Shown here piece after piece: positions 1-64,000 of a stretch of 64,000 bases of DNA. Below the pieces are notes generated by a model, which ran no database searches, was not told where the DNA came from, and was given only the letters and a program-made list of their open reading frames with translations. Every line of letters starts with the position of its first letter. The stretch's first letter is position 1. The position numbers and the translations under genes were made by a program. The stretch is from NCBI GenBank assembly GCA_964019415.1, contig OZ025876.1, forward strand, positions 3,275,272 to 3,339,271, in the 5' to 3' direction. Origin of the DNA: Ianthella basta (Eukaryota; Porifera; Demospongiae; Verongiida; Ianthellidae).

Positions 1-1660
1 TTAGCAGACTCCGAGGGCAAGAGAACCCATACAGTCTATTCTCTGTCATTATATATAGAATGTACATGTATTATATGTAAGTGTTAATGTACTGGCCATA
101 CCTATATAGCAATATGCATAGGAATAATACGTCAGCTGACGCCAGTAAAATATACGCTGTGAGATGCCAAGGTCACATGACCTACCCACTTCCTGTGGTT
201 AACAAATAATGCAGTTACAATCTACATTTCAAACATTTCTTAAAGAGCTGTAAGGAATGGATGTGCTAACAAGCTTTTATAAATCCGCAAAGCAGAGGTA
301 GCTGCACGGTGCAGTTGGCTTTTGGCAATTGGCCAAACTCTGAAGTGACTGCCCTCAGCTCAGGATACTCGTAGACATATGACACATACTATTACCTTTG
401 AACTGGTTTTGTTGTAACTGCGGCAGAGCTATTGCTTCTTGTTCTTCGTATGATCTGTGAACACCTTAATTGTTTATGCATTACTGGCATGAATACTTTG
501 TTTTCTGACATGGTCATGGCAGTTTAAGTCATGTAAATTGTATTCCAAATTTAAATTAGGTATTAATTTTATTTCATTGTTCTTTGGAAAAGTGACAATT
601 TGCAAGCTGCTTATCAATGGTATAATCAATTTATTCCTATAAAACTATCACCCAGAATGTCTTATTATGTAAGGCAAACAGGGCCAATTAAGATGTCTGT
701 CTGGTGACATGAGCTGGAGACTGTTAAGACTGAGCTCGAGGGCCTTGCGCTTTATGTACATAATAATAACTGCATGTATAAAATTTATCGTAGTGTGTGT
801 GTGTGTGTGTGCTAGTGTGTGCACGCACGCATGCATGACTGTGTGAAGCATGTGTGCATGCACATGTGTGTAAGATTATACAATATGCAGATGCTCAGCC
901 CATGCATCATGTCAGCCAACCTTCCCCATGTCTACTCCCCTTGACACTGTGTACACATACATAATCGTAGGAATAGTATGGTGTTCCATCAATCTGCCCA
1001 GTATGGGTTGTTATCATGATTTTAGTGGTTGCTATGTTGGTGTGAGAGTTCTAGGAATTATGCTAATGAGATTCATTAGAGGTGGCAGCCACCAGACCTG
1101 TCACCTGTACCCGACTATGAATTAAGTTGATCTTAATGGTTGCTAAGCGATTGCTTAATTCTGGCAAGCATGCATGATAATCTTACTCATGCATGAGTGC
1201 TTTGTAGGTGCCTGACTTGAGCTCTTTCCCATCAATGTATTTATCAACCTATTGTGAATTCGTGTGTAGGTCTGTGTGTATGTATGCATGTTGTGTGTGT
1301 GAAGGAGTGGTTGTGTGTTGTGTGAGTGCATGTGTATGTGCATGTGTGCATGAATGTGTATCCACGTGTGTACATGTGCCTGGTGTGTGTGCAAGTGCAT
1401 GCACATGTCCATGCATCCACTCTAACTGTCACAAAATGCAATGCTTTCAGATTATCTTTCTCAGTACTCGGAATATTCATCTGGAACACATCTCCATGCA
1501 TGTGGTGCCTGTCATGTTTGCTGTACACTGACAAACTATAAATAATGATCTCCAACAATGCACCTACTTGCTTCAACAGAGAATCACAGAAGGTAATGAA
1601 TATTCATATTAGGTTCGGCAACTATTATATAAACTGTACTGCCACCACTGTCATAATTTT
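1..1660. other. Intergenic, TG/CA-rich microsatellite tracts
   Basis: No gene is supported here. Two imperfect TG/CA tracts lie at about 790-880 and 1260-1410. They generate Cys/His-rich open frames on both strands, which are composition artefacts. The rest is AT-rich single-copy-looking DNA. Confidence 0.6.
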
Positions 1661-1677
1661 AGCATCTGCGAATTGTA

Positions 1678-2208
1678 ATGTGTGCGACTGGGTCTCCCAA
1701 GGTTGGGTTACGGTGCTGCATCACTGCTGTCACTGGCAGTGTTATAATGTACATCCTGTCAGTAGTGCTAGGTTGGAGCTTTGCTGAAGGACTTCCACAC
1801 CACTTTCACTCCACAGTGACTCCCCTCAAAGGAGCAATTCTTGTGTCTCTGCCTGTTGCAGCTATCATTGCAGGTGTGTGTTTTGCATGCATTCTGCAAG
1901 TTGTTTCGGAGTCTTGGTGTGACGAAGAACGTGTGAACCAGTGTCAACTGGGTAGTATGGCTTGCTCTGTGATTCTCGGAGGAGTTTGCAGTGTTTTGGG
2001 TGGTATCTTCCTGCTGGCAGCAGCTGCAGACCCTCCCACACCAGAAAGGTCCGATCCACAAGGTTACAGTGCATTTGCTGCCATTGCTGGTATTGTTGCT
2101 TGTATTTCAGGTATCATTTACTGCTGTGCTTTATGTGGTATCTGTATGAAGTATCGAAATAAGATTATGGAGGAATTATCTGAAACTAATCATTATTCCC
2201 AATTTTAA
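1678..2208 (+). CDS. Four-pass membrane protein, family unknown
   Basis: An open frame of 176 codons encodes four hydrophobic segments at about residues 15-37, 52-75, 94-118 and 132-155, with short loops and a charged C-terminus. The loop between segments 2 and 3 has two Cys (SWCDEE and NQCQLG) that could form an extracellular disulfide. The overall shape resembles claudin/MARVEL or MS4A-like tetraspan proteins, but I see no signature that decides. A possible 3' splice site (ttttag) lies 14 bases before the ATG, so the exon may start near 1664 and the true start may be upstream. Codons run cleanly to TAA at 2206. Localisation in a membrane is inferred from the four segments; function is unknown. 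Confidence 0.6.
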   Translation: MCATGSPKVGLRCCITAVTGSVIMYILSVVLGWSFAEGLPHHFHSTVTPLKGAILVSLPVAAIIAGVCFACILQVVSESWCDEERVNQCQLGSMACSVILGGVCSVLGGIFLLAAAADPPTPERSDPQGYSAFAAIAGIVACISGIIYCCALCGICMKYRNKIMEELSETNHYSQF

Positions 2209-2866
2209 TATTATAGTAATTACTTGTTGATTATAAACTTGCATACAAACAGTGCTTATGTACTGACTGAGTGTTTCAGTTTGTTTTGTATAGCTAATTG
2301 TGTTGATTGATGGTATATTTTACAAAAAATACTTAAATGTTAGCTATAGTCTTTCCACCAGTATTTATGTCATTGACACTGCATCCTCAAATCATGGTTG
2401 TACATGTACAATTTGCACTTGGGTGCTACGCTCTCCATCAGAGACTGATTACATTATGTAGCACAATGTCATGCTGATCATAAAATGGGAATGTTACTTC
2501 TTAGACTATTATAATTTTAAGAGTCTTTTACTCATGCCGGCCAGTTACTTAGCTAGGATTGCTGTGGATGGACATACTAGTACTGTTGCTCGCTCTCTAG
2601 CTCTGTGTGTGTACATTTGGGTGGGGTAGCGTTGTTCAGTGGGTATACGTGTATGTGGCATCATGCGTGCTTATGTACAAATGTGTATTTTAATTAGTTA
2701 GTGCGGATTAGTGGCCGGGAGGTCCAAATTTCCATGACACTGGACACACAATAACACCACCAGAAAAATACTTCAGAAAGATTGTACACATTTATACAAA
2801 TATATATATATACAGTGCAAGTTACAATATACACCACTAATCTAAAGTAAATAATAATAAATAAAT
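2209..2866. other. 3' flank and AT-rich spacer
   Basis: Probable 3'UTR of the four-pass protein gene followed by AT-rich spacer with a TATATA run near 2800. Nothing else is recognised. Confidence 0.4.
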
Positions 2867-2867
2867 A

Positions 2868-4600
2868 AATAATTCCCTGGGAATTTGACAGCCCTCATGA
2901 ACATGTGCTAGGTGTGGTGATGAAGTATGGGAGATTTTAAGACTTTTAAATGAGACAGAATTTTTAATTAGGCCTTCATTCTTCTACAAGCAGCCCGCAA
3001 AGTGCTAATATAAATGCGCATAGCATAACACTTAATGTATGGTGCATTTATATTGATACATAGTGGTAGCTGGTATATTAATGTAACTGGACTCGTTGAG
3101 ACGTGAAACTTGGGTGACACGTTCAAGTGGCCCACCTTCTTATGTTATTAGTAGGATTTCTTAATTAGTCTCAAAATGGCTGACGTATATGAGGTGGATC
3201 ATATATTCGACCAGCCAGGCCCACTCAGTCATGACACTTGGTGGGCCTAGCCAGATAATCTATCTGTTCATGTCATTAGTAGGATTCCTTAATTAGATGC
3301 AAAATGGCTGAGGAAAGTGAGGTTCATTGCATATCCCACCAACCCGGCCCCGCTAAGTCATGATACTAAGTGGGCATAGTTAGATGGCCCATTTGCTCAT
3401 GTCATTAGCAGGATTGCTTAATTAGTCACAAAATGGAGGCAATGTTTTGAACAATCACATTTCAACACCAATTTGTAGGCATTTATACAACCGCCACCAC
3501 CACCACCACAGTGCAAGTTGCAATGCAATGAATGCATGCATTCAGTATATTCACCATTGCTCTAGAAAGCAGACCACCACCACCACATACCACCACACAG
3601 TGCAAGTTACAATGCATGCATTCAGTATATGCGCCATTGCTCTAGAAAAAGACACCTCCACCACCACCACACAGTGCAAGTTACAATATCGCAGCCACCA
3701 CCACCTGTGCCCGTAGAGTATCTGTGTCAGTTGGTGATAGAAAAAGACCACCAGTGCAAGTTACAGTAGCCATCACCACATGTGCCAGTAGAGTATCTGC
3801 GCCAGTTGGTCATAGAAAAAGACCAGCAGTGCAAGTTACAGTACTAGTGGCCCTGGGCCAGCACATGCATCATTTGCACCGCCACATGTGTCAGAAAGTA
3901 AAAGCGCTCAATGGCTGAAGAAAAAGTCTACCAGCGCAAGTTACAGCTGGTCAGAACCTGCACCGCTGCCATTGGAATGCACGCTGCAGCAAGCAAATGT
4001 AAGCTTGCCTAAGGGCATGCCATTGAATTGAGAGTGCATGGGAAGAAGTTCAATGGCATGCCCTTAGGCAAGTTACAATTGCTTGCTGCAGCGTGCATTC
4101 CAATGGCAGCGGTGCAGGTTCTGACCGGCTGTAACTTGCATGAGCTGGCCCGGAGCCACTGTAACTTGCACTGATGGTCTTTTTTTCAATGACCAACTAG
4201 CGCAGATACTCTACTGGCACATGTGGTGGTGGCTACTGTAACTTGCACTGGTGGTCTTTTTCTATGACCAACTAGCACAGATACTCTACTGGCACATGTG
4301 GTGGTGGCTACTGTAACTTGCACTGGTGGTATTTTTCTATGATCAACTAGCACAGATACTCTACTGGCGCATGTGGTGGTGGCTACTGTAACTTGCAATG
4401 GTGGTCTTTTTCTATGACCAACTGACGCAGATACTGTACTGGCACAGGTGGTGGTGGCTGTGATATTGTAACTTGCACTGTGTGATGGTGGTGGTGGTGG
4501 TCATTTTCATCTAGGAATGCATGTGGTGGCTGTAATATTGTAACTTGCACTGTGGTGGTGGTGGTGGCAGTTATAATATAATATAATATAAATAAATAAA
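2868..4600. mobile_element. Repeat unit 1: 600-bp block plus minisatellite-armed foldback
   Basis: The left part (about 2868-3480) recurs at about 4605-5215 with small differences. The right part is a long imperfect hairpin: arm 3490-4029 matches the reverse complement of 4051-4574, with a loop of about 20 bases. Both arms contain a 75-bp tandem unit (spacing measured from 3754 to 3829) carrying GTGCAAGTTAC and CCACCACC motifs; the right arm holds about four units and the left arm about two or three. Because 75 is a multiple of 3, the array yields open frames with a 25-residue period. This is the structure of a foldback (FB-like) transposon. No transposase is seen. Confidence 0.7.
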
Positions 4601-6190
4601 TAAATAATTCCCAGGAGGGTTGGCGGCCCTCATGAACATGTGCTAGGTATGGCTTTGAAGTATGGGAGATTTGAAGACTTTTAAATGAGACAGAATTTTT
4701 AATTAAGTCTTCATTCTTCTACAAGCAGCCTGCAAAATACTAATATAAATGCACATAGGAGAACACTTAATGTATGGGGCATTTATATTGATGCATAGTG
4801 GTGTCTTGTATATTAATGCAACTGAGCTTGTTGAGACGTGAAACTTGGTGGACACGTTCAAGTGGTCCACCTTCTTATGTTATTAGCAGGATTTCTTAAT
4901 TAGTCTCAAAATGGCCGACATATGTTAGGTGTATGATTTATTCAATCAGCCAGGCCTGCTCAGTCATGACACTTGGTGGACCTAGCCAGATAATCTGACT
5001 GTTCATGTCATTAGCAGGATTTCTTAATTAGTTGCAAAATGGCCGAGAAAAGTGAGGTTCATTGCATATCCCACCAACCCAGCCCCGCTAAGTCGTGATA
5101 CTAAGTGGACATAGTTAGATGGCCCATTTGCTCATGTCATTAGCAGGATTGCTTAATTAGTCACAAAATGGAGGCGATGTTTTGAACAATCACATTTTGA
5201 CACCAATTTGTAGGCATTTGCCGCTATGCTGGAGCAGAGCAGCACCCACATATACACTTGCTCACAACTATCCAGCCACAATATCCAGCTACCATACCAC
5301 CACATATATATAGATAAATACAACCACCATCACCACCACCACAGTGGAAGTTGCAATGAGCAGTATATTATGTGCTAGAGCTGCAAGAAAACAGACCACC
5401 ACATCAGGCGCTGCTACCACATACTGCTACCACCACCACACAGTGCAAGTTACAATATCACAGCCATCACCACCTGTGCCAGTAGAGTATCTGCGCTAGT
5501 TGGTCATAGAAAAAGACCACCAGTGCAAGTTACAGTAGCCACCACCACATGTGCCAGTAGAGTATCTGCACTAGTTGGTCATAGAAAAAGACCACCAGTG
5601 CAAGTTACAGTGGCTCCAGGCCAGCACATGCACGCACCATTCGCACCACCAAATGTGCCAGAAAGTGAATGCGCTCAATGGCTGAAGAAAAAGACCACCA
5701 GCACAAGTTACAGCCGGTCAGTACCTGCACTGCCGCCATTGGAGTGCACGCTGCAGCAAGCAATTGTAACTTACCTAAGGGCATGCCATTGAATTTCTTT
5801 CCATGCATTTTCAATTCAATGGCATGCCCTTAGGCAAGCTTACATTTGCTTGCTGCAGCATGCACTCCAATGGCGGCGGTGCAGGTACTGACTGGCTGTA
5901 ACTTGTGCTGGTGGTCTTTTTCTTCAGCCATTGAGCGCATTCACTTTCTGGCACATTTGGTGGTGCGAATGGTGCGTGCATGTGCTGGCCTGGAGCCACT
6001 GTAACTTGCACTGGTGGTCTTTTTCTATGACCAACTAGTGCAGATACTCTACTGGCACATGTGGTGGTGGCTACTGTAACTTGCACTGGTGGTCTTTTTC
6101 TATGACCAACTAGCACAGATACTCTACTGGCACAGGTGGTGGTAGCTGTGATATTGTAACTTGCACTGTGTAGTGGTGGTATATATATAT
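4601..6190. mobile_element. Repeat unit 2: second copy of block plus foldback
   Basis: Second copy of the preceding composite, starting about 1.73 kb downstream of the first in the same orientation. The 600-bp block is followed by a hairpin with arms at about 5330-5800 and 5816-6180. The arms carry fewer 75-bp units than copy 1, so the minisatellite has expanded or contracted independently. The hairpin centre (about 5775-5835) is shared with copy 1 and includes GGCATGCC. Confidence 0.7.
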
Positions 6191-6195
6191 ATATT

Positions 6196-6527
6196 TCTGT
6201 CATTGCAAATGGCGGCGCTCACGTCAATCTTTACAAAGCTTTAAATCCTCTCTAATGGCGTTTCGCCGTGTTTTAATCGAACGAAATGTGGTCATAAACA
6301 TGTGTTAATAGAGTGATACTAATAAAAAGCCCAAGGAACGTCTCTTCTGCGAGATACAGCTCCAATTATCACTGACGGACATTGTAAAATGGCCGCGCGC
6401 TCGCCGCTTTCTGTTTGCTAGGCTTAAAACCATCTTTCTTTAGATTTCGCCGTGTATCCAAAGAACGCAAAGTGTTCCTAGAACATGTTTAAGTAATAGT
6501 ATTGCGGTAGGAAGCTTACTTAACTGT
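6196..6527. repeat. Direct repeat A, copy 1
   Basis: About 330 bases recur at 6606-6943 with few differences. Both copies are preceded by a short (AT)n tract. No coding capacity is seen. Confidence 0.75.
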
Positions 6528-6531
6528 TTTT

Positions 6532-6550
6532 GGGGCGCCGAAGGCGCCCC
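6532..6550. repeat. Perfect 8-bp GC hairpin
   Basis: GGGGCGCC, then a GAA loop, then GGCGCCCC. It lies between the two copies of direct repeat A and is much more GC-rich than its surroundings. Related GGGGCGCC-type strings lie near 7337 and 7780 in the neighbouring repeats. Confidence 0.6.
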
Positions 6551-6605
6551 TATATTGTTTTCAGATTTAGGTCTTCGTATGGCTTCATGTTCGTATATAT
6601 ATATA

Positions 6606-6943
6606 TCTGTCATTTTGCAAATGGCGGCGCTCACGTCGTTCTTTACAAAGCTTTAAATCCTCTCTAATGAAGTTTCGTCGTGTTTGAATCGAACGAAATG
6701 TGGTCATAAACATGTGTTAATAGAGTGATACTAATGAAAAGCCTAAGGGATGTCTCTTCTGCGAGATACAGCTCCAATTATCACTGAAGGACATTGTAAA
6801 ATGGCCGCGCGCTCGCCGCTTTCTGTTTGCTAGGCTCAAAACCATTCTCTTTAGATTTCGCCGTGTATCCAAAGAACGCAAAGTGTTTATAGAACATGTT
6901 TAAGTAATATTATTGTGGTAGGAAGCTTACTTAACTGTTTTTC
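6606..6943. repeat. Direct repeat A, copy 2
   Basis: Second copy of the 6196-6527 repeat, 410 bases downstream. It runs directly into the next repeat family at about 6941. Confidence 0.75.
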
Positions 6944-7383
6944 TGCGAGGTACAGCCCTAAATATACAACAGAAGTCTTGGGACCCGTAGGCCAATAATG
7001 GAGGACCAGCGAGTCATGACACATAATTATAGCCATGATTCGCTCATATAGTCATCATAGGGTAGCCTTTTAGCCAGCACACTCCTCCTCCAGGCACAAA
7101 GTAACAATTGCTCATTTAGAATGTCATATAGATCAAAAAGCAGTAGGCAAACATTTGACAGTTTGGTAGGGATGCTTTCACTGGATATGACTGGCTGCTC
7201 TGGAGACTTGAAACTCTTGCAAACCCAACGGTCTAGTGTGTCTTGATGTATCTTTCAGGCCAACAACAATACTGTACCCCCAACTATCTGATTTACTGAA
7301 CATACATGGGAAAATTGCTAGCAAGTAGTTCGAGGTTCAGGGGCGCCCTGGCACCCCACGAGTTTTTTAACTCGAAATACTTG
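6941..7383. repeat. Tandem repeat B, copy 1 (443 bp)
   Basis: Adjacent tandem duplication with 7384-7826. The copies are nearly identical, so the duplication is recent. No coding capacity is seen. Confidence 0.8.
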
Positions 7384-7826
7384 TTCTGCGAGGTACAGCC
7401 CTAAATACAACAGAAGTCTAGTGACCCGTAGGCCAATAATGGGAGACCAGCGAGTCATGACACATAATTATAGCCATGATTCGCTCATAGAGTCATCATA
7501 GGGTAGCGTTTTAGCCAGCACACTCCTCCTCCAGGCACAAAGTAACAATTGCTCATTCAGAATGTCATATAGATCAAAAAGCAGTAGGCGAACATTTGAC
7601 AGTTTGGTAGGGATGCTTTCACTGGATATGACTGGCTGCTCTGGAGACTTGAAACTCTTGCAAACCCAACGGTCTAGTGTGTCTTGATGTATCTTTCAGG
7701 CCAACAACAATACTGTACCCCCAACTATCTGATTTACTGAACGTACATGGGAAAATTGCTAGCAAGTAGTTCGAGGTTCAGGGGCGCCCTGGCGCCCCAC
7801 GAGTTTTTTAACTCGAAATACTTGTT
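7384..7826. repeat. Tandem repeat B, copy 2 (443 bp)
   Basis: Head-to-tail with copy 1. Its end abuts the 1.45-kb direct repeat that starts near 7819. Confidence 0.8.
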
Positions 7827-9273
7827 TTTGTGGAAAACTTTTCACTACCCTTACAAAGGGAAAGTAGCGCTACTCCTGAACAGAAGCAAGAACCAACAAA
7901 AGGAACTGCCAGCGAGGAGGGGAGGCTGTACAGTTTACAGAGCTAACCTTATTTCCAAGCGCCAGGGCGCCGTCGTGTAGAAAGCGTCGACGCCTTTTTC
8001 CGTGTTTCGACTTATTCTTCTTCTTCTCCGTCAGCTGAAACTCCCGGACGACAGGGAGTAGGAGGATAAATTACCCACAGTTCTATGACGCTTTTGGCAG
8101 GCAAGTGCCTTTTGTAGGTTAGTTGGCTCTGCGAGCCAGTCCACAAGTGGAGGTTTCCCCAGCCTTCGTGAAACGTTGCTAGGCGCAATATGCCATTTTA
8201 CAATGACGTAATCACATGTACGGTTGGTCTGTCATGAAAAAATTGGACCACCCTGAAAAGGTTCCCCCCAGTCCCAATATTTCTAAATATTTGAACCTCT
8301 GGAACTAATATTTCAGAAATGGACTAAAATCTTTGGACCTAGCTATCCTGAAATATGTGGACCCCCTCATCTGTCTACATTCTAGGTTTTCCAGGCATAA
8401 TACATTTCACTTTTATCATCAGCACAATGCTTGCATGGGAATTTGAACTTCATAAAAATACATGACTTAAGCAAGCAAGTGGATAAATATAATACATATA
8501 TGCAGAGTAGCTATATATAGCTATTATAAATGTGAAAATAAGTAATGTGAATGTCACTCAGTCTGCCCCCAATGTAACCCAGTGAATGTCATTGATACCC
8601 AAAACACATGTGCTCCCACACATACTACAGATCTAACATACTGTATGCCCACAAACCTACATACATGTCAACACCGGCACATCCACACCCACACCAATGG
8701 CAGTGTCCAGTCAGGTCTGTAAGCTAGATTGTACGTACTACTCAGTATTGTGTGAACCTGTGTGATATTTCAATAATACCCTCAGTATGCATACAATAGC
8801 TGTGTGGAAACGTGATGGCATATAGGAAAAGAGTCGCCAAAACATAAACATGTTGTTTAAGGAAGTAGGATGTAATGTGGATATTTCAGTGTTCCACTTC
8901 CCTTTTCTATTCCATACAGCAATTGTCGCTTAGTGAATAGTCCTCTTTTATAGTTTTGGGCCAATAGCCCCACAATGCGGTCAGATGAGTGTTCACAAGT
9001 GCATACGGGACAAGCTTTGGCCGCCATTAGCCATGCAGCATGCCATTTAGAAGGACATCCGCAGTGGTTGTGTCAGTGGGCCGTCATTTAAATTACTGCT
9101 AGGTAGCTTCTGGTGGACGTTCCTGACTTATAGTGCGGAGCCTAGGTTCTAGCTGTCACTTTGGTTCCACTCCAGAATAAAAACATGAGGGCCATAAACT
9201 TGCAGTACTGTCCTGTGGTTGTGGCAATGTATCATATCTGAGCTTATACACTCTATAAAAAGTGTAGAAACAG
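7819..9273. repeat. 1.45-kb long direct repeat, copy 1
   Basis: Nearly identical to 10772-12227 in the same orientation (1455 and 1456 bases); only scattered single-base differences were noticed. The first bases (TTGTTTTTGTGGAAA) also form the terminal sequence of the TIR element that sits between the copies. Short open frames inside are the same in both copies because the copies are recent; I do not take them as genes. Confidence 0.8.
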
Positions 9274-9448
9274 GACAGAATGAACACTTGACAGAGGATG
9301 ACAGTGGCTGGCACCTGCTGCCTCTATGGCCCTTACTTGCAGTGCAAGGCTGCCTTGCAACGCTGGCTTCTTTTGCATTTGCCAGATGTCTATACCTTCA
9401 GACTCAATTTGCTACAGTGCAGCTTGCACTCAATAAAAAGCAGAGAAA

Positions 9449-10806
9449 CAAGGGTAGTAAAAAAGGTTTCCACAAAAACAAGTAGAGATGTAGGGATGGT
9501 GCCGAGCGCCTCTAAAAATCACGCATCCCTGCATGGAAAAACTTACGGGTGGAAAAACTGCAGGAACAAGGAAGTGAACCATCCCATCCCTAAACCATGG
9601 TACCATTTGAAGGAGGGGTGCCATCTCATGCTCAACAACCCAGGTGAGCATTCTGCGGCGTCAGATTTCAATGCCACTCTGCATGGATACGTCACCATCC
9701 CTACATCTGGCAACATTGTGATGCGCCTATTACTGCAACCCTACTACTACTCTTCAGCGCCCACAACCACCAGGTAATTTCTTGCAATTGGCTCTTTCGC
9801 CAGCTTTGCTATCCTCTTATGCAAGCCTACTATTCATTCATGTCATTACAAGTCTCCAACAGTACAAAGAACCCATCCTCTGCCAGCCTACTGCAGCATC
9901 CAATTTAATAACAACTATACCATCAGTAATAATGCCGAAGGACAGGCTAACTCCCATCGCAAACCAAAGCTAACACTTCTGCTCAAAAGATCATTGGACA
10001 CACTTATCCAGTTTCACAGAAGCATCATATATCAGCATCCCTGCACACGTACAAGAGACTCTGTATCCCTAAATGGAGGATTAACCATCAGAAGTGCCTA
10101 TTCAACTCAGTCAGCAACTACGTCATTTGCCAATCAACTAACAGCTATATAATACCATTGATAGCAGTCAATGCCGCCAAGAGATGACCAAACCTTCCAT
10201 CTCCATACAACACCTACACCTCATGATATTATTCACCCTGACTACTCCATTGTTACAATACAATGTATTTCTTTCTGCCTCCCATAACTCTATACATACA
10301 CCTAGACACTGTGTATCATCAATTACAGCTCAGCCACAACCTGTTTCTTTAAATAACATATACTCAACCATCATTTAACACTTATATTACTGACAACAAT
10401 ACAACTTTGAGCGACCAGCAATGAGCAATTACGTAACAGGAAAGCACTTTTGCCATGCATGCACAAACCCCAAGTAGCAACATTTTCATGTAGGGCCATG
10501 CAGATAATGTAGTCGCAGCCTGTATCAAACCAACCACCAATGTTGCCAGATGTAGGGATGGTGACGTATCCATGCAGAGTGGCATTGAAATCTGATGCTG
10601 CAGAATGCTCACCTGGGTTGTTGAGCATGAGATGGCACCCCTCCTTCAAATGGTACCATGGTTTAGGGATGGGATGGTTCACTTCCTTGTTCCTGCAGTT
10701 TTTCCACCCGTAAGTTTTTCCATGCAGGGATGCGTGGTTTTTAGAGGCGCTCGGCACCATCCCTACATCTCTACTTGTTTTTGTGGAAACTTTTTTCACT
10801 ACCCTT
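9449..10806. mobile_element. Non-autonomous DNA transposon with 270-bp inverted repeats
   Basis: Left arm 9449-9718 is the reverse complement of 10538-10806 with few mismatches. The interior of about 820 bases has no transposase-like frame. Termini carry GTAGTAAAAAAGG-type sequence, and the motif GATGTAGGG recurs in the arms. That motif is shared with the MITE at 12236-12477, suggesting one transposase family. It sits between the two 1.45-kb direct repeats, and its right end overlaps the start of the second. Confidence 0.75.
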
Positions 10807-12227
10807 ACAAAGGGAAAGTAGCGCTACTCCTGAACAGAAGCAAGAACCAACAAAAGGAACTGCCAGCGAGGAGGGGAGGCTGTACAGTTTACAGAGCTAA
10901 CCTTATTTCCAAGCGCCAGGGCGCCGTCGTGTAGAAAGCGTCGACGCCTTTTTCCGTGTTTCGACTTATTCTTCTTCTTCTCCGTCAGCTGAAACTCCCG
11001 GACGACAGGGAGTAGGAGGATAAATTACCCACAGTTCTATGACGCTTTTGGCAGGCAAGTGCCTTTTGTAGGTTAGTTGGCTCTGCGAGCCAGTCCACAA
11101 GTGGAGGTTTCCCCAGCCTTCGTGAAACGTTGCTAGGCGCAATTTGCCATTTTACAATGACGTAATCACATGTACGGTTGGTCTGTCATGAAAAAATTGG
11201 ACCACCCTGAAAAGGTTCCCCCCAGTCCCAATATTTCTAAATATTTGAACCTCTGGAACTAATATTTCAGAAATGGACTAAAATCTTTGGACCTAGCTAT
11301 CCTGAAATATGTGGACCCCCTCATCTGTCTACATTCTAGGTTTTCCAGGCATAATACATTTCACTTTCATCATCAGCACAATGCTTGCATGGGAATTTGA
11401 ACTTCATAAAAATACATGACTTAAGCAAGCAAGTGGATAAATATAATACATATATGCAGAGTAGCTATATATAGCTATTATAAATGTGAAAATAAGTAAT
11501 GTGAATGTCACTCAGTCTGCCCCCAATGTAACCCAGTGAATGTCATTGATACCCAAAACACATGTGCTCCCACACATACTACAGATCTAACATACTGTAT
11601 GCCCACAAACCTACATACATGTCAACACCGGCACATCCACACCCACACCAATGGCAGTGTCCAGTCAGGTCTGTAAGCTAGATTGTACGTACTACTCAGT
11701 ATTGTGTGAACCTGTGTGATAATTCAATAATACCCTCAGTATGCATACAATAGCTGTGTGGAAACGTGATGGCATATAGGAAAAGAGTCGCCAAAACATA
11801 AACATGTTGTTTAAGGAAGTAGGATGTAATGTGGATATTTCAGTGTTCCACTTCCCTTTTCTATTCCATACAGCAATTGTCGCTTAGTGAATAGTCCTCT
11901 TTTATAGTTTTGGGCCAATAGCCCCACAATGCGGTCAGATGAGTGTTCACAAGTGCATACGGGACAAGCTTTGGCCGCCATTAGCCATGCAGCATGCCAT
12001 TTAGAAGGACATCCGCAGTGGTTGTGTCAGTGGGCCGTCATTTAAATTACTGCTAGGTAGCTTCTGGTGGACGTTCCTGACTTATAGTGCGGAGCCTAGG
12101 TTCTAGCTGCCACTTTGGTTCCACTCCAGAATAAAAACATGAGGGCCATAAACTTGCAGTACTGTCCTGTGGTTGTGGCAATGTATCATATCTGAGCTTA
12201 TACACTCTATAAAAAGTGTAGAAACAG
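10772..12227. repeat. 1.45-kb long direct repeat, copy 2
   Basis: Second copy of 7819-9273. It begins inside the right inverted repeat of the TIR element and ends just before the palindromic MITE. Confidence 0.8.
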
Positions 12228-12235
12228 AAAAGAAT

Positions 12236-12477
12236 AAAAGTTTTCTACTAAAGCTACTAAAGATGTAGGGCTGGCATAAAAAGTACAGAAACAAGGATAG
12301 GCTACTACACAGTGGAACATTCACCATTGTCCCTACATTGAAGAGTGTTGGACCATATAGTACTACACTCTTGCATGTAGGGACAACGGTGAATGCTCCA
12401 CTGTGTAGTAGCCTATCCTTGTTTCTGTACTTTTTATGCCAGCCCTACATCTTTAGTAGCTTTTGTAGAAATTTTTA
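12236..12477. mobile_element. Palindromic MITE
   Basis: Arms 12236-12350 and 12363-12477 are inverted copies with a loop of about 12 bases, so the whole element can fold as one hairpin. The arms contain GATGTAGGGCTGG and AAAAAGTACAGAAACAAGG. Similar strings occur at the ends of the neighbouring TIR element and the 1.45-kb repeats. No coding capacity. Confidence 0.75.
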
Positions 12478-13243
12478 AATGTGTAACACTACACTTGGCT
12501 GGGGAAGGGAGGTTGATAATGAGTATACTTCTCAACATCATTGTAGGTTAGGAACAAGGCCAGATGAAATGCTCGGCTCCTCTTGTTCCTTGAAGGATGT
12601 GTAGTATGTTTTGTGAGGTCTCAACGTGGCACACTCATTTCTATGCAATGCTGAGTGACACTGAATCAGCACTAAGTCACTGCTCCAGTCACTTAATATC
12701 CTTACGTAGTTACTGGAATCAACTCATTCATAAATTGAAGCATATAGTGTGGCTGTGATACAAAATGCACACCATTTTCTTCATTCCTGCAAGATAATGA
12801 GTAAACGTCATATTGAGTATCCATAGAATAATCACTATTGAGCAGGAATTATCACTATTGGGCACAAGGCAGTGTCTAGTGACCTATGTAACGTTACATA
12901 ATTATAACCATCTCCCTACAAGTACTTTCAGCCCAACATACACTACTCACCACTCAATCTTCAGTTCAATGTAAAACTTCAGCTGTCCAGCACCTTTGCA
13001 TTCCTGGCACTGCACCTGGCCATGACCATGGCAAGTGTAACACCTGAGGAGTGCAACAGGCAGGCAAATGAAGGTCAGTTGATCCAATTTGTCACATATT
13101 CTAAGCATTGCACAGAGATTCCCACAAACAATGTAGAATCCCTCATTGGATTGCTGTGCACAAACTTTAGAACTGAAGCTATCAAGAAAATTAATGAATA
13201 TTCAGGATTCCTACACAAACCCAATATTTGATGACCACTGTAC
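12471..13243 (-). pseudogene. Detached duplicate of an SSUH2-like internal exon and flanking introns
   Basis: This block matches 21277-21865 plus 25267-25577, i.e. part of the SSUH2-like gene as it was before a retroelement split it. On the minus strand 13043-12951 it retains a complete 93-nt exon with acceptor CTCCTCAG and donor GTGAGT. The exon encodes the zinc-knuckle pair CYTCHGHG...CQECKGAG and differs from the gene's own exon by a single synonymous base. No other SSUH2 exon is found around it, and it lies on the 3' side of the gene beyond receptor 1, so it is not part of that transcript. It could be a truncated segmental duplication or the remnant of a second SSUH2 gene. Confidence 0.75.
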
Positions 13244-14520
13244 AAGGCATTGTACATACTAGATTTACTTAGAAATGGTATAAATATGGTATCTTGCTTT
13301 GCTGTTAGCCACTTAATGAGGCATTTTCCTTGCATAGGACACCTGTTCTACAAAAAAGGCAGTGTCTGCAGCCCTTGTAGTGTGACTTGTAGCCATAATC
13401 AAGACAAGAGTGAGAGAGTGTTGCAATCACCTAGAAACTGCTCCTGACATCTACACGCTTTACTGCACTGTCCTTTGCTTACAGTAGGCTAAAGGCCTCA
13501 CCCAGGACTGTAGGCTGAGGAGGATCAGGGAGTTCTCAAGAACCCCCCCCCCCCCCCCCCCCACACACACAGCACTGTATGAGTTCCACTTGCCATTGAC
13601 AACTATACATTGTAGTCCCATGAATGTTTCATTCCATTTTACTTCAGTACCTGTAGTAACAGTTAGTTGATGCTGCTCAGCAGCACTCACAATATTGCAT
13701 CTGTGACATTTACAGTAATAGAAGCAAACAGTTCAAGCTTCTGCTAGAGCTTGATGGAACTTACATTTGAGTATGACTTGCAAAGGGTGTGAGCAGAAAT
13801 GTGTTCCCTTTGGCTGGACTTGAACCCTCCTATTTCCTGACCATGCAGTCTACAGGCCTGCTCACCTCACAACATAACATACAAGCAATCAAAGGCATCA
13901 GGATCAGTACATGCGACAACAATTCTGTGGGTCGATCATTTTAAGTGTTTCTGAAGAGAAATCTAGTGTGTGAGTGTGCTTCTGCTTTAACCCCAGAACA
14001 CTGTGCACTAGAAAACCATCTCCACTACATTCCCACTCTATCAGCATTTCCCTTGTCACTTCATTTAATTTCCCCATTGCTGTGAGTGGCATGGTGACCA
14101 TGACACAAGTGACCGTCAGCCGCGGTACTGTTTCAGTCGCAATTAAGTTGTACAGTGCCAACCCATATCTCAGTGCTTGGTTCAGTGGTGTTCATGTACA
14201 ATTGGTTTCCTATTCAGTGTCACAAACATATTTTAGGATAACAGCAAGCGTTGTTGGCTTTGCTCCTAGACTTTGTTCCTTGGCCGTCGCAGCTATATTG
14301 CAGGCATTTTCGACGAATATTTAGAACATTTCCTGTTCATGACAAAAAGAGGCCAATGGCGGAATCTAGAGAGACAGAAAATTCGTCACGATTAGAGTAA
14401 ACTTGAGCATTTTTTTCCTATGACGAAAATTAGAATGACGAATTTTTAGAGCGGATACGGTATACAATATTGAAATATAGTACACTGTCGTACCGTGACA
14501 AACACTTGCCACACCTAAGT
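13244..14520. other. Spacer with C20 tract and possible tRNA-derived SINE
   Basis: A run of 20 C lies at 13543-13562. On the minus strand, around 13880-13800, there is a tRNA-like region with a B-box match GGTTCAAGTCC and an upstream A-box-like stretch; it may be a SINE extending to about 13690. AT-rich sequence at 14300-14460 carries repeated TGACGAA/TTCGTCA strings. No gene is seen; the rest is upstream flank of receptor 1. Confidence 0.4.
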
Positions 14521-14654
14521 CTGCAGTAAGTGAGCTCCTTTCATTAACGCTGTTGTACTTTGGAACTCAATCATATCTCGTGCTGTACAGGTGCCATTGG
14601 CTTCAAAGGACTACACTGTAGGGTCGCTTAATCAGGACAGGTCCAGGTGTAGTT

Positions 14655-17503
14655 ATGGCCAGAATGGCAATATTTTGGCTCTTGGTCGGCCTTTGCTTTC
14701 GTTTGGGATATTCAGACCGAATCAGCCACGTTGGTCCGCAAACTGGCGAAAACGCTAATAGCACCGTCTACTTGGGAGGCCTTTTCCCCGTACACCGTGC
14801 AGGGCGTCTGCTCAATGCTGGCTTCGAGATGGCAATGGGCATGGTCTACGCGGTGAAGACTATTAACCAGAACGAGGAGATTCTGCCCCGCATCAGTCTC
14901 GGATTTGATATTCACGACACCTTTGGGCATGTAAACATGGCTTTGGAGGAATCTCTCGCGTTCCTTTCCCAACAGCGCGGTGGTATTGCAATCAGTGCAA
15001 ACGGTACTGAAAGATACTTTAGCGGAGTCGTTGGTACGACCTCCAGCTCTGTGTCTATCCCTGTGGCGTCACTTCTGAGACTGTTCAAACTTCCTCAGAT
15101 AAGCCCAGCATCCACTGCAGAATCGCTCAGCAACAAGGAAGAGTTCGAGTTCTTTTACCGTACGGTACCACCGGACAGCGGCCAGGTGCAGGTAATGTAC
15201 AACTTAGTGAAGCTCTTCAATTGGACTTATGTGTCGATCATTTACACTGCAGACGTATATGGAGAAAGCGGGTTCAAAGGGCTGCAAAAGGCGTTTGAAG
15301 AAGACAATAGTAGCAACATCTGCATAGCCAACAGTATACCACTGTCGACTGGGATAGGCGAGTTGGAATATGATGGTGTTGTGAATAGGTTGATGGAGAA
15401 CTACAGGAAGAATGCTACCGTTGTCATCCTGTTTGCTCTGCACATAACAGCTATAGGTGTAACACAAGCATGGCAACGTAGGCAGTCAGTGAATCCAGGA
15501 GATGAGATAACATGGATAGTTAGTGACAGTGCAGCCAGAATTCTACCCTGGGCTAGAGGAATGCTCGGTGTGTACCCTACATTGCGAGTCAGTGCTAAAT
15601 TCAGCACATGGTTTAAGCAGATTGGTGAGAGCAACACTGCGGGCAGCCCATGGGTGAGTGAGTACTTGGACAGCATCTTTGGATGTATGCTATACTCAAA
15701 TGGAACTTCACAGGGTGACTGCGACCATGAAAATGTAACCATTGGTGACATTGCAAACTATGAAACAACCATATTTGTACCTCCTACAATTGATGCAGTG
15801 TATGCATTTGCCCATGCATTGCATAACATGACTGCAGAAATGTGCAATTATACTTTATGTGATGCAATTCTTGAAACAGCTTCTTCACTAAAGATTAACG
15901 GGGATCTCTTTCGCCAATACCTTGGAAGAGTACAGTTTGCTGGTGTATCACAAGAAACAGTGGCGTTTGATGCCAACCAAGATCTTGAAGGTGGTGGGTA
16001 TATTATTGTCAATCTACAACCAACCACTGGCAATGAATCTGAGTACAAGGAGGTGGGGAATTGGTCAAACAGTGAACTCAACTTGAGAGTCGATGAGATA
16101 TGGTGGAATACCATTGATCAACAGCCACCTCTCTCTACCTGCAGCCTACCTTGTGCATTTGGGTACTTTGAGAGAATAGTTCCTGGTGAGGCTCAGTGCT
16201 GTTGGACCTGTGAACCATGTGGTGCTGAGCAGGTGAGTGATGGGAAGACCTGCACTAGCTGTCCTGCAGGTGAAATTCCTGACCAGCGACGACAATACTG
16301 CAGGCGGCTAACTTTGGGAGTTTTGGATTGGTCACATCCACTGGCTATGTCACTGCTGATTGTTTCATTACTTGGAGCTGCAATGACTGCTGTATTTATG
16401 GTTGTGTTTGTAGTTTTCAGGAAGACTCGAGTCATCAAGGCCACAAGTAGGGAACTAAGTGCTGTCATTCTTTGTGGAATTCTTCTATGTTACCTTCTTC
16501 CACTAATTTACATTGGAACACCACACGCAGTGTCTTGTGCACTTAGACGGTTTGGTATTGGCATTTGCCTGTCCCTCTGCTTTGGTGCCATGTTGGTGAA
16601 GCTGACTCGCATTCATCGAATTTTCAATCAAAAGACAATTTCTGTCAAACTGCCCCACTTTATTGACTGGAAGTCACAGCTAGTCTTTACTGCAATGATT
16701 GTGTCATTTCAGCTCCTTATTGGCACAGTGTGGCTCATAGTGGAGCACCCTGGAGTTACTGAACTGGTACACAGTGATTTTATCGAGCTCCGCTGTCAGG
16801 CCAATCCATACGCTGGTTTGTCTGTCAGTCTTGCCTACAACTTCCTCCTTTTGATTGGCTGCATCTACCTTGCAATTCGTACTCGGAAGGTGCCGGCTGA
16901 TTATAACGAAACCCGATTCATCCATATCACTGTTTTCTCTGTGTGTGTCATCTGGTTAGCATTCCTTCCCGTATACTACAGCACCACATTGCTGCACCCA
17001 ACCATCTATATCTCAAGTCAGATTGTGGCCATATTCATGACAGCAACATGCCTTGTTGTCTTTCTAATCATTCCCAAGTTGTACCTCTTGATTGTGAAGA
17101 AACAGACGCAGGAGTACACAACAACTCAGTACACTAGCAACACTGCTCAAGCTTCATACTGTACCAAGCAGAATTGTTCATGTGCATGCCATGCAGGTAC
17201 GTATGTGTATATATTATTGCTGGTTGCTGTAACTAGGCCTACTGAAGCATGTTGCATTGTAACCTGGCTAATGAACACACACAATCACCTGTATACTTGA
17301 TAAACAATAGTGGACTAATGAACAATGGTATTCATTCTTGCTAATTGTTCACAGGCATAATGGGGGCCATCCCTAAAGACAGTGATGTGCATTTGAAGAC
17401 AACTGCTAAGACTAGTGAAGAGGGAGGCAGCCAGTCTGCAGTACCAGTGGAAAGGACAGTCACAGTTGCATTTGCAGAGGAAGAAACGAAGACTGCAGAC
17501 TGA
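14655..17503 (+). CDS. Receptor 1: mGluR-like class C GPCR, type A
   Basis: Two coding exons, 14655-17196 and 17355-17503 (intron GTACGT...ACAG; phases agree), give 896 residues. A 65-base 5'UTR intron lies at 14526-14590. Order: signal peptide (1-20), Venus-flytrap ligand domain (about 35-490), nine-Cys linker (495-551), seven membrane segments (about 563-811), Cys-rich juxtamembrane tail (NCSCACHAG), and a short acidic tail ending in VAFAEEETKTAD. The seven-helix part has mGluR hallmarks: RKTRVIKATSREL, VCVIWLAFLPVYY, PKLYLL. Residues equivalent to mGluR1 Ser165, Thr188, Asp208, Tyr236 and Asp318 are present (about S131, T154, D174, Y202, D291). The glutamate side-chain contacts Tyr74, Arg78 and Lys409 are Ala, Met and Leu. 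Plasma-membrane chemoreceptor coupling to G proteins is inferred from the family. Confidence 0.9.
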
Positions 17504-17979
17504 AGCTCATCCTTTCTTTTCTGAATTATTACATAGGAGCATTTACTTAAGGGTCACTCATCTTACTGTAGGAACATTGTGCATACTACGTAGCACTTCT
17601 CATCAGTGGATAGTATCTGAGAAGCTTGCCAGTGTGTGTGTGTGTGTATTTTTATGCATAATATACTGTACGTGTGTGGGATGATAACACAAACTGTGTC
17701 AGGATGCGATTTGAAATAGTATCAAGATGAAGAGCTGGCAATCCATGAACAGTGGAGATGCCATGAAGTAAAAATATTGCTGATTTAGATATTGAGCCAT
17801 CACTGATTTAAGCAACTGCATGTGCCAAGTGTAGGTAGCTATAGTCAACTAGCATGTGGAACTAGCTTATGTAGGTGTTTATTCCCACATGGTATTATGT
17901 AGTGACCAAGCTAAGTGAGGTAGGTCCATACATATTACATCACACACTTTATTTAGGTAGAGCTAAGTGATGAAGCCAC
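17504..17979. other. 3' flank of receptor 1
   Basis: Probable 3'UTR and spacer, including a (TG)n tract near 17632-17648. It resembles the region after receptor 2 (42012-42930), showing that 3' flanks were duplicated together with the receptors. Confidence 0.5.
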
Positions 17980-18640
17980 CTGCAAAACAGCAGCTTCACT
18001 CTGGACTGGCTTGTGGCCATTTACGATCATGCCATCTGCCTTCTGCAATGTGTTTGCACCACACAGACAGTGCTACCAGGGCTTCCCGTACATTTGACAG
18101 TCTTGTTTTGGCCGGTGACAGCGAATGATGAGATGCACAGCTATTATAAAGATTAATATTCACGCTAGCTTTTTACTTTCATCTTGAGGAAGACCAGAGC
18201 ATCTGGTCAAAAGGCTGGCAAAGTTTCAAACCCTGTTGGATCAAGCTGGTATTTGGACCCTTTCACATGCCTACGCCAGCTGAGAAGCCCTCACTTCACT
18301 TGTATTTGGCATCTGTTGTGATGCTTCAGCAACTGATCAGAAGAGGAACCTATGTAAAGCTAAACCAAATAAGGTGCAACCTATTCTGTGGAGTGTCCTA
18401 AAGGAGTAGTCCAGACCCAGAGAAAGCAACAAGGTCTTTGTCGTTGGGGTTGTGAAAAATTTCACATTTGTTCCTGTTACTGTTGTTTTATAGCAGGTTT
18501 TGCCAACATCACGGCTCCTCTGCATGAACTACCAAAAAGATTACCACATTTGTGTGGTCTGAACAAGCAGCCTTCGCCAAATTGAAAACAGCACTGATTC
18601 ACTTGTGCAATCACTTGTGCATGCACTAGTGAGATGCTTC
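17980..18640 (+). pseudogene. Ty3/gypsy-type retrotransposon relic (RT and RNase H pieces)
   Basis: About 17975-18060 reads, with frame changes, as the RT block around the MPFGFCNAF motif (here decayed). About 18480-18590 reads as the connection and RNase H start, with GFANITAPLHEL and then a shifted FVWSEQAAFAKLK. Between them, 18150-18300 matches one arm of the palindromic element at 42422-42615, including AAGACCAGAGCATCTGGTC. A shorter copy of the same gypsy relic sits after receptor 2 at about 42930-43180. No LTRs were found. Confidence 0.55.
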
Positions 18641-20355
18641 AAACTCAAGGGTCATCGACAGTCACGAAATTGTTCATGACTGGCAATGACTCTCGAGGTC
18701 AAACATCTCACTAATCTGCCTTTCTTTCTTGCATGATTGCTCAAACCCATTTTGCCAATGCTGTAACACGAACCTTAAGCACATTGCAATAGCCCATGTC
18801 ACTGCTGCATTGGTTGAAGAGTAAAAAAGGTGAGGGATGCCAAGAGTAGCAAGCCAAGTGTGTGAAGATGCTAACAGTGAATTGGGCAATTAGGCTGATC
18901 ACACTCAAGCAGTTGGGCAACAGAGGCATGGATGAGGCTATGAAAGATTGGTGAAGAGAGGCATAGGTCCAAAGACTCCAGCAATGTGGTAGATGAGACA
19001 GAGGTTGAGGAGATGGGTATTCAAAATGAAGCCACTGGGGACAAAGGTATTAAGATGGCAATTAGGTTCTCTTCTCACATGCTTCAGAAGCATGTAAGTC
19101 AATTGAATAGAAAAAATTCTACATACACCATGGTGTCTTTATGAAAGTGCAAGAGAAGAATCTGTTGGACTTAGAAGAGGAATGCAAGTACAAACACTGA
19201 GCAGTGACAGAGGATTTAAAGAGGGAGAGTGATTTTAAAGGGGACCTGTGTCGTCTTGGTGCAGGTGAAGGATTCAGATGCATGGAGGTGGCAGGGTAAG
19301 TGGGGTGGGCTGGAGAAGCAGGGATTGTAGTAAAGGGAAGGTCAGTATGATGTGTTGGAATGTATGTGTGTGGTGTAAAGATATAATAATGGAGAGGAGC
19401 AACTGAGGAAACTGCATGATGTAAGGACAAACAGATGATCAATACATTTGTACTGGGCTACATCCCATCAGAGTCCTCAATAAAACTAAAAGTATAATTC
19501 ATAAATGATCCAGCTCTTTAGTAAGAGTATCAGTAGAATGAAATCGGTTTAAATTGCTTGTGGCCTGGGTGCCAGATTACAACCAAGCAGACTAGTGCTC
19601 CTTCTGCCACAACTCCAGCTGGTTTCAGCTGTGCATGCAGGTTACACCAGTATCATGCAGCAGTTTCCCTCTTCTGAACTGGGGGAAGCCAGCTATCATG
19701 CATGAGATGACACTCATCCTTCAAGTGTGGAGCAAGGGATGTACAGTTGGTGACTGTCTACGATAGAGTATGTACCTATTGGTTGTCCTGACCCTACACA
19801 ACTTACACTGGTAGTGATTTGTGACTATCAATCAACCAGAGCAAGCACTCTGGTCTCCATATTGTAACTGGCACAGTTGCAATGGTACGTGTGCAGCTGG
19901 CTCTGACATGAGAATGGGTAGCTCTCCTAAAGTGCACCAGCTTGAAACAGAGTTGGAACTTCGGTGACAGTTTAACCAGATGGTCTCGTATGGTCGTTTT
20001 GCCAATTTTGTCCTCTGGTCTAGGGTGAGAGTAAAAGGCTAGCACAAGCACACATCATGTATAGCCTTACATCTTATCATTTGCTGTCAATGGTAGTCAG
20101 GTTGGCATCGCTGGAAGTTGCAGATCACCAGTAACATGCAATCTGCAGATTCATTTGAATGGGACACTCCATCTTTCACTGTCATTGGCATTCATAAGAA
20201 ACAGTAGTCATTGCCATCAAACAGCCCACATACAGCAGCTAACATGCAGCAGCTAACAAAGATACAGTCTAGCCTGTGGACATCCTACAAACCATCTGAG
20301 GGTTGGAGTACAAACGCTAAGTCTATAGCATGTAAACTGCTCCACTTTGTCCCCA
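18641..20355. other. Spacer, no gene recognised
   Basis: Mixed AT-rich and repeat-like sequence. Open frames are short and lack coding character or splice-linked partners. The end nearest 20355 should contain the 3'UTR of the minus-strand SSUH2-like gene. Confidence 0.35.
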
Positions 20356-23300
20356 TTAGAGTACACTGCATCCCCAGCAGCAGGTTTGGGGGTAGGAATC
20401 AGTGTACACCAGACGGTTATCACCATACACAAAGTAGGTGAACTCCTTGGCCTTCCAAATACTCCTTACTTCGGACACAGGGATAATACGCACACAATGA
20501 CGCTGTAGTAGTACAAGTGGAAAAGGGAAAGAGACAAGAATGTTTCTTCTACACAGAACAACTACTACAGTGCATGCTATCTGCTGCACACCAGGAAACT
20601 ACATGGGGAATATAGTATATACAGTAAGGGGTGGTATGTAGGGTATTGCACAGGTCACCTCCACGTAGTGTTGTATGTTTCCATTTTGCAAATGCCAAGG
20701 AAGTCATTAATTGCACTAAATGCATGTATACAGCTGATCTACTACTGTATTTGGAGATAGATCAAAATTTGGTCTAAACGTGTCCCCAATGACTATGAGA
20801 CAATTAATGCATAGATCATCCTTGATCCCTCCACCAACACATCAAGCTCTTCCTCCTACCTGCATATGGATAAGCTCTTTGTTTGCAAACTGCCTCAAGT
20901 GGGAGTCCAAAAGCCGTTGTGAAGCACTGTTGATCTCTGCCTCCTGGAAACCAACCACTGGGTACAGCTACAGAATAGGGTCAACAACAGACCAGTTTAG
21001 TGTAGAGTATATGTCATCCATTACATAATGTCACCATGAAGGCAGCCCTTCAGCATATCTCAAAGACACTGTACACATACACATGTACAGACAGTGCTTT
21101 ATTACACAAACCCTTGGCTGCTGATCCTCAAAGGCTAGTGTTCCAGTAGCTCCTCTGATCAGCTCATCTGGGAGGGCTGTCCTCTCTACAATGTGGTCCA
21201 ACTTGTGGTTCTTCCTAAGGAGGGAGTAGAGTGCCAACAGATGCAAGCAATGCTGGCTTGACTCCAAACACCTATTAAATGTGTAACATTGCACTTGGGG
21301 CTGAGGAAGGGAGGTTGATAATGAGTATACTCCTCAGCATCATTGTAGGGTTGGAACAAGGCCAGATGAAATGCTCGGCTCCTCTTGTTCCTTGAAGGAT
21401 GCATAGTATGTTTTGTGAGGTGTCAACGTGGCACACTCATTTCTATGCAATGCTGAGTGACACTGAATCAGCACTTAGTCACTGCTCTAGCCTCCTAGTT
21501 TCTGTGCATTTTATGCCAGTATACAGGGTGGGTGCATGTTGGAGGCACTGAAACTTCCACACAGCCATCTTGGTGTCTGGAAACTTCTATGTAATATCCT
21601 CCTTACCTAGTTGCTGAAATCAACTCTCATAAAATGAAGCATATAGTGTGGCTGTGATACAAAATACATTTAAACACACCATTTACTTCATTTCTGCAAG
21701 ATAATAAGTAAACATCATATTGAATATCCATAGAATAAACACTAATGAGCAGGACATGCCTTGGGCACAAGGCAGTGTCTAGTGACCTATGTAACGTTAC
21801 ATAATTATAACCATCTCTCTTACAAGTGCAAGTACAAACACTTTCAACCCACCATACAGCACTCAACTGAAAGATGGTAAGTTGATTGAAAATGGCGGAT
21901 TGTGTACGATGGACAGTGTGATTCACAGTTTGATCTGCTGATCGCTTCTCAGTGTTCACAATGCCTTGCTGTCGGTGTAACGCCAGCGGCACATGTGCCA
22001 GATGTAAGTGTTCCAAGGAAGGATCAAATTGTCGGGATTGCTTTCCCGGGAGATTAGGAAAGTGTTCAAATCCTGCCCTTGCTACGACAGCCGATGATTT
22101 GCTGGCAGATAGTACGCAACCACATGATTCTTCTATCGTTGAAGAGGAGCCCAACAGCGTGGAGGAGACTAATGCGAGCATTCCTCAGACTTCGCCAGCT
22201 TCGAACTGCCCACCCCTGCCTCCCTTCGAACTCTCCAGAGCCCCAAATTTCATGTGGGGCTCAATGACAGGAGAACAGTTTTGTAAGAAGATTGACAAAT
22301 GTTACGAAGAAATGGTGACGTGGAGGAGGAACATTTTCAAGATTCCATCAGGGAAGCAGGGACAGGCCTTTGTAGGTGAACTTGCGAAGTTGTATGGCTC
22401 TTTTGGTGAGGCTACCTCAATGGAGTGCATTGCCCTCAAAGCTGCCATGACGTTTCCATCCCTCATTCTGCAAAAACCATCACGTCAGTCCAAATCAAAG
22501 GACCATGTCCTGTGTATCCAGCAAAGAATGCAGCTGTGGGGTAATGGTGAACTGAACAAGCTATTGGAAGAAGTTAGGGCCATACAGTCACATCTACCCC
22601 CAATTAATCATGACAACAATCAATCTAAAAACATCGCAAGAAGATTTGCTGAACTGATGGCAGAAGGCAAGATTCGGGCTGCAACACGTCTACTGGACAA
22701 CAGTGGTGACGGTAAAGCAGGAGTGCCACTTGTTCCCAATGATGTCATTGAGACTTCAGAGGGTTCATGCACTGTGCGGGATGCTCTGATCAAGAAACAT
22801 CCACCAGCACAACCATATGATCCCTCAACTCTACATCAGCCGACAAATGAGACTCTACCTTTCCACCGCATGTTGTTTGAGTCAATCAATGCAACCGCCA
22901 TACACACAGCTGCTCTGAAAACCAATGGAAGCCATGGACCCTCCAACTTGGATGCTGCAGCATGGCGTCGCATGTGCTGCTCGTTCAAGGGGTCATCACA
23001 GGAGTTATGTGAAGCTGTTGCGAAAGTTGCCAGAAGACTTGCTGGTAGTCCACTGGACCCTCATCCTATCCAAGCCCTTATAGCAAGTCGTCTGGTAGCA
23101 CTAAACAAGTGCCCTGGGATTCGACCTATTGGAGTGGGGGAGGTGAGTCGGAGGATCATTGGCAAGGCAATCCTCTCGGTGATTTCCGAAGACATTGAGC
23201 AGGTTGCAAGCACATATCAGCTGTGTGCTGGTCAGAAGGGTGGTTGTGAAGCAGCAGTGCATGCAATGAGAAACTTCCTGGAACATGATGACACTGAGGG

Positions 23301-26300
23301 GCTGCTCTTTGTCGACGCAACCAATGCTTTCAACACACTTAATCGTGAAGCTGCATTGAGGAACATCCAAGTCCTGTGTTTGTCACTTGCCAATGTGGTT
23401 TAAACACGTACAGGCTTCCACCCAATCTGTACATCAATGGTGAGGCAATAACGTCATCAGAGGGTACTACTCAGGGTGATCCACTCGCCATGAGTATCTA
23501 CACCATTGCGACCTTACCTTTGATCATGGAACTAGACAACCCTTCAAAACAGCTGTGATTTGCAGATGATGCGGCTGCTGCAGGAAGATTGCAAGCAGTG
23601 AAGCAGTGGTGGGACAGGTTGGCAGAAAGAGGGCCAAAATACGGCTACTCTGTAAATCCATCCAAAACCTGGCTAGTCGTTAAGGAATGTCATCTCAACT
23701 CTGCCAAAGAACTCTTCAAGGACACTGGTGTTCAGGTCACAGCCGAGGGAAAAGTATATCTGGGATCCTTCATTGGCCCAGATGACAAGAAGGATCTGTT
23801 TGTGCAAGACAAGGTTGACAGCTGGTTAGGAGAGCTTGAAGAACTTTCCTCCATTGCCATCACCCAGCCTCATGCCGCTTTTTGTGCCTTCACACACGGA
23901 GTGATGAATAAATGGTGGTATCTGTTCAGGACTATCGGAGAGATTGCAGACAGTCTAGAGCCCTTAGAAGAAGCCATCAGGTACAAGTTTGCCCGTGCTG
24001 TAACGGGACGCCCAACATTCAGTGAGAATGAAAGAGATATTCTATCACTCCCAGCAAGAATGGGAGGGCTAGACCTTTGCAAACCAATGGAATCAGCCCA
24101 AGAAGAATACATGAACTCGTGTACTGCAACGGCACCCCTAGTCCAAGCTGCCTCTCAACAGGAAAGAGCACAGATGCACGAATGTTCAGCTGAAGTAGCA
24201 ACCGTCAAGAATGAGCTTAAAGCCCAGAAGAGAAAACACCTAAAGGAAAAAGCAGAAGCCATACGATACAATGCCTCAAATGACATGAAGCTTGCTATGG
24301 ACTTAGTAAAGGAGAAGGGGGCATCTAGCTGGCTCAGTGTTCTTCCAATTGAGGAGTTTGGCTTCTTCTTACATAAGGGAGCATTCCGGGATGCCGTTGC
24401 CTTGCGGTACGTATGGCAGCCACCCAATCTCCCAAATGTGTGTGTTTGTGGCAAGAACCTGACTGTGGATCATGCCTTCACCTGCCCCACAGGTGGACTA
24501 CCAACGCTGAGGCATAACGACATCAGGGACCTTATGGCTGACCTCATGGCAGAGGTCTGCAACAATGTCTGCACAGAACTAGAGCTACAGCCCCTGTCTG
24601 GTGAAGCACTGCAAAGAAGATCTGCCAACTGTCAAGATGGTGCCAGAGTGGATATCAGAGCTGAGGGGTTCTGGGAGCGGTCACAGAATGCATTCTTCGA
24701 CGTAAGGGTATTCAATCCCATCGCACCAAGTAACCGTTCCCGAAGCCTTTCTGCCACATACCAACAGCACGAGAAGCTAAAGAGAAGAGAATATGAACAG
24801 AGGATTCGAGAAGTGGATCACGGTTCCTTTACACCCATTGTCTTGGCAGCAACAGGAGGGATGGGCAATGCGGCACAAGTGACATTCAAGAGAATGGTGT
24901 CAATGCTTGCAGCAAAACGTGAACAACCCTATAGCAAAGTGATGAACGTGGTACGATGCATGCTCAATTTCTCGTTGATCAAGTCCCAAATCAGGTGAAT
25001 CAGGGGCTCAAGATGAACCGTGGGTCGTGCGGTCAAGACCCCGATTTGCATGATTGCCAGTGAGGGGCGTGTCCCCTCAATCTAACTTGTCATCCTATGA
25101 CCCAATTAACTGCAATCCATATTCCCTTAACATTTTCCCTTTCTTTTCCCAATGTATATGTGTTATGTATGGGCAGTGCGCATGTGTGCCTATTACTGTT
25201 ATCATAGAAGAAAGAAAAAGATGGTAAACTATTGTGCAAACGTGCAACAACCCCTAAAATAAAAAACATACAGCACTCACCACTCAATCTTCAGTTCAAT
25301 GTAAAACTTCAGCTGTCCAGCACCTTTGCATTCCTGGCACTGCACCTGACCATGACCATGGCAAGTGTAACACCTGAGGAGTGCAACAGACAGGCAAATG
25401 AAGGTCACTTGATCCAATTTGTCACATATTCTAAGCATTGCACAGTGATTCCCACAAACAATGTAGAATCCCTCATTGGATTGCTGTGCACAAACTTTAG
25501 AACTGAAGTTATCAAGAAAATGATTTTTTCAGGATTAGAACACAAAACCAGTAACTGCTGACCACTGTACAAGGCAGTTCTCGGTAGCTTGCTTCAGTTG
25601 AGAGGCAGGGTTTACAGAGAGAGTATTTAGCTTAACTGCTGAAGTACGATGAAAATGTTGAACATAACTACTGAAGTATGATGTGACAATTCTGTCTGAT
25701 TCAGGAGCATTAGTAAGCACAATCTGCTGAAGAGAGTGGTTCATCTTGAACGTTTCAACCCTGACGGTTGTCATCACAAGTTGGATTCTGGATCCATCAT
25801 GGACTCCCTTTCTTCGCCCAAGTAGAAGTCACATGATCAGAAGTGCTGCGGTGGGTAGTCCAAACTCTATATAAGGGGGGCAACTTTTGTGACACTTCAA
25901 CCTGCTGATGACAACCCTCAGGTCGAAACATTCAGGATGAATCACTCTCTTCAACAGATTGTGCTTACTAGCACTCCTTAATCAGAGAGAATTGTCACAT
26001 CATCATCTAGAATCAGCGCAATCAGAAATCCTTACTCAATAACTAGTGAATTATGATGAAAAAGAATGAAGTATAATGATAAAAAACAAGGTGTGATGAT
26101 AATGAACAAAATTTTGCGCACTGATTTTATACTATTAACAAAAATCTATGGTGCATAGAATAACTAATTGCTGAGCCACGCACTTCAGTGCACATTTGTA
26201 AACACTGACTGCCTCTAGTCACCACTTGTAGGCACACCTGGCCACTAACCATAGCAACCCACATATGGACTCACACTTTGCGGCCTGACCCATGGCAGAA

Positions 26301-29300
26301 ATGGCATCGTTCAGTGTCATGGTGGTGACCATGGTGACGGTGGTGACCATGGTGATGGCCATGGTGGTGGTCATGGTGAATTACATGCCTCCAACCTCGG
26401 CCAGCACAAGCAGAACATCGCAACTGAAGAAAGTGAAGAGCGTGAGACACAAGTATAACTATGATCACTAACTATAAAGTTGTGCTGTAGTACACTTCCA
26501 TGCAAAAATGAGTCACATCTACACTGACCCTTCCTCTTCCAGAACAAGTCCAGCAACAACACTGCCCTCGTCCACCACAGTTGTGACAAGGCTGGAGGAA
26601 TGTACAGTGCAGGCATTGAACAGGAGTGCACACATTGGGCACAGAATAAATAATCACACGCTCCGCAGAGTACACATTGAGATAATCACACACTCCAGTA
26701 ACCCACCCTGACACTCTCAGTGTGTGGTATACAAATATGCTGCACATGGTCTTGGAATGCTGAGGGTGACTGAGTCTGAATAGCCCAAGGCATTGGAGCA
26801 GGACCATTGTGGGGGCCATCAACAGGACCACCAAAGTACGGAGCAAACTTCCACTTTGTGTCACGCTTCTCAGCAAAGGTCTCCAAAGTGTACTGAAGGA
26901 AGAAATAAGCCAATCAGCCACTCAAATGTACCACAGGTTGCTCAAGAAATTGTGTAGTACAGAATCTTACATTGCCTAGCATGTTCTGTTCAAATTGGTG
27001 CATGACACTATGAAGAATTAAGTAGAGAAAGAAGTAGTGTCCAAACACATTGCAAGGAAGGAGAACAATGCCAGGTTAATTTGCAGGAGTCTGGCATATG
27101 AACATTTTCCATGCAGCTACTATTCATCAGCAAACTACTCAAGTGTTATGCTGCATTCCTCCTAGATTCATCCTGCATAGCTGTACAGGTAGTGTTCACC
27201 ATCATGATGCAACTCTCAAACAGCTTCACAGTTGAACAGAAGCCACTGTAAGGTTCAACTGTGAGCCTGTTTATAGATCTATGCCAGGCACATCACATTC
27301 TGTTTTCCAGTAGAGGTATATGCATTTTCTGGACACATACACAGACTACCAGTCGGATACAGTACAAGATATGGCATGTACATTCATATCTATGTAGTGT
27401 CTGCTTAATAACAGGGCTCACATGGAAGGCACTAGAGGGATTAATGCTAGCAAACACAAATTCCCTGGCAGCCGCCTTCCCATAGCAACAGCGCTGGCCA
27501 ATGTACTCCAAGAGGGCTTCTCTGGCATCATCCTCACTGATGACTGGGATACTGGGAATGGGACAGGATCAAAAACTGCAATTGAACCCTAAACACTCTA
27601 GCAAATGAATGCTCTGCTCCATTCTATGGTGAAGGAAATACAGTATGTGACAATAAATTACAGATTCCTCAAGGATTGTCTACAATCCGTAGAGGAGGAT
27701 GAATTGTATGAGGAGATGAAGCATACACAGAGACAACATAGTCAGTTTACTACATGGTATTGCCTGTTTAGTCCTGATTGGTCAGCAGAGTTCAAAGTCC
27801 AAATTTACATCATACTCACATAAGCACATGTGACTCATCCGCCTTTTAGTCCTGCTCACGGTCAACGCAGTCCGTTACACAGTGTGTCCAGTGTTTTTTC
27901 TCAGTTTGCATCGGCATTCCTCTTGACTATGGCAATGAACCCTCCTACTCAAGCCCTGGAGGACCTGCCCCCACCAGTGGGAAACAGGAAGAGAGTTTCT
28001 GCTTGGCTGCAGTCGTCCCCCGACGTGCAGTGTAGCGAGACTGAAGAGCAGCTGCACCCTAACGCAACTACAGTTGCTGAGAAAGAGGGTGAAGCTGGCG
28101 AGTCGGACGTGTCCAGTGACAGCCAGTGAGGACCAACAGCCTCCCAAGGTGGGTCCACCAGCGAATATGGGACAACAGCTTCCCAAGGCGGACCCAAGGT
28201 TGGCGAAGGGCAGCATAATAACCCCCTTGAAGCCAAGCCAAGCGTCAAAGCGGGCATTAAATGTCTGTTCTGTGCCTTTTCTATAGGACAGTGCAGTGAA
28301 AGTCAGAGACACAGTGCTGGGAAACAGGTTGCCAGCCCCACAAGGCAGACCTGAGACAAGCTCTGCCAAAAGAAGGAAGTTGGAGTCTGGGACTGCGACC
28401 TCCTCAGGTGTCAACTACTTTGACTTTTCTCCCTGGTGGACACCTGAAGTGTTGCCTACCCAAAGAGGAATGAGAAGCACTGTTCAAAGAGCATCCTTGA
28501 CCGGACCTTCACTCTGCTGTCCCACCCAAGGTGGACAAATATGTGCAGGATTTCCTTGGCAAATGCATGCATAAGGATCATGATACCAAATTGTCAATGA
28601 TACAGTCGGCCATCCTTGCCTCCATTCGACCACCAACCTCTGCTTGGCAACACCTTATCAAGGAAGGTCTGAAGGAGGACCCAGAGATGCTGGTGCCCGG
28701 TGCAGAGGTTCTATCCCTCATACAGTGCACCATCTGCCTCATCGGCAACACTTTGAAACTCACCTCCCAAGTGCATCGGGTGAAGATCCTGGAGGCAGTG
28801 GACCAATCTTGGGGAAAATTCGGCTCAGACAATTTCCCATCTGCTTAGGATACCTTATTTGGGGAAGAATTCCAGTCCTCCCTTACCAGGAGGGTGGAGC
28901 AGAACACAGCCCTTTCTAAGGCCATGTCCATTGCGAAGCGGCATCGAAAAGGGAAGGAGACCCCTACCTATTCCAGCCGCCAGGATAGACCAAACGTAGA
29001 CTGTTTTTCTTCAAGGAGGCCCTCCTGCCAAGTATGGGGGCAGACAGGGCAGAAGCTTCTTCTCGTACCAACACCCATACAGCAAATACAGGCAATCCAG
29101 CCTCCCATCCAATCCCAACAAGGAACAATCAGCCCAGAAATCCAGAGCTCTATTCCACGAGCCCAAATTGCTCTCGTGGAAAGCTCAGAAGGCCTCACAA
29201 GGGCCGCAATAGACTCCTAGACTTCTTGCCAGGAAGCCACCTTTTGCAACTAGGGATGCATATGGACATAGCATTTGTAAGGTCATTAGCTTGGGCACCT

Positions 29301-32300
29301 GTAGGCTGTCACCTATCTCTTTTCACAGATAGCTGGACTCAAATTACGTCCAATCCTTGGGTTTTGGAGGCAATATCAGGATACAAGTTAGAGCTTCTAG
29401 GGCACCCTTCACTGGAAAACCCCCCAGGCAGCATACAGTTGGAGACAACCAAGGCCCAGATACTGTCACAAGCTGTCCTGGATCTGGCTTCCAAGGGAGC
29501 AATCGTCCCGAGCAACGGAAGCAAAGACGGCTACATCAGCCAGATATTCCTGGAGCCCAAGTCCAACGGCTCATGGCGCCCAGTCATCAATCTCAAGTCC
29601 CTAAAAGGTAGATCGTGGTTCGCCATTTCAAGATGGAATCCATCAGGACAGTGAAAGGGCTACTGATGCCAAGAGATTGGCTAGTGAAGCTGGACCTCAA
29701 GGATGCGTACCTAACAGTCTCGATTCACAAGTCCCATCAGAAATTCTTGAGCTTTTGTTGGGAGGGCAGGGAGTGGCAGTTCCAGGCCCTCCCCTTTGGG
29801 CTGAGCAGTGCCTCATACATTTTCACTGAGGACATGAAGCCAGTAATAGCCACAATGAGACGACTGGGAATCAGGCTGATACTCTAGCTCGACGACATGC
29901 TGATTATGGACCAGAACAGGGACAGAGTGAAGCACAGTTTAGCAACAGCAGTGGAACTCCTGATTTCGTTGGAATTCACCATCAATCTCAAGAAGAGTGT
30001 TACTGTCCCAGCTCAGGAGATACAGTTCCTGGGTTTCTCACTGGACTCCCAGACAATGTCGATTGCGCTACCTCAGAGCAAATTACTTTGCTGACGAGTA
30101 CAGCAAGGGAGATGAAAGAGAAGAAACAGACGACAGTTCGAGACCTGGCCCCGGCTCTTACGGTCAATGGTACCAGCTCACCTGGCAATCCTACCAGCTC
30201 CCCTTTAATACCACAACCTAGAACGAGCCCGGTCCAAAGCCCTGCAGAGTGGGCTGACATACAAGTCAGAAATTGTGCTGGATCACCAGATGAGGGCAAA
30301 CTTGAAGTGGTGGGCAACTCAATGCAGTCAGTACAACAGCAGGCCACTGCAAATCCCCCACTGGGATCTCATGATAGAGACCGATGCCTCCACACTGGGT
30401 TGGGGAGCAAACTGCGAAGGAGTGACTACAGGGGGCCCTTGGATGCCAGGGGAGAAGTCCCACCATATCAACTATCTGGAGCTCCTGGTGGCATTTCGAG
30501 CTCTAAACTCATTTGCAACCAATCATTGCATAGTCTCCATCCTTCTTCAAATGGACAACATTACGGTGATGTCCTTCATCAACAGAATGGGAGGAACCCA
30601 CTCTGCAACCCTGTCAGATCTAGCCCTGGAAATATGGAAATGGTGTCTGGAGAGGGGAATAACAGTACATGCAGAGCACCACCCAGGGTCAGAGAAGACC
30701 CAGGCGGACTGGGAATCCCGTCATGTGAAGGACTCCAGCAACTGGAGGTTAAAGAGGAAGATATTCCTACGGCTAGAGGACCAACTGGGTCCTTTCTCAA
30801 TCGGCCTTTTTGTCTCTCGGACAAATGCCCACCTCTCAGTTTACTGCAGCTGGAGACCAGATCCTGCAGCCCTAGCAGTGGATGCACTATCGATCAAGTG
30901 GCAAGGTCACCTCCCTTACATGTTCCCACCATTTGCCCTCATCCTTCATTGTCTGGAGAAGTTGAGGCAAGAAGAGGTATCAGTAGTTCTAATCGCTCCG
31001 GTTTGGCCCAATCAAGTGTGGTTCCCGCAACTTCTCCTGAGTCTAATAGATTACTCAGTCCTGTTACCACCAACACAGGACATCCTGACTGAACCCGAGG
31101 GCCGCAGCCAGCCGATGATCATGGAAGGCCACCTGCCACTGGCCGCGTGGCCTGTCTCAGGTGTTCCTGGCAGTTTGAAGGACTTTCAGATGCAGTTGTT
31201 GCCATCATCGGGAAATCCTGGCAATTTTCCACAGAATAAGCCAACTTAAGTGCCTGGCGACTGTGGGATAGTTGGTGTTCTGAACGGAATATCAGACCTT
31301 ATCCGAGAAATTCTAGAATTCCTACTCAGCCAGTTTGAAACAGGCAAGCAGTATCGCACCATCAACACTAGCCAGTCAGCCATATCTATGACCCACAAGG
31401 AAATAGATGGTGTTCCGGTGGGACGGCATCCATTAGTTCTCGCTTCCTACAGAGGGTCTTCAACTCCCACCCTCCAGCCCCAAAGTATTCTATGACTTGG
31501 GATGTTGACATTGTCTTGTCCCACATTAGAGGGATGGAGGACAATGAGGAGCTATCTTCCCAGTTGCTGTCTCATGATCTGGCTATGCTGTTGGCCTTGA
31601 CAAATGCAGATAGGTGCTTCGATTTGGCAGCCTTGGATCTGACTTATCAATCTTTTCAAGGGAATGGGGTGAAATTCATCATCCCTGGCTTCGAGACGCA
31701 GTGGCCCACCAAGGGAGGCCTTCTATCCAGCATTTGCACCAGTTCCAAAGCTATGTCCAGTTCAGACCCTTCAGTGTTATGAAAAGAGGTCAGAGAAGCT
31801 GCATACCTGTGGTAACAGTTCTCCAGAAAAAGCACTCTCCATCCGGAGACCCCACAGATCGGTCAAGCTAGCTACCATTGGCCATTGGCTGAAAGGTATT
31901 ATGAAATCTGCAGGCATTGACACGGACATTTTTACTGCGCATTCCACCCGTGGTGCATCTACATCAAAGGCCAAGGCAGCGGGGGTCCCTACGGCAGACA
32001 TTCTGAAGGCGGCCAACTAGAGCTCTACTTCCACATTTGCCATTTTCATCAAAAGCCGATTGACTCTCGCAGATTTGGCTGTAGTGTTCTAGAGGAGAAA
32101 TAACTTCCTCCATATAGTGGTGAGCTTTGAACGATACCATGTACTAAACTGACTATGTTGTAGAAGCGTATCCGGAAGCTCTGAAGTACAAATATAGATT
32201 CCTCAAGGATTGTCTATAATCCTTAGAGGAGGATGAATTGTATGAGGAGATAAAGGATACACCGAGACAACATAGTCAGTTTCCCATCCTGAACCCATAC

Positions 32301-35300
32301 CCTTGTCTCCTCCTTGAGGTGATAAATTGTGGAGTAGCTACAGCATGTCAGATGGAGGAAATGGCTTTAACCTGGTTATCTCTTTAAGTACACATGCACA
32401 TGTATTCCCCTGTATTTCACTGACAAACACATTCAATACTCCTGTGCTTCACTGACTCTGTATGGCATGGTCCAATGTTATGTTGTTATCTGTATGTTAA
32501 TTTGGGAGTGAATTTGATTTAGCAATGGGCTTTCAATTAGTTTGCATTCCAAAAAGGCGGGATGAGTCACGTATGCTGTCCTTTTATGTGAGTATGAAGT
32601 AAATTTGGACTTTGAACTCTGCTGACCAATCAGGACTAAACAGGCAATACCATGTAGTAAACTGACTATGTTGTAGAAGTGTATCTGGAAACTCCGAAGT
32701 ACAATCATCAATGAAGTATGCGTTAAAGAAATCCACGTTCTGATAGTGTGACAGTAGTGGTAGTATATATTACTCTAAGTCACCTGATCACATGCAGTTA
32801 ACACATGCATCAATGATCTGCAATTCATGTGCAGCTGATTTGCATAAGGTGCATGGCATAGCATGCAAATGTGCATGCAAGGAGAAGTTAATGAGCACAC
32901 CTATACACATACGCACATATGGTACACATCAATGTTGACTTACAATCTTATTACCGTATATGGACCTAGTAATAATAATAACACATATAGCAGAGAGAGG
33001 GCAATGAAAGTGAAAGAAAAGGAAGTCAGGTGTTGCCAAACATTGCTAACTTGTACTAACTGGGACCTCCCTGATGACATTGATGCAGCAGTGGAGAGTG
33101 TCACCCAGAGGATAACTGATGTCACCAACAAGTTTGTCCCAAGTATATATGAATCCCACTATGACAAGGTCTTTTCCATTGTGGAATCGCCAATGCCAAC
33201 AGCTCTGGTCACACAAAGGAACTGCTTAAAGAAACAGGACAGGGTGGCATATGCAGCACTTTGCAAGAAGGCCAGACGTGTATACAGCAGAGCTTTTAGC
33301 AGACATCAAGTACGGATTAAGGAGAAGCTGGCAAAAGCACCAGCCCCAAGACCTGGTAGCAAATGACACGGGACATAGTAGGGCTCGGAAAGAAGAAGCA
33401 GTCAGTGATACCAGATGCACAAGACCTGGCCATATTCTTTACTGAGAATTTCCACATACTGTACCAGATGAAGCGTCAGCAGAGTTGCCTAAATTGGAGA
33501 ATGAAAATTTTGAGTTTCAGTTGAAGACCTTCGGAGTGAAAAAGAATCAAGTCAAGCGTGTTTTGGAGAGGCTCAATGAGTGCAAGTCAGTGGGTTGGAC
33601 GGTGTTAGCCCCAGAGTATTGAAACAATGTACAGCTACACTCTCGCTTCCCACTACTCAATTATTCCAGAAGACTGTGAGAAGTGGAGTGTTCCCAAAGG
33701 CCTGGAAGATTGCACGCGTAGCTCCTGTCCACAGGAAGGGATCAACAACCTCCCCCTCCAACTACAGACCAATATCCGTGTTGCCAACACTCTCAACCAC
33801 GCTTGAGAGGGTACTCCTACCCTAGCTGAGGAAGCAACTCCTACAGTACATCCGTGATGAGCAGTTCGGGTTTGTCCCCAACACAGGAACAGCTGATGTA
33901 GGGGTAGTTATTGCCAATGAAATGCCACTGCCCTGGAAGCAAGGGAAGAGCTGAGAATCGTTGCACTGGATTTCAAAGGGGCATTCGACTGAGTGTGGTG
34001 GCGCGGACTACTAATGCACCTATGGGCAGTGGGCATCAGAGGCAAAGCATTCCAGTTGATCAACAGCTATCTTTCTCAACATTACTTTTGGTTGTCACCA
34101 ATGAGGAAATGTCTGAGCTCTGTCAGATCAGATCAGGTCCTTCAGAACAGATCCGATCAGATCCAGGGTGCACTACAGTTCAGATCATGTTTCTTCCTAG
34201 GGAAGAAAATAGTCACTGCTGCTGTTTGATTTGTTTGTTCGGAGATTGCCTAAGGAAGTTCAGCATGCAGTGATGTTATGGTATGCAGACGATACAACCA
34301 TTTTGGTGAGAGTACCAACAGATGCTAGGCAGAGATGTGCCGTGTTGCTCAACTCTGACCTCAAGAGAATTATGATGTTTGGCAAGAAATGGTTGCTTAA
34401 GTTTGCGACCAAGAAAACGAAGCCATCACAGTAAGCAAGAAGAGAGATCCCAACAGACATCCACCACTAGTGATGAAAGGAACAGTGATTGTCAAAAATG
34501 AGACCTTGGAAGTCTTAGGGTTCACCTTAGACCACAAAGGCATGTGGTCGGCACATGTTGACAGTACTGTGAAAGAAGCCCGACAACAACTGGGAGCTAT
34601 CAGCTGTGTGAGAAGATAACTCAATGACCACAGGGTGTACACGGCTAATAAGGCTTTCATCCGACCACAGTTAGAGTATGGCAGCCTAACCTACTGAAGC
34701 ACAGCCAAGACCCACCTAGGCAAGCTTGACCTAGTCCAACAGCAGGCACACTGCTTTTTGACAGACTTGAAATCACATCTCTTTAGCAGAGACGTGAGGC
34801 AGCAGCAGTTGGACTAACGTGCAGGCTCTGGTCTGGAGATGTGAAGCAACCACTTGAGACCCTCACTCCAAAACTCAAGGACCCTGATGAAGAGGGGCTG
34901 CGAAGTTCTGCCAGACTGGGGGGCCACAGACAGCATCAACACAAACTGCAATATCAGACAACCGCTAGATCACTAGAGGCATTCAAAAGAAGCTTCAGAG
35001 GCCGAATACACAGTATCTGAAATGACTTGGAATCAGAGTGCCTGAAGACCCCTAGTCCAGACTGGAAGGCTTGTCAAAGAGAACTACAAAGAGAACTAAC
35101 AAAGAGAACAAATGTGCACGTGCACAACTAGCCAACTGACCCTATTCACTCATCTCTGCAACAGTAAAAAAGTGGTTATAGGGTTTTAAGTCCATAGCGA
35201 CTTGTGTGCTTTTGCTCAAATACATGAATAAAGTATTGCAAAGGTAGATTCATGGCTTGATCTACACTTGAATCATGTGCGATCTACCTTTTCCAATACT

Positions 35301-37182
35301 ACATTCACTTGATCAAGCAAGTCACTCGAGACTAAAAACCCTAAAGCACTATACTGAAAGCAACATGTCCCACGGTATGTTTTCGCCATACTACAACAAG
35401 CATCTCACTTGGGCTGTGCTGAGGCAGCTTCAGGCTTAGCCTGTGCAAAGAGTGACTCCTGATAGGATGGAGGAGGGGCAAAGGCATCTACAGAAGGGAG
35501 AAGGTACACCAGCAGGAAAGTGACTGCCTCCTCACACTCTCATGCATGAGCATCCCTAGCTCACAGATAGATGAGCACTAGAGGAGAGTGACCATGTATT
35601 ACGTGATGGTAGCCAGGAAGCACATATGTAGCAAACTTATACACAAGCACACTGTATTCTTCTATACTGTAGGGTGACCCCCTCTTTCCCGCTTGATCTT
35701 GCAGATATCCACACACATTGCACACCATTCGAAAGCGCTGCTGAAGCTAAACCTAAAATCAATTCCACCCCTCTTATACCCCAGTGTTGCTGAGGCAGTA
35801 CACGGCAGAGAAGAGGGGAGCTTGTTCACATACAAGCAAACCTAGCAGGAAGCATGGGGAAGGTGCGCAAAACTGGTCATGCACCCCTTCTGCAGGGATG
35901 ACACGTAAGAAACTGCCAACTTACTCCTTTCCTGGTCACTCGAAGCCATGGTGCAACATACTGTGTAGTATTATTCTTACGCGGTGAGGTCATAAATGGG
36001 TTGTGCAATCAGAATCATGGCCAACCTCCTCTAGCCAAGCACAAAACCACAAACTCAACTTGACTCAGCAATATAACTATGGCAGCTTCAGCTTCAATTC
36101 AATTATGAGAATTGAAATGGTAGCTAATTCACTGGACAGGCCTAGGGATGTTGAAGGAGCTGTAGGCTTGCTATTAGAGGGACAATAGCCCAGAAACTAC
36201 ACAGTTAGTGCAGTAAACAGTGAGACTACTGATACAAGCAAACACAAGTGGTCCTACTCCTTGAGGAGCAGCAAATTGAATGCTTTCTTCTTTTACAGTG
36301 TCTACAGTACGTTATGATGCCCCAACCCAACCCAAGTTCATTGATCACAACAAAGCGAAGGGTGAATAGCACTCCAAACCAATCTGTTTCTATCATAATA
36401 ATAATACTATATGTCCACGTTCTGGAATCCAAGGCCTCCTCCATGTATGTGTCGCACTGCCATTGTTGTGATACACCCTGACGGCAGATGTGTCTACTAA
36501 GCGTTGGAGGCAGGGGGTGGGTCCTGCAACCAAAGCCGATGTGTCAACAGCTACAGTACCCCATTCGACACATCTGTTACAATCTTGACCCAGTAGGAGA
36601 TACCTATAGGCTAGGTCTGCCCGCAAATGAAATTTGTTCTTATTTGCTCCTGTATGAGTTGGATCAGTACCTGGGTCAACTCACAACAGTTTACTGTTTG
36701 AGTCAGGTGTCCTGGTATCCTTTGTACTCAACAGTGTAGCTTTCTAATGGAAGAAGTCCTGAAGTCTACTTGTCACTAACTCAGCCCTTAGTTAGATTCT
36801 CTAAATCTCCATATGTGCCATTAAAAGCTCGTAAGGGGGAAAGGGGGGGGGGGGGGGGGGGGTGGAGGGCGGTGAGAGTTAACTGATATTCTATCTTAGG
36901 GAGATAAGTTAGGTGCCTAAAGAAAGAGACTCGTTATCCATTAATAGGCGCCTCTCGCTCACTTTCTGTGTAGTTCACTCCCTCGTAGCCTCCAATCCGT
37001 CCTAGATCTGAGAAGTTCGGGGCTGCAGGAGCACTGGGGGCCCGGCCGGGAGCTGACTTTTCATCTACGTCTTCGGGAGGGACATCACCCGTGTAGGTGG
37101 GCTGCGTCACTTGGGTAGGTGGCGGTCCTTGCGTCCCCGGCTGAGGGGGGGCAGCTCCGTAGGTTTGGTAAGGCGTTTCCAT
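20356..37182 (-). CDS. SSUH2: SSUH2-like protein (DnaJ-type cysteine-rich domain)
   Basis: Exons on the minus strand: 37182-36963 (proline-rich N-terminus, GGYEGV), 36523-36475 (tentative), 27551-27422 (SEDDAREAL...CCYG), 26892-26707, 26591-26529, 26423-26275, 25373-25281, 21214-21112, 20967-20860, 20502-20356. All junctions are GT-AG and all phases agree, giving 1248 nt or 415 residues, close to vertebrate SSUH2. Six CxxCxGxG-like knuckles are visible: CHNCGGRG, CWTCSGRG, CSACAGRG, CHFCHGSG, CYTCHGHG, CQECKGAG. The C-terminal part has IIPVSEV, YFVYG and the final CCWGC. The acceptor of the first listed exon (37246) implies an upstream noncoding exon. A His-rich stretch is inserted between knuckles 3 and 4. 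The family's role is poorly known; the knuckle region suggests a chaperone-like, zinc-binding protein. The start at 37182 (METPYQTYG) is the only Met before the conserved part downstream of that acceptor. Confidence 0.85.
21853..21865. repeat. Target-site duplication, left copy
   Basis: CATACAGCACTCA occurs here and at 25267-25279, flanking the non-LTR element. The paralogous unoccupied site at 12937-12949 has a single copy (CATACACTACTCA). Confidence 0.8.
21866..25266 (+). mobile_element. Non-LTR retrotransposon inserted in an SSUH2 intron
   Basis: A 3.4-kb insertion with a 13-bp target-site duplication and an A-rich 3' end (AAAATAAAAAA) just before the right duplication, as expected from target-primed reverse transcription. 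The insertion is defined exactly because an unoccupied paralogous copy of the locus exists at 12937. It lies in the intron between the SSUH2 exons 25373-25281 and 21214-21112, in antisense orientation to that gene. It carries one long decayed coding region. Confidence 0.85.
21952..24998 (+). pseudogene. Retroelement polyprotein with reverse transcriptase, two disabling lesions
   Basis: The N-terminus is a Cys-rich CXC-like motif (CCRCNASGTCARC...CFPGRLG). Reverse transcriptase motifs follow: IRPIGVGEV, FVDATNAFN, TTQGDPLAM and the catalytic FADD box near 23562. The C-terminal part (about 24430-24990) has CVCGKNLTVDHAFTC and FFDVRVFNP, which may be a zinc knuckle and a restriction-like nuclease region; that reading is tentative. 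The frame breaks twice: a one-base loss near 23400 that creates TAA, and a TGA at 23556-23558 just before FADD where related RTs have Trp. Otherwise the frame is open, so the copy is fairly young but inactive. This family is widespread in corals and other invertebrates to my knowledge. Confidence 0.8.
25267..25279. repeat. Target-site duplication, right copy, overlapping a splice donor
   Basis: Same 13 bases as at 21853-21865. Read on the minus strand it is the intron start of the SSUH2 exon ending at 25281 (positions +2 to +14 of the intron), so the retroelement landed 14 bases inside the intron and left GTGAGT intact. Confidence 0.8.
25678..26003. mobile_element. Inverted-repeat element with hammerhead-like motifs
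   Basis: Arms 25678-25778 and 25903-26003 are inverted copies around a spacer of about 124 bases. The right arm has CTGATGA at 25905-25911 and GAAAC at 25925-25929; the left arm, on the minus strand, has GTGATGA then CAACC-loop-GGTTG then AAAC. CTGATGA, a small stem, then GAAAC is the conserved core of a hammerhead ribozyme, which is known in Penelope-like retroelements. Both copies look imperfect. The element sits in the SSUH2 intron between exons 26423-26275 and 25373-25281. Confidence 0.6.
27930..29000 (+). pseudogene. DIRS gag-like region
   Basis: Frames at 27930-28128, 28296-28450 and 28531-28950 read as a low-complexity, acidic then basic protein followed by a helical stretch (MDKYVQDFLGK...). 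They are separated by stops and frame changes. Position ahead of the RT fits ORF1 of DIRS elements; the sequence itself gives no domain I recognise. Confidence 0.5.
29240..30760 (+). pseudogene. DIRS reverse transcriptase and RNase H
   Basis: RT motifs in order: SNGSWRPVINLKSL near 29560, LVKLDLKDAYLTV near 29680, LPFGLSSASYIFT near 29800, and LDDM near 29888 directly after a TAG at 29885. RNase H follows in another frame (30380-30720): ETDASTLGWGANCEG, NYLELLVAFRAL and QMDNITVMSFINRMGG. At least two frameshifts and one nonsense codon separate these blocks. Confidence 0.8.
31492..32075 (+). pseudogene. DIRS tyrosine recombinase
   Basis: LLALTNADRCFDLAALD near 31580 is the box with the first catalytic Arg. 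HSTRGASTSKA near 31940 is the HxxR box. A TAG at 32018 falls where the family has a Trp before SSTSTF, the region leading to the nucleophile. The frame also shifts between the two halves. Inactive. Confidence 0.75.
32940..35115 (+). pseudogene. LINE relic with jockey/CR1-like reverse transcriptase
   Basis: Successive blocks in different frames: the linker before RT (33001-33366), LDGVSPRVLKQ near 33590, KAWKIARVAPVHRKG...NYRPISVLPTLS near 33700-33800, QFGFVPNTGTAD near 33865, ALDFKGAFD near 33965 and the catalytic YADD at 34282. The C-terminal RT tail (VYTANKAFIRPQLEYGS near 34640) follows. Several stops and shifts; the endonuclease part is absent, so the copy is 5' truncated. It lies in the same large SSUH2 intron as the DIRS element. 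Confidence 0.8.
35198..35325. repeat. Short foldback
   Basis: Arms of about 45 bases (35198-35253 and 35280-35325) with TATTGCAAAGGTAGA inverted as TCTACCTTTTCCAATA. Probably MITE-like. Confidence 0.5.
35326..36474. other. SSUH2 intron sequence, nothing recognised
   Basis: AT-rich DNA with short meaningless frames. No exon or repeat could be assigned. Confidence 0.35.
36475..36523 (-). CDS. Tentative 49-nt SSUH2 micro-exon
   Basis: The exon ending at 36963 leaves one base of a codon, while the exon starting at 27551 needs two bases before it, so something must join them. This 49-nt stretch has acceptor TTGGTTGCAG and donor GTATCA. It supplies exactly two bases, fifteen codons and two bases, restoring the frame. 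The encoded residues are not conserved enough to confirm it. Confidence 0.35.
36843..36862. repeat. G20 homopolymer
   Basis: Twenty consecutive G, matching in length the C20 run at 13543-13562. Length may be affected by sequencing error. Confidence 0.7.
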
Positions 37183-37246
37183 GCCACCATTGACCCAGCT
37201 GCGTTCAGGCAGGTCCAAGGGGGTGTGTCGCGTGATGTGTCGCAAC

Positions 37247-38860
37247 CTGAATGGGGGGGGGGGCACATCATTATTCAAACAAGGGTATACAATCAGTGAT
37301 AAATGGTGTGATAGAAGAGGGTTAGAACCTCGGACACAGGGTTACAGGTTGCTATGCAGTAGAAAATGCATTGCTAATGGTGTGGGTTCAGGCATAGATA
37401 CTATGTATCTATGGTTCAGGCTGCCATAATCTATACACTGTGACTATCCTATGACATGACCATCGACTACTTTAAACTGCACATGCACAGCACTTTGCCT
37501 GCAATTCAAGAAAGTTTTTTTCCAACTCTGTACAATCAATAACACACAAATACAGAGAAAATATAATTCAAGGAAGTAGCTATGTGCACAGACAAGTGGG
37601 TTTGGAATGCTGCCTTTCAACCAACAGTGACTATGAAATCTTACCATCTCAGAGTACAGTACCTCAGTCCTGTGCAGTTAGCACTGCATGGTGTTTAAGC
37701 TATAGTCAGGACAGAACCTATGTATGCCCAGCACCTTCCACAGTCTAGCTACTCAAGTCAGTGGGTAATGGAAGTGGATGGGAATGCTCTTTGCCACTCC
37801 ACTTACATTAGCTATTACGGACTTACATTCATATGTCATGCACCCACATTTCTCCTTATGCTACAGACTCAGAGTCATCCAAAAAACTCCCATGTATAAT
37901 GTCTAGCTTGTGGAGTGAAACAGATATGTAGTATCAATCAATCAATCAGCCAAATGGACAGAATCCCTTATGTAAGAGATTGTCCTTACAGTAACCATGT
38001 AAGACAAATTGTTACGTAATTATATAGTAGCATTACTTGGCACTGCTTTAATGTATCATCCCATACTATCCCAGGCTGCCCTCTTCCTCTTCTTCCTTCA
38101 CCTCAGCTTCATATACTCTCTTTACTAGCCTCTCCAGACCCATCTCATCCAAGTCTTCTTGCTACTTCCTTTGGCTCTTTGCACTTTCTCTTACACTCCT
38201 TCCTGCTTTAGCTCTTCTCTTATCTCCGCAATTCTCACCCTGTCCAATCTTCTCTTCTCTGCAATTTGTCTTAACACCCTCATTTCTGGTGCTGACTCTT
38301 GTTGGCTTAATACTAGTAATAATACATGCTTCAATAAGCATATAATACTGTGTGTTATAGCTACCATGGGTGTTCCAAAAATAGGATAGCTTCAGCTCAG
38401 TGACATTCACTAAATGCAACCTTTGTGGCAGTCCTCCAAACATAATCAATCTCTTCCAAGGCTATCCTCATACAAATGACATGTGCTATGTAATAGTTTC
38501 ATAATGGTTGCATTAGCTACAGCTTGTGAACAACAACCACCATCGATACAGAGACAGCACTACCAAGCTGTCTGACATTAATGGCATAATTAATGCCTAG
38601 GCTTGTGCATGTTGTAGAGCACGCAAAGAATTAGGCAGGCAGTGTACTGGTGTACAAATGGACTGAGAGTATGTAATTATAACATAAAGCCGAATTAGCA
38701 CAGTCATTCGACCCCAACTATAAATCAACTATAAAATAGTACAGAAAGACAGGAGCTCACTACAATATGAATTACAGTTATACAACATAACAATAGTACA
38801 TTATTCAATTAGGCACAGTATATATACTACGGGTACACAAACACTCCCAAAGACTAAGTC
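37247..38860. other. Spacer with LINE relic and possible SINE
   Basis: A C11 tract (minus strand) directly precedes the SSUH2 acceptor at 37247. A tRNA-like segment on the minus strand near 37400-37310 has a TTAGCAATGC A-box-like string and GAGGTTCTAACCC as a B-box. A LINE relic is listed separately at 38060-38300. The right end is the upstream flank of receptor 2, with TATATATA near 38820. Confidence 0.4.
38060..38300 (-). pseudogene. LINE 3'-end relic
   Basis: The minus strand reads as the conserved C-terminal RT region (MRVLRQIAEKRRLDRVRIAEI followed by REELKQEG), with frame changes. Only this small 3' piece remains. Confidence 0.5.
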
Positions 38861-38997
38861 TGCGGGTAAGTGAGCTCCTTCAATTTACGATGCTGTACGT
38901 ACTTTTCAACTGAATTCTTCTTCTGTTTTACAGGTGCCACTGGTTTGAAAGGACTCCACCGTAGGGCCGCTTCATCGGGACAGGTCCAGGTGTAGTT

Positions 38998-41900
38998 ATG
39001 GCCAGAATGGCATTAATTTGGCTCTTCGTTGGCCTTTGCTTTCGTTTGGGACTTTCAGTCCGCATCAACCACGTTGGTCCGCAAACTGGCTTAAAAGCCA
39101 GTAGCACCGTCTACTTAGGAGGCCTATTTCCGATACAGGACACAAAAGGGCTCTTCAATTTCGGCTTCGAGATGGCCATGGGCATGGTCTACGCGGTGGA
39201 GACTATTAACCAGAACGAAGAGATTCTGCCCAATATCAGTCTCGGGTTTGATATTCACGACACCTTTGGGCATGTAAACACGGCTTTGGAGGAATCTCTT
39301 GCGTTCATTTCCCAGCAGTGCGGCGGTACTGCAATCGGCGCAAACGGTACTGTAAGATACTTTAGCGGTGTTGTCGGAGCGACTTTCAGCTCTGTGTCTG
39401 TCCCTGTAGCGTCACTTCTGAGGCTGTTCAATCTTCCTCAGATAAGTCCATCGTCCACTGCAGAATCACTCAGCAACAAGGAAGAGTTCGAGTTCTTCTA
39501 CCGTACGGTACCACCGGACAGCGGCCAGGTGCAAGTAATGTACAACTTAGTGAAGCTCTTCAATTGGACTTATGTGACGATCATTTACACTGCAGACGTG
39601 TATGGAGAAAGCGGGTTCAAAGGGCTGCAAAAGGTGTTTAAAGAAGACAATAGTAGCAACATCTGCATTGCCAACAGTATACCACTGTCGACCGGGATAG
39701 GCGAGTTGGAATATGATGGTGCTGTGAATAGGTTGATGGATAACTACAGGAAGAATGCCACTGTTGTCATCCTGTTTGCTCAAGAAGAAACAGCCATAGG
39801 TGTAACACAAGCATGGCAGCGTAGGCAATTGAAGACTCCAGGAGATGAGATAACATGGATAGCTAGTGACGGTGCGGCTAGAAATCTACCCTGGGCTAGA
39901 GGAATGCTTGGTGTCTACCCCAGATCACAAAGGAGCGTTGAGTTCAACACATGGTTTAAGCAGATTGGTGAGAACAACACTGCGGGCAGCCCATGGGTGA
40001 GTGAGTACTTGGATGGCAAGTTTGAATGTGTACGATACTCAAATGGAACTTCACAGGGTGATTGTGATCATGAAAATGTAACCATTAGTGATATTGAAAA
40101 TAATGAACCAACCATATTCGTACCTCCTACAATTGATGCAGTATATGCATTTGCCCATGCATTGCATAACATGACTGCAGAAATGTGCAATTATACTTTA
40201 TGTGATGCAATACTGGAATCAACTTCATCACTGAAGATCAATGGGGATCTCTTTCGCCAATTCCTTGGAAGAGTGCAATTTTCTGGTGTATCGCAAGAAA
40301 CAGTAGCCTTTGATGCCAACCAAGATCTTGAAGGTGGTGGGTATATTATTGTCAATCTGCAACCATCCACTGGCAATGAATCTGAGTACAAGGAGGTGGG
40401 GAATTGGTCAAACAGTGAACTCAGCTTGAGGGTCGATGAGATATGGTGGAATACCCTTGATAAACAGCCACCTCTCTCTACCTGCAGCCTACCTTGTGCA
40501 TTTGGGTACTTTGAGAGAACAGTTCCTGGTGAGGCTCAGTGCTGTTGGACCTGTGTACCATGTGGTGCTGAGCAAGTGAGTGATGGGAAGACCTGCACTA
40601 ACTGTCCTGCAGGTGAAATTCCTGACCAGCTACGACAACACTGCAGGCGGCTAAGTTTGGGAGTTTTGGATTGGTCACATCCACTAGCAATCATACTGTT
40701 GATTGTTTCATTACTTGGAGCTGCAATGACTGCTATATTTATGGTTGTGTTTGTAGTTTTCAGGAAGACTCGAGTCATCAAGGCTACAAGTAAGGAACTA
40801 AGTGCTGTCATTCTTTGTGGGATTCTTCTATGTTACCTTCTTCCACTAATCTACATTGGAACACCACACGCAGTGTCTTGTGCACTTAGACGCTTTGGTA
40901 TTGGCATTTGTCTGTCCCTCTGCTTTGGTGCCATGTTGGTGAAGCTGAGTCGCATTCATCGAATCTTCAATCAAAAGAAAGTTTCTGTCAAGCAGCCCCA
41001 CTTTATCGACTGGAAGTCACAGCTAGTCTTTACTGCAATAATTGTGTCATTTCAGCTTCTTATTGGCACAGTGTGGCTCATAGTGGAGCACCCTGGAGTT
41101 ACTGAACTGGTACACAGTGATTTTATCGAGCTCCGCTGTCAGGCCAATCCATACGCTGGTTTGTCTGTCAGTCTTGCCTACAACTTCCTCCTTTTGATTG
41201 GCTGCATCTACCTTGCAATTCGTACACGGAAGGTGCCGGCTGATTTTAACGAAACTCGATTCATCCATATCACTGTTTTCTCTGTGTGTGTCATCTGGTT
41301 AGCATTCCTTCCCGTATACTACAGCACCACATTACTGCATCCAACCATCTATATCTCAAGTCAGATTGTGGCCATATTCATGACAGCAACATGCCTTGTT
41401 GTCTTTCTAATCATTCCCAAGTTGTACCTCTTGATTGTGAAGAAACAGACAGAGGAGTACACAACAACACAGCATTCTGCCACCACTGCTCCAGCTTCAT
41501 TCTATGCCAAGCAGAAGTGTCCGTGTGCATGCCATGCAGGTACGTACGTGTGTATAATTGCTGTTTGCTGTAACTAGGCCTGCTGAAGCATGTTGCAGGG
41601 TAACTTAGCTAATAGACACACACAATCACCTGTATACTTTATAAACAATTGTGGACTGAATTAAACTGGTATTCATTTTTACATTTTTCAGGTATGTATG
41701 TGTATATATACTTGCTAGTTTGCTGGAACTAGGCCTACTAATGCATGTCGTATTGTAGTTTGGCTAATAGAGGCACACGATCACCTGCACACTTGCTGAA
41801 TCATAGTGGACTAATTAATACTGGCATTCACTATATTCAATACGTGTATGCTGGTTATTTGTCCATAGGCACACTGGGGGCCATTCCTGAAGACAGTGAT

Positions 41901-42011
41901 GTGCAATTGAAGGCAACTGCTGTGACTACTGAAGGGCGAGATATGCATTCAGCAGTACCAGTGGAAAGGACTATCACAGTTGCATTTGCAGAGGAAGAAA
42001 CTGCAGATTGA
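38998..42011 (+). CDS. Receptor 2: mGluR-like class C GPCR, type A
   Basis: Coding exons 38998-41539 and 41869-42011 give 894 residues; phases agree. A 68-base 5'UTR intron lies at 38866-38933. It has the same domain order as receptor 1 and the same type A signal peptide (MARMA...). Backbone ligand contacts are kept (SSVS, PSSTAES, VPPDSG, VYGESG, ASDGAAR). The side-chain contacts are changed, with GFEM where mGluR1 has GIQR and CDAILES where it has CDAMK. The N-terminal Cys pair seen in type B is absent. The tail exon ends ITVAFAEEETAD. The intron before the tail exon is an internal tandem duplication with a back-to-back AG/GT site at 41690-41693. Intact and probably functional. Confidence 0.9.
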
Positions 42012-42421
42012 AGCTCACGTGCACCCTATCAATTTTCTGGATTATTACGTATGAGCATGACTTCATTATTGTCACTCATCTTACTGTTGAAATATTATGC
42101 ATACTATAGGAAATATGTAGTGACATTACTTAAATATGTGCTGAGTCCTTCAGAGTGTGTAGTAATTCATCAACATACGCATGCAGTCTTAGGTGTTAGT
42201 ATTCAAAGAGTGACAAGAATATTACTATAGTGTGTGTACAACTCTTGACGTTATTTCTTTATTGTAATCCTGTAAGTAAACATTGATTTGATCACATTGT
42301 TTGCACATCTGTGTCCAGTCATGATCAACATGTTGATCATGACAATGTTAACAGCAGCCCACTCCTTAGGATGGGTCTTTCCTGCAAAGTGCACTAGCAT
42401 TCCCAAAACACTGAGGTTCAC
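42012..42421. other. 3' flank of receptor 2
   Basis: Probable 3'UTR and spacer. The stretch near 42281-42330 recurs before the receptor fragment at 53037-53085. Confidence 0.4.
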
Positions 42422-42615
42422 AAAGGGTTGGTTCTCTAATACCAGCTTCACAACAGGGTTGAAAACCTTGCCGACGTTTCGACCAGATGCTCTGGTCTTC
42501 TTCAGGGTGAAGATGATTATTCTTCGCCCTGAAGAAAAAGACCAGAGCATCTGGTCGAAACGTCGGCAAGGTTTTCAACCCTGTTGTGAAGCTGGTATTA
42601 GAGAACCAACCCTTT
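42422..42615. mobile_element. Palindromic element with strong hammerhead-like core
   Basis: Arms 42422-42512 and 42522-42615 are almost perfect inverted copies with a 9-base centre. The right arm carries CTGAAGA (42529-42535), a 7-bp stem GACCAGA/TCTGGTC with GCA loop (42540-42556), GAAAC (42557-42561) and GTC (42562-42564). GCC before CTGAAGA can pair with GGC after GTC as stem I. The left arm has the same on the other strand with only one base between CTGAAGA and the stem. One arm of this family also occurs near 18180-18300. Confidence 0.7.
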
Positions 42616-42929
42616 CTGATGCCTGAGCCAGCTGAGAAGCCCTCACTTCACTGAGACTCACACTGCCATAGTTTTCACTGCTATTCCACTTCAGCATTCG
42701 TCATCAGTCGATTGTATCTGAGAGATTTCAGAGTGTATGTATATTTTATGCAACACTACTGGCTGGGATGATAACCCGACTTGTATCAGGAGGCAATATG
42801 AAATAGCATCAAGGTAAAAAAAACTGGCAATAAGTGACCAGTGGAGATGACAAAAGTAATTATTAAATGGATGAATGCATTACATAATTGATAATCCAAT
42901 CTTGAGCAATTTTTGAGTTAAGCAACTAC

Positions 42930-43180
42930 ACGTACCAAGTGTAGGTAGTCATTCACATGAAGTTATTAAGTAGGTGCTTAATTCCAAGTGATGATACGTA
43001 ATGACCAAGCTAAATGAGCTCCCCTATAGATCACATCATCTCAAATTACTGTAGGTAGAGCTAAGCAATGAAGCCCAGCCAGGTGCAAAATTGCAGTTTT
43101 ACTGGACTGGATTGTGGCCATTTAAGGTCATGCCATTTGGCTTCTGCAATGCGTTTGCCACACTATAAAGAGGTTGTCCT
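42930..43180 (+). pseudogene. Ty3/gypsy RT fragment
   Basis: One frame reads GLWPFKVMPFGFCNAFAT, the RT motif of Ty3/gypsy elements, at about 43115-43170. The flanks match those of the relic after receptor 1, so it was carried along in receptor duplication. Confidence 0.6.
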
Positions 43181-43478
43181 CTTTCAGAGATGGAAAATAC
43201 ATTGGCATACTAGGTTGGGACAGTAAATTTTGTCTTTTATAGGGAGATAATTCGTATTATGTCCGTGTGTGCAGAAAGAAACAATGGGAAGTCCAATGGG
43301 CAAACAGCTGGTCAGGCAGCCTCTAGTGGTAAGATGGGGGATCCTAGCTGAGCAGCAGAAATAAGTAGACTTTAAAAATTGTTATGTAGCTATACATATT
43401 GAAACAGATAATTATAATATTATAGCCATGGCAACTTCCTGCAAAGGCGTCCATATAAAAATACGGCCATATTATGGC

Positions 43479-43487
43479 TATAAAAGG
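43479..43487 (+). promoter_or_regulatory. TATA box of receptor 3
   Basis: TATAAAAGG about 87 bases before the 5'UTR splice donor at 43574. Receptor 4 has the identical box at 49382-49390 with the same spacing. Confidence 0.55.
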
Positions 43488-43728
43488 CAATGGTATGCAT
43501 GACTGGTACGCAGCTATTAGGAAATTGCCTTACTTGGACTCTGCTACTGTCACAAAGAAGTCAGTCTTCACAGGTAAGTTTATTTCTACTTCAAGCCGGT
43601 GCTGTTTCATTTTGCAAGTGACACCACCTTTAACCATTAATATGTTCCATGCATTCTATAGGGGTGTCGCTTGCAGAAATACTACAGTAGCACCAACAAC
43701 ACCACTATAGCTAGAAAGGTGTGCAAAA

Positions 43729-46509
43729 ATGTATTTCCTTCAGCTGTTAATCGCCATCTGCTGTCATTTGGGATGTTCAGTCAGTATCAGCCATGTTGGC
43801 CCGCAATCTGTTTCCGGTGGTTCGCCTGACAGTCGCACTGTTTACTTGGGAGGCCTGTTTCCAGTACACCGAAATCTCCAGACACGTGATCAGACCTGCA
43901 AGACGATCTTCGAAGTTGGCTTCGAATTGGCCATGGGCATGGTCTACGCGGTGGAGACCATTAAACAGAACGAAGAGATTCTGCCCAATATCAGTCTCGG
44001 ATTTGACATTCACGATACGTGTGCGCGTGTAAATACGGCTTTGGAAGAATCCCTCACGTTCATTTCCGGGCAATGTAGCGGCGATGCCATAGGCGCAAAC
44101 GGTACTAGAAGATACCTTAGCGGAGTCGTTGGTACGGCCTCCAGCTCTGTGTCTATCTCTGTAGCATCACTTCTGAGGCTGTTCAATCTTCCTCAGATAT
44201 GCCCTGCGTCCACTGCAGAATCGCTCAGCAACAAGGAAGAGTTCGAGTTCTTTTACCGTACGGTACCACCAGACAGTGGCCAGGTGCAAGTAATGTACAA
44301 CTTAGTGAAGCTCTTCAATTGGACTTATGTGTCGATCATTTACACTGCAGACGTGTATGGAGAAAGTGGGTTCAAAGGGCTACAAAAGGTGTTTGAAGAA
44401 GACAATAGTAGCAACATCTGCATTGCCAACAGTATACCACTGTCGCCAACAGCAGACGATTCGACATATGATGATGCTGTGAATAGGTTGATGGATAACT
44501 ACAGGAAGAATGCTACTGTTGTCATCCTGTTTGCTATACACCGTACAGCCATAGGTGTAACACAAGCATGGCAACGTAGGCAGTCAGCGAATCCAGGAGA
44601 TGAGATAACATGGATAGTTAGTGACGGTGCAGCTAGAAATCTGCCCTGGGCTAGAGGAATGCTCGGTGTGTACCCTACATCGCGAGCCAGTGCTGAATTC
44701 AGCACATGGTTTAAGCAGATTGGTGAGAACAACACTGCGGGCAGCCCATGGGTGAGTGAGTACTTGGACAGCATCTTTGGATGTGTGCGTTACTCAAATG
44801 GAACTTCACAGGGTGACTGCGACCATGAAAATGCAACCATTGGTGACATTAGCACCAAAGTGCCTACCATTTTCGTGTCACCTACTATTGATGCAGTGTA
44901 TGCATTTGCCCATGCATTGCATAACATGACTGCAGAAATGTGCAATTATACTTTATGTGATGCAATTCTGGAAACTACTTCATCACTAAAGATTAATGGG
45001 GATCTGTTTCGCCAATACCTTGGAAGAGTACAGTTTGCTGGTGTATCGCAAGAAACAGTAGCCTTTGATGCCAACCAAGATCTTGAAGGCAGTGGGTATA
45101 ATATTGTCAATCTGCAACCAACCACTGGCAATGAATCTGAGTACAAGGAGGTGGGGAATTGGTCAAACAGTGAACTCAGCTTGAGAGTTGATGAGATATG
45201 GTGGAATACCATTAATCAACAGCCACCTCTCTCTACCTGCAGCCTACCTTGTGCATTTGGGTACTTTGAGAGAACAGTTCCTGGTGAGGCTCAGTGCTGT
45301 TGGACCTGTGAACCATGTGGTGCTGAGCAGGCAAGTGATGGGAAGACCTGCACTAGCTGTCCTGCAGGTGAAGTTCCTGACCAGCGACGACAATACTGCA
45401 GGCGGCTAAGTTTGGGAGTTTTGGATTGGTCACATCCACTGGCAATCATACTGTTGATTATTTCATTACTTGGAGCTGTAATGACTGTCATATTTATGGT
45501 CATGTATGTAGTTTTCAGGAAGACCCGAGTCATCAAGGCCACAAGTAGGGAACTAAGTGCTGTTGGTCTTAGTGGAATTCTTCTATGTTACCTTCTTCCT
45601 CTAATTTACATTGGAACACCACATGCAGTGTCTTGTGCACTTAGACGCTTTGGTATTGGCATTTGCCTGTCCCTCTGCTTTGGTGCCATGTTGGTGAAGC
45701 TGAGTCGCATTCATCGAATCTTCAATCGAAAGAAGGTTTCTGTCAAACTGCCCCACTTTATCGACTGGAAGTCACAGCTAGTCTTTACTGCAATAATTGT
45801 GTCATTTCAGCTCCTTATTGGCACAGTGTGGCTCATAGTGGAGCACCCTGGAGTTACTGAACTGGTACACAGTGATTTTATCGAGCTCCGCTGTCAGGCC
45901 AATCCATATGCTGGTTTGTCTGTCAGTCTTGCCTACAACTTCCTCCTTTTGATTGGCTGCATCTACCTTGCAATTCGTACACGGAAGGTGCCGGCTGATT
46001 TTAACGAAACTCGACTCATCCATATCACTGTTTTCTCTGTGTGTGTCATCTGGCTAGCATTCCTCCCCATATACTACAGCACCACATTACTGCACCCAAC
46101 CATCTATATCTCAAGTCAGATTGTGGCCATATTCATGACAGCAACATGCCTTGTTGTCTTTCTAATCTTTCCTAAGTTGTACCACTTGATTTTTAAGAAG
46201 GAAACAAAAGAACTTACAAGTACTCAGTACAGCAGTCCACTTGTGCGCCAAGCAGAAGTGTCCATGTGCGAAACATGCAGCTGCAGGTATGAATGCTGGC
46301 CTACTAGTTCATGTCACATTGTAGCCTGACTAAGAGAGTCTTTATAACCAAGACATAGCTTGTATACAACAATGGAACCTGATGCACTTTGTACAAATGT
46401 ATATAAAGTGACGTGCTATGTATAGAATCTTGTGTATAAGATCTCACATACGTACATTACAATTTTTTCATGTTCGATTTACAGGCATCGCACAGGTGCA
46501 CTTTCCTGA
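43729..46509 (+). CDS. Receptor 3: mGluR-like class C GPCR, type B, altered tail
   Basis: The main exon is 43729-46286; a 5'UTR intron lies at 43574-43661. Signal peptide MYFLQLLIAICCHLGCS, Venus-flytrap domain, nine-Cys linker and seven helices are all intact. Type B features: an extra N-terminal segment with Cys (QTCKTIFE) and the partner Cys in HDTCARVN, equivalent to the mGluR1 Cys67-Cys109 pair. After helix 7 the frame differs from its paralogs: an indel around 46240-46250 shifts the Cys-rich tail. Splicing 46286 to 46485 then meets TGA at 46507, giving about 860 residues. If the intron is retained, the stop is at 46327. The tail exon still shows its ancestral frame (GIAQVHFPDD...) in the wrong phase. 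The receptor core should be functional; tail signalling is doubtful. Confidence 0.85.
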
Positions 46510-46736
46510 TGACCATGGTTTTCAGATAAAGGGAAATACACCTGCTGAAGTGAGAGGTAATTTAGACTGCTTAACATAGAAATGGGTTATAACAGTTGAT
46601 TTTGGAGACAATTAATATTCAGAAACTATAAAATGAAGCTCTAGACCATGTGCATGCTTGTGAACACTGACACAATTAATACTCCTTATTTTATGGCAAG
46701 TATCATGACTGCAACTCTCATACACTTGTATTATAC

Positions 46737-46775
<39 letters not shown>
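46737..46775. repeat. (ATT)n microsatellite
   Basis: About twelve ATT repeats in the 3' flank of receptor 3. Confidence 0.85.
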
Positions 46776-46914
46776 TCAACCTGGCTTTTGTCTCCTAAGC
46801 AGGAGGTAGCCACTAAAATATATTACAACATAATATTTTATGAATATTATCCAGCATAATAATTAAGTATATACTGTAAATGTTAAATACCTCAAAGTCC
46901 ATACTACCTATTTA

Positions 46915-47260
46915 AAGTTATCCTTCTACCTCCTCCACGATTGTGTCCCCTTGGTCTTCTCTCAACTACATCACCCTCATACATCTGCTTCACCAATCTA
47001 CCGCCATCCATTCCCTCTAGCTTCTCCTTCCACCTCATCTGCCTTTCCTTCATCATGTCTGCCACCGCCACTTGCCTTAGGGACTCACTGATGTCCACAT
47101 TCTTCACCCTATCTCGCCTTGAAACACCTTCTATTCTTCATAGACACATCATTTCACAAGCCTGCAACCTACTTTCATGTCTCTTTTGCACTGTCCACGT
47201 TTTGCAGCCATAGAGGAGAGTAGGCACTACCATTGCATTAAAGACCCGCAGTTTTTATTA
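46915..47260 (-). pseudogene. LINE 3'-end relic
   Basis: The minus strand reads LRVFNAMVVPTLLYGCKTWT, then after a stop GVSRRDRVKNVDISESLRQV. This is the typical C-terminal region of LINE reverse transcriptases. The open frame 47107-46904 is its end. Interrupted and 5' truncated. Confidence 0.7.
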
Positions 47261-47796
47261 TACTACTAGGAATACCATATAGTGATACCTGGAGCCTCTT
47301 CCTTGGCTTTTGAGGAGGACTGTACTCGCAGAGGTGACCACTGCATGACCACTGCATGACCATTGATGTTTGCAGCCATCACCAAATTCACTGGCTCTTC
47401 TACTCCTATTTCTATGCATTTATCTTATACATCATTGAAGAAGGTAGCAATCAGATGATGAATTGTTAATGGGATGAAATACTTGATAGGACATCACACA
47501 GCCATGCCTGCAATGTCACTCATACATGCATACGTATAGTTATGGAACTGAATAGCTATATTTTGTGTCAGACAAATATATTTTCCGGCTGCCTAATTTT
47601 CCTTGAGGTCATTGACTGCAGTTAGGCCATTGTCGGGGAAAGCTCTTGGTGGTAACATAAGAAGGAAACTATACACAAGTTTCTTTTCAGAAGTTCAAGG
47701 AAACTACATAATTGGTGCATGTGAAAGTGCTTGCACAGAAGGAAATTGGCACAACACATATTCTTTACCTACTGTCTGTGGCTGTTCAACTAATTG

Positions 47797-47930
47797 AATG
47801 CACAGGACTGTCCAACCTAATAGATTAGGCATTAAAGTACCACCTGAGCAATTTGTATTTCAAGAAAAAGTAGTACAAGTCTTCCTTATTCAGATTTCGG
47901 AGTTCCTATTTTAGTGGGCAAAAGTTTATC
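47797..47930. repeat. Dispersed repeat shared with 53527-53660
   Basis: About 130 bases similar to the sequence directly after the orphan receptor fragment, in the same orientation. It may belong to the neighbouring hAT-like relic. Confidence 0.55.
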
Positions 47931-47939
47931 CAGTTAGCA

Positions 47940-48340
47940 ACAGTTGGGACAATGCATAAACTAACTATTACAAGAATTAATGACCAAGTGTCCTGCATAG
48001 TGGGTACACACAGCTTTTGGCTGTTTATCTCAGATTGGCTTCTGCACTCCAGATTTCTGCCCACTCATGGTGGCAGCTCCATCATAACCCTGACTTTGCA
48101 AATCAATTTGGGAGAATTCCAGTCCCTCTTTTAAACCAGCATTGGCCTCAGTGACTGCTCTAATTCCATCCAATCTCAGAAATCCACAAAGTCCTCTCAG
48201 CTATCACACTTGTCATCAACAAAGAATGGCATGTACTCTACATTGTGGCAGGGGCTTCAATATCTAGCTTTCCTGATCTCCTCAATGATATTGGCATGAA
48301 CTGCATTGCAGCCTAATACTGATTATGCCATTTTGTAATC
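47940..48340 (-). pseudogene. hAT-like (DUF4371/ZMYM1-type) transposase relic
   Basis: On the minus strand, about 48125-47960, it reads SQGYDGAATMSGQKSGVQ, then a stop, then PKAVCTHYAGHLVIN. This is the DGAxxMSG...GVQ and H-C/Y-A-H pattern of hAT-derived DUF4371 proteins. Further decayed sequence extends to about 48340. Not functional. Confidence 0.55.
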
Positions 48341-49170
48341 CAGGAGACAAGCATGTTACATTCATTGCCAGTTACGCATGAGCAGCAGGGCATCATAGTG
48401 TGGATGTCTTTGAGTCTTCACCCATTTTGTCTTTCTAATTTTCCGTTGATGCTGTTGTACACAATACACATACAGCATTAATGGAAGGAGCTCATTTACT
48501 GCAGACTTATAGTCTTTGCAAGTGTCTGTCACGGTATGGCAGTACACTGTAACCGTAGTTATGCCTAAATATAATAAATGGGAAATGGGCTTGGGACTGT
48601 GCATCTGTGTCATCCTCAAACAAGGATTCTACCAAGGCAGACACTTTGCAGGCATCACAGGATCGACTTCTGGTGATATGGGAAGTGATACTAGGTGGGG
48701 GTAAAGTGTGTTCTAGTGACAATGACTCTAGGGCAACATCATGGGCACCTCCTGTGATCCAGATTGAGGTGGAAGGATACAAATGCTGCAAGGGACAGAA
48801 TAGCAAAGGGTGCCAGTTGCACTGCATGGAACTGACATCACAGCAATGTGGGAGCCCAAAATGCAGCAGATATTGGGCAAATTCTCTTACTCATCATCTA
48901 GCACCAGTACAAAGTGCAGAGGACAAACTTCATAGTGCAGCATAGTGCAGCGAGGCTTCATCTGTGGAAGCCCATGCCTTTAACATCAAGCCCAGTACAG
49001 TGTTCCCACTAGCTAGCAACTACAGTCGGAACTGCAGTGAAGCATTTCTTCAGCTAATGTTTTGACATCATGTCACTTGAACTCATTACTGTTTGCTATA
49101 TGTATGTATGCTTGGACATTTTCTAATTCATGTCTTGTGTATATGCTAATTATTGATGCCCTCACATGCA
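48341..49170. other. Spacer, nothing recognised
   Basis: Only short frames of no clear origin. The minus-strand part near 48340-48830 may be further decayed transposase. Confidence 0.3.
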
Positions 49171-49381
49171 TGTGCATGTGTGCAGAAAGAAGCAATGGGA
49201 AGTCTAATGGGCATACAGCTGGTTAGACAGCCTCTAGTGGTAAGATGGAGGATCCTACGTAGTTGAGCAGCAGAGATAGGTAGACTTTAAAAATTGCTAT
49301 GTAGCTATACATATAAAAAGAGACATATAGCCATGGCAACTTCTTGCAAAAGCATCCATATTATAATACAGCCATAATGGC

Positions 49382-49390
49382 TATAAAAGG
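49382..49390 (+). promoter_or_regulatory. TATA box of receptor 4
   Basis: TATAAAAGG about 89 bases before the 5'UTR donor at 49479. The surrounding 450 bases (49170-49620) match the upstream region of receptor 3. Confidence 0.55.
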
Positions 49391-49625
49391 CAATGGTATG
49401 CATGACTGGTACGCAGTTATTAAGGCACACAATCTGCCTTGGACTCTGCTACTGTCACAAAGAAGCCAGTCTGCACAGGTAAGTTTAGTTCTACTTCAAG
49501 CCGGTGCTATTTCATTTTGCAAGTGACACCACCTTTAACCATTAATATTTTCCATGCATTCTATAGGGGTGTCGCTTGCAGAAAGACTACAGTAGCACCA
49601 AGAGCACCAGTACAGGTGTGCAAAA

Positions 49626-52532
49626 ATGTATTTCCTTCAGCTGTTAATCGCCCTCTGCTGTCATTTGGGATGCTCAGTCAGTATCAGCCATGTTGGCCCG
49701 CAATCTGTTTCCAGTGGTTCGGCTGACAGTCGCACTGTTTACTTGGGAGGCCTGTTTCCAGTACACCGAAATCTCCAGACACGTGATCAGACCTGCAAGA
49801 CGATCTTCGAAGTTGGCTTCGAATTGGCCATGGGCATGGTCTACGCGGTGGAGACCATTAACCAGAACGAGGAGATTCTGCCCAATATCAGTCTCGGATT
49901 TACTATTCACGACACTTGTGCACGTGCAAATACTGCACTGGAAGAATCTCTCGCGTTCCTGTCCCAGCAGTGCAGTGGTACTGCAATCGGCGCAAACGGT
50001 ACTGAAAGATACTTTAGCGGAGTCGTTGGTACGACCTCCAGCTCTGTGTCTATCCCTGTAGCATCACTTCTGAGGCTGTTCGGACTTCCTCAGATAAGCC
50101 CTGCGTCCACTGCAGAATCGCTCAGCAACAAGGAAGATTTCGAGTTCTTTTATCGTACGGTACCACCGGATAGCGGCCAGGTGCAAGTAATGTACAACTT
50201 AGTGAAGCTCTTCAATTGGACTTATGTGTCAATCATTTACACTGCAGACGTGTATGGAGAAAGTGGGTTCAAAGGGCTGCAAAAGGCGTTTGAAGAAGAC
50301 AATAGTAGCAACATCTGCATAGCCAACAGTATACCACTGTCGCCAACAGCAGACGATTCGGCATATGATGATGCTGTGAATAGGCTGATGGAGAACTACA
50401 GGAAGAATGCTACTGTTGTCATTTTGTTTGCTCTGCACCGAACAGCTATAGGTGTAACACAAGCATGGCAACGTAGGCAGTCGGTGAATCCAGGAGATGA
50501 GATAACATGGATAGTTAGTGACGGCGCAGCCAGAAATCTGCCCTGGGCTAGAGGAATGCTCGGTGTGTACCCAACATCGCGAGCCAGTGCTGAATTCAAC
50601 ACATGGTTTAAGCAGATTGGTGAGAGCAATACTGCGGGCAGCCCATGGGTGAGTGAGTACTTGGACAGCATCTTTGGATGTGTGCGTTACTCGAATGGAA
50701 GTTCACAGGGTGACTGCAACCATGAAAATGCAACCATTGGTGACATTAGCAACAAAGTGCCTACCAATTTTGTACCTCCTACTATTGATGCAGTGTATGC
50801 ATTTGCCCATGCATTGCATAACATGACTGCAGAAATGTGCAATTATACTTTATGTGATGCAATACTGGAAACTATTTCTTCACTAAAGATTAACGGGGCT
50901 CTCTTTCGCCAATACCTTGGAAGAGTGCAATTTTCTGGTGTATCACAAGAAACAGTAGCCTTTGATGCCAACCAAGATCTTGAAGGCGGTGGGTATATTA
51001 TTGTCAATCTGCAACCAACCACTGGCAATGAATCTGAGTACAAGGAGGTGGGGAATTGGTCAAACAGTGAACTCAGCTTGAGAGTCAATGAGATATGGTG
51101 GAATACCACTGATCAACAGCCACCTCTCTCTACCTGCAGCCTACCTTGTGCATTTGGGTACTTTGAGAGAACAGTTCCTGGTGAGGCTCAGTGCTGTTGG
51201 ACCTGTGAACCATGTGGTGCTGAGCAGGCAAGTGATGGGAAGACTTGCACTAACTGTCCTGCAGGTGAAATTCCTGACCAGCGACGACAATACTGCAGGC
51301 GGCTAAGTTTGGGAGTTTTGGATTGGTCACATCCACTGGCTATCATACTGCTGATTGTTTCATTACTTGGAGCTGCAATGACTGCTGTATTTATGGTTGT
51401 GTTTGTAGTTTTCAGGAAGACTCGAGTCATCAAGGCCACAAGTAGGGAACTAAGTGCTGTCATTCTTTGTGGAATTCTTCTATGTTATCTTCTTCCTCTA
51501 ATTTACATTGGAACACCACACGCAGTGTCTTGTGCACTTAGACACTTTGGTATTGGCATTTGTCTGTCCCTCTGCTTTGGTGCCATGTTGGTGAAGCTGA
51601 GTCGCATTCATTGAATCTTCAATCGAAAGAAGGTTTCTGTCAAACTGCCTCACTTTATTGACTGGAAGTCACAGCTAGTCTTTACTACAATAATTGTGTC
51701 ATTTCAGCTCCTTATTGGCACAGTGTGGCTCATAGTGGAGCACCCTGGAGTTACTGAACTGGTACACAGTGATTTTATCGAGCTCCGCTGTCAGGCCAAT
51801 CCATACGCTGGCTTGTCTGTCAGTCTTGCCTACAACTTCCTCCTTTTAATTGGCTGCATCTACCTTTCAATTCGTACACGGAAGGTGCCGGCTGATTATA
51901 ACGAAACTCGATTCATCCATATCACTGTTTTCTCTGTGTGTGTTGTCTGGTTAGCATTCATTCCCGTATACTACAGCACCACATTACTGCACCCAACCAT
52001 CTATATCTCGAGTCAGATTGTGGCCATATTCATGACAGCAACATGCCTTGTTGTCTTTCTAATCATTCCCAAGTTGTACCTCTTGATTGTGAAAAAACAG
52101 ACACAGGAGTACACAACAACTCAGTACTCTGCCACTACTGCTCCAACTTCATTCTGCTACAAGCAGAACTCATGTGCATGCTATGCAGGTATGTATGTGT
52201 GTATAATTGCTAGTTTGCTGAAACTAGGCCTACTAATGCATGTCGTATTGTAGTTTGGCTAATATAGGCACACGATCATCTGCACACTTGCTGAACCATA
52301 GTGGACTAGTTCATATTAGCATCAATTACAGTTACAGTATGATCGTATGATTGCTTGCTAATTTGGCACAGGCACGTGCACAATGGGGGCTGTCCCTGAA
52401 GACAGTGATGTGCATTTGAAGAAAACTACTAAGACTAGTGAAGAGGGAGACAGCCAGTCAGCAGCACCAGTGGAAAGGACTGTCACAGTTACATTTGCAG
52501 AGGAAGAAACAAAGACTGCAGACTGTATTTAA
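49626..52532 (+). pseudogene. Receptor 4: chimeric class C GPCR with one nonsense codon
   Basis: Exons 49626-52188 and 52372-52532 would give 907 residues in a single frame, except for TGA at 51612-51614. All four full-length paralogs have CGA (Arg) there, in the HRIF motif at the cytoplasmic end of helix 3. The product would stop after 662 residues, keeping the signal peptide, ligand domain, Cys linker and helices 1-3. The rest is undamaged, so the mutation is recent, or the allele is segregating. A 5'UTR intron lies at 49479-49566. The N-terminal half is type B (MYFLQLL, QTCKTIFE, HDTCARAN). The end is type A (KKQTQEYTTTQ, tail exon with DSDVHLKK and FAEEETKTAD). It could also encode a secreted or membrane-tethered ligand-binding decoy. 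Confidence 0.85.
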
Positions 52533-52813
52533 AGCTCACATACACCCTATCCTTTCTGGATTATTTCATATGATCATTGACTTTGCTGGATTATTTCTTA
52601 TGACTTAAGAGTCACTAATCCTGCTATAAAAAATTATGCATACTATTGGAAGTACATAGTGACACTAAATATGTGCTGAGCCATTCAGAGTGTGCAGCAA
52701 TATCAAGTATACTTGTACACAGTCTTAAACATTAGTATTGAATAAAAGAGTGACAAGAACATTACTAGTGTGTGCACAACTCTTGAAACAGGTGAATAGT
52801 TCGTATAGCTTGT
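52533..52813. other. 3' flank of receptor 4
   Basis: Probable 3'UTR, similar to flanks of receptors 1 and 2. No other signal is seen. Confidence 0.35.
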
Positions 52814-52974
52814 GAGCAAAGATGTAGCAAAAATCAATCAATCAACAACTGATTACAGGATGTTTCAACCACATAGGCCTTCGTCACCTGCATACAATTG
52901 TATGCAGCTGATGAAGGCCTATGTGACCAAAATGTCCTGTAATCAGTTGATTGATTTTTGGTACATCTTTGCTC
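52814..52974. mobile_element. Palindromic element with degenerate hammerhead-like core
   Basis: Arms 52814-52890 and 52898-52974 are inverted copies. The right arm has CTGATGA (52908-52914), then GGCC-TATGT-GACC, then AAAAT. The left arm on the minus strand has GTGACGA, GGCC-TATGT-GGTT, then GAAAC. Together they suggest an ancestral CTGATGA-stem-GAAAC core; each copy has lost part of it. Confidence 0.6.
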
Positions 52975-53103
52975 GTGATCTATTTGCTTGTATTGAACAT
53001 CATAGCAATGAGCCTCTACGGCATTCATTATTGTTTACATTGATTTGATCACATTGCTTGCACACCTGTGTCCAGTCATGATTCACAACAGCATTTGACT
53101 CCG

Positions 53104-53528
53104 GAGGTTGGATGTTTCAGCTCTTTATTGGCACAGTGTGGCTCATAGTGGAGCACCCTGGAGTTACTGAACTGGTACACAGTGATGTTATTGAGCTCCG
53201 CTGTCAGGCCAATCCATACACTGGCTTGTTTGTCAGTCTTGCCTACAACTTCCTCCTTCTGATTGGCTGCATCTACCTTGCAATTCGTACATGGAATGTG
53301 CCGGCTGATTATAACGAAACCCGATTAATCCATATCACTGTTTTCTCTGTGTGTGTCATTTGGTTAGCATTCCTTCCTGTATACTATAGCACCACATTAC
53401 TGCACCCAACCATCTATATCTCAAGTCAGATTGTGGCCATATTCATGACAGCAACATGCCTTGTTGTCTTTCTAATCATTCCCAAGCTGTACCTCTTGCT
53501 TGTGAAGAAGGAAACAGAGGAACTGTGA
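53104..53528 (+). pseudogene. Orphan 3' fragment of a type B receptor
   Basis: An open frame from 53112 encodes helix 4 (FQLFIGTVWLIVEHPG) through helix 7 and the start of the tail (KLYLLLVKKETEEL), then TGA at 53526-53528. Everything upstream of helix 4 is missing and replaced by spacer, with the join near 53104-53115. The ending KKETEEL is type B, whereas receptor 4 just upstream has type A at this place. No signal peptide, no promoter and no tail exon, so it is a gene fragment. Confidence 0.85.
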
Positions 53529-53660
53529 ATGCATGGGATTGTCCAATCTAATAGGTTGGACGTTGAAGTTCCACCTGAGTGACTTTTATTTCATGAATAA
53601 GGAGTACAGACTTCATCATTCAGACTTTGGAGTTCCTATTCTCTATGGGTGAAAGTGTAT
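53527..53660. repeat. Dispersed repeat shared with 47797-47930
   Basis: Begins at the stop codon of the orphan fragment and matches the region downstream of receptor 3. It may mark a recombination or insertion boundary. Confidence 0.55.
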
Positions 53661-54169
53661 CCTCCATACCATTTTTGACCATTGCCACTTGGTACGTATT
53701 TATGATCAGTGTCATACCCCATGACGAATGCCTATGAAGCTATAACCTACATGCAATCACTCTGCTAACTACTTATTTACTCAACATCAATTCACCTTTT
53801 TTTGCAATGTATAAGAAAGTACAAATTCCTACAGGTCTTCCGACATGCATCGAATCCAATCATAGGCATGATTATATGGCTAAGCAGGAAGTGAGTACTG
53901 CAGCTTCAAACAAGCAGAGGAGGTACAGGATGTTTCAGACTGAGGAAACCAATTGACAAGCGAGCTGCAGGATGGACACTCTATTTCAAGAGTCTCCATA
54001 GGACTCCCACCACAATAGGTCTGGGTGGAATTCAAACAGATATGATGGTGTGGTATTGCCCCTGACAGCAAATTACTCATGTGGTGAAGAAAGAGATGAC
54101 TTTGGGAAACAATTTTAATTTGCCTGCAAATTGCAAAACACTAATTAGACACTCCAGTTCCTTACAAGT
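53661..54169. other. Spacer, nothing recognised
   Basis: AT-rich sequence with short frames only. Confidence 0.3.
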
Positions 54170-54925
54170 AGATGGCAAAGTAGGACCACTGGGTTTATGG
54201 CAACCAGCCATGATACATAAACACCAATGTTTGTGTGTCAGTGAAGTTGGGGGCATATACAATACATTGAATGGCAATCAGTGATTCCCTCCCCCTAACA
54301 TTCTATAAAGATGGAGAGCCAGACAGCTGTAGCATCCTGATTGGGGCCCACCAGTGTGGAGTACTGATGGTGGATAGGATGACCTGCCACTTCTAATATA
54401 TCCACACAATTAAGTGAAAACACTTGTGGTTTCAACAAACGTGGCATATAAGGGGGGACAGCCATGTCAGGTTTGTTGAAATATAGAGGATACATATTTT
54501 ATAGAGGCAACTAAATTTAGCATTTCAGAAAGTCCAGGATTCAACAGGTACTAATCGTAGAGGTTATCAAGTTTGTGTGTATATAAATTTTACCTGTACA
54601 AAAACACTTTCGCAGGAGCAATTTTTAGTGATTTTTGCACTACACGCATATTAACTAAAATTTGTACCTAATAAAATTATTGGCCTTAAGGCAAAGTGCT
54701 TAGTTGTTCTATGTATCTGCCAACAGTCTGCCATGCTGACAAGCCTCTATCAGAGCAAAACGGCTGTCTGTGGTACTCCATCTTTGTAGGGTATTAGGGT
54801 TAAGGAATCACTGGTTGCCATTCGATACAAGGCATTTGGGCCCCCATCCTCACTGAGACACCAACACTGCAACACTGGCATGGCAGGCTGGTTGACATAA
54901 ACCCAGTGGCCCTACTTTCTCATCA
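54170..54925. mobile_element. Foldback element with 145-bp arms
   Basis: Arm 54170-54313 is the reverse complement of 54778-54925 with moderate divergence. The interior of about 465 bases has no transposase frame. Confidence 0.6.
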
Positions 54926-55714
54926 ACTGAGCCTGTGCTATGGGACCACTACAAAATTCACTCTTTTATGACCCTCGAGGGCACATAACCTTCTGTCCTG
55001 CCTCTCCAGAAATTCCTTGTGTAAGCAAGATCTAATCTACTGCAAACCGTGACTGCATGTTTTTCATATCTAAGTGTATGCCTAAAATTAAACTCATGGT
55101 AGGCATCTCAATCTTGACTGCTACTGGGACTCCAGGTTTGCACATGTGACAGCCATTGTGTCCAAGAAGCACTGACAATCCATGGAGTCAGGAGAACCAA
55201 AGACAAGAAAGTCAACTAAACAATGAAGAAGTTTAGATACCCTTTGATCCCTCAGCAGACTATTCCAGAATATGAGCATTCAACGGGATGTGTGCAGGTC
55301 ACAACCTTAACCACCTTCCAGCGCAGGCCAAAGAGGAACATTCAGCTGGCCATCACATGACCACATTTCCAATTCCATTTCGGTGGGCATGCTCTACTAA
55401 TCATGACATAAAACCCTGCAAACCATCCACAGAGAGTGCCACTACACATACTCTCTGATAATTCACATGGCTAACTTGTTTACTGTTAGGCCTATAGCTA
55501 GACATGTGGATGGAAAACATTCCAGATTAGCCACTAAGGATGTTGAGCAAGAGCTAAGGCCATCTTGTCCGGCCATGTGGCCATGTGGCATCTTCACAGA
55601 CATAGTGATGCATAGCTATAGCTAGCAATGCATCACTGGGACTGGTAAAGCTGATCACGCACAAGGTACCCTTACTTTGAGGTACGTATGAACAGCACGT
55701 GCACAGTTCAGTTA
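54926..55714. other. Spacer, nothing recognised
   Basis: No supported coding frame, RNA or repeat; some short TAGCTA-type self-complementary strings. Confidence 0.3.
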
Positions 55715-55890
55715 GATAGCTAAGGTGACAGGTCAGGAGATGTAGCTATGCAAACAGACTCCCACAGGCCAAGTTAAAATTGAGGGTGTTTGTTAGCATA
55801 ACCTGGACTTACCTGTCCCAAAGGTGCCTAGGGGAGTCTGTAGCTATGTAATAGCTGGCTAACCTGCATGACCTGTCACCTTACCTAGCC
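55715..55890. repeat. Imperfect palindrome (MITE-like)
   Basis: TAAGGTGACAGGTCA on the left is inverted as TGACCTGTCACCTTA on the right. Inner arms share GGGAGTCTGT and TAGCTA. The loop is about 65 bases. Confidence 0.5.
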
Positions 55891-56399
55891 TAAGGGGGAG
55901 TGTGGCTGGATCTGTATGTTGGCTGCTCATAGCTAGCTAGCTATCGATGTATAATGGTGTCTGTTTGCAAGACCACCCTTTGCCAGTCCATGCAAACTAT
56001 GATTATGTAACCTTTAGCTACTACACACATCTGCAATTACAATACCAAAGAATGTAGCTAGCTACGTAAGTAGCCAATGGCCTTCTCGCTCCACTTCCCT
56101 TGCATGTGGCTGATCTGAATATTATCCATTAACATATTAAGCCAAATGACAATCTGAGTTCCACGTGTCAAGATAGAAGAATAAAACTAAACATTACACA
56201 CTGTGCACAGTGTGTAGCTAGCTAGCATGAGAATGCACAGAGTGTAGCTAGCTAATTAGCTATTATTAGCTAATCACAGTCATTTTTCAGAATTACAGCA
56301 GTCCAGCAGACCAATCCACCATTCCAGCCCAAGCAGGGAATACAAACACCCAGGCTGAATATGCACTTTATGTGCAAGTGCTGCAGCAGTACAGCAGAT

Positions 56400-56542
56400 G
56401 TATGCAACCTTGCAACAGTTCCCACACCATGGGCAGTCGTTACCTAAGATACGGACTGGTACTGTACACAGCTATCATATGTCACCCTGTTCCTATACTA
56501 GGTAATGACTACCCAGGTATAGGAACTGTTGCAAGGCTGCAT
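56400..56542. repeat. Inverted repeat with 43-bp arms
   Basis: Arm 56400-56442 (CCTTGCAACAGTTCC) is inverted at 56500-56542 (GGAACTGTTGCAAGG). It overlaps an open stretch starting after a TTTTTCAG at about 56290 with Gln-rich reading; that reading is not supported as an exon by anything else. Confidence 0.5.
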
Positions 56543-56862
56543 AAATCCGCTGTAAGTGCTGACAGCCATATATTACCGTTGCCATAGCAACTACCACCAA
56601 ATGGCCTTATAAGTCAATGTTAGTATATATCAGGCACCCATAAGCTGTACTGCCATATATAATATAGCTAAACCAACTCTGCTACCGTCACGAAGCCTAG
56701 TCTACATGGGTAAGTTTATTTCTCTTTCAATATGCTGCCTTTTGACTTTGTAAGTGCACCATCATAAGCCCTTTTTGATATGTTCTATGCATTCTATAGG
56801 GGTGTCGCTTTTGCAAAAAGGCTACAGTAGTATCAACAGCTCCGCTCGCTAGGTGTGCTAAA

Positions 56863-59823
56863 ATGCATTTCCTTCAGCTGTTAATCGCCCTCTGCTGTCA
56901 TTTGGGATGCTCAGTCAGTATCAGCCATGTTGGCCCGCAATCTGTTTCCAGTGGTTCGGCTGACAGTCGCACTGTTTACTTGGGAGGCCTGTTTCCAGTA
57001 CACCGAAATCTTCAGACACGTGATCAGACCTGCAAGACGATCTTCGAAGTTGGCTTCGAATTGGCCATGGGCATGGTCTACGCGGTGGAGACCATTAACC
57101 AGAACGAAGAGATTCTGCCCAATATCAGTCTTGGATTTGACATTCACGACACTTGTGCACGTGCAAATACTGCACTGGAAGAATCTCTCGCGTTCCTGTC
57201 CCAGCAGTGCAGTGGTACTGCAATCAGTGCAAACGGTACTGAAAGATACTTTAGCGGAGTCGTTGGTACGACCTCCAGCTCTGTGTCTATCTCTGTAGCA
57301 TCACTTCTGAGGCTGTTTGGACTTCCTCAGATAAGCCCGGCATCCACTGCAGAATCACTCAGCAACAAGGAAGAGTTCGAGTTCTTCTACCGTACGGTAC
57401 CACCGGACAGCGGCCAGGTGCAAGTAATGTACAACTTAGTGAAGCTCTTCAATTGGACTTATGTGTCGATCATTTACTCAGCAGATGTGTATGGAGAAAG
57501 CGGGTTCGAAGGGCTGCGAAAGGTGTTTGAAGAAGACAATAGTAGCAACATCTGCATTGCCAACAGTATACCACTGTCGCCAACAGCAGACGATTCGGCA
57601 TATGATGATGCTGTGAATAGGCTGATGGATAACTACAGGAAGAATGCTACTGTTGTCATCCTGTTTGCTCTGCACCGAACAGCTATAGGTGTAACACAAG
57701 CATGGCAACGCAGGCAGTCAGTGAATCCAGGAGATGAGATAACATGGATAGTTAGTGATGGCGCAGCCAGAAATTTGCCCTGGGCTAGAGGAATGCTCGG
57801 TGTGTACCCTACATCACGAGCCAGTGCTGAATTCAACACATGGTTTAAGCAGATTGGTGAGAGCAACACTGCGGGCAGCCCATGGGTGAGTGAGTACTTG
57901 GACAGCATCTTTGGATGTGTGCAATACTCAAATGGAACTTCACAGGGTGACTGCGACCATGAAAATGCAACCATTGGTGACATTAGCAACAAAGTGCCTA
58001 CCATTTTCGTGTCTCCTACGATTGATGCAGTGTATGCATTTGCCCATGCATTGCACAACATGACTGCAGAAATGTGCAATTATACTTTATGTGATGCAAT
58101 ATTGGAATCAACTTCAGCACAAAAGATTAACGGGGCTCTCTTTCGTCAATACCTTGGAAGAGTACAGTTTGCTGGTGTATCGCAAGAAACAGTAGCATTT
58201 GATGCGAACCAAGATCTTGAAGGCAGTGGGTATATTATTGTCAATCTGCAACCATCCACTGGCAATGAATCTGAGTACAAGGAGGTGGGGAATTGGTCAA
58301 ACAGTGAACTCAGCTTGAGAGTCGATGAGATATGGTGGAATACCATTGATCAACAGCCACCTCTCTCTATCTGCAGCCTACCTTGTGCATTTGGGTACTT
58401 TGAGAGAACAGTTCCTGGTGAGGCTCAGTGCTGTTGGACCTGTGTACCATGTGGTGCTGAGCAGGCAAGTGATGGGAAGACTTGCACTAACTGTCCTGCA
58501 GGTGAAATTCCTGATCAGCGACGACAATACTGCAGGCGGCTAAGTTTGGAGGTATTAGATTGGTCTCATCCATTATCTATTGCACTGTTGATTGTTTCAT
58601 TACTTGGGGCTGCAATGACTGCTGTATTTATGGTTGTGTTTGTAGTTTTCAGGAAGACTCAAGTCATTAAGGCCACAAGTAGAGAACTAAGTGCTGTCAT
58701 TCTTTGTGGAATTCTTCTATGTTATCTTCTTCCTCTAATTTACATTGGAACACCACACGCAGTGTCTTGTGCACTTAGACGCTTTGGTATTGGCATTTGT
58801 CTGTCCCTCTGCTTTGGTGCCATGTTGGTGAAGCTGAGTCGCATTCATCGAATCTTCAATCGAAAGAATGTTTCTATCAAACTGCCCCACTTTATTGACT
58901 GGAAGTCACAGCTAGTCTTTACTGCAATAATTGTGTCATTTCAGCTCCTTATTGGCACAGTGTGGCTCATAGTGGAGCACCCTGGAGTTACTGAACTTGT
59001 ACACAGTGATTTTATAGACCTCCGCTGTCAGGCCAATCCATATGCTGGTTTGTCTGTCACCTTTGCCTACAACTTCCTCCTTTTGATTGGCTGCATCTAC
59101 CTTTCAATTCGTACACGGAATGTGCCGGCTAATTATAACGAAACCCGATTCATCCATATCACTGTTTTCTCTGTGTGTGTCGTCTGGTTAGCATTCCTTC
59201 CTGTATACTACAGCACCACATTACTGCGCCCAACCATCTATATATCAAGTCAGATTGGGGCCATATTCATGACAGCAACATGCCTTGTTGTCTTTCTAAT
59301 CATTCCTAAGTTGTACCTCTTGATTGTGAAGAAGGAAACGGAGGAACTCGTAACAACTCAGTACACTAACAAGAATGCTCCAGCCTCATTCTGTACCAAG
59401 CCGCAGTGTCCATGTGCATGTCATGCAGGTACGTGTGTACAATTGCTGGTTGGTGGCACTACAGGTCTACTAGTTCATGTTGCATTGTAGCTTGCCTATT
59501 ACCAAGAGCAGTTACCTATTCCTATACCCATTACCAAGAACAGTTTACTGACCATGGAACATGCTTAGGATGATGCTTTCGCGGACACATGCACTTGTGT
59601 ATGCAATCACAAATCAGTGCAGTTTGTCTGTTCCATGTTCATAGGCATCAAACTGGCACACTTTCCTAAAGACAATGACTTTCAGTTGAAAGATAATACA
59701 AAGGAAAGGAAGAACAAAGAAACTACAAATGCTGAAGAAGAAGGGAAAACTTTAGACTGGTTGCCAGAGGGAGGGATTGTAACAGTTGGGTTTGCAGAGG
59801 AAGAAACAAAGACTACAGAGTAA
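56863..59823 (+). CDS. Receptor 5: mGluR-like class C GPCR, type B
   Basis: Coding exons 56863-59428 and 59645-59823 give 914 residues; phases agree. A 5'UTR intron of 90 bases is at 56710-56799. Type B signal peptide and N-terminal Cys pair (QTCKTIFE, HDTCARAN). Ligand-backbone residues are kept (SSSVS, PASTAES, VPPDSG, VYGESG, VSDGAAR); mGluR1 Arg78 and Lys409 equivalents are Leu and Leu. The tail exon is the second kind: GIKLAHFPKDNDFQLK, then a Lys/Glu-rich stretch, ending VTVGFAEEETKTTE. It shares KKETEEL and the tail type with receptor 3 and the orphan fragment. It is the only type B receptor here with every part intact. Its promoter region differs from receptors 3 and 4, with no identical TATA box. 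Confidence 0.9.
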
Positions 59824-60399
59824 AGTCACCCTCTCACTTTTCCCAGGTTATGTATATACATTCATGCACTGATGTAGTTTATGTCTAAGCTTTTCACATG
59901 TAATATTACAGTACATTATTAAGTAATGGTCACCAACCGGCATGCACATGTAGGAGTATCATATAGTGGAGAGCACCTTAAATGGAGCCTCTTACCCTAA
60001 GGAGGATGACTGTACCTTCAGAGATGAGCAGTAGTATATACATACAAGTGATTATAACCAATTGTCTCTAGTCAAGAGTAATAATAATTAATGAATCAAT
60101 TGCATACCAAACAGTTATTTGGGTAAATTTGCTATTGTATGATCTAGTGGTATGTACAAAACAGAGGTTGAGGTAAATGCACTAGAAATGTAGAAAGCAT
60201 AATGGCATATAATAGGAACAGTAGTGACAGCAAAGTGCTGGTGGAATTACTCTGGGGAGGATGATCTTGCTGGAAAGTAATAATTGAATTGCAAACCTGG
60301 GATATTAAACCACACCATTCCATACGTATCTATCACCGAACTTCACTAGCCAGGCATTCGCCACTGACAATGTTATGGAAAACCTCAAACTTTTCTGCT
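59824..60399. other. 3' flank of receptor 5 and spacer
   Basis: Probable 3'UTR and AT-rich spacer; no other feature seen. Confidence 0.35.
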
Positions 60400-60620
60400 T
60401 CTCTCTCTCTTGGTGGGCCATGTCTCTACCCCATACAACAACACTCCCAACACTACTGCAGGATAGAGGAGGCTCTTTGTTGCTACTGACAGGCCCTTAT
60501 CTGCAAACACAGGTGTCTTCAGTGCTCCAAACACAAGGCTTTTGATATTCTGTTCTCTGCCTCCCTCTGTATGCCTCCATTTGCTTCAATAATTGCCCCT
60601 AGGTACTCAAACACACACAT
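60400..60620 (-). pseudogene. LINE 3'-end relic
   Basis: The minus strand from about 60612 reads YLGAIIEANGGIQREAENRI, then shifts to a VVLGVLLYGVET-like block near 60420. This is the C-terminal part of a LINE RT, with frameshifts. Confidence 0.6.
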
Positions 60621-61562
60621 ACACACCAGCACAATAAAACTAGATGAATGAGATGCTCTTCTGCTTAGCTCACATTATCCACAGGAGTGCTGACATCACA
60701 TGTGCTCTAAGCTAGCTGTGCATGCTCCTAGATGCATACCAGCAATGACAGTGCATGTGGTGGATCAGTGTTAATGGCCTAGGATTATGTTATGTTGCAT
60801 TGTTCAGTTCAATCTAAAACTAGACATTCTCGGCCCCTGCAATCAAGTTACATACAGATGCTGAAGTAACTGCAGCACCACGGACATGGGAGCAACTGCC
60901 ATGAATTTAATCTTTGATGTACAGACCTGGCTCCTGTTTCATACAAAGAGCATAGACTGTGATATGAGCTAGTGTAACACTTTAGCTCTGGGTGTGAATT
61001 TGCATGTGAACTAGAAGTACCAACTGCCAGCATGTGCTTACCATCAAACTTTGAAAACCATAACAAATGAAACTTTCTCCCATTATCACTGCTTGTAAAC
61101 ATCGCACAGTGTATTGGTGTGGCAGTGTTTGGTGACAACTTGACAACACAGGTGGCTGTCTTAGACAGTTTTCACTGTACTACTGTACATTGCACACATG
61201 CACAATACATACTAATAATTACAGTAGCCATCACACCAACAAAGCCAAGACACATGAGAGTAAAGCATATCAACATAATTTACGCAATGCAGTTCATGAA
61301 AATAATTGCAGACAGCTGCAGCCATGATTAATGTGTACATACATCAAACATAAAGAATAGAACTCCAACCAAACAAGTCAAATCATACTAGCACAAGTCC
61401 TTTGAGCAGTCATGTTTCGTGGATTCTTCTATAAAATCATCCATGTATTCACACAGTGTTAGCACACAACAAAAGCACAAAATCCTATTACACCAACATC
61501 CTCAATACCAGGGGATTAAGGTTAAAACCAGATGACAACATCAGTTTACAGTCATGGTTAGT
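60621..61562. other. Spacer and 3' flank of the minus-strand gene
   Basis: No gene recognised. The part next to 61563 should hold the 3'UTR of the following gene. Confidence 0.35.
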
Positions 61563-63977
61563 TTATGGAGCGCTGTCCAGGCTGCACAGGACAAAGGGTA
61601 GTGCCTTGTTCTGAACACTCTCCCAAGCTTCTTTGAGTCGAGTCAAGAACTTCTCCCTCTGAATGTAGGAAGCAGCATTGAACTGCCATTGTACACTGCC
61701 AGTTTGCCCAGATGATACAGGCAGAGATGTGGTTTGCATCAACTGTTCATCAGTGGGTGCATTCTCCTCTGCTTGCACCACAACACAGAAATCAGTTGAT
61801 GATGGGCTGGAGACCTCTACACTGACAATCTGGCTAAGAAAACATGTCTTTTCCACTACATATTGATCCCAGCTAGGCAGTACTGCCACGGAAGGCAGCA
61901 ATGGCCATCGGACGTAGTCTTCTTTCACAACATGTAAGCAAACAGAGGTGAGCACAATAGTCCGCATGACCACCACAGAAGGCATACCAGTGGTGGATTG
62001 GTACTCCTGTGCCACAAGGTAGCCAAATATGTGAGCTGACCCACAAGACAATGGGCCCTCAGGCTCCACACATTGTTCAATGCATGATTTTAGTTTGTCA
62101 AATTCAAGAGTTTCTGAATAACGAAACACAGTGTCTTGTACTTGGGTCTGGTGGTCGCTTACACACTCCTTCAGGTGATGCAAAATACCTTCTGTGACCA
62201 TCTCATCCCCTGTGATTAAGGAGAATGCAGCTGCAGAGTCTTGACTTGTGATCCGCAAGCTCTGATCAAATACTCCAGTGGCAACCTCAGTGATATTCCT
62301 GATAGGCATTGATAACAAGGTGACAAGGCCTCGGTAGCAGTTAGATGAGACAGGAGTAGACACATCACCTATTGTTGTTTTCCATCGCTGTGCTATCACT
62401 TCTGACGATACCAGGTGAATGTGCTGATTGGTCATAACAGCAATCACCTCAAACACGTCATCCATACTAGAGTAAGGAAGACAATGGGTATAAAACAATA
62501 GGCATAACTCCTCAGGTGCAGCTTTGTCAGCTGCACCTGATAGCGACAGAGTAGTAGACAGATGGCACTTGCTTCGTCTACTTAGACAGGAGTGGAGGGA
62601 TTTCAATTCTGAGTCTGAACCATGTTCTACACCATCATGATTGCCAACTGGGCAAAGCTGGCCTTCTTTCATAGAGGCCATGGTAGTGACAGAACTGTGG
62701 CTGATCTTCACTTCCTTCCCAGTGGACTGTTGCAGCTGCTGCACCAGTCGATCGCCTTCAACCTGACTGCAGCACAATAGTTGCCAGCGTACACCATTGC
62801 TAAAGCTAAGAACCAATGCGTACAAGGGGAAGACAGAACCCATGTATGCGAATTGGGCATCCAGCATTGTGATTTCTTGAAGGTGGGACAAGGGGAGGCA
62901 TGTCTGAAGCATATACTTCCTGGTGGCTACTTTCATGTCCCCTAGATTGCTACTAGGTCCAAGGAGGTGATTAACTTGGCATAAGTACAGCATGTCTCCT
63001 TTACTGACCAGAATAATCAGGTGAAGTGGAGTATGGGATGATCCAGGAGTAACATTAACACCTGCAGGTAAATGAACCTGCATCAACGATGTACATATCA
63101 CAAAATCCACGTCCTCTTCACAGCCAACCCCATTCACATCTTCAGGAAGAGTTGCATCAGGATCTTGCAGAAGCACTCTGTCCAGAGCTACAACATCCTT
63201 CTGAGACATATTCGTCACTGCTACTCCTGGTAATTCGTCTTCAGCAGCAAGTGAATGCAGTACAGTTACAACATCTTCTGTTACTTTATTACTGAATGTC
63301 AGAAGGCTGAATGTGCATGCTGCATTGCTATCCTCAAAGCACATAGCATCCATGCCAACTGAACACTTTGGAAGCTTTCCCAGGGGGCTGGATATGACAA
63401 GCTTCAATGGGAGGTTATCGGCAGACCATGTGCTGGAGCAAGCATTGCTTAGCACTTCACATACATAAAGGGCACAGTCGGACAGATAGACAAGTGCATT
63501 GAATGGTTGCATCGGATCAGTGCCCAGGATGACAGTGGCCCAGAAAGTCATCTTCAGAACTTCACCAGCTGAGGTAGAATCAGCTGCTTTGGAGTTGACC
63601 TTCTGAAAGTATTCTTGCAAAACTGGGTTGCAAGCCTCAGGTCTGTCAGACAATATTGCTTGCACAGAAAGACCAGCTAGGGGTCTGTCTGGAATGAAGA
63701 CAGAAAGTGCTTCTGCAGGGTTCCACACCAGCATGGAACATGCATTGGCCTTAGAAAGCCTTTCAGTTGACAGTTTGGAGTCAGTAGCACTCCTTCTCGG
63801 TACCTTTGGGGATGACAACGGGGAAGGTTTCGGGGATTGCACTGGGGAATGTGCCGGTGATGGTTTTGGGGATGGTTTAGGGGATGGCTTCGGAGATGGT
63901 TTGGGGGATTGTTTTGGGGATTGCTTCGGGGATGGCTTTGGGGATGGTTGTGGGGATGGCTTTGGGGAAGGCTTTGG
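61563..63977 (-). CDS. 3' exon of a large protein, possibly nischarin/STK11IP-like
   Basis: One 2415-nt terminal exon: acceptor TTAATTGTAG just above 63977, open to TAA at 61565, 804 residues in phase 0. The 5' exons lie beyond the window. The first 60 residues are a Pro-Lys-Pro-Ser tetrapeptide repeat (about eleven units) ending in SPKVPRRS. The rest is a string of beta-rich segments of the type HLIILVSKGDMLYLCQV, ALVYLSDCALYVCEVL, VIAVMTNQHIHLVSS and IVLTSVCLHVVKEDYVRWPL, suggesting several PH-like folds. It ends with an amphipathic helix (REKFLTRLKEAWESV). This pattern reminds me of the C-terminal half of nischarin and STK11IP, but no diagnostic motif is present, so the name is a suggestion only. 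Codon use and length leave no doubt that it is a real gene. Confidence 0.75.
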   Translation of the reverse strand, partial: PKPSPKPSPQPSPKPSPKQSPKQSPKPSPKPSPKPSPKPSPAHSPVQSPKPSPLSSPKVPRRSATDSKLSTERLSKANACSMLVWNPAEALSVFIPDRPLAGLSVQAILSDRPEACNPVLQEYFQKVNSKAADSTSAGEVLKMTFWATVILGTDPMQPFNALVYLSDCALYVCEVLSNACSSTWSADNLPLKLVISSPLGKLPKCSVGMDAMCFEDSNAACTFSLLTFSNKVTEDVVTVLHSLAAEDELPGVAVTNMSQKDVVALDRVLLQDPDATLPEDVNGVGCEEDVDFVICTSLMQVHLPAGVNVTPGSSHTPLHLIILVSKGDMLYLCQVNHLLGPSSNLGDMKVATRKYMLQTCLPLSHLQEITMLDAQFAYMGSVFPLYALVLSFSNGVRWQLLCCSQVEGDRLVQQLQQSTGKEVKISHSSVTTMASMKEGQLCPVGNHDGVEHGSDSELKSLHSCLSRRSKCHLSTTLSLSGAADKAAPEELCLLFYTHCLPYSSMDDVFEVIAVMTNQHIHLVSSEVIAQRWKTTIGDVSTPVSSNCYRGLVTLLSMPIRNITEVATGVFDQSLRITSQDSAAAFSLITGDEMVTEGILHHLKECVSDHQTQVQDTVFRYSETLEFDKLKSCIEQCVEPEGPLSCGSAHIFGYLVAQEYQSTTGMPSVVVMRTIVLTSVCLHVVKEDYVRWPLLPSVAVLPSWDQYVVEKTCFLSQIVSVEVSSPSSTDFCVVVQAEENAPTDEQLMQTTSLPVSSGQTGSVQWQFNAASYIQREKFLTRLKEAWESVQNKALPFVLCSLDSAP

Positions 63978-64000
63978 CTACAATTAAGACAAAAGAAACA

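Follow-up and report, generated by a model that had tools for sequence, protein, structure and literature searches.

Tandem array of mGluR-related receptor genes in Ianthella basta with a conserved amino-acid backbone pocket and a probable ligand other than glutamate

Analysis of a 64,000-nucleotide stretch of the Ianthella basta genome (hereafter the window; contig C9, OZ025876.1, C9:3275272-3339271) and of related genes in the same assembly points to a tandem birth-and-death array of mGluR-related receptors, which probably bind alpha-amino acids, or close analogues of these, other than glutamate. An earlier note on this DNA, made from the letters of the window, had proposed that the ligands are amino acids, or small molecules related to them, and not glutamate. 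Judged by the pocket residues, this still appears to be the best reading after correction of one residue assignment, with a Phe at position 409.

Receptor genes in the window

The class C GPCR genes of the window, all on the forward strand, comprise four intact single-ORF copies, one further copy with an in-frame TGA and one 7TM fragment. The uninterrupted receptor ORFs extend over 14622-17300, 38965-41577, 43711-46329 and 56800-59490 and contain the genes R1 (14655..17300, counted from the first ATG), R2 (38998..41577), R3 (43729..46329) and R5 (56863..59490). A fifth long ORF (49596-52253) is broken by a single TGA at 51612-51614; it contains R4 (49626..52253), of which the first piece covers positions 1-98 of the 7tm_3 model and the second piece positions 100-251. 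The fragment (53082..53528) belongs to the same receptor family and carries the second half of 7tm_3 only. The span given in the earlier note, 14655..59823, begins correctly at the first ATG of R1, while its end has to be moved to 59490, where the final ORF stops.

For R1, R2, R3 and R5 the Pfam domains ANF_receptor (the Venus flytrap, VFT), NCD3G (the nine-cysteine domain) and 7tm_3 were identified in that order, all above the curated cut-offs, and the two pieces of R4 jointly carry the same three domains. Among solved structures the best matches of R5 are mGluR7, mGluR4 and mGluR8 (444-453 bits), followed by mGluR1 (396 bits). Since R5 scores 453 bits against mGluR7, chance resemblance can be excluded. 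Its VFT is 34% identical to that of mGluR7 and to that of mGluR4. Both the domain order and the closer match to mGluR7 than to CaSR (309 bits at best) assign these genes to the mGluR-related class C receptors with a Venus flytrap.

Several other elements were observed in the window. Two adjoining ORFs between R1 and R2 (21934-24998) resemble a non-LTR reverse transcriptase by eye, and overlapping ORFs at 29830-31249 resemble a DIRS/Ngaro-type retroelement by eye; neither region gave a Pfam match at E 0.001. On the minus strand, an ORF at 61563-63977 starts with a proline-lysine-serine-rich repeat and matches the Nischarin C-terminal PH domain and PLEKHM2 PH models. Nested near-perfect inverted repeats occupy 3653-6181; their arms include some of 342 nt (98%) and 275 nt (91%), and the repeat units follow each other at intervals of 75 nt.

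Distribution in the genome

A search of the same chromosome-scale assembly (209.1 Mb in 96 contigs) with R5 as query gave 38 match rows. The array to which the window genes belong spans 209 kb (C9:3125922 to 3334758), with every copy on the forward strand. Ten of its copies are intact single ORFs of 868-896 codons (L008, L007, L011, L005, L006, L004, R1, R2, R3 and R5). The non-intact ones are R4 with its TGA, three copies split over two frames (L012/L023, L013/L024 and L020/L021) and fragments. The pair L007/L008 was considered as a haplotype-duplicate artefact; its identity of 95.0% over 4.3 kb is below the expectation for an assembly duplicate, though not decisively so.

A sister array of five intact copies (L015-L019), 52-54% identical to R5, is located at C5:8046003-8084410, likewise on the forward strand, and an intact single gene, L025, 34% identical, at C19:6372707-6375199. 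The best PDB match of L025 is mGluR3 (456 bits). With the mGluR1 ligand-binding region as query, matches with E < 1e-6 were restricted to the two arrays and L025, and weaker ones were found on C15, C12 and C9. In a tree based on the VFT, the two arrays group together (100/99), and L025 is unplaced (74/47); the separation of these receptors from CaSR is likewise weak (74/47). For the alignments, 17 of the 38 match rows were taken (11 array copies, five sister copies and the single gene), omitting frameshifted copies, fragments and weak matches.

Genome-wide, 89 matches to 7tm_3 were recorded in all. Many further exon-like ones lie on C3, C11, C12, C13, C17 and C22, several of them clustered on one strand, and are perhaps GABA-B-like arrays. 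A silicatein query against the genome yielded 29 matches, of which the best by E-value was 38% identical over 193 residues and short pieces reached 67%; among three examined more closely, the two with a visible catalytic motif have GSCWAF, the cathepsin form, and a degenerate pattern gave no hit.

Ligand-binding pocket

The 17 receptors were aligned by MAFFT with mGluR1, mGluR4, mGluR7 and CaSR. Numbering follows mGluR1, in which the Arg of GIQR is residue 78; the mGluR1 sequence is identical to PDB chain 7dgd_A over 470 residues. The residues that hold the amino-acid backbone are conserved almost throughout: Ser165, Asp208, Tyr236 and Asp318 are unchanged in all 17 receptors and Thr188 in 16 of them, with Ser in L025. 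Identity at all five positions in the 11 aligned array copies bears out what had been noted from the window. In R5 the corresponding codons are located at 57277..57279 (Ser165), 57346..57348 (Thr188), 57406..57408 (Asp208), 57490..57492 (Tyr236) and 57757..57759 (Asp318), on the forward strand as are all R5 codons given below.

The side-chain contacts are replaced. All 11 array copies have Ala, Phe or Val at the position of Tyr74 and Met or Leu at that of Arg78, as the earlier note had read them; in R5 these are a Val (57049..57051) and a Leu (57061..57063). For Lys409 that note had reported Leu, by aligning CDAIL with CDAMK. This anchor was wrong, because the Lys of CDAMK is Lys443 and Lys409 is located in DSKMGF. 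The true Lys409 position is occupied by Phe in 11/11 array copies, 5/5 sister copies and L025 (58006..58008 in R5), and the Lys443 position by Leu in nine of the 11 array copies and by Gln in two, including R5 (58120..58122). Since the corrected position holds a Phe, the non-glutamate reading survives the error. The sister array has Ser or Tyr at 74, Trp (three copies) or Glu (two copies) at 78 and the same Phe at 409. An intermediate pocket was observed in L025, which keeps Arg78 and has Arg, Ser and Phe at 74, 188 and 409, respectively. In L006 (C9:3204714-3207299), which is intact, a short in-frame duplication (TIFLP/TIFVS) adjoins the Phe equivalent to Lys409.

These assignments were read out for R1-R5, two sister copies and L025 in 28 alignments, combining seven row sets with four MAFFT modes. 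The 12 multi-receptor alignments place Phe at position 409, as do the eight of R5 with mGluRs and the four of R1 with mGluR1; the four of R2 with mGluR1 place Pro there. In none of the 28 do R1-R5 carry Arg or Lys at 74, 78 or 409. The deviations are confined to pairwise alignments with mGluR1 alone, in which R2 has Asp at 78 in one of four modes and R1 is gapped at 74 in all four. The phmmer alignments of R5 to mGluR7 and mGluR4 agree by eye.

The main caveat concerns a neighbouring residue. Beside a shortened loop, Arg occupies column 322 in 11/11 array copies (57769..57771 in R5), and the column of Arg323 itself holds Asn, Asp or Ile. Arg was found at 323 in one of the 28 alignments (R1 with mGluR1, where Asp318 is gapped too), and 322-323 are gapped in two. 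According to PMC5457512, Tyr74 and Arg323 close the mGluR1 pocket at about 2.5 A from the gamma-carboxylate. The conserved Arg322 may accordingly place a basic residue near the pocket, and an Arg or Lys in the side-chain pocket is what the earlier note had named as speaking against its own reading. It could then be supposed that these are still receptors for acidic amino acids (glutamate or aspartate), in which Arg78 and Lys409 are replaced by a repositioned basic residue, for example Arg322, which is invariant in 11/11 copies and one residue away from the pocket-closing Arg323 of PMC5457512. This appears unlikely. Tyr74 and both published key contacts, Arg78 and Lys409, are lost in 11/11 array copies, so that the pair of basic equivalents that marks the glutamate-responding mGluR classes I-III is replaced by M/L and F; position 322 is a Thr in the sister array, whose residue 78 is Trp or Glu; and just these changes are predicted in PMC6307864 to abolish glutamate binding. 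AlphaFold2 models of the five window VFT+CRD sequences reached a mean pLDDT of 34.2.

Integrity and constraint of the copies

The cysteines vary among the copies. Cys67 and Cys109, which form a disulfide, are absent as a pair in seven of the 11 array copies, among them R1 and R2, and L004 has Cys109 only; R3-R5, the sister array and L025 keep both. The equivalent of Cys140, described as the inter-subunit cysteine of mGluR1 (PMC5457512), is Arg in R1, alone among the 11 copies. The dimer-joining loop, for which two Cys (129 and 131) are reported in CaSR (PMC5457512), has a single Cys in R2-R5 and lacks Cys altogether in R1.

Such losses, together with the TGA copy, the three two-frame copies and the several fragments, could indicate that the array consists mostly of decaying or ligand-free copies, either pseudogenes or partner subunits of the GABA-B2 type. 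We regard this as improbable in view of the ten intact copies, the invariant backbone contacts, the ICL3, TM6 and TM7 segments, which are mGluR-like by eye, and the constraint on the VFT. The VFT is under purifying selection. Over the 11 array copies including R4, three VFT regions gave pN/pS values of 0.24-0.34, and sliding windows along the VFT gave 0.10-0.56; positive selection is not indicated there. Values were looser outside it (signal peptide 0.62, CRD 0.58, C-tail 0.72). One sliding window approached 1 (residues 491-550, pN/pS 1.05); it straddles the VFT-CRD border and its pS is just 0.03.

Divergence and homogenisation among paralogues

Two linked pocket types could be distinguished in the 11 array copies: F164/S186/Q292-E293 in L008, L007, L011 and R2, and S164/A186/(L or I)292-H293 in the other seven, including R3 (I292) and R5 (L292). 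To compare pocket with non-pocket variation, ten distal and nine backbone sites of mGluR structures were used. Of these, 74 and 323 are named in PMC5457512 and 78, 165, 186, 188 and 409 in PMC5796112, with 78 and 409 also in PMC6307864.

In the array VFT, seven of the ten distal sites are parsimony-informative, against 69 of the 426 remaining columns (one-sided Fisher 0.0003; 0 of 444 circular shifts reach seven), and two of the nine backbone-contact sites. Restricted to the distal sites named in the literature, three of four are informative (Fisher 0.016; 15/444 shifts). The sister array points in the same direction more weakly, with 4/10 distal sites against 68/435 (Fisher 0.06; 27/453 shifts), including the W78/E78 split, and 2/4 for the literature-named subset (Fisher 0.12; 59/453 shifts). 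The enrichment suggests a greater divergence of the paralogues at sites of the side-chain pocket than at other sites; it is only suggestive because the distal set was settled when the first alignment was already in view, and because gene conversion links the sites.

The CRD and 7TM are more uniform. Mean pS within the array, calculated for the ten intact copies, falls from 0.267 at the VFT start to 0.067 in the CRD and 0.073-0.137 in the 7TM, with about 0.07 in the later 7TM, and pS between the arrays is flat over the same regions (0.685-0.772). Because the between-array value stays flat, the dip is attributed to homogenisation and not to codon constraint. This fits a homogenisation of the CRD and 7TM by gene conversion within the array, and the mismatch of nearest neighbours agrees with it: in the 7TM, eight of the nine other copies have L005 as their nearest neighbour, and in the first VFT part this holds for just one of those eight (L006). 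The sister array lacks this regional pattern and has one dip, in the early 7TM.

Predicted ligands and mode of action

In the preferred reading, with alpha-amino acids other than glutamate as ligands, the Venus flytrap would grip the alpha-amino and alpha-carboxylate groups of the ligand via the equivalents of Ser165, Thr188, Asp208, Tyr236 and Asp318 and then close. The distal pocket, which in mGluRs grips the gamma-carboxylate through Tyr74, Arg78 and Lys409, is predicted to be hydrophobic here (A/F/V, M/L and F), and neutral or hydrophobic side chains would be favoured because 74, 78 and 409 are non-polar. The cysteine-rich domain could relay the closure to the 7TM domain, intact-looking by sequence, and gene conversion would keep the cysteine-rich and 7TM parts alike across the paralogues. 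As distal and lower-lobe pocket sites differ between them, the paralogues may prefer different ligands. For the sister array, aromatic ligands are predicted for the copies with W78, which shares its column with Trp70 of CaSR, and basic ligands for those with E78.

A narrower form of the same reading holds that the ligands are not standard amino acids, but analogues, peptides or microbial or algal metabolites with an alpha-amino-acid head. The pocket logic is the same as in the insect receptor DmXR (mangetout), for which PMC2695807 reports a response to L-canavanine with an EC50 of 0.5 mM and states that the classical amino acids had all been tried earlier without finding a ligand; no feature of the sponge sequences points to analogues more than to standard amino acids. 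We consider this form quite possible, though short of probable.

More tentatively, the two arrays of this early-branching animal might be understood as small receptor repertoires, in which a common signalling framework, homogenised by gene conversion where the array is larger, is combined with flytrap side-chain pockets tuned to classes of amino acids: aliphatic or aromatic for M/L78 with F409 in the present array, aromatic for W78 and basic for E78 in the sister array. Their ancestor would already have been without Lys409. If amino acids other than glutamate are indeed the ligands, then the classical glutamate grip is incomplete in every one of the 17 mGluR-like receptors examined, and yet relatives that should serve other amino acids were amplified. 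Amino-acid chemosensing could then be tested with few natural paralogues that are a few pocket residues apart on a nearly identical receptor body, and the W78/E78 split of the sister array would offer a natural contrast for ligand comparison.

Comparison with known receptors

The vertebrate receptors mGluR4, mGluR7 and mGluR8 are the best matches of R5 and have the same domain order; mGluR4 and mGluR7 keep Arg78 and Lys409, whereas the array has M/L and F. CaSR resembles the array in holding the amino-acid backbone with a pocket that is not uniformly basic, having Trp70 at the Arg78 column, described as part of a hydrophobic cluster (PMC11785791), and Ile at the Lys409 column. It differs by Glu297 at the Asp318 column, where the array has Asp in 11/11 copies. 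The T1r taste receptors, compared by description and not by sequence, likewise hold the backbone with a pocket that is not uniformly basic, the T1r2a pocket being described as an aromatic-lined charge mosaic (PMC5457512).

DmXR, a functional example of this pocket logic, is reported to give no glutamate response (PMC2695807, PMC6307864), and the same residue logic has been published for class IV mGluRs and for non-bilaterian mGluRs (PMC6307864). Class IV mGluRs are described as bilaterian, whereas the genes studied here form a young tandem array with Phe at 409 and with pocket differences within the array; the likeness noted here is one of pocket residues. Large mGluR-like sets are reported in placozoans, cnidarians and sponges (PMC10133484, PMC4302439), with 34 members in Trichoplax, 28 in Sycon (a figure legend gives 29) and seven mGluR homologues among 33 class C receptors in Amphimedon (PMC10133484, PMC4302439, PMC6307864). 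According to the same three sources, most non-bilaterian mGluRs retain the backbone contacts and a minority is predicted to bind glutamate. The array is like these expansions in being a large lineage-specific set. In the open-access literature consulted, no account was found of tandem mGluR-like arrays with a homogenised 7TM and pocket-focused differences, nor of tandem structure or gene conversion in the non-bilaterian expansions. Thus both the pocket pattern, from DmXR, class IV and non-bilaterian mGluRs, and the large non-bilaterian expansions were already known, and the fresh part suggested by the present results is pocket-focused diversification within tandem arrays.
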